Shown here: piece by piece, positions 1-64,000 of the stretch
Layout of the letters: each line of letters begins with the position of its first letter
How positions within the stretch are numbered: position 1 is the first letter of the stretch
Origin: Salminus brasiliensis
Lineage: Eukaryota > Chordata > Actinopteri > Characiformes > Bryconidae
Length of the DNA stretch: 64,000 bases
Direction: 5' to 3'
Assembly: GCF_030463535.1 (NCBI RefSeq)
Contig: NC_132894.1
Coordinates: 12,855,433-12,919,432 of the forward strand
Position numbers and translations under genes: made by a program
Notes under the pieces: generated by a model
Told to the model about the DNA's origin: nothing
Databases searched by the model: none
What the model saw: the letters and a program-made list of their open reading frames with translations, nothing else

Positions 1-15173
<15,173 letters not shown>

Positions 15174-15389
15174 CTTGCAGTCTCACCGCAGGCAAAAATG
15201 ACTTCTAAACAAGGACGACTTCTAAACAGCATAAGACTACCTAATTAAACATAAACGACAACGCTTGTCTCCTATAAAACTTTCATAACAACAAATCCCG
15301 GTCTCCACATCGCGCCATAGCTCTTCGTCGTCTTCTTTTACGCGTTGCCGACGTGCGTTCATGCGTAACCTTCTGCTGCCCCCTACAGG

Positions 15390-15434
<45 letters not shown>
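15390..15434. repeat. CA dinucleotide microsatellite
   Basis: A near-perfect CA repeat of about 45 bp, some 0.2 kb upstream of the rtel1 start codon. Confidence 0.95.
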
Positions 15435-15435
<1 letters not shown>

Positions 15436-16189
15436 GCGCTGAACCTTACAATTACATATTTCAACAGCCATCATTATTGACATTATTCAGAGTAGCTGTA
15501 CTGCAGTGTGCCATTTACAAAAATATCCAAATTTTATTATTTTAGATTCATTATTTCACTTTGGACCACGAGAATCCCAAAAATTGAAGACATTGTGCAT
15601 TGTGAAAAAACTTAACAGACATATTTCTTACCAGCAAAATAGTGCTATAGTCAGAAAAAACAGCTTTTCTATACTATTTATCATATCCCTTAATATGTTT
15701 ATTATATCCACCATGGCTGCTCTGGCATGTGTTGCGATCATTATATCCTCCATATATATTAACCTTTTTTTTTATCTTTTATACCCCCCTCAATCGATTA
15801 ATGTATGCACACACTTCTAGTACATATTTCATATATCCACATCAACCTTACTATTATTTATTGCTTACTTTTATTTATTGCTTGTTAATTGTTAATATCT
15901 CTTTTGTAACTTTTGTTGTATTTATTCTAATAATGTATTGTAATGTAATGACGCTGCAATTTCCTGTTATCTTATCTTATCTTCTTTTACAATTCAAAGG
16001 CATGTGCCCTCCCACCATGAATAGGTTCTAAAAAATACATTTTAGGCAAAAATTGATCTCACAACATTATAAAACAATCTTCCAGACATCATGCAATGTA
16101 TAAATACCCATTTCAAGCGATTAATGTAATAAACATAAATAATTGAATGAGTGTTCGCACATACAGCTTATACTTACTACTCTGGCCTG

Positions 16190-16307
16190 GGTTTCCCAAA
16201 AGCATCATATCAAAAGATGATTCTTAAAGGTTAGAGGGTGAGTATTAGATTCATTACCAGTTAAGTTGATTTTAACACTAAGATGCTTTTGGGAAACTGG
16301 GCCCAGA
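16190..16307. mobile_element. MITE with terminal inverted repeats
   Basis: The left arm GGGTTTCCCAAAAGCATC is matched by the inverted right arm GATGCTTTTGGGAAACTGGG about 60 bp on, giving arms of roughly 25 bp. There is no coding capacity. A lone arm of the same family (GCTTTGGGAAACTGGGCC) is at about 13720-13737 in rtel1 intron 2. Confidence 0.7.
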
Positions 16308-16629
16308 TTAATTGGAAAGGCACTTTAGTAGTACAGAACAGTACAGAACATGTTTAGACTAGTCTACATTGCAAAACAGTCACATTTAATTAAAACCCCA
16401 GTTCACTTAGTGGCCCACACAGGTTTCATGCAGTGCTTTGTAGCAGGTGGATGAACAGGTTTAACCCACATGTTTTTCTTCATCAGTGGCTTAAAATAAA
16501 TATTAGAAAACGCAGTGAATATAAGAGATGTAGCCTCTGTTCTGAAAACATAAAAAACCCTAAAAGTTGAACCTGTTGTAGTGCTGCTGTTCAGTGCCTT
16601 TATTTCCCTGCTCAGTGTTTCGTCACAAC

Positions 16630-21804
<5,175 letters not shown>

Positions 21805-24800
21805 GTCGACCCAGTAAGGGACGTTTGTTTTTGTTTTTTGTTTTTTCTTTTCTTTTTTTTCGTGGAGGTATATATTTTTGTGTAATAGATATCATAATTA
21901 AAACTAAAAACATATGTATGAAAACTGCTCTGTACATTGGTGGTTGGCTTTGTGATGAGCACTTTTTACTCACTTTTTTCTACCACATCTGTATTTTCTT
22001 AGGAAATGGTCATGTGGTCCAAGGTGGCTACAGCTTTAGTGTTTCATGCTTAAATCGTTTTTTGTTTTCCCCTTCTTGCTGATCTGTGTTGCGACTGCAG
22101 ATTTGAACTTTTATGAAGATAAATGTAGCTCTTGGATCTGGCTAGAATTCTAGAATAAACAGAGTTCAGATGCATACAAGGATACTGCTAATTTCACAAC
22201 TAACCGACTGTGTCCAAGTAACAAAGCAATTACAGGGCATTCATAAAAGAGGAAGAGTGAAATAGATTTGTGTTATTATTGTTGTGATCTTAAACCACAG
22301 ATGGGGTTTGTAGTTTAAATTAAAGAAGGTCTTATGGGAGTTATTCTTCCAATTACATCTGTAACTGAAATATGCTAGTCTTAAATGTACCATCTAGAGA
22401 TGCATCCTAATTTCATCCTTTTTTTTTTTTTTTTTTCTTCTGAAACTACGTTGCCTGTTTGTCTTTGGAATTCTTGTATTTAAGGGCTAGTTTGACTTTT
22501 AACGAGGCTGCTATTCACAAATGTTGGGACTACTTTGATACACCGTATCAAACTGTGTCAAAGCCATAGTCTCTGCAAGGCTATTTTTGAATGTGACTGC
22601 AGATTGACTTTTTCTAATTGCAATTTAGAGTGCTTGAGGAGGGCATTTTAACAATTTATGGAGTTATTCTTTGAGAATACTACCACTAAATTCTATTAAG
22701 AATTCAACTTTATTTAGTGAAAATGTACAGCAGCTTTGCAGAACTCATGAATAAAAGGTTCTTTGCATGCTTTTGAGGTACAATAGGCAGAACTTGCCTT
22801 TAGAACTCGACAAATGAGCCGCGGGTGTAAAAAAAACTACATGATGGTAAGAAAATTGGTCATTGTGGTTTGTAAACTGACTTTGGGGATAATTTTTTAC
22901 GCAGAATTTAAGGCAGCACTGGGAATTGCACATTCCTATGTTGTTGCAGGGGAATTCCACTGATTTTTCTTATTTTGTAAATTTATTAATTTCTCATTCA
23001 CAGTGGTTTAATGTGAAAAGTACTGTCAGACTCCTTCACAGTGGTCTGGAGTGTTGAATGCTACTTCTAGCTAGCCTACATAATGGGAAATACTCAGCCT
23101 ACATGAAATTTACAACTACATTCTTCATATCATGATAGTTTCCATGCATGGCAGAGAGCTACATGTTGGGAAGGATAAATAGTACTAAAGGAAACCAGCA
23201 GCCATAATCAACATTACATTTAAAAAAAACTTGTGTAGTTTCACTGGTCACCTCTGACAGTAAGTAAAATGGCTACATCTGCTTTGTAGACGTTTCTGAC
23301 CTTTGGTTTCTGTCACCACCAGGGCTAAAGAAGTCTAAACTGTGTAGTCGGTTCAATACAACTTTTCACCATAAACCACTAAAAGGCTTTATTTTTGTTT
23401 CAATCCTTAAATATATACAAATGTTGTAAAAATCCATGAAATTCCCTATTTAAATAGCGTGGCCAGTCATGTGTCCACCAATGAGCCAAGCCAGTTTTGT
23501 GTGAATAACTTGTGAAGTGCTAAATGTTTAGTGTATCGTTAAACACACATGCCCAGGCTAAGGCAATTCCTTGCTAAAATCCTAAGCAGTTCAGTAGCCA
23601 GATACATGTAGAATATTATATAAGAATAGTTCAGATATTATTTTAAGTCAGCCAATCTAGTGAAATGGGGAAAACTTTTATTTTTCATGCAGTGACAAAG
23701 CTTGTTTTGTGTTTTTTTTTTTGTTTTTTTTTAGTTGTCGACTTTAGTTGGCCCTGATGACTTGAAATAAGCATTTGTTTTACGCTGTAAAGTAAAGTAC
23801 AGTCACTACATGGCATTTCATACATTAGTTGGATCTATAAATTTCCATTATCCATCAGTAATACTGCACATACTACCTTTTCAATAGATGCAATGTTTAG
23901 TTGTGTCAGACTGATGCACTGCTAACACGGACAGCAAATGGTTTTCCACAACTGGAAGCTAACAGACTGAAATTTCAATGTTTCAAAAGGGGCCTTGACT
24001 CATTTGATACTTTACTGGAAATACTGAATGTGATATTTTTTTTTCTTCTCCTTCTTCCTTCCTTCCTTCCTTTTTTTTTAACAATTATTTCTGTGTAATG
24101 AACACAAATAAAATCTACTCCGAGCATTACACTTAATGCAAATGCTAACGTTCAGCAGCTGTTAGCATTATAGATGTTGCGGACAATGTGAACCAGCCGT
24201 GTAAAGAGCTGAACTGATGAATGTAGAACTGTATCACCCATGTTGCCAATGTCATGCAGTCTTTGAGGTGCATAGCCTTACAGCCCTCGGATTATCTCCT
24301 TGCTGTTCTGAACCAGGAAAACAGGGTGTCTGGAACGTGTTCCTTCAGGTCCATGTAGACCGATCCGCAGGCCTGTGCCTGTTCAGTGCTGCCCTGTGGT
24401 ACCATTCCACCATTATTTGACTTATGCAAATACATTCCGGTATTCCAGTCGTCTTATGTTCTTACTGGACACTAATTAAACCTGATGGGTCCACTGCCAC
24501 TACTGCTAAAACGTGGCTTCATGTTCAAAGTACGTCTGGCAAATTAAGTGAGCCACACCTGGCCTGCTTACTGTGAGCAGATACCGTCATAGGCAAATGT
24601 CTCCACACCCCTGGTTAAAGAACATTTTGTTCATTTTCTAGAAATCATATAATAAATGAATTACTGTTTGTTTAACACATTGTTAAAAAAGCATATGTAT
24701 ACGTGGACTTGCGTGAGGGTCATGCAACATTTTATAGGTTGTTGAATTGTACGTCAAATTAAGTATATAAATAGAAATTGCACTCAAAGCCTCACAGAAA

Positions 24801-25485
24801 ACTTTTTTCCTGTAGAGGATTTAACTTGATACAATTTGACCAGGGGTGAGCATATTTTTGCATGGTCAGCAAGACCACAAGGGTTTTACTATATGATTTG
24901 GGGAACATGTACAGTAACATGGCTAACTAGAGCAAACAGTGCTTTACTAAACCATGGATCAAATGAGGGTAGATGCTCACCAGCCTCCAGTCACACTTGA
25001 TGCAGTGCTTCATGCAGCCATAATTTAATGCCACCGCTTGAATGCTATTAAAATGTGAATGTTTGTTAATGACCTTAAACTGAGGTTAACATAAGATAAT
25101 GCATCACATTAGTGTGACTTGTGCTTCTTTTTGCAAGTGAACATTTCACCTGAACCTATGATGAAGTGAGACCTCAACAATGCTTTTGAACACTCCCCCA
25201 CCCCCCTCCCCCTCAAATTTGAATTTTGTGAACACTTAATTTGTATTTGGATTGATTTGCAATCTTTGGGGAAATTGTGTTTGGGATTTTGGTACTGTTA
25301 TCTGTTCCTCCTTTTTTTTGGCAGTGTCCCAGTTTGATTCTCAGGTTATGCAAGAAATCTACCTCCGCAGGTAAGACTAACTGTGAAAGAGGCTAAAGTC
25401 AGCAATGCTTTGAAAAACGCTTTCTCCCTTAACTGAACCTGTCTTTTCTGGCATTGTATGTCATTGTAGTCCTGTCTTGCTTTTC

Positions 25486-25491
25486 AATAAA
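25486..25491 (+). terminator. Distal poly(A) signal, txlng
   Basis: Canonical AATAAA followed by a GT/T-rich stretch (TGTTTTGTAG), facing the convergent rbbp7 gene. It is the last plausible plus-strand signal before rbbp7. Confidence 0.5.
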
Positions 25492-26110
25492 AATGTTTTG
25501 TAGATTTTCCTTTATTATTCAATGGAGTGTTGTGCTTTCTGGTGTCTGATGCTGTTTGCAAAAAGAAAACATTCACAGATTCACAAGAGATCTTTTAGTA
25601 TCATTTGTACTTTATTCCTGTGTGGAATTACATAATGGTAACCATTATTAACATTTTAGGAATACAAAATGAGCAATCATTTTAAAAGGTATTACAAAAC
25701 TTTTTTTATTGCAGTTGACCTCAGGTTTACGCATAAAAACTAAAAATGGATTGGAGAACTGCTTTACTCTGCTCCAATTTTGAAAAATGATTCAACAGTA
25801 GCGTCCGCTCAAGTGCATTTGCTGAAAGCAACAAACTGTCTCTGTCTACAAAATCTTTTCCCACAACTGTTTGGTAAGAAAAGCATCCAAAACAGCCTGA
25901 TATCGTGGCCCGATATCAAGAAAACATATCTGACACGATGTGGTATACCGTTTCTAAAGGAAAGTTCTACACACACCTGAAGTTCACAGAGTGCAGAGGG
26001 GAAAAAGGGATGCTGTATAATACTTAATGACAAAGTAAAAAAATAATAATAAATCCAGTAACCAGTTTAATTGGAATATGGTCTCTGGATGAAGACCTGA
26101 AATACAGCCT

Positions 26111-26116
26111 TTTATT
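26111..26116 (-). terminator. Poly(A) signal, rbbp7
   Basis: AATAAA on the minus strand about 100 nt after the rbbp7 stop codon, the nearest canonical signal. Confidence 0.5.
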
Positions 26117-26219
26117 TGTTTTGTTTAATCCATCCCAGGAGACTGAGAAAGGATGAAGCTTTGTTGGTACTTCATTCCTATGAGATGTGAACCCTGCTGT
26201 TCCGTGGTGGATTAAGATG

Positions 26220-32361
<6,142 letters not shown>

Positions 32362-32673
32362 TTCCGAGAGTCCTCTGCAGAACCAAGAGTTGCAGAACTC
32401 TGAATACGACCGCCTCGACGCGAGCTGCCCACTATGCGAAGCAGTTTCGTTATTTTAACTTCTCCCCAGCGCGGATCTCTCTCCTCACTTCTCCAATCCG
32501 AAGTGCGCAGAAACGGCGTGACGCCTGCCTGAGATCTACGTCATTGCAGAGCGACAGAACATGGGCTGTGTGCCGTCATCATCGTGCGGAGCCTCCAAAC
32601 AGGCTCATATCGACTCGTTATGTTTGTAAATATCTGACCAACGTCTCGTCAAATCCTCCAACGATGTGCTAAA
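32362..32673. promoter_or_regulatory. Bidirectional rbbp7/zrsr2 promoter
   Basis: Only 312 bp separate the two divergent start codons. The interval is GC-richer than the surrounding DNA and holds a CRE-like TACGTCAT at 32537-32544. No TATA box is visible, as usual for housekeeping bidirectional promoters. Both 5' UTRs must lie inside it. Confidence 0.65.
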
Positions 32674-35600
32674 ATGTTATCAACGGAGTGTTGTCAGGGT
32701 TTGGCTGGAACTTTAAGTCTCACCGCTGAAACCCAGTCAGTAGAGCCTGTATTTGAGACACTGGAGCAGCAGTCTGGAGCTGCACTGCTGAGGTAGATAG
32801 CTAGCGCTAGCTATGTTGGTGAATGATAGCACTAGCTAGCTAAGGTAGATAGCTAGCTAACTCAAATAGGCAAGCTTCTACCGTGTAGCTTCAGTCAGTA
32901 TGGTTATATTTGAATTCTTGTAGATAATAATAATAAGTTTTTTTTAAATGTGTTTAAAAAAAGCGTTCTTGACTAAATATAAAGTGATATAAACTCTGTG
33001 CTGTTTAGTCTTTCTGTTACTGAATTTGAAATTCTGTGTTTTTCTCAGTGGAAAACAGAGACGAGCCTTGCTGAAGAGAGACCGAAGGAAACGAAAACGT
33101 CAAGCTCTTGCTAAACTCAGATCATGTACGTTAACATTTACCATTCACACCCTGTGTACTTACTGTATCTTCATCAGGAGACTTCTACTGTATCTTCATC
33201 AGCAGTCTATTAACCCTAAAAGTTCCCTTAAAGAAAGTTATTACAAGACATGGTTGCAAATATGCTGCCTGCTTTCTACCCAAAGAAAACCTTCAAAAAA
33301 TATCATCACACTTCTCTTTAACATGTATGCGTTAAACTGAAGAGTATATTCTCTGTTTTGGGTTGTATACTTGTGTTATAGAGTCTGTCAGTGTAAAGAA
33401 ATCAGCAGTGACAGACATAATTGAAAAATCCTGCAAAACATAGGCAATCTCACCAAGCTCTAATTGTTTTTTTCTATTTTTCAGGAAAAAGTGTGTTATA
33501 ATGCAGTTGTTAGTCATGTTTTGTAATAAAGTTGTTTACATTATTTTTGTAACTGTTCTTGTATAGCTATTGATCAGCCAGAAGTTGCCCAAAAAGACCA
33601 ACATGATGATGATGATGATGATGATGATAAGGTTGATGATGGAGATGACAAGGAAGCTGATCAGGACAGGTAGGCCATGTGTGCCTGTAGTCCTAGTGCT
33701 TAGATGTCAGTACTACTGAATTTATTGAAATGGTATGTTTTGCCAATACAGAGAGCGTTTACACCAGGAATGGGTGGAGAGGGAACGAATTGCTCAGGAG
33801 GAATTCAGGCTGATAAAAGAGAAGGAGGATGCTGCTCAAAGGAGAAGGGAGGAAGAGGAGGTAAACAAAGAGCTTTAGTAAAACTGAATCCTCTCACAAT
33901 TCAGAAATCTAAGATCTGATTTGAATTTTGTTTCAATGTCTACAGAAGAGAATCCGGGAGGAATGGGAGGAACAGCAGAAGAAAGAGAGGGAGGAGCAGG
34001 AGCAGAAGCAGCAGAAGAAGAGAGACAGAGAGGTGACCCCTGCACTGGGAGGATAAAGTGAAAGAGGCTGATATCCATATATCCTCTCACTCCCTGCTTT
34101 CATATCCATGTCACTGAACTTGTTTTCAGGAAAGGTTCACCTAAATCTGCGAATTTAATACAATTTTGAAAAATTATGTTCAGAACAGTTTCTCAAAATA
34201 TACATTTACAGATTTCTGATGGTTTCTCATTGACAATCTTTTGTGAAAACCACTGTCCATAATCATAACTAGGCACCTGACTGCATGCTATTAGAGTGCA
34301 GGTTTTCAACCCCCTGTTCTGCACATTTTTATGTTATTCTGCTCCAGCACATCACCTTTAACTTGGGTATGGCTTGTGAATAATCAGATTAGTTGTATTA
34401 GAGAGTATTTCACAAAGAAGCAAATCAGCCAGCTAACGCAGAGGTTGAGGACTGTCTTATAGGAATGTTCCTCAGTTCTTATATCGTTGGACTGACTAAA
34501 CCCTGAGAAACCCTGCTTTGTGAAATGAAATGCACCTCAGGTACACACAAAAGTGTAAAAGGCAGGAGATTTTCCTGGACCAACTTATGGTTCCACCTAT
34601 GCTTGAATGCTGGAGGCAATTCTGAAAGCAATTCTGGGGGGCTTATTTTGTTACAGTGCTTTATCTGCACACACTTAAAATATTTAGTTTTTAGGGTGTG
34701 AACTGTCAGTCAGTGTTCTTTGGGAACAACAAGGGATTCTAAAATGATGCAAAACATAATTTTCATTTTTTTTATTTTAAGACTTTTAAGTTTCCTATTT
34801 CCTAAGTTTCATTGTTTGAAACCTGTAAAGGTTCAAAAGATAAGCACATTCCAATCACTTCATACATCTATCTGTAATTAAATAGGATTTGATTCATTTA
34901 TTTCATTCAGATGAGCAAGGCGGTTATAATTAATGGATTACACCAATACATTTAAGTTGATCACTCATCCAATAAAATATGTATTTACTGATTGGATACT
35001 ATAGAGCTGATTTCATGTGTGAAAGCCACCAGTGATTTTGTTCTGTGATAAACTGTTGATTGTTCTGCGTAATGCTTGTTTCATGCTATTCCTTAACCAA
35101 GATGCACACAAAAGAAAGGGCCTACAGGCATCTTCTTCCACAGAAGAAAATGTATCTTTTGATGATGTAGTGCAACACAATGTAGCGGTCAATGTTTAAT
35201 ACATTGGAATTTCTCCTGTCCATCTTTGCTGTCAAGAAAAAGTTTGAATCACAAATATCCTACTTTAATCTGTGGTCTTAACTACTGCTAACAGATATGT
35301 GCTAGCTCACTGCAGGTTTTCATCAGCCATACTATATGTTTGCACCATTTGTAGGAAGCTGTACAGAAAATGTTGGACCAAGCAGAAAGCCAGGTATCCA
35401 TGAATACATTTGCATGTAAAAACTTCTGTATGGTTGCATGTTCTATTTAATTTAATATGCTTGTTTCTGATTGGGTGGTGTCTGGGAAAATTGTGCAGCT
35501 GGAAAATGGAGGTGCCTGGAAAAACCCTGATGCCCCAGTGGACTTTGGGACAGAAAAGGACAGGGCAAACTGTCCCTTCTTCCTTAAAACTGGAGCTTGC

Positions 35601-37675
35601 AGATTTGGAGACAGGTAAGATATACTTTATATATATAGTGTGGTTTGGAGATTGAATGCTATTTACTTGTGGACGATGTTCAGTAGTTTGTCCTGACCTT
35701 TTGGCTTTTATATGGACAGATGCTCCCGAAAGCATGATCACCCAGTATCGAGCAGCACTTTGATGGTTCGGAGTATGTTTGTTACTTTTGGGATGGAGCA
35801 GAGCAAACGTGACGACTACGACACAGATGCTAGTCTAGAGTACAGCGAGGAGGAAATATACCAGCAATTTCTGGACTTTTATGAAGATGTGCTACCAGAG
35901 TTCAGGAATGCAGGGAAAGTTGTTCAGTTCAAGGTAACAAAAGCTAAATGGATTCTGTAAAAGCCAGAACTGTAGGGGTCAGAAGACCCTAAACTATTTT
36001 TTGCATTGTTTTAGGTGAGCTGCAACTTTGAACCTCACTTGAGAGGCAATGTTTATGTACAGTATGACACGTAAGTAAGAAACATTTTTCTGCCTGTATT
36101 ACATATGGATACAGAAAGCAATGTGACAAGGACCAGTTGTTGATGGTTTCTGACTATTTCTTTGTGGGTTTTATCTTCTGTGCAGGGAGGATCAGTGCAA
36201 AGAGGCCTTTATGATGTTTAATGGGCGGTGGTATGCAGGAAAGCAACTACAGTGCGAGTTCTCTCCCGTAACCAAATGGAAAACCGCAATATGTGGTAAG
36301 ATATCTGAAATTTATAAGAAACAGCTAAGTGTTTTTAAGAGGAAAGTACAGTACAATCATTCTAATAGAAACATTATAAAGATTAAATTAGTATTTAAAC
36401 TAGAATTATAACATTTCTGTGCAAGCAACCCGCACATCTCTGCCATGAACCTTAATACCAGCACCAAACATTTCTGAGCAGTTCAGTGGAAAGCAATATG
36501 TGCAAATATCTGTAAATTCTGTCACACACAAATGTAGTGCTTAAAAGCTATTATGATGTTTTGATACCAAAACAGTCCGGTTGAATCTTGAAATATCTGA
36601 GCGAACATATATTAATGACTGTCTGTTTATAATTTTTTTTTTAATGCAGCACTGTATATTGCAAAGCCTGTCAGATGTGTATATAAAAAGGTGTATACAT
36701 AAATTTAGTACAGGAACTATGCGGTTGAGAATTAAGTTACATTATAATAAAATTCCCCTTATACTGGTTTTAAAATCTTTTGTTTCAGGGCTTTTTGACA
36801 GACAGAAGTGTCCAAAGGGAAAGCATTGCAACTTCCTTCATGTATTTCGAAACCCGACTAACGAATTTTGGGAGGCAGACCGCGACCTCCATTTGTCCCC
36901 TGACCGCGGGGGAGGTTTGGCTAGTTGGCATTCGGAGCGCAGAGACCGTACACTGTCCCAGCGCAGCTACAGCCCTGGGCGATTCCACCGCCGATGGAGT
37001 GAGCGAAATAGTCGGAGTCGTGAGGGGTCCAGTCAGAGGAGGAGAAGAAACAATAGTAGAGAGAGACGGAGTCGTAGCAGAAGCAGAGAAAGCCAGAGAT
37101 CTTCACTAAGAAGAGGACAAGCTTCCTTCAGCGAGCGAAACAGGAGAAGTAGAAGTCGTGAAAGACGAAGGTCACGCAGCAGAGGCCGAGATGGACATCA
37201 GCGTTCTCTCACAGACTCGAGAAAGAGGTCTTTTAGAAGGTCAGAATCAGGCAGCCCAGAGGAGTCGTCCAGAAATGGATCAGTTAAGAGAAACAGCAAA
37301 AGCCCCAAGGGTTGTGATGCCTCTACGGATGCAGTTACTTCCTCATATCACCACAAGTGCTCTAAGAAGAAGAAAAAGAAGAAGAGCAAGAAGAAACAAA
37401 AGAAAAAGAAAAGCAAATCCCACAGTGGTAGCTCTTCTGCAGAATCTGGTAAAGAGTCAGAAGATGAGGATGAAGGAGCCCTAAAACAGCAAAACGCACA
37501 GAACACAGAAAAGTCTGGAGACAATTCAGAAATCACTGAGCCACTCGCAGCACAACAAGATAATACAGAGAATCATTCACGTACGTTGTGTCAGGTAGAA
37601 GATGAAAACCTGCAAAAAATTGATGTCACAAATACCAGCGTTGCTACTGAAACTAACACTTCGCTTAATGTGTGA
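32674..37675 (+). CDS. zrsr2: ZRSR2, U2AF35-related minor spliceosome factor
   Basis: The family recognises the 3' splice site of U12-type introns in the nucleus. Eleven exons splice in phase to 638 aa: 32674-32792, 33049-33125, 33567-33669, 33752-33860, 33946-34032, 35355-35393, 35499-35614, 35720-35933, 36015-36070, 36186-36295, 36789-37675. A charged coiled-coil N-terminus (about 40-178) leads to zinc finger 1 (C203, C212, C218, H222; C-x8-C-x5-C-x3-H), a U2AF-homology RRM (about 225-340, with [10 protein letters not shown]), zinc finger 2 (C343, C351, C357, H361; C-x7-C-x5-C-x3-H), then an RS-rich tail, a lysine-rich run (about 534-556) and an acidic end. Human ZRSR2 is 482 aa, so the tail is long here. 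Exon 3 has a poly-Asp tract coded by GAT repeats. The exon 1 start is the only frame-compatible ATG seen, but this N-terminus is poorly conserved. Confidence 0.94.
33601..33628 (+). repeat. GAT repeat coding poly-Asp in zrsr2
   Basis: In-frame (GAT)n inside zrsr2 exon 3, encoding a run of eight Asp; it is likely to vary in length between individuals. Confidence 0.85.
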
Positions 37676-37787
37676 AACTACAGATATTCCCTTTCAGTTT
37701 CCTTAAAGCAGTGGCTGATTTATTTGGTTTCAACTAAATTGGTATATTGTCTGGTGAAACACTGCTTTGCCTACCTATAGATATGTA

Positions 37788-37793
37788 AATAAA
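37788..37793 (+). terminator. Poly(A) signal, zrsr2
   Basis: AATAAA 113 nt after the zrsr2 stop codon, the first canonical signal in the 3' UTR. Confidence 0.65.
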
Positions 37794-37948
37794 TGTTATT
37801 TTATTAGAATTAAAATTGTTTTCAGAATTTTGTGGAAATTTGTGTGAATTCTTTAATAACTAATAAGATGGATGCTTTGATGAACCAAGTAACATTCTGA
37901 CATTTAGGCCTGTAATGCCACCATTTTCAGTTCCTGTCTGTTTCAGGG

Positions 37949-38137
37949 GATTTTGCCAGACAAGATCATACTAAAGCAACAGAACTCTCGAGGTTGTGTG
38001 TTATTGTGAACTAACAGCACAGCTGTGATGAAGCAGTATTCAGATGAAGCATATTTCATCAAAGGTTGTGCTGTTGTTTCACAATAACACAAACAGGAGT
38101 GTTCTATTACTTTAGTATGATCTTGTCTGGCAAAATC
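37949..38137. mobile_element. 189-bp near-palindromic element
   Basis: The left arm GATTTTGCCAGACAAGATCA is answered by TGATCTTGTCTGGCAAAATC at the right end. Pairing continues inward (TGTTATTGTGAA ... TTCACAATAAC) to a small centre near 38043, so arms are about 85 bp with few mismatches. Most likely a foldback MITE. Confidence 0.75.
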
Positions 38138-38639
38138 TATTTACATAAATAGATTAAACCACGAACATACCTTTTAAAGTTAGCATTTCCTTCCGCCAAA
38201 TCAGTTTCTTAACAAGGGCTTGTTCATTTTATGGAGTAACGAACTCAATACTCAATATTTTTTTTCTTGACCATTTGTCTTAGTCCGTTCAGTTTTGTTT
38301 CTAGACATTCTTGTTTTCCTTTGCTCAGGGCATATCTGTTACTTCTTGGTGTCTTACATAATTTATAGCAACAGCTTTCAGCAGAGTGATACAGTTCAGG
38401 TTGCATGGCTGGAACCAACTGTTGTATGCTGGCCATCAATACATGCTCATGCTGCCATGTTTCAAATGAGGTAAGGTCATGCTTTGGTTTGTGAGAAGGA
38501 ACTGTGGTGGTGTATTTTTTCCACTTTAAACTTGGCTCATTCAGAATTATTGTATGATAATTATAATTACAATCATCATCATTATTATTATATCAGATTA
38601 TAATCTTGACCATTAGATTTTGTATAGTAATCGTCCACC

Positions 38640-38830
38640 TGGAGGACGGTTTCAAGCCACCAATCTATATAGGCACACAATACATAGACAGGCAAACCAG
38701 GGCAATTTTTGTGGCCAATTCACCCATTTGTCTGAGGAAACCCATGTGGACAGGGAAACCACATGGACACTACACCAAGATAGGGACTTAACCCAAAACC
38801 TAACCATCAAGCCACTGTGCTGCTTGAAGC
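38640..38830 (-). mobile_element. Decayed tRNA-derived SINE
   Basis: Read on the minus strand it begins GCAGCACAGTGGCTTGATGG, the usual head of fish tRNA SINEs. On the plus strand it shows the familiar ccaattcacccat and aggaaacccatgtgg body words in degraded form. Confidence 0.6.
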
Positions 38831-40157
38831 AGGGTCAAAATCAACCAGTAGAAAAGCTTCTATTATGCTTTGAGTATATTTCTCAGTATTTGTTTTTACT
38901 GTAATGACTGTCATGTTTGTGCAAAAGCCTCTGATGAGTAGATGAAGGTCAGGCAATATGGTGTCAGACTTTTGGACCACACTGTATAGCAGTGTTAGCG
39001 TTCAACAGTTCTTCCATCATAAGTGAAAGTATTAGAACAGAAGGCTGAAGCTACAGTGGGCACAGGCTCCGCAATACTGGATAAAAATACAAATACTCTT
39101 AAAACCTAATTCTAGTCTGTTGAATCATGATTTTTGCTGAAGCACGCAGACAGTAGACAATCAGAATTTGGCACCTACAGCTCAAAACAATTGTCCCAAC
39201 CTGACTTGTGTCCGCTGTCCAGGCTGGTGGAGGTGGTGTGGAATGTTTTTAGTACACTTTGGGCCTGGTAATACCAATCAGTCATCTCTTGAAATCCACA
39301 ACCTATTTGTTTCTGATCCATTTGTGTGCATCCTTTCACCCATCTTCTAACAACCACCTGTCACAAAGTCTCAAAGTGGCGTGAAGAGGCCAATCTACAG
39401 GAATCGTGCGACATAATCGTGTAAACATAGACCAGAATCTCACAGGAATATTTCCTACATCTTTTGAAATCCAAAGAAAATACAAATTATCAGTACAGTA
39501 ATAAAATGTTTGATGACAGTATGTATGTATTAAATTATTCATTTCAAATGCAGCCAGGTGGAGAATCAATACCAATGATTACTTAATCTCTGTAATGTAG
39601 TACAATAATAATAGGTGTGGCCAAAAAAAAAAAAAAACACAAGAAATATATGAGCTTAACAAAATTGAATTTTATTTTCAAAGGACTTTAGTATTTGCAA
39701 GAGCTAGGCTACATAGTGAATCACAGTGTAAAATGAAAACCATTGATACGAAAAAGGATAGAATAGAAATGTTGGTTCTTTGGCATGAAAAATAAACTGA
39801 AACCTGGAGCGCATTTCATGAAGTTAGCAGTTAGGTTTTGTAATTAAGACAAACTTTAAGACTGTCCTACATCCCTTGTTTTTCTATTGGGACAGTCTAG
39901 GATTATGGCTTAAAAGGTCACTATATACTCAAGTGTGATTAGTGCAACAGAAATGATAACACTGGCAAAGATTTAGAATATGGATCATTATTATATTAAT
40001 GAAGGTTTAGCAGAGCCCCATTCTCTTTTACAAACGACAAATTGCTACTGACTCTGCGGATTTAAGTTACCCAGCTAACTGAGAAATCATTCATGAAATA
40101 GCTTTCTTATAATACATGTAGTCATCCATAATGCTCACAATAGGTGGTAAAACATTT

Positions 40158-40310
40158 ATAGATGGGTTTTCAAACATAGATTAAGCCTAATATTGGTCTA
40201 AATTGGTCTAGCATTCATAGGGTTGCTTTTGTTTTTTTGTTTTTTTATTGTTTGTTTTGGGGAAGGTCCCCAATACTAGGCTTAATCCATGTCTGGGAAA
40301 CCGTCTCAGT
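40158..40310. mobile_element. MITE with about 36-bp inverted repeats
   Basis: The left arm includes ATAGATTAAGCCTAATATTGG (first 20 bases conserved). The right arm CCAATACTAGGCTTAATCCA is its diverged complement. Interior is T-rich, no ORF. Confidence 0.65.
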
Positions 40311-40983
40311 ATTCCAAGTAATGCCGTTGTTAATACTGACATATGTACCCTTTTTTAAAATTCACATAATACTGACCAATAAAGGTTAAACCCATCATAT
40401 TCTTCCAAACTCACACACCTGTCTGTATATTCCATTTATGATATTCCCCTTTTTCCTAGTCAGCATATAACATTTGGTCCCAAACACCTAATTCCATTTC
40501 TTACAGACAAACACTTTTAGCCTCCATTGAGCATAAATTAACTTGCACCAAGTTGCATAAGATGCTGGCCAAATACACCAACCGTGAAAGTGAGTCTTAA
40601 GGCAGTGGAGGGCATAGAATGAGGTAATATGGCATATTAATGAAGTGTCAATTTAAGAAAGACAACGTGTTGGTTTGTTTTGAGCTATCATGAGGCTATA
40701 GTTCTCACAGTTATTCACATACTGACTCTGAACTTAATGCTAACAGCTACATTTTTAGTTAATGCTCCAAGAAAATTACCCTCAAGAAGACTTAGTGTGG
40801 TTAGTGTGGTCATTTCTCATCACATTTCAGTAAATCCAGGCAAGTTCATTTTATGTGACTTGAATACAAAATGATGAACAAGAAACTTAATGATGCATCT
40901 GAATATTGAAAAATAAGGACCAACCTAAAGAATAAAGTAAGAAAAAAAAAAAGGTGTCCTGGACAGATGGGACCTCTTCAGGT

Positions 40984-43044
40984 CTATGTGAGTCCGATCT
41001 CCTCCAGTACACTGCGTGGTGCTTCTGCTTCCTGCAAGGGAAAAAGAAAGGGTGAAAATTGCACTTATGGCCAAGCTGTCACATGTGTTCAAGAGTAAAT
41101 ACAGTCAGTGATTCTTGAGGTTTGTTAAGAGCAGAATGATTACAGAATCATTTGGGGGGGCACTTGTGGCTTAAGGTTAGAGATTGTAGAAGCAAGACTG
41201 CCAGTTTGATCTGGCCCTGCATGTCCAAAGTTTGTAAACTAAAGTTACTAACAGGGTGTTTATCCACCCTTGCAGCAGCAACCACCGCTACTCTTCTAGG
41301 AAATAATTACACTAGCTGTTGGAACATTGTTGTGAGGACTGGACTGCATTAAACCACAAGAACATTAGTGAGGTTAGGTGCAAGTGTTGGATGATTAGTT
41401 CTGGAGCACAAACACCACTCCAACTCTCCCAACACTACTGGATGAAGCTCCAACTTTTGGAAATATAGTACCAAAACAAAGTCAAATATTAAAATGTGAG
41501 CTTGAGATAATACTATAAAGAGTGCAGATTGTCCCACCTCTTGTAACATATCCGCCTGTTCAATGGCCTTCAAAACAATCTTCTTGGACGTCTCCTGAGC
41601 TTCCCCACCCAGTATAAACTCATCCAAAATGTAGTATGCCTTCTCAAAGTTAAAGATGATGTCTAGCTCACAAACCTGAATGAGACAGGACACAAATATA
41701 CAGGTACAGCACAAGCATAAGAACAGAGAAAATTGTAACTGATGAAAAACTTGTCTGGGTAAAGACTGAGCACTAACCAGGACCAACATGCAACTCATAC
41801 TAAAATAAAACTCACACTGCCAAAATACTTGTCCAACAGCTCTACATATCTGTGGATGATCTCGAGGGTTATTAGTTCATTCTCCTGGTCTTCCACAGCA
41901 CAGCAGAAATACAGGCTGGCATACCTGAAACAGAAAGGATACAACAATCAGAACATATATGAACAGACTGAACTGACTGAAATAAACTTAAAAGGAATCT
42001 ACCAAATTTCTGTTCAATAACACTTTGTTGAGACTTGGTGACTAGGAGTTTTTTACAATATTGAACTGACATGTCTAAGTTCTTGTATGCAAGCTTGTGT
42101 TTAGTGTCCTTAAACTTAAAATGTAGGTAAATGGCTTATCTGGAAACCAAGGGACATTAAGCACTTCAGACGTCTGGTTCCCATCACCACCGCTGCAAGC
42201 TAATCGAAATGTAACTTTCTCCAGAACAAAGCATCTCACATCAAACCACCCGCAATGACTGTTTGCATCTTAATGATTTTATTATGCAGATATTTCACAA
42301 AACTAGTAAAACCAGAATTCCCATTTAAAATGACTGCTCTGGCTTAGTGCTGCAGATTATATAATAACTAATATTAGACAAGTGATATAAGCTACAAGTT
42401 TGTCTGGGCCTTAACCAGACTGTGACAACAATGATGATGATGAGGAGGAGGAGGAGGAGGAGGAGGATGCCTCCAACACTCACCGCCAACTATGCTTGTG
42501 TACACTTACACATTTGATCACAGTTCATGCATAATTTGCACTTCCTTCTGACTACAGGTGGCATTAAACCACTTTTGTCTTGGCTGGCAAACACCACAAC
42601 GTCAGAGAGACACTGATCTCAACATGCACTAAGCATATGAAGATCACTGCTGTGCTAAGTCTGGCCCATCATGCAATCTGAGTTCAGATGAGAATGACAT
42701 CAGGTGAGCTCTAGTCTGTACTTGCAGACCTTTACAGAGGGCGGACTTCATTCGGTAAGGTGGCCAGTGAGTGAAAGCTCATGCAGGAGTTTGCAAAGAA
42801 GTGAATGAGTGAGTGAATACAATGCCGCTGATCTGAAAATGCCTCTGCACAATGACAGTACTGACCTCTTGTAGACAATTTTCAAGTCTCTCCACTCAAG
42901 GAAACTGCACATCTTGGGTTTGCGAGCTAGCACCATCTGGATCACCTCACGGGAGATCTTCTTCTTCTGGGTATCAGACAGGGGCACGTACCATTTCTGC
43001 AGTCGCAGCTTCCCCTGCCGACTGAACAGCAGCATGAACTGCAT
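40984..43044 (-). CDS. ap1s2: AP-1 complex subunit sigma-1B
   Basis: Small sigma subunit of the AP-1 clathrin adaptor at the trans-Golgi network and endosomes, where family members help bind dileucine sorting signals. Four coding exons (complement 43044-42866, 41924-41816, 41675-41538, 41031-40984) give 157 aa, the exact family length. A longin-like fold runs through the protein: [19 protein letters not shown] at the N-terminus, the clathrin adaptor small chain block [43 protein letters not shown] and the C-terminal [20 protein letters not shown] and the C-terminus pick AP1S2 over AP1S1 and AP1S3. The ATG follows the acceptor directly, so the first exon (ending 43781 with GTAAGG donor) is untranslated. 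Next to zrsr2, as in human Xp22.2. Confidence 0.95.
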
Positions 43045-43780
43045 CTAACAGGGGACCATAATAGAAGAAATTATAGCCAATATACCAATTGCAAAAATAC
43101 TATAAGAAACCATAAAATATCTACTAATTAAACTTATTATTACAAATTATCTCATTTTATTTAGCTAACTATATTATTGTAATGCTGTAGCATAGCAGTC
43201 CATAACAAATTACAGTAACTGTAATTTGCTTCAGGATTTGAAGAGATAGCTAGCTAGCTATATATATTCAAAGATATAAAACTGGCTACAGCAAACCAGG
43301 GTGAGCACAGCATCAATTTGTTCATCAGTAAAAACTTAATTTCTGACATGAATCCCTCCGACACAGCCAACTCATATCGTTGGGGGGCTGTCTGTAGTGC
43401 TCAGCCACTCCCCAGCGTATGCGGCATTGTCCACACAAGCTAGCTAACTGTTACTTGTTGGCCTTGTTAAACATCTCTTTTCTCTCTCTCTGTAGTTAAA
43501 ACCAGAATAGCTAATGCTTGTTGAGCAGTAGCAAATACATACTAAACCTCTAGAGCACATAAATAAACTGTTACACCCCCATATTCACTCTTTAAAATCA
43601 ATGTTTTGGACGCTTTCAGAGCACAGCGTTTAGCATAGCCAAGTTAACATTCCGGTTCCCTTTTTTTCCATATGACGCAAACTGAACCGCTAACCAGCGA
43701 GCTAACACACCACATACCGACAGCTACCAGCCTAAAAGCTGGCGTTACTGTCTCCGAATAAAGCACAATAATCTCCTTAC

Positions 43781-43900
43781 CTTTCCTTAACGTACTCTTA
43801 CAATACGACTGAACTCGATCGCATGGATTTAGCTAGCTCTCATCCACAGAGATGAGTCCCTCATCACTCTTTTCCCCTCACTTGTTTATTCAGTTGATGA
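43781..43900 (-). other. Probable untranslated exon 1 of ap1s2
   Basis: The minus strand reads ...TTAAGGAAAG then GTAAGGAG, a strong donor, at 43781/43780, while the coding exon begins directly at an acceptor at 43044. The upstream edge is a guess because no clear TATA box is seen. Confidence 0.5.
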
Positions 43901-44253
43901 AGCGGGAACACGCTCTCATTGGTTCAAACTCTCAGCGTTGAGGCTCACCATTGGCCAAGACTGCCTCTGAGTTGGAAGAATAAAGATAAGCCACACAGAC
44001 AGTCTGGTGAAACTGTTTTCTGCAGGATTAATATCTTTCTTGTTCAATTAAATGTTTTTGATGTTAAACAGATGTTTTGCTATTCACTGAGTCATGTCTT
44101 AAAAAGGGAATAATGTCTAATTGCATTGCCAAACACCAGAGGGCGCTCTCAGTAAGAGACACTCTGAGTGTGTGTAACTCCTACTTTGTCCACCAGGAGG
44201 CAGTGGATGTGCGGCTCTGATGGTTAAAAGCTGCTCAGATCAGCTCTGCTCTT
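43901..44253. promoter_or_regulatory. ap1s2 / first 7SL divergent interval
   Basis: About 350 bp between the ap1s2 5' end and the first 7SL gene. It holds two CTCF-like motifs (CACCAGAGGGCGCTCTC at 44134-44150; TCCACCAGGAGGCAGTGG at 44189-44206) and the TATA-like TTAAAAG at 44224-44230. The array-type sequence begins at about 44132. Confidence 0.55.
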
Positions 44254-44550
44254 GCCGGGCGCGGTGGCGCGCGCCTGTAATCCAAGTTACTGGGAGGCTG
44301 AGGCTGGCGGATCGTTTGAGCTCAGGGGTTCTGGGCTGTAGTGGACTATGCCGATCGGGTGTCCGCGCTAAGTTCGGTATCGATATGGTGCTCCTGAGGG
44401 AGCTCGGGACCACCAGGTCGCCTAAAGAGGGGTGAACCGGCCCAGGTCGGAAACGGAGCAGGTCAAAGCCCCCGTGCCGATCAGTAGTGGGATCGCGCCT
44501 GTGAATAGACACTGCAGTGCAGCCTGAACAAGACAGCGGGACTCAGTCTT
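44254..44550 (+). ncRNA. rn7sl: 7SL (SRP) RNA gene, copy 1 (alpha)
   Basis: RNA scaffold of the signal recognition particle, which targets nascent secretory proteins to the ER; made by RNA polymerase III. The 297-nt gene aligns end to end with vertebrate 7SL (human about 299 nt). It has the 5' Alu domain from GCCGGGCGCGGTGGCGCG through TGTAATCC, helix 6 with its GGAG tetraloop (CCTGAG-GGAG-CTCGGG), the SRP54-binding helix 8 (GGTCGGAAACGGAGCAGGTC), GATCAGTAGTGGGATCGCGC, and the 3' Alu half closing at GACTCAGTCTT with a T-run terminator. TTAAAAG sits at -30. It differs from the array consensus at three sites (including CTAAAGAGG for CTAAGGAGG in the helix 7 region). Confidence 0.94.
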
Positions 44551-44660
44551 TTTTTCTTTTTTTTTTTAAATCCTTTAATAAAACTGTGTTCAAATAATAA
44601 TACAAGTTTATTAAAATCGCTTTACATAATTATTTTCAATGTGTGTTTAAGGATTGTTTT

Positions 44661-44970
44661 ACACACACTCCACATAGCATTAATAAAAAGGATGTACTCT
44701 ATATCTTAACACCACAACCAATAGTGAAAACTCTAGATTTACTGGAATATTGTGACAGAAATTTAGTCATTTAATATTTCAGAATTAGTCTGTATTCATT
44801 TCTTGCCTATAAAACTGTACAGAAATGAGAAGATCTTCTCTTTCACTGTTAAATCCTCCTCTTCACTACACTGCCTCCCCGTGGACAAAACGGAACTTTG
44901 CACGCCATCATTTCAACACTTCGTGTTTTCCCCAGCGGGAGGCGCTGTTTACACCGTTACATTTTCATCT
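44661..44970 (+). repeat. Conserved spacer block, copy 1
   Basis: Sequence conserved downstream of alpha and beta 7SL copies, from ACACACTCCAC to TTACATTTTCATCT. It centres on CACTACACTGCCTCCCCGTG, GACAAAACGGAACTTT and GCGGGAGGCGCTGTTTACAC. The last part contains a CTCF-like CCAGCGGGAGGCGCTG. This alpha version has TATAAAACTGTACAG upstream. Frames are not conserved between alpha and beta versions, so it is unlikely to be protein-coding; function unknown. Confidence 0.6.
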
Positions 44971-45286
44971 ACAACTGGAGTCTCAGATACATATTGAATG
45001 CATTGTTGATTTTTATAAATCGGAGAAACTTGAAAGTGTAAACAGATAAACAAGTAATCAAATTAAAGCAAAACTGAACTATGTTCAGTCGTTTAGAAAA
45101 AGCACAAGTTCTTTCTGATTGCTTAATTTCAATACACAAAAATAAAAATGCTAAAAACTCTTGTGCATTCCATATGTTATTTTTTCAATGTGGAAAATTA
45201 AGCAAATAAACACTAATTGCGCATGAAAAGAAAGTAATACTCTTATACTAAATCAAATGTATTATATAATTAGTAGCAGTGGTAGT

Positions 45287-45360
45287 AGAATTATTATTAT
45301 TATTATTATTAATAATAATAACAATAGTAATAATAATAAAAATACATTATACGTTATTAT
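45287..45360. repeat. ATT/AAT trinucleotide microsatellite
   Basis: TTA repeats followed by AATAAT repeats in the alpha spacer; the matching tract in the second alpha unit is at about 62033-62095. Confidence 0.85.
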
Positions 45361-45597
45361 ATTACACAGATCATCATAGCTAAATTTATAATGGTGTTAT
45401 CATTATTGTTGTTATTATTAATATTAAGTCAAAGGGGGTTTTTGAATTGCTTTTTTAGCAAATCAAGCTAGTGCCCAAACCTTTGCACGATGCTGCTCCG
45501 TTTTTTATCATAACTTCAAATCCACTTTCTGTTAGACTCTCTTTGGGTGTGTGTAACTTGTGTGAGTTTGATGGTCGCTTAGACGGACTCTGTTCTC

Positions 45598-45894
45598 GCC
45601 GGGTGCGGTGGCTCGTGCCTGTAATCCAAGTTACTGGGAGGCTGAGGCTGGCGGATCGTTTGAGTTCAGGGGTTCTGGGCTGTAGCGGACTATGGCGATC
45701 GGGTGTCCGCGCTAAGTTCGGTATCGATATGGTGCTCCTGAGGGAGCTCGGGACCACCAGGTCGTCTAAGGAGGGGTGAACCGGCCCAGGTCGGAAACGG
45801 AGCAGGTCAAAGCCCCCGTGCCGATCAGTAGTGGGATCGCGCCTGTGAATAGACACTGCAGTGCAGCCTGAGCAAGACAGCGGGACTCAGTCTT
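45598..45894 (+). ncRNA. rn7sl: 7SL RNA gene, copy 2 (beta)
   Basis: Full length, with flank type beta: no TATA-like box at -30, where the sequence reads TTGATGGTCGC. Seven or so changes from consensus, mainly in the 5' Alu domain (GGTGGCTCGTGCC) and ATGGCGATCGG for ATGCCGATCGG. The S domain is unchanged. Terminator TTTTT. Confidence 0.92.
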
Positions 45895-45989
45895 TTTACA
45901 TATACAGAAAATATCTTTTAATGAAACTCTACTCAAATAATAATAATTTAATAAAAATAGCTTAAATTATTATTTTGTATGTTTGATTA

Positions 45990-46221
45990 AGGATTTGTCA
46001 TACACACACTCCACGTAGCCTAAATAGAACGGCTTCATCTTAACACCCAAACCTGCACAGAAATGAGCAGATCTGTTCTTTCTGACCGCTGTTTTCCGTT
46101 AACTCTCCCTCGTCACTACACTGCCTCCCCGTGGACAAAACGGAACTTTTGTTCGCCGTCATTTCAACAGTTTGTGTTTTCGCCAGCGGGAGACGCTGTT
46201 TACACCGTTACATTTTCATCT
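45990..46221 (+). repeat. Conserved spacer block, copy 2
   Basis: Beta version of the block; the 3' core reads GCGGGAGACGCTGTTTACAC (one change in the CTCF-like core). Confidence 0.55.
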
Positions 46222-46517
46222 ATAACTGAGTCTCAGGAAAAAGACCCCTGTTTCAATTAAATTCATTGTTGATTTATTTTGTTAATCGGAGAAAAAGTGA
46301 AGGTGAAAATAGATGAACAAGTATTCAGGTTCTTAAACTGAAGTAAACTGAACCCATCACATTTTTATAAACATTTTCCGTTTGGGCAAAGCACAATTTC
46401 TTTCTATTTGTTCAAAAACATTGCCACTTTATATCTCCTTTCAATGTGGAAAATTAAGCAAATAAACATAAATTGTGCATGAAAATGTAGTAATACTTTT
46501 ATACTACACCAAATGTA

Positions 46518-46652
46518 TTACTGTTATTATTATTAGTAGTAGTAATAGTAGTAGTAGTAATAATAATGATAATAATAATAATAATACATTATACATAATT
46601 ATATTATACACTCAACCACAACGGCATTTATTATTATTATTATTATTATTAT

Positions 46653-46687
<35 letters not shown>

Positions 46688-46860
46688 ATAATACTAATAA
46701 TACTACTAATACTACTAATAATAATAACAATAACAATAATAATAATAATACATTATACATAATTATATTATATACTCAATCACAACTGCATTTATTATTA
46801 TTATTATTATTATTATTTATATTATTATTATTATTACGATTGCTACACATATTTATATTA
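46518..46860. repeat. Compound TTA/AGT/AAT microsatellites
   Basis: Long alternating trinucleotide tracts (46518-46590, 46627-46755, 46793-46835) in the beta spacer. Equivalent tracts in other units differ in length. Confidence 0.9.
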
Positions 46861-47040
46861 TTATTAATGACAACAGTGGTGACACTTTCTTCTTTTTGTT
46901 CTTCCTCTTTTACTTCTTGAAGGTATTTTGCAGTCAAACGGGGTTGTGATTTGCCTTTCTAGCAATTCTGCGAGCAGTTCCCAAATTGAACAGTCCCAAA
47001 CTGGCCTACACCATTCTTCTTAACTTCCATTACTTAATTA

Positions 47041-49380
47041 AATCAAATCAAATCAAATTTTATTTGTCACATACATAGTCATACACAGTATAACTTGCAG
47101 TGAAATGCTTTTATGACAGTCTGCCCACATCAAAGCTATACAATAAAGATCTACATTTAAACTTAACTAAACCTTAACTTAATGAAGTAAAGTGCAAAAG
47201 TGCAAAAGAAAAATAAATTAAAAAAATAAAAATAGAATAAGTTACATTCAAGTTAAAAAATAAAATATAAAAATATGAAAATATAGAAATATAGAAATAT
47301 AAGCAAAAAAAATACAAATATATATACACAGATGAAATAGTGCGTGTCTGTGTGTGTGTGTATATATATATATGTATGTATACATATGTACATATTTATC
47401 TGTATGTGAGTGTATGTGTGAGTTAAAAAGAAATGTTTTCGTAATTGTCCGTAGTGTGTTTTCCGCGAGCCATGGTTGTGTATTGTAGTGAGTGAGGGTC
47501 CAGTTTATGTATGTAGATTTTTTTAATTTAGTGTCTTAGTCCCTGTCCCCATTCAGGGCACGGATGGCTCGTGGAAAGAAGCTCCTCCTCATTCTCTCTG
47601 TGTTAGCCTTCAGGGTTCTTAAGCGTTTCCCCGAGGGCAACAGAGAAAACAGTCCATTGTTGGGATGACTGGGGTCCTTCACAATCTTCTTGGCCTTGGT
47701 CCAACACCGCTTCTTGTAGATGGACTGCAGGTCAGGAAACTCCATCCTAGTGATTCGCTCTGCTGAACGTCTCACTCGTCGTAGCGCTTGCCTGTCCTGC
47801 TTGGTGCTGTTCCCAAACCAGACTGTGATGTTCCCCGTGAGGATGCTCTCGATGGTGCAGGAGTAGAAGGATCGTAGTACCTTGGAGGGCAGTCTGAAGT
47901 CCCTCAGTCGTCTCAGGTGGTATAGGCGCTGACGAGCCTTCTTCGTTATGGTGTTGATGTGGCAACTCCATGACAATTCCTGAGAGATGGTCACTCCAAG
48001 GTATTTGAAGCTTTCTACCCTATCCACTGCCGTTCCACTGATGTGGACAGGTTGGTAGCTCCTCTGCTGTTTCCTGCTAAAGTCCACAATCAGCTCCTTC
48101 GTTTTGCTGGCATTTAGCTGGAGATTATTATCCTGGCACCAGTTCTCCAGGGTTCTAATCTCTTCCAGGTAGGCCTTCTCTTTATTTCCTGAGATCAGGC
48201 CCACCACAACTGTGTCGTCAGCAAACTTAATGATGTTGGTGGAGCTGGAAGTGGCTTTGCAGTCTGAGGTGTACAGCGAGTACAGCAGAGGGCTAAGGAC
48301 ACAGCCCTGAGGGGCTCCGGTACTGAGGGTGAGGGTGGGTGAGACATGCTTGCCTACCCGAACAGCTTGTGGTCTGTTTGTGAGGAAGTTGGAGATCCAG
48401 TCACAGATGGATGGGTGGAGACCTAGATCTTCCAGCTTTGTGGTGAGTCTTGAGGGAATAATAATGTTAAAAGCTGAACTGTAGTCCACAAACAGCATTT
48501 TAACATAATTACCCCTCCCAGCATCCAGATGTGTCATCGACATGTGGAGAAGGTGAGCGATGGCATCATCTGTGGAACGGTTTGGACGGTATGCAAACTG
48601 AAACGGGTCCAGGGTGTCGGGCAGTGTGGATGTGATGAAGTCTCTCACCAGCTTCTCGAAGCACTTCATCACGACTGATGTGAGGGCGACTGGGCGGTAG
48701 TCGTTGAGGCAGGCTGGCTGTGGTTTCTTCAGGACAGGAACGATGATGGACTGTTTGAAGCACGATGGAACAATCCCCTGCGTCAGTGAGAGATTAAAGA
48801 TGTCCGTGAATACCGGGGCTAGCTGATCTGTACAGGCTTTTAGGACTCGACCACAGATGCCATCGGGTCCCGCAGCCTTCCTGGTATTCACTCTCCTGAA
48901 CACCCGCCGTACATCTCTCTCTGTGATGGTGAAGGCTCTTTGTTCTCTGACGTGCTCCTCTATGTCAGCTGTGCCGGTGTTACTGTAGTTAACGTTGCCG
49001 GCTGCAGCATCAAAGCGAGCATAAAAGGTGTTTAGCTCGTTCGCCAGAGATAAGTCTGCACATCCCAGTCCACAGGGTGGGCTCCTATAGTCCGTTATTG
49101 TTCTCAGTCCCTGCCACAGGCTCCTAGAGTCGTTTTGCTGGAACTGGGACTCTAGTTTCCTCCCGTAGCGCTGCTTCGCCTCCTTTACCGCCTTCCTTAC
49201 TCCATATGACGCAGACTTGTATTCCTGCATATCTCCGCTGATCAGTCCCGTGTTGTAGGCAGCAGTGCGGGCATTCATAGCCTCCCGGATGCTTTTATCC
49301 ACCCAGGGCTTCTGGTTGGGAAATGTTTTGACTGTAGATTTCTGGACGGTGTCGTCCGCTACTTTCCCGATAAAACCCGA
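47041..49380 (-). mobile_element. 5'-truncated L2/CR1-like LINE
   Basis: A 2.34-kb non-LTR retrotransposon inserted in a beta/gamma junction. On the minus strand it ends with GTGACAAATAAAATTTGATT and further TTTGA-type tail repeats (47041-47065), the usual 3' end of a fish L2-like family. The 5' end stops inside ORF2, so the endonuclease is missing. TAATTA is duplicated at 47035-47040 and 49381-49386. Gamma units at about 52939 and 56420 read straight through the same site (CTTAATTACTTTACGATATC), showing the empty target. Confidence 0.9.
47536..49302 (-). CDS. LINE ORF2 reverse transcriptase (N-terminally truncated)
   Basis: 588 codons without a stop; the frame stays open upstream of this Met to the truncation point near 49380. 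Reverse transcriptase motifs are in order: RKAAGPDG (142-149), DYRPVAL (201-207), catalytic VDYSSAF (272-278), GAPQGCVLSPLLYSLYTSD (329-347), catalytic FADD (360-363) and ESFKYLGV. The C-terminal RMRRSFFPRAIRALN is typical of the L2/CR1/Jockey group. The apurinic endonuclease domain is absent. The clean frame implies a young insertion; it cannot move on its own without the missing N-terminus. Confidence 0.9.
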   Translation of the reverse strand: MDKSIREAMNARTAAYNTGLISGDMQEYKSASYGVRKAVKEAKQRYGRKLESQFQQNDSRSLWQGLRTITDYRSPPCGLGCADLSLANELNTFYARFDAAAGNVNYSNTGTADIEEHVREQRAFTITERDVRRVFRRVNTRKAAGPDGICGRVLKACTDQLAPVFTDIFNLSLTQGIVPSCFKQSIIVPVLKKPQPACLNDYRPVALTSVVMKCFEKLVRDFITSTLPDTLDPFQFAYRPNRSTDDAIAHLLHMSMTHLDAGRGNYVKMLFVDYSSAFNIIIPSRLTTKLEDLGLHPSICDWISNFLTNRPQAVRVGKHVSPTLTLSTGAPQGCVLSPLLYSLYTSDCKATSSSTNIIKFADDTVVVGLISGNKEKAYLEEIRTLENWCQDNNLQLNASKTKELIVDFSRKQQRSYQPVHISGTAVDRVESFKYLGVTISQELSWSCHINTITKKARQRLYHLRRLRDFRLPSKVLRSFYSCTIESILTGNITVWFGNSTKQDRQALRRVRRSAERITRMEFPDLQSIYKKRCWTKAKKIVKDPSHPNNGLFSLLPSGKRLRTLKANTERMRRSFFPRAIRALNGDRD

Positions 49381-49579
49381 TAATTACTTTATGATATCAT
49401 CTCCTACTGTCTCACCATTGCCTTTTTCTGCTTTTTAAGTGCTCAAACATTTCTAAAAGTTCTCAAAGATCTCAAATTTCCCAAACCCTTGCATGGTGCT
49501 GCTCTGTTTTTATAAAACCCCAAAGGATACTTTCTGTTAGGTGTGTGTAAGTGTGTGTGCCTGTTAAATCTTCCTCTGG

Positions 49580-49586
49580 TTAAAAG
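49580..49586 (+). promoter_or_regulatory. TATA-like box of 7SL copy 3
   Basis: TTAAAAG starting exactly 30 bp before the RNA start. Identical boxes at the same distance: 44224-44230 (copy 1), 53156-53162 (copy 5), 56640-56646 (copy 7) and 60958-60964 (copy 9). Absent from copies 2, 4, 6, 8 and 10. Role inferred from Pol III upstream promoters. Confidence 0.6.
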
Positions 49587-49609
49587 CTGCTCAGATCAGC
49601 TCTCCTTTC

Positions 49610-49906
49610 GCCGGGCATGGTGGCGCGTGCCTGTAATCCAAGTTGCTGGGAGGCTGAGGCTGGCGGATCGTTTGAGTTCAGGGGTTCTGGGCTGTAGTGG
49701 ACTATGCCAATCGGGTGTCCGCACTAAGTTCGGTATCGATATGGTGCTCTTGAGGGAGCTCGGGACCACCAGGTCGTCTAAGGAGGGATGAACCGGCCCA
49801 GGTCGGAAGCGGAGCAGGTCAAAACCCCCGTGCCGATCAGTAGTGGGATCGCGCCTGTGAATAGACACTGCAGTGCAGCTTGAACAAGACAGCGGGACTC
49901 AGTCTT
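49610..49906 (+). ncRNA. rn7sl: 7SL RNA gene, copy 3 (gamma)
   Basis: The most diverged copy (about nine changes). These include GGGCATGG at the 5' end, ATGCCAATCGG, GCTCTTGAG in helix 6, and CGGAAGCGG for CGGAAACGG at the helix 8 tip (GAAA to GAAG, still fitting GNAR). Length and terminator are intact. It may be functional or drifting. Confidence 0.9.
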
Positions 49907-50403
49907 TTTCTGCCACTCTGATCCTAAACAGCCTGTTGCGGTAAAGTAATAATAAGACCGATTTAAAATAAAGCTTTTAAGTTTTATGAGTTTGTGTTTT
50001 CATAAGTTTACTCATTGCCTTGTATCATAACGGTTATTGTAAAATGACATGTCTCTGTACTTAATCAAGTACCAACTAACAATCGGTTGCCTTGAGTCAT
50101 GTGACTTCAAGCAAGTGACTTTATTTCATTACAAAGAGAAATATATTGCAAAATATGGTAAGTCATTTCTTTTTTGTTTTTGGACACCTAACTCATCAAC
50201 CCTGTTACACTTAAAATGTATTTATAAATTTCAAATATATATGAAATTGTTAATAAACTCTTTGTTGAGAACATGAGCTGCTTCGCCACGTCCTGCTTTA
50301 CATTTCTAGCAGTAGCAGATTTAGCATATTAGAGGTGTACTCACGTTTGTTGTCTTATGTATAAGTTCTATTAGTAGTTTATAAAATACCAAGATTTTTC
50401 ATA

Positions 50404-51240
50404 ATGACCTGCTACTGAACAAGACAAAGGAGATGATGGAGGACTTTTACAGGACTAGGCCACTCTCCCAACCTGTCTCTACTGAGGGGGCTTGTTGTGG
50501 AGATGGTTAAGACTTACAGGTATCTCAGACTGCACCTGGATAATAAGTTGGACTGGTCAGTCAACACATCCTGTCCAGAAAGGGCCAGAGTCAGCTCTAC
50601 TTTCTGAGGAGGTTGGTGTCCTTCAACATCTGTAAGAAGCTCCTGCAGATGATCTACCAGACGGTTGTGTCCAGCTGTCTTTTCCATGCTGTGGTGTGCT
50701 GGGGAGGAAGCATGTAAAAGAAAGACGGGACTGATCAGACATGCTGGGTCAGTGGTTGGTGTAGAACTGGACTCTGTGGTTTAAGTGGCAGAGAGGAGCC
50801 CACTGCACAAACTGCTCTCCATCATGGACGATGATGGTCACCCACTACACACCATCATTATGCACCAAAGGAGCAAGTTCAGTGGCAGGTTGCTGTCACA
50901 GAGCTGCTCTACAGACAGACTCAGGAGATCCTTTGTTTCGAGAGCCATCAGACTCTTCAACTCTTCCCAGTGGGGCCAGAAGAGGGAGGAGAATGGATGA
51001 GGACTGAGTCTCTTTTGTTTAATCCTAAATTTAATCTGAACTATTTTTCACTTTACTGTACATCATGTACATCTGCACTCCTGGACATTACTGACACTTT
51101 ACTTAAATACCAATATGTGCACATATTTGTTCAGTATTGTCTTCTGTCTGCTTCATTCCTGTCATGGTTTCAGATCCATATTTTTACATTTATTCTATTT
51201 ATTGTTATTATTGTATTGTATTAATGTGCTGTATTGTGCA
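50404..51240 (+). mobile_element. LINE 3' remnant in gamma unit, copy 1
   Basis: Decayed end of a non-LTR retrotransposon ORF2. Translations such as LLQMIYQTVVSSCL and the terminal SFVSRAIRLFNSSQ match the C-terminal pattern of the L2/CR1 group, but stops and frameshifts interrupt it. The remnant recurs in each full gamma spacer, so it was amplified with the 7SL units. It is not the same family copy as the LINE at 47041-49380 and lies in the opposite orientation. Confidence 0.7.
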
Positions 51241-51380
51241 ATTGCTACTGTCTATCTATCAATATGGTACATTAAGCAAATACACAGCATAAAAATGTAA
51301 TAATGTTCTTATACTAAACCAAATGTATTGTTATTATTATTAGTTGTATTCATAGTACTATTAATACGATTTTTTTAAAA

Positions 51381-51411
<31 letters not shown>

Positions 51412-51646
51412 ACAACAATAATAATGAAAACAGCAGTAACCCTTTCTTCTTCTACTTCCTGGAGATATTTTGCAGTCAAGGGTTTTTTTTTTATTTGTCT
51501 TTTTAGGAAATCAAGCTAGTGCCCAAACCTTTGCATGATGCTGCTCCGTTTTTTATCATAACTCCAAACGACACTTTCTGTTAGACTCTCTTTGGGTGTG
51601 TGTAACTTGTGTGAGTTTGATGGTCGCTTAGACTGACTCTGCTCTC

Positions 51647-51943
51647 GCCGGGCGCGGTGGCTCGCGCCTGTAATCCAAGTTACTGGGAGGCTGAGGCTGG
51701 CGGATCGTTTGAGCTCAGGGGTTCTGGGCTGTAGTGGACTATGCCGATCGGGTGTACGCATTAAGTTCGGTATCGATATGGTGATCCTGAGGGAGCTCGG
51801 GACCACCAGGTCGTCTAAGGAGGGGTGAACCGGCCCAGGTCGGAAACGGAGCAGGTCAAAGCCCCCGTGCCGATCAGTAGTGGGATCGCGCCTGTGAATA
51901 GACACTGCAGTGCAGCCTGAGCAAGACAGCGGGACTCAGTCTT
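51647..51943 (+). ncRNA. rn7sl: 7SL RNA gene, copy 4 (beta)
   Basis: Beta flanks on both sides. Carries GGCTCGCGCC in the Alu domain, GTACGCATTA for GTCCGCACTA and GGTGATCCTG in helix 6; the GGAG tetraloop and helix 8 are intact. Confidence 0.92.
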
Positions 51944-52050
51944 TTTACATATACAGAAAATATCCTTTAATGAAACTCTACTCAAATAATAATAATTTAA
52001 TAAAAATAGCTTAAATTATTATTTTGTATGTTTGATTAAGGATTTGTCAT

Positions 52051-52270
52051 ACACACACTCCACGTAGCCTAAATAGAACGGCTTCATCTTAACACCCAAA
52101 CCTGCACAGAAATGAGCAGATCTGTTCTTTCTGACCGCTGTTTTCCGTTAACTCTCCCTCGTCACTACACTGCCTCCCCGTGGACAAAACGGAACTTTTG
52201 TTCGCCGTCATTTCAACAGTTTGTGTTTTCGCCAGCGGGAGAGGCTGTTTACACCGTTACATTTTCATCT
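52051..52270 (+). repeat. Conserved spacer block, copy 3
   Basis: Beta version following 7SL-4, nearly identical to the block after 7SL-2 but reading GGGAGAGGCTGTT at the CTCF-like core. Confidence 0.55.
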
Positions 52271-52572
52271 ATAACTGAGACTCAGGAAAAAGACCCCTGT
52301 TTCAATTAAATTCATTGTTGATTTATTTTGTTAATCGGAGAAAAAGTGAAGGTGAAAATAGATGAACAAGTATTCAGGTTCTTAAACTGAAGTAAACTGA
52401 ACCCATCACATTTTTATAAACATTTTCCGTTTGGGCAAAGCACAATTTCTTTCCATTTGTTCAATTTAAAAACATTGCCACGTTATATTTTCTTTTAATG
52501 TGGAAAATTAAGCAAATAAACATTAATTGTGCATGAAAATTTAGTAATACTTTTATACTACATCAAATGTAT

Positions 52573-52599
52573 TACTGTTATTATTATTATTATTATTAT

Positions 52600-52636
<37 letters not shown>

Positions 52637-52740
52637 TGTATTAGTAGTAGTAATAATAATAATAATAATAATAATAATACATTATACATAATTATATTAT
52701 ACACTCAATCACAACTGCATTTATTATTATTATTATTACG
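52573..52740. repeat. TTA/AGT/AAT microsatellites
   Basis: Counterpart of the 46518-46860 tract, but shorter, in the second beta spacer. Confidence 0.9.
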
Positions 52741-53185
52741 ATTGCTACACATATTTATATTATTATTAATGACAACAGTGGTGACACTTTCTTCTTTTTG
52801 TTCTTCCTCTTTTACTTCTTGAAGGTATTTTGCAGTCAAACGGGGGTTGTGATTTGCCTTTCTAGCAATTCTGCGAGCAGTTCCCAAATTGAACAGTCCC
52901 AAACTGGCCTACACCATTCTTCTTAACTTCCATTACTTAATTACTTTACGATATCAGGAAATGAGTACCTGGAAATCTCCTACTGTCTCACCATTGCCTT
53001 TTTCTGCTTTTTAAGTGCTCAAACATTTCTAAAAGTTCTCAAAGATCTCAAATTTCCCAAACCCTTGCATGGTGCTGCTCTGTTTTTATAAAACCCCAAA
53101 GGATACTTTCTGTTAGGTGTGTGTAAGTGTGTGTGCCTGTTAAATCTTCCTCTGGTTAAAAGCTGCTCAGATCAGCTCTGCTCTC

Positions 53186-53482
53186 GCCGGGCGCGGTGGC
53201 GCGCGCCTGTAATCCAAGTTACTGGGAGGCTGAGGCTGGCGGATTGTTTGAGCTCAGGGGTTCTGGGCTGTAGTGGACTATGCCGATCGGGTGTCCGCAC
53301 TAAGTTCGGTATCGATATGGTGCTCCTGAGGGAGCTCGGGACCACCAGGTCGCCTAAGGAAGGGTGAACCGGCCCAGGTCGGAAACGGAGCAGGTCAAAG
53401 CCCCCGTGCCGATCAGTAGTGGGATCGCGCCTGTGAATAGACACTGCAGTGCAGCCTGAGCAAGACAGCGGGACTCAGTCTT
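53186..53482 (+). ncRNA. rn7sl: 7SL RNA gene, copy 5 (gamma)
   Basis: Four changes from consensus: GGATTGTTT, GTCGCCTAAGG, GGAAGGGTG and CTGAGCAAG. All structural landmarks present; TTAAAAG at -30; TTTTT terminator. Confidence 0.93.
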
Positions 53483-53959
53483 TTTCTGCCACTCTGATCC
53501 CAAACAGCCTGTTGCGTTAAAGTAATAATAAGACCGATTTAAAATTAAGCTTTATATTCATGCATTAATAGTGCAAAACATATCATTTTCAACTTTCTGT
53601 CAACCCTGTTATGATGGGGGGAAACAGCAGGAAATTACAATCGGTTGCCTTGAGTCATGTGACTTTAAGCAAGTGACTTTATTTCATTACAAAGAGGAAT
53701 ATAATGCAAAATATGGTAAGTCATATCTTTTTTGTTTTTGGACACCTAACTCATCAACCCCGTTACACTTAAAATGTATTCATAAAATTCAAATATATAT
53801 GAAATTGTTAATAAACTCTTTGTTGAGAACATGAGCTGCTTCGCCACGTCCTTCTTTACATTTCTAGCAGTAACAGATTTAGCATATTAGAGGTGTACTC
53901 ACGTTTGTTGTCTTATGTATAAGTTCTATTAGTAGTTTATAAAATACCAAGATTTGTCA

Positions 53960-54800
53960 TAATAACCTGCTACTGAACAAGACAAAGGAGATGATGGAGG
54001 ACTTTTACAGGACTAGGCCACTCTCCCAACATGTCCCTACTGAGTGGGGTTGTTGTGGAGATGGTTAAGAACTTACAGGTATCTCAGACTGCACCTGGAT
54101 AATAAGTTGGACTGGTCAGTCAACACATCCTGTCCAGAAAGGGCCAGAGTCAGCTCTACTTTCTGAGGAGGTTGGTGTCCTTCAACATCTGTAAGAAGCT
54201 CCTGCAGATGATCTACCAGACGGTGGTGTCCAGCTGTCTTTTCTATGCTGGGGAGGAAGCATGTAAAAGAAAGACGGGACTGATCAGACATGCTGGGTCA
54301 GTGGTTGGTGTAGAACTGGACTCTGTGGTTTAAGTGGCAGAGAGGAGCCCACTGCACAAACTGCTCTCCATCATGGACGATGATGGTCACCCACTACACA
54401 CCATCATTATGCACCAAAGGAGCAAGTTCAGTGGCAGGTTGCTGTCACAGAGCTGCTCTACAGACAGACTCAGGAGATCCTTTGTTTCGAGAGCCATCAG
54501 ACTCTTCAACTCTTCCCAGTGGGGCCAGAAGAGGGAGGAGAATGGATGAGGACTGAGTCTCTTTTGTTTAATCCTAAATTTAATCTGAACTATTTTTCAC
54601 TTTACTGTACATCCTGTACATCTGCACTCCTGGACATTACTGACACTTTACTTAAATACCAATATGTGCACATATTTGTTTAGTATTGTCTTCTGTCTGC
54701 TTCATTCCTGTCATGGTTTCAGATCCATATTTTTACATTTATTCTATTTATTGTTATTATTGTATTGTATTAATGTGCTGTATTGTGCAATTGCTACTGT
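53960..54800 (+). mobile_element. LINE 3' remnant in gamma unit, copy 2
   Basis: Same decayed LINE tail as at 50404, downstream of 7SL-5; a short GTGGTGTGCTG segment is deleted near 54250 relative to the other copies. Confidence 0.7.
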
Positions 54801-54886
54801 CTATCTATCAATATGGTAAATTAAGCAAATACACAGCATAAAAATGTAATAATTTTCTTATACTAAACCAAATGTATTGTTATTAT

Positions 54887-54950
54887 TATTAGTTGTATTC
54901 ATAGTACTATTAATACGATTTAAAAAAACTACTACTACTACTACTACTAC

Positions 54951-54985
<35 letters not shown>
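54887..54985. repeat. ACT/AAT trinucleotide microsatellite
   Basis: Gamma-spacer tract of ACT then AAT repeats; equivalents at about 51380-51425 and 58608-58660 differ in repeat number. Confidence 0.9.
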
Positions 54986-54986
<1 letters not shown>

Positions 54987-55213
54987 TAATAATGAAAACA
55001 GCAGTAACCCTTTCTTCTTCTACTTCCTGGAGATATGTTGCAGTCAAAGGGTTTTTTTTATTTGTCTTTTTAGTAATTCAAGCTAGTGCCCAAACCTTTG
55101 CATGATGCTGCTCCGTTTTTTATCATAACTTCAAATCACACTTTCTGTTAGACTCTCTTTGGGTGTGTGTAACTTGTGTGAGTTTGATGGTCGCTTAGAC
55201 GGACTCTGCTTTC

Positions 55214-55510
55214 GCCGGGCGCGGTGGCGCGCGCCTGTAATCCAAGTTACTGGGAGGCTGAGGCTGGCGGATTGTTTGAGCTCAGGGGTTCTGGGCTGTC
55301 GTGGACTATGCCGATCGGGTGTCCGCACTAAGTTCAGTATCGATATGGTGCTCCTGAGGGAGCTCGGGACCACCAGGTCGTCTAAGGAGGGGTGAACCGG
55401 CCCAGGTCGGAAACGGAGCAGGTCAAAACCCCCGTGCCGATCAGTAGTGGGATCGCGCCTGTGAATAGACACTGCAGTGCAGCCTGAACAAGACAGCGGG
55501 ACTCAGTCTT
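55214..55510 (+). ncRNA. rn7sl: 7SL RNA gene, copy 6 (beta)
   Basis: Four changes from consensus: GGATTGTTT, CTGTCGTGG, GTTCAGTATC and TCAAAACCC. GGATTGTTT is shared with the adjacent copy 5 although the flanks differ, a sign of sequence exchange between neighbours. Confidence 0.92.
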
Positions 55511-55610
55511 TTTACATATACAGAAAATATCCTTTAATGAAACTGTTCTCAAATAATAATAATTTAATAAAAATAGCTTAAATTATTATTTTGTATGTTT
55601 GATTAAGGAT

Positions 55611-55837
55611 TTGTCATACACACACTCCACGTAGCCTAAATAGAACGGCTTCATCTTAACACCCAAACCTGCACAGAAATGAGCAGATCTGTTCTTTCTG
55701 ACCGCTGTTTTCCGTTAACTCTCCCTCGTCACTACACTGCCTCCCCGTGGACAAAACGGAACTTTTGTTCGCCGTCATTTCAACAGTTTGTGTTTTCGCC
55801 AGCGGGAGGCGCTGTTTACACCGTTACATTTTCATCT
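55611..55837 (+). repeat. Conserved spacer block, copy 4
   Basis: Beta version after 7SL-6, with the intact GCGGGAGGCGCTGTTTACAC core. Confidence 0.55.
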
Positions 55838-56089
55838 ATAACTGGGGTCTCAGGAAAAAGACCCCTGTTTCAATTAAATTCATTGTTGATTTATTTTGTT
55901 AATCGGAGAAAAAGTGAAGGTGAAAATAGATGAACAAGTATTCAGGTTCTTAAACTGAAGTAAACTGAACCCATCACATTTTTATAAACATTTTCCGTTT
56001 GGGCAAAGCACAATTTCTTTCTATTTGTTGAATTTAAAAACATTGCCACTTTATATCTCCTTTCAATGTGGAAAATTAAGCAAATAAAC

Positions 56090-56185
56090 ATATTATTATT
56101 ATTAGTAGTAGTAGTTGTAGTAGTAATAATAATGATAATAATAATGCATTATACATAATTATATTATATACTCAATCACAACTGC

Positions 56186-56234
<49 letters not shown>

Positions 56235-56235
56235 G
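56090..56235. repeat. TTA/AGT/AAT microsatellites
   Basis: Shortest of the beta-spacer tracts, ending in a TTA run of about 48 bp at 56187-56234. Confidence 0.9.
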
Positions 56236-56669
56236 CTACACATATTTATATTATTATTAATGACAACAGTGGTGACACTTTCTTCTTTTTGTTCTTCCTC
56301 TTTTACTTCTTGAAGGTATTTAAACGGGGGTTGTGATTTGCCTTTCTAGCAATTCTGCGAGCAGTTCCCAAATTGAACAGTCCCAAACTGGCCTACACCA
56401 TTCTTCTTAACTTCCATTACTTAATTACTTTACGATATCAAGAAATGAGTACCTGGAAATCTCCTACTGTCTCACCATTGCCTTTTTCTGCTTTTTAAGT
56501 GCTCAAACATTTCTAAAAGTTCTCAAAGATCTCAAATTTCCCAAACCCTTGCATGGTGCTGCTCTGTTTTTATAAAACCCCAAAGGATACTTTCTGTTAG
56601 GTGTGTGTAAGTGTGTGTGCCTGTTAAATCTTCCTCTGGTTAAAAGCTGCTCAGATCAGCTCTGCTCTT

Positions 56670-56966
56670 GCCGGGCGCGGTGGCGCGCGCCTGTAATCCA
56701 AGTTACAGGGAGGCTGAGGCTGGTGGATCGTTTGAGCTCAGGGGTTCTGGGCTGTAGTGGACTATGCCGATCGGGTGTCCGCACTAAGTTCGGTATCGAT
56801 ATGGTGCTCCTGAGGGAGCTCGGGACCACCAGGTCGTCTAAGGAGGGGTGAACCGGCCCAGGTCGGAAACGGAGCAGGTCAAAGCCCCCGTGCCGATCAG
56901 TAGTGGGATCGCGCCTGTGAATAGACACTGCAGTGCAGCCTGAACAAGACAGCGAGACTCAGTCTT
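56670..56966 (+). ncRNA. rn7sl: 7SL RNA gene, copy 7 (gamma)
   Basis: Three changes: GTTACAGGG, CTGGTGGATC and GCGAGACTC near the 3' end. TTAAAAG at -30. Confidence 0.93.
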
Positions 56967-57639
56967 TTTCTGCCACTCTGATCCTAAACAGCCTGTTGCG
57001 GTAAAGTAATAATAAGACCGATTTAAAATTAAGCTTTTAAGTTTTATGAGTTTGTGTTTTCATAAGTTTACTCATTGCCTTGTATCATAACGGTTATTGT
57101 AAAATGACATGTCTCTGGGCTTAATCAAGTACCAACTACTAAATAACTAGTTCAATAACTGAACAAGGAAAACACCACTGATAAATTATAAATTGTAACT
57201 AATTAAAAGATACAACAATTATATATTCATGCATTAATAGTGCAGAAAATATCATTTTCAATTTTCTGTCAACCCTGTTATGATGGGGGGAAACAGCAGG
57301 AAATTACAATCGGTTGCCTTGAGTCATGTGACTTTAAGCAAGTGACTTTATTTCATTACAAAGAGGAATATAATGCAAAATATGGTAAATCATATCTTTT
57401 TTTGTTTTTGGACACCTAACTCATCAACCCCGTTACACTTAAAATGTATTAAAAAAATTCAAATATATATGAAATTGTTAATAAACTCTTTGTTGAGAAC
57501 ATGAGCTGCTTCGCCACGTCCTTCTTTACATTTCTAGCAGTAGCAGATTTGGCATATTAGAGTTGTACTCACGTTTGTTGTCTTATGTATAAGTTCTATT
57601 AGTAGTTTATAAAATACCAAGATTTTTCATAATAACCTG

Positions 57640-58480
57640 CTACTGAACAAGACAAAGGAGATGATGGAGGACATTTACAGGACTAGGCCACTCTCCCAAC
57701 CTGTCTCTACTGAGGGGGGTTGTTGTGGAGATGGTTAAGAACTTACAGGTATCTCAGACTGCACCTGGATAATAAGTTGGACTGGTCAGTCAACACATCC
57801 TGTCCAGAAAGGGCCAGAGTCAGCTCTACTTTCTGAGGAGGCTGGGGTCCTTCAACATCTGTAAGAAGCTCCTGCAGATGATCTACCAGATGGTGGTGTC
57901 CAGCTGTCTTTTCTATGCTGTGGTGTGCTGGGGTAGAAGCATGTAAAAGAAAGACGGGACTGATCAGACATGCTGGGTCAGTGGTTGGTGTAGAACTGGA
58001 CTCTGTGGTTTAAGTGCCAGAGAGGAGCCCACTGCACAAACTGCTCTCCATCATGGACGATGATGATCACCCACTACACACCATCATTATGGACCAAAGG
58101 AGCAAGTTCAGTGGTAGGTTGCTGTCACAGAGCTGCTCTACAGACAGACTCAGGAGATCCTTTGTTCCAAGAGCCATCAGGCTCTTCAACTCTTCCCAGT
58201 GGGGCCAGAAGAGGGAGGAGAATGGATGAGGACTGAGTCTCTTTTGTTTAATCCTAAATTTAATCTGCACTATTTTTCACTTTACTGTACATCCTGTACA
58301 TCTGCACACCTGGACATTACTGACACTTTACTTAAATACCAATATATGCAAATATGTGTTCAGTATTGTCTTCTGTCTGCTTCATTCCTGTCATGGTTTC
58401 AGATCCATATTTTTACATTTATTCTATATATTGTTATTATTGTATTATATTAGTGTGCTGTATTGTGCAATTGCTACTGT
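57640..58480 (+). mobile_element. LINE 3' remnant in gamma unit, copy 3
   Basis: Third co-amplified copy of the decayed LINE tail, with several private substitutions (for example SFVPRAIRLFNSSQ at its end). Confidence 0.7.
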
Positions 58481-58878
58481 CTATCTATCAATATGGTACA
58501 TTAAGCAAATACACAGCATAAAAATGTAATAATTTTCTTATACTAAACCAAATGTATTGTTATTATTATTAGTTGTATTCATAGTACTATTAATACGATT
58601 TTTAAAAACTACTACTACTACTACTACTACTAATAATAATAATAATAATAATAATAATGAAAACAGCAGTAACCCTTGCTTCTTCTACTTCCTGGAGATA
58701 TTTTGCATTCAAAGGGTTTTTTTTATTTGTCTTTTTAGCAAATCAAGCTAGTGCCCAAACCTTTGCATGATGCTGCTCCGTTTTTTATCATAACTTCAAA
58801 TCACACTTTCTGTTAGACTCTCTTTGGGTGTGTGTAACTTGTGTGAGTTTTATGGTCGCTTAGACGGACTCTGTTTTC

Positions 58879-59175
58879 GCCGGGCGCGGTGGCGCGTGCC
58901 TGTAATCCAAGTTACTGGGAGGCTGAGGCTGGCGAATCGTTTGAGCTCAGGGGTTCTGGGCTGTAGTGGACTATGCCGATCGGGTGTCCGCACTAAGTTC
59001 GGTATCGATATGGTGCTCCTGAGGGAGCTCGGGACCACCAGGTCGTCTAAGGAGGGGTGAACCGGCCCAGATCGGAAACGGAGCAGGTCAAAGCCCCCGT
59101 GCCGATCAGTAGTGGGATCGCGCCTGTGAATAGACACTGCAGTGCAGCCTGAACAAGACAGCGGGACTCAGTCTT
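58879..59175 (+). ncRNA. rn7sl: 7SL RNA gene, copy 8 (beta upstream, gamma downstream)
   Basis: Hybrid context: the upstream flank is beta (TTAGACGGACTCTG, no TTAAAAG) while the downstream flank is gamma (TTTTTCTGCCACTCTGATCC). Changes: GCGTGCCTG, GGCGAATCG and CCAGATCGG. The third lies in the base of helix 8. Confidence 0.92.
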
Positions 59176-59801
59176 TTTCTGCCACTCTGATCCTAAACAG
59201 CCTGTTGCGGTAAAGTAATAATAAGACCGATTTAAAATAAAGCTTTTAAGTTTTATGAGTTTGTGTTTTCATAAGTTTACTCATTGCCTTGTATCATAAC
59301 GGTTATTGTAAAATGACATGTCTCTGGGCTTAATCAAGTACCAACTACTAAATAACTAGTTCAATAACTGAACAAGGAAAACACCACTGATAAATTATAA
59401 AATGTAACTAATTAAAAGATACAACAATTATATATTCATGCATTAATAGTGCAGAAAATATCATTTTGAATTTTCTGTCAACCCTGTTATGATGGGGGGA
59501 AACAGCAGGAAATTACAATCGGTTGCCTTGAGTCATGTGACTTTAAGCAAGTGACTTTATTTCATTACAAAGAGGAATATAATGTAAAATATGGTAAGTT
59601 ATTTCTTTTTTGTTTTGGACACCTAACTCATCAACCCCGTTACACTTAAATTATGCAGATAGAAATAATTAATTATAAAAATTCAAATATACATGAAATT
59701 GTTAATAAACTCCTTGTTGAGAACATGAGCTGCTTCGTCACGTCCTGCTTTACATTTCTAGCAGTAGCAGATTTAGCATATTAATCATCAGCACGGTTCT
59801 C

Positions 59802-59838
59802 GTCAACCCTGTTAGTGCTCTGTTGTAACAGGGTTGAC
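59802..59838. repeat. 13-bp perfect inverted repeat
   Basis: GTCAACCCTGTTA and TAACAGGGTTGAC separated by 11 bp. The CAACCCTGTTA word also occurs once, unpaired, in gamma spacers (about 53600, 57268, 59480, 62938). Confidence 0.8.
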
Positions 59839-59939
59839 ACTATTGCACTGTGGCCGTGTGGTTGTATTCATAGCAAATTAAGAATAAAATGTATACATCT
59901 ATTCTACTGTATTTAAATAATTGCATACATTTTTACATT

Positions 59940-60830
59940 AAATACATTTCAGAACATATACATAAGACAACAAACGTGAGTACACCTCTGGGCAATATCA
60001 CTTCAATATCAATTCATTTAAAATTACATTACATTAGTTGAACAGGTCTGAATTTGCTTTCATGTAAAATTTAAAACAAACTGTTTATTATTATATTATT
60101 GAGATTCGAGCATTTTATTTCTTAAATAATTAGTGTGTCCACATTTATTTTTAATGACAGACTCAAGCTTTCACTCAGTTTCAATGTTGCACAAATGTCT
60201 GGAGAGATTTTGTGCCATTCGTTAGAGACAATATTTTTTCAGCCGCTTTTTGCTGGAGGGGCTGTGTTGCACTACTATTTTCCTTAAAATGCCCCAAAGG
60301 TGTTCTATTAGATTCGAGTCAGGTGACATACCTGACCATGTCATGATTTATACTTTTTCTCTTTATTAGAAACTCTCGTTATCGTTATCATGCTGGAATT
60401 TTTCTCTTCTGCATAGCTTCTGGAGACTGAAGTCATCTTGTCAGACAGTATTTTGGTATATCCACAGACATTCATAGTGCCATCTATAAATATTACTTGG
60501 CCACCAATCTTCTTGTATCCTGTTCCATCTCTGTGAAGTTTCACAATCAGATTTTTCAGTTCCTGTCTGGCAATTCATTTCCACGTGGCGCCATGATGCA
60601 GGTCTGCAGATAGACACAGTCCATGTTTCTGATGTTGGACTCGTGAGTACAGCCGAGGACAGGCGAACACTGTTAAAAGTATAACTTCCTAGAGGCACTT
60701 TTGAAGGTTCTTTAATTTGAAACTGTTTAGCATTGTGAAAAGAGAGAACATCCACACTGATGGTGAAGACGGAGACTCTCCTGGGATAATGAAGAACTCC
60801 GTGAAAGAAATGTGTAGTTTATAAAATTCC
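59940..60830 (-). mobile_element. Decayed Tc1-like transposon
   Basis: The minus strand shows ordered but broken pieces of a Tc1-family transposase: VKLHRDGTGYKKI-like helix-turn-helix (60542-60505), then VIFIDGTMNVCGYTKILSDK (about 60490-60430), and further on MSPDSNLIEHLWGILR (about 60336-60290), the family's SPDLNPIEHLWG block. Stops, frameshifts and an internal deletion make it inactive. The word GTGTACTCACGTTTGTTG near 59985 also occurs alone in gamma spacers, in opposite orientation, suggesting those spacers keep a deletion derivative. Confidence 0.75.
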
Positions 60831-60987
60831 AAGATTTTTCTGAATTAAATGTTTACTCAATTATCAACACCAGAGGACGCTCTCAGTAAGAGACACTCTG
60901 AGTGTGTGTAACTCCTACTTTGTCCACCAGGAGGCAGTGGATGTGCGGCTCTGATGGTTAAAAGCTGCTCAGATCAACTCTGCTCTC

Positions 60988-61284
60988 GCCGGGCGCGGTG
61001 GCGCGCGCCTGTAATCCAAGTTACTGGGAGGCTGAGGCTGGCGGATCGTTTGAGCTCAGGGGTTCTGGGCTGTAGTGGACTATGCCGATCGGGTGTCCGC
61101 GCTAAGTTCGGTATCGATATGGTGCTCCTGAGGGAGCTCGGGACCACCAGGTCGTCTAAGGAGGGGTGAACCGGCCCAGGTCGGAAACGGAGCAGGTCAA
61201 AGCCCCCGTGCCGATCAGTAGTGGGATCGCGCCTGTGAATAGACACTGCAGTGCAGCCTGAACAAGACAGCGGGACTCAGTCTT
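60988..61284 (+). ncRNA. rn7sl: 7SL RNA gene, copy 9 (alpha)
   Basis: Closest to the array consensus (one change, CGCGCTAAG). Same flanks as copy 1 on both sides, including TTAAAAG at -30 and the longer T-run terminator. Confidence 0.94.
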
Positions 61285-61390
61285 TTTTTCTTTTCTTTTT
61301 TAAATCCTTTAATAAAACTGTGTTCAAATAATAATACAAGTTTATTAAAATCGCTTTACATAATTATTTTCAATGTGTGTTTAAGGATTG

Positions 61391-61706
61391 TTTTACACAC
61401 ACTCCACATAGCATAAATAAAAAGGCTGTACTCTACATCTTAACACCACAACCAATAGTGAAAACTCTAGATTTACTGGAATATTGTGACAGAAATTTTG
61501 TCATTTAATATTTCAGAACTAGTCTGTATTCATTTCTTGCCTATAAAACTGTACAGAAATGAGAAGATCTTCTCTTTCACTGTTAAATCCTCCTCTTCAC
61601 TACACTGCCTCCCCGTGGACAAAACGGAACTTTGCACGCCATCATTTCAACACTTCGTGTTTTCCCCAAAGGGAGGCGCTGTTTACACCGTTACATTTTC
61701 ATCTAC
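61391..61706 (+). repeat. Conserved spacer block, copy 5
   Basis: Alpha version after 7SL-9, almost identical to 44661-44970 but with CCCCAAAGGGAGGCGCTG replacing CCCCAGCGGGAGGCGCTG. Confidence 0.55.
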
Positions 61707-62336
61707 AACTGGAGTCTCAGATACATATTGAATGCATTGTTGATTTTTATAAATCGGAGAAACTTGAAAGTGTAAACAGATAAACAAGTAATTAAATTAA
61801 AGCAAACTGAACTATGTTCAGTCGTTTAGAAAAAGCACAAGTTCTTTCTGATTGCTTAATTTCAATACACAAAAATAAAAATGCTAAAAACTCTTGTGTT
61901 TGTTATTGTTTGTTATGTGTTATTTTTTCAATGTGGAAAATTAAGCAAATAAACACTAATTGCGCATGAAAAGAAAGTAATACTCTTATACTAAATCAAA
62001 TGTATTATATAATTAGTAGCAGTGGTAGTAGAATTATTATTATTATTATTAATAATAATAACAATAGTAATAATAATAAAAATACATTATACGTTATTAT
62101 ATTACACAGGTCATCATAGCTAAATTTATAATGGTGTTATCATTATTGTTGTTATTATTAATATTAAGTCAAAGGGGGGTTTTGAACTGCTTTTTAGCAA
62201 ATCAAGCTAGTGCCCAAACCTTTGCATGATGCTGCTCCGTTTTTTATCATAACTTCAAATCCACTTTCTGTTAGACTCTCTTTGGGTGTGTGTAACTTGT
62301 GTGAGTTTGATGGTCGCTTAGACGGACCCTACTCTT

Positions 62337-62633
62337 GCCGGGCGCGGTGGCGCGTGCCTGTAATCCAAGTTACTGGGAGGCTGAGGCTGGCGGATCGTTT
62401 GAGCTCAGGGGTTCTGGGCTGTAGTGGACTATGCCGATCGGGTGTCCGCACTAAGTTCGGTATCGATATGGTGCTCCTGAGGGAGCTCGGGACCACCAGG
62501 TCGCCTAAGAAGGGGTGAACCGGCCCAGGTCGGAAACGGAGCAGGTCAAAGCCCCCGTGCCGATCAGTAGTGGGATCGCGCCTGTGAATAGACACTGCAG
62601 TGCAGCCTGAACAAGACAGCGGGACTCAGTCTT
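62337..62633 (+). ncRNA. rn7sl: 7SL RNA gene, copy 10 (beta upstream, gamma downstream)
   Basis: Second hybrid-context copy. Changes: GCGTGCCTG (shared with copy 8), GTCGCCTAAG and AAGAAGGGG. Structure and TTTTT terminator intact. Confidence 0.92.
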
Positions 62634-63292
62634 TTTCTGCCACTCTGATCCTAAACAGCCTGTTGCGGTAAAGTAATAATAAGACCGATTTAAAATTAAG
62701 CTTTTAAGTTTTATGAGTTTGTGTTTTCATAAGTTTACTCATTGCCTTGTATCATAACGGTTATTGTAAAATGACATGTCTCTGGGCTTAATCAAGTACC
62801 AACTACTAAATAACTAGTTCAATAACTGAACAAGGAAAACACCACTGATAAATTATAAAATGTAACTAATTAAAAGATACAATAATTATATATTCATACA
62901 TTAATAGTGCAGAAAATATCATTTTCAATTTTCTGTCAACCCTGTTATGATGGGGGGAAACAGCAGGAAATTACAATCGGTTGCCTTGAGTCATGTGACT
63001 TTAAGCAAGTGACTTTATTTCATTACAAAGAGGAATATAATGCAAAATATGGTAAGTCATATTTTTTGTTTTTGGACACCTAACTCATCAACCCCGTTAT
63101 ACTTGTATGTATTCATAAAATTCAAATATATATGAAATTGTTAATAAACTCTTTGTTGAGAACATGAGCTGCTTCGCCACGTCCTTCTTTACATTTCTAG
63201 CAGTAGCAGATTTAGCATATTAGAGGTGTACTCACGTTTCTTGTCTTATGTATAAGTTCTATTAGTAGTTTATAAAATACCAAGATTTTTCA

Positions 63293-64000
63293 TAATAACC
63301 TGCTACTGAACAAGACAAATGAGATGATGGAGGACTTTTACAGGACTAGGCCACTCTCCCAACATGTCCCTACTGAGTGGGGTTGTTGTGGAGATGGTTA
63401 AGAACTTACAGGTATCTCAGACTGCACCTGGATAATAAGTTGGACTGGTCAGTCAACACATCCTGTCCAGAAAGGGCCAGAGTCAGCTCTACTTTCTGAG
63501 GAGGTTGGGGTCCTTCAACATCTGTAAGAAGCTCCTGCAGATGATCTACCAGACGGTGGTGTCCAGCTGTCTTTTCTATGCTGTGGTGTGCTGGGGAGGA
63601 AGCATGTAAAAGAAAGACTGGACTGATCAGACATGCTGGGTCAGTGGTTGGTGTAGAACTGGACTCTGTGGTTTAAGTGGCAGAGAGGAGCCCACTGCAC
63701 AAACTGCTCTCCATCATGGACGATGATGGTCACCCACTACACACCATCATTATGGACCAAAGGAGCAAGTTCAGTGGCAGGTTGCTGTCACAGAGCTGCT
63801 CTACAGACAGACTCAGGAGATCCTTTGTTCCGAGAGCCATCAGGCTCTTCAACTCTTCCCAGTGGGGCCAGAAGAGGGAGGAGAATGGATGAGGACTGAG
63901 TCTCTTTTGTTTAATCCTAAATTGAATCTGAACTACTTTTCACTTTACTGTACATCCTGTACATCTGCACTCCTGGACATTACTGACACTTTACTTAAAT
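63293..64000 (+). mobile_element. LINE 3' remnant in gamma unit, copy 4 (cut by window edge)
   Basis: Fourth copy of the co-amplified LINE tail; it runs off the right edge, so at least one more unit boundary lies beyond. Confidence 0.7.

Follow-up and report, generated by a model that had tools for sequence, protein, structure and literature searches.

Two tandem arrays of full-length 7SL RNA genes on one contig of Salminus brasiliensis

Two tandem arrays of full-length 7SL genes, 17 copies in array 1 and 21 in array 2, probably form part of this genome's own 7SL supply, as homogenised Pol III genes. 7SL RNA, needed by every cell, is the RNA at the heart of the protein-export machinery. In mammals, 7SL-related copies swamp the active genes and, to our knowledge, the way in which animals keep up their 7SL supply has been little described outside mammals.

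The window, that is the whole 64,000-nt stretch that was analysed, contains 10 full-length Metazoa_SRP (RF00017) genes, each spanning positions 1-299 of 299, with scores of 267.6-284.5 bits (cut-off 70 bits) and E values of 9e-73 to 1.1e-77. All are on the + strand, which confirms 10/10 of the direct-strand tandem genes proposed in the initial annotation. Their uniform length also stands: the ten copies show zero indels and differ pairwise at 2-16 of 299 positions, no two being identical. The length had been given as 297 nt; that of Rfam is 299, consisting of 295 nt and the first four Ts. A covariance-model scan of the window at E<=1 returned no 7SL copy beyond these 10 and no truncated one. 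Matches to mir-1268, below cut-off, overlap the 7SL 5′ end. Gene content is, as far as we can judge, that of a fish.

Array 1 starts at 44132, exactly where it had been placed, since homology of the C class begins there. This left edge is a C-class upstream region (44132..44253, +), sharing 98.3% identity over 121 nt with the region preceding copy 9; a scan with what we take to be the CTCF consensus found CTCF-like motifs in it at 44133-44146 and 44190-44203, with one mismatch each. Copies 1 (44254..44552; 279.4 bits) and 9 (60988..61286; 281.2 bits) have class C flanks upstream and class c flanks downstream. Copies 2 (45598..45896; 268.4 bits), 4 (51647..51945; 275.2 bits) and 6 (55214..55512; 275.8 bits) are of class A/a, and copies 3 (49610..49908; 267.6 bits), 5 (53186..53484; 281.0 bits) and 7 (56670..56968; 284.5 bits) of class B/b. 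Mixed units, class A upstream and class b downstream, are formed by copies 8 (58879..59177; 276.8 bits) and 10 (62337..62635; 278.9 bits); at copy 8 the class switch is located within or beside the gene. In self-BLAST, the class c spacer 44553..45597 has a second copy at 61287-62336 (96.9% identical). Class a spacers occupy 45897..49609, 51946-53185 and 55513-56669, the first being interrupted by a LINE whose reverse-transcriptase frame of 615 aa lies on the - strand (47536..49383; Pfam RVT_1, 2.3e-30). Class b spacers, whose long matches are mostly 94-98% identical, extend over 49909..51646, 53485-55213, 56969-58878, the first ~600 nt of 59178-60987, and 62636 to the window end. Copy 3, which comes after the LINE insertion, is the most divergent in the window, with 11 changes relative to the consensus, including A200G in the helix 8 loop.

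The right end given earlier, 64000, is merely the window edge, and array 1 runs on to 12934347 on contig C17. Array 2 lies inverted on the same contig, 0.28 Mb beyond array 1, with a period of about 1.60 kb and full units 97-100% like one unit. The 28 full-length copies outside the window all span 1-299 of 299 as well. The whole assembly was searched with two 299-nt DNA probes, for which 40 of 53 and 40 of 51 candidates were scored. Among these, both probes gave the identical 40 matches, all on C17: the 38 full-length copies, none of them outside the arrays, and two damaged copies ~16 Mb away. The assembly-wide count, proposed earlier as a check, is thus 38 among the candidates scored, and since the arrays hold every intact copy among them, the suggestion that such genes may supply much of the species' SRP RNA is strengthened. 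A 28-base 7SL pattern had no match in viral contig and genome contig collections.

Each copy would form a separate RNA polymerase III transcription unit that has control regions inside the gene, in most cases a TATA-like element, and a terminator. TAAAA is found at exactly -29 in 7/17 array-1 copies and 21/21 array-2 copies (28/38). In the window it precedes copies 1 (44225..44229), 3 (49581-49585), 5 (53157-53161), 7 (56641-56645) and 9 (60959-60963), all +, and is absent at -29 from copies 2, 4 and 6. Within array 1, the comparison of RF00017 scores between TAAAA copies and the rest gave P=0.07, from which we draw no difference. A T5-T7 terminator ends 38/38 copies. Internally, GTGGCGCGC is found at position 11 in 31/38 copies and GGTTC at position 74 in 36/38 (19/21 in array 2 alone); we take these internal control regions to be the A and B boxes. 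An exact CRE/ATF match was absent from the upstream regions scanned (17 in array 1, 3/21 in array 2), where the best matches had two mismatches. The GGAG loop of helix 6 and the GGAAAC loop of helix 8, to which we presume the usual SRP RNA roles apply, are present in 17/17 and 16/17 array-1 copies, and in 19/21 array-2 copies each; one array-1 and four array-2 copies (5/38) have either loop altered. The GGAG loop is kept in all 10 window copies, as had been noted, and the helix 8 core, reported as kept in every copy, is GGAAAC in 9/10, copy 3 being the exception.

The two arrays differ at 14 consensus positions, 5 of them fixed. These include a pair of neighbouring mismatches in Alu-domain helix 3, present in 21/21 array-2 copies. 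Sites 9, 10, 59, 98 and 241 tell the arrays apart. RF00017 scores are 267.6-285.8 bits in array 1 versus 252.9-265.1 bits in array 2, and distinct gene sequences number 15/17 and 12/21, respectively. As judged from sequence, array 1 would encode the more canonical RNA, whereas array 2 forms a second, coherent type of sequence. The lower scores, the helix 3 mismatch pair and the helix 6 or 8 loop changes (4/21) would also suit a 7SL-derived satellite, homogenised and non-functional, with SRP RNA made by array 1 only. This reading is somewhat doubtful, as 21/21 array-2 copies span the full length and carry both TAAAA at -29 and a T5 terminator, 19/21 keep the GGTTC box, and nt 201-295 of array 2 contain a single variable site. 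It is rather improbable that the genome runs a dual 7SL system, in which two standing SRP RNA types with differing promoter mixes would be used according to stage or tissue while conversion between arrays keeps the rest alike. The stage or tissue use is modelled on the oocyte and somatic 5S rRNA genes, whose arrays likewise consist of tandem Pol III genes with spacers, homogenised and of array-specific types; they differ in RNA and in promoter.

Homogenisation, which the initial annotation had offered beside selection, is supported by the contrast between genes and flanks and by variants that cut across flank classes and arrays. Flanks of different classes differ by 27-57% (0.27-0.57 per site), whereas their genes differ by 2-3% (0.02-0.03). 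Same-class flanks and genes show similar levels of difference, and either may be larger; the downstream bb value of 0.139 is inflated by the copy at 53186 (= 12908618), and upstream bins beyond -300 are raised by copies adjoining insertions. The free divergence of spacers that had been supposed does not apply within a class, where they differ at 1.5-2.3% of non-CpG sites. Of 8 informative sites in the window, 7 have their rarer allele in two or more upstream classes; among pairs of such sites, 16/28 fail the four-gamete test. Seven two-allele polymorphisms are common to both arrays versus 1.82 expected (P=0.001, a value too small because array-2 copies descend from few duplications). Two of the seven (positions 3 and 114) are CpG changes of the C/T or G/A kind, and alleles common to both arrays can be ancestral or recurrent. 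The array-1 copy 12927115 carries array-2-common alleles at 156, 157 and 258, and array-1 alleles occur at 120, 138 and 140 in the array-2 copies 13216953 and 13236060, which are a duplicate pair. With flanks far apart, genes alike, mixed A/b units and variants crossing classes and arrays, exchange inside the gene fits the data, and mutual copying appears to account for part of the likeness among copies. Within this 299-nt stretch, common to all full units of both arrays, gene conversion and unequal crossing-over would maintain the likeness across spacer classes and, less strongly, between the arrays.

Such a pattern helps to separate likeness by selection from likeness by conversion. In array 2, variable non-CpG sites are more frequent in the gene (18/246) than in near flanks (19/530; P=0.029), as expected if variation enters only at inter-array homology; CpG sites do not differ (P=0.42). 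In array 1, flank variability exceeds that of the gene in sets A, C and c, so that part of the likeness may be due to selection, and is below it in B and b. In these comparisons 12908618 was excluded from downstream class b and 12934049 from the upstream classes; the latter, whose flank soon diverges, inflates the downstream class a set. Intact length had been read as a sign of selection. With all indels counted, tests of gene versus flanks reached P=0.009 in array 1 and 0.047 in array 2; significance is lost when low-complexity and homopolymer indels are removed (P=0.17 and 1.0, with just 5 and 1 flank indels), and we reject the argument from constant length to per-copy selection. Pairs are broken by 9/32 events versus a mean of 11.2 under random placement (P=0.20). 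No covariation among copies over shuffles was detected (83.0% of cells paired in both; one base pair changed on both sides versus 0.8), low divergence weakening this test. Variants thus match the RNA structure only as well as random changes would.

These chance-level results, the loop changes in 5/38 copies and the similar numbers of gene and same-class spacer differences are what would be seen if one or a few copies made the RNA and the remainder were recent duplicates drifting without constraint. In keeping with this, PMC11893794 places the single most active gene of the miiuy croaker, 7SL-23, on a different chromosome from a cluster of eight adjacent genes (7SL-9 to 7SL-16, chromosome 12, of 24 in total); as a point against, it describes all eight as infection-sensitive. 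TFIIIC is reported there as bound at 7SL-16 and at two genes outside the cluster. Unconstrained drift is nonetheless unlikely here: 38 full-length copies have zero indels and T5-T7 terminators, and drift alone would not make genes alike whose flank classes differ by 27-57%.

The arrays arose by DNA-level tandem duplication, with recent steps seen as 99.9% and 99.7% duplicates (99.89% over 3,582 bp and 99.70% over 8,023 bp); tandem same-strand units and recent duplications are features of arrays under concerted evolution. The earlier likening to rDNA suits array 2, with its regular units, more than array 1 with its mixture of three spacer classes. Mis-joining of haplotypes or repeats during assembly could also have produced the near-identical duplicates of 3.58 kb and 8 kb; this is very improbable, given zero N in the two array regions, the many distinct gene sequences, the varying order of the three spacer classes and LINE insertions sitting at particular units. 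Retroposed, SINE-like insertions can practically be dismissed: 7SL has given rise to SINEs in primates and rodents, but these copies, unlike the Alu/B1 type, retain the S domain, are tandem and full length with terminators, with none truncated in the window, and their same-strand homology reaches up to 1-1.7 kb past the gene.

Human RN7SL is the same RNA of the same Rfam family; active genes are few there, and related copies in primates very numerous, and we know of no human array of this kind. Over two thousand 7SL-related copies are given for primates in PMC11893794, and the available part of PMC3160391 mentions 7SL solely as a SINE source. Among the openly licensed papers listed, which do not establish absence from print, one concerns a fish 7SL cluster, that of the miiuy croaker. 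A fish 7SL cluster is thus already known, and the present one is larger, with two array-specific types and two promoter kinds. Both genomes have multiple adjacent 7SL genes, eight in the croaker and 17 + 21 here; the croaker has an active gene off its cluster, whereas here no intact copy lies off C17 among the scored candidates, and spacer classes and conversion, seen here, are not described for the croaker cluster in the available part of PMC11893794. The human 1q23.3 tRNA repeat (PMC4041453), which contains a CTCF site and shows copy-number dynamics, is likewise built of tandem Pol III units; it differs in its 7.3-kb GC-rich units with tRNA genes, and CTCF is represented here only by motif matches before class C copies. 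As the intact copies found form two arrays with copy-specific variants, copy use, and whether there are SRP RNA types at all, would be readable from RNA data.

Ten full-length genes for metazoan SRP RNA (7SL; Rfam RF00017) lie on the + strand of the window, and each aligns with all 299 positions of the model (1-299) at 267.6-284.5 bits. No eleventh copy was found in the window at E≤1. The copies differ pairwise at 2-16 of 299 sites and are identical in length, in agreement with the initial annotation of ten intact direct-strand genes; the terminator proposed for each is present as a T-run of 5 or 7 closing every copy. These genes belong to an array of 17 full-length copies (array 1), which extends beyond the window (C17:12855433-12919432) to 12934347 on the same contig (C17) and includes a remnant at 12930613-12930734, absent from the Rfam matches. 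An inverted sister array (array 2), 0.28 Mb away, contains 21 full-length copies on the opposite strand (13215317-13253956), spaced by 1595-1638 bases with two breaks of 4.4 and 5.0 kb, as well as a 98.8-bit degenerate copy at 13210948.

The assembly (1,066,335,885 bases in 103 contigs) was searched with one DNA probe per array. Both probes returned the same 40 matches, corresponding to the 38 full-length copies and two damaged copies near C17:29.02 Mb (187.4 and 209.9 bits), whose Alu domain is broken at the 5' end. In these searches, 40 of 53 and 40 of 51 first-look candidates were scored, the lowest being partial matches (83-86%). Because the degenerate copy at 13210948 is missing among the probe matches, a diverged yet intact copy elsewhere may have escaped. 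The whole-assembly Rfam count that had been proposed was carried through for 26 of 12,637 candidates, and 26 of 26 lie on C17. No copies were found in C17:13159433-13185000 and 13285001-13325000, while C17:12959433-13159432 was covered by the whole-genome searches only. The damaged copies are mutually inverted, with two tRNA matches in between (assembly piece L030, C17:29021500-29028500).

In the window, three classes of upstream end (A, B and C) and three of downstream spacer (a, b and c) are distinguished, in the unit order C-c, A-a, B-b, A-a, B-b, A-a, B-b, A-b, C-c, A-b. Where A is paired with b, the class change is located in or beside the gene. Between classes, flanks diverge by 0.27-0.57 per site, the top values possibly reflecting non-homologous sequence, versus 0.02-0.03 for genes. 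If selection alone acted on the genes, they should be far more alike than same-class spacers. This is not so for whole spacers: in classes a, b and c (class c being one pair), non-CpG differences are 0.019, 0.025 and 0.008 in genes versus 0.015, 0.023 and 0.015 in spacers, and CpG differences 0.110, 0.058 and 0 versus 0.043, 0.108 and 0.065. Constant length, taken earlier as a sign of selection or homogenisation, is weak evidence for selection, as it is for each copy being functional. The 32 changes in window copies comprise 12 that keep a pair, 9 that break one, 6 in loops and 5 at already unmatched pairs, versus 11.3 kept, 11.2 broken and 5.5 in loops under random placement (P=0.20 for few breaks). 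The two arrays together comprise 27 distinct sequences, in which 83.0% of cells are paired, as in shuffles (83.0%), and no covariation was detected (score 0.037, lower than every shuffle). The GGAG loop is intact in 17/17 copies of array 1 and 19/21 of array 2, the GGAAAC loop in 16/17 and 19/21.

Exchange limited to the gene would account jointly for the flank/gene divergence, for variants that cross classes and for alleles common to both arrays. Of 8 informative sites in the window, 7 have their rarer allele in two or more upstream classes, and all four allele combinations are present in 16 of 28 pairs of such sites. Seven two-allele polymorphisms are common to both arrays (1.82 expected, P=0.001), and candidate exchange tracts between them run in both directions. 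In array 2, 18/246 non-CpG sites vary in the gene versus 19/530 in near flanks (P=0.029), with a non-CpG pi of 0.0197 in the gene, 0.0079 upstream, 0.0060 downstream and 0.0116 across 900 downstream bases; the surplus of gene variation sits in nt 1-200. CpG sites in array 2 do not differ between gene and near flanks (P=0.42). The near-flank comparison of all 17 array-1 copies, in which class a was unusable, is mixed: non-CpG pi is greater in the flank than in the gene for upstream classes A (0.033 vs 0.016) and C (0.020 vs 0.005) and downstream class c (0.015 vs 0.004), and smaller for upstream class B (0.020 vs 0.032) and downstream class b (0.006 vs 0.021). This reduces our confidence, and we regard as probable, rather than firmly established, that the arrays are the genome's 7SL supply, kept alike by unequal crossing-over and gene conversion inside the gene. 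A degree of selection may contribute as well, as may recurrent mutation and ancestral variation.

Nucleotides 201-295 are less variable than the 5' two thirds of the gene (6 vs 32 sites in array 1, 1 vs 24 in array 2), despite much pairing of this part with the 5' part, perhaps through conversion polarity. One class a spacer holds a LINE with a reverse-transcriptase frame, and LINEs are also present in array 2. There, one of the intervals (piece L016) carries an uninterrupted LINE frame of 1,035 codons (4427-7531, -), which matches a reverse transcriptase and, weakly, an endonuclease; a second LINE frame is present twice (L017:6828-8462 and L015:7721-9355).

The consensus sequences of the two arrays are set apart by 14 sites, of which 5 are fixed differences, and sites 9 and 10 create two adjacent helix 3 mismatches in 21/21 array-2 copies. 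Array 2 may encode a second, stage-specific RNA, or else be decaying. TAAAA stands at exactly -29 in 7/17 array-1 copies (classes B and C, and copy 12934049) and in 21/21 array-2 copies; the ten class A copies lack it there. The flanks of the two arrays are otherwise dissimilar, and this shared position suggests that TAAAA is a TATA-like element. One-mismatch matches to a CTCF-like consensus number 6 in the window versus 0.42 expected. Half of them (44133-44146, 44190-44203 and 60924-60937) lie inside the array, solely before class C copies, and the others at 8777, 15376 and 27952. The putative pair at the left edge of array 1 is a possible boundary element.

A 7SL cluster in fish is already known from the miiuy croaker, for which a published account describes 24 7SL genes, eight of them adjacent on chromosome 12 and infection-sensitive, with TFIIIC bound at 3 of 4 copies tested (PMC11893794). 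Whereas eight copies are adjacent there, 17 and 21 lie in inverted arrays here; the passages of that account compared here do not mention such array size, an inverted pair, the lack of intact copies elsewhere, promoter classes or inter-array exchange (PMC11893794).

An AP-1 sigma adaptor gene, with exons at 42748-43044 and 41349-41876 (-), is oriented away from array 1. The stretch 41349-41876 matches Clat_adaptor_s, and 42748-43044 is presumably the first exon, so that array 1 starts about 1.1 kb upstream of the start-codon exon. Further out are exons of a helicase-like gene (13915-14256, -), a taxilin gene (19541-19891, +), an RBBP4/7-like WD40 gene (29574-29960, -) and a ZRSR2-like gene (36557-37675, +). 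Only taxilin is above its Pfam cut-off; the names of the other three are putative. We take this gene set to resemble human Xp22.2. Array 2 is flanked on one side by intermediate-filament (keratin-like) exons (pieces L013, L014, L015 and L024) and on the other by a C6ORF120 homologue (L020:312-929).
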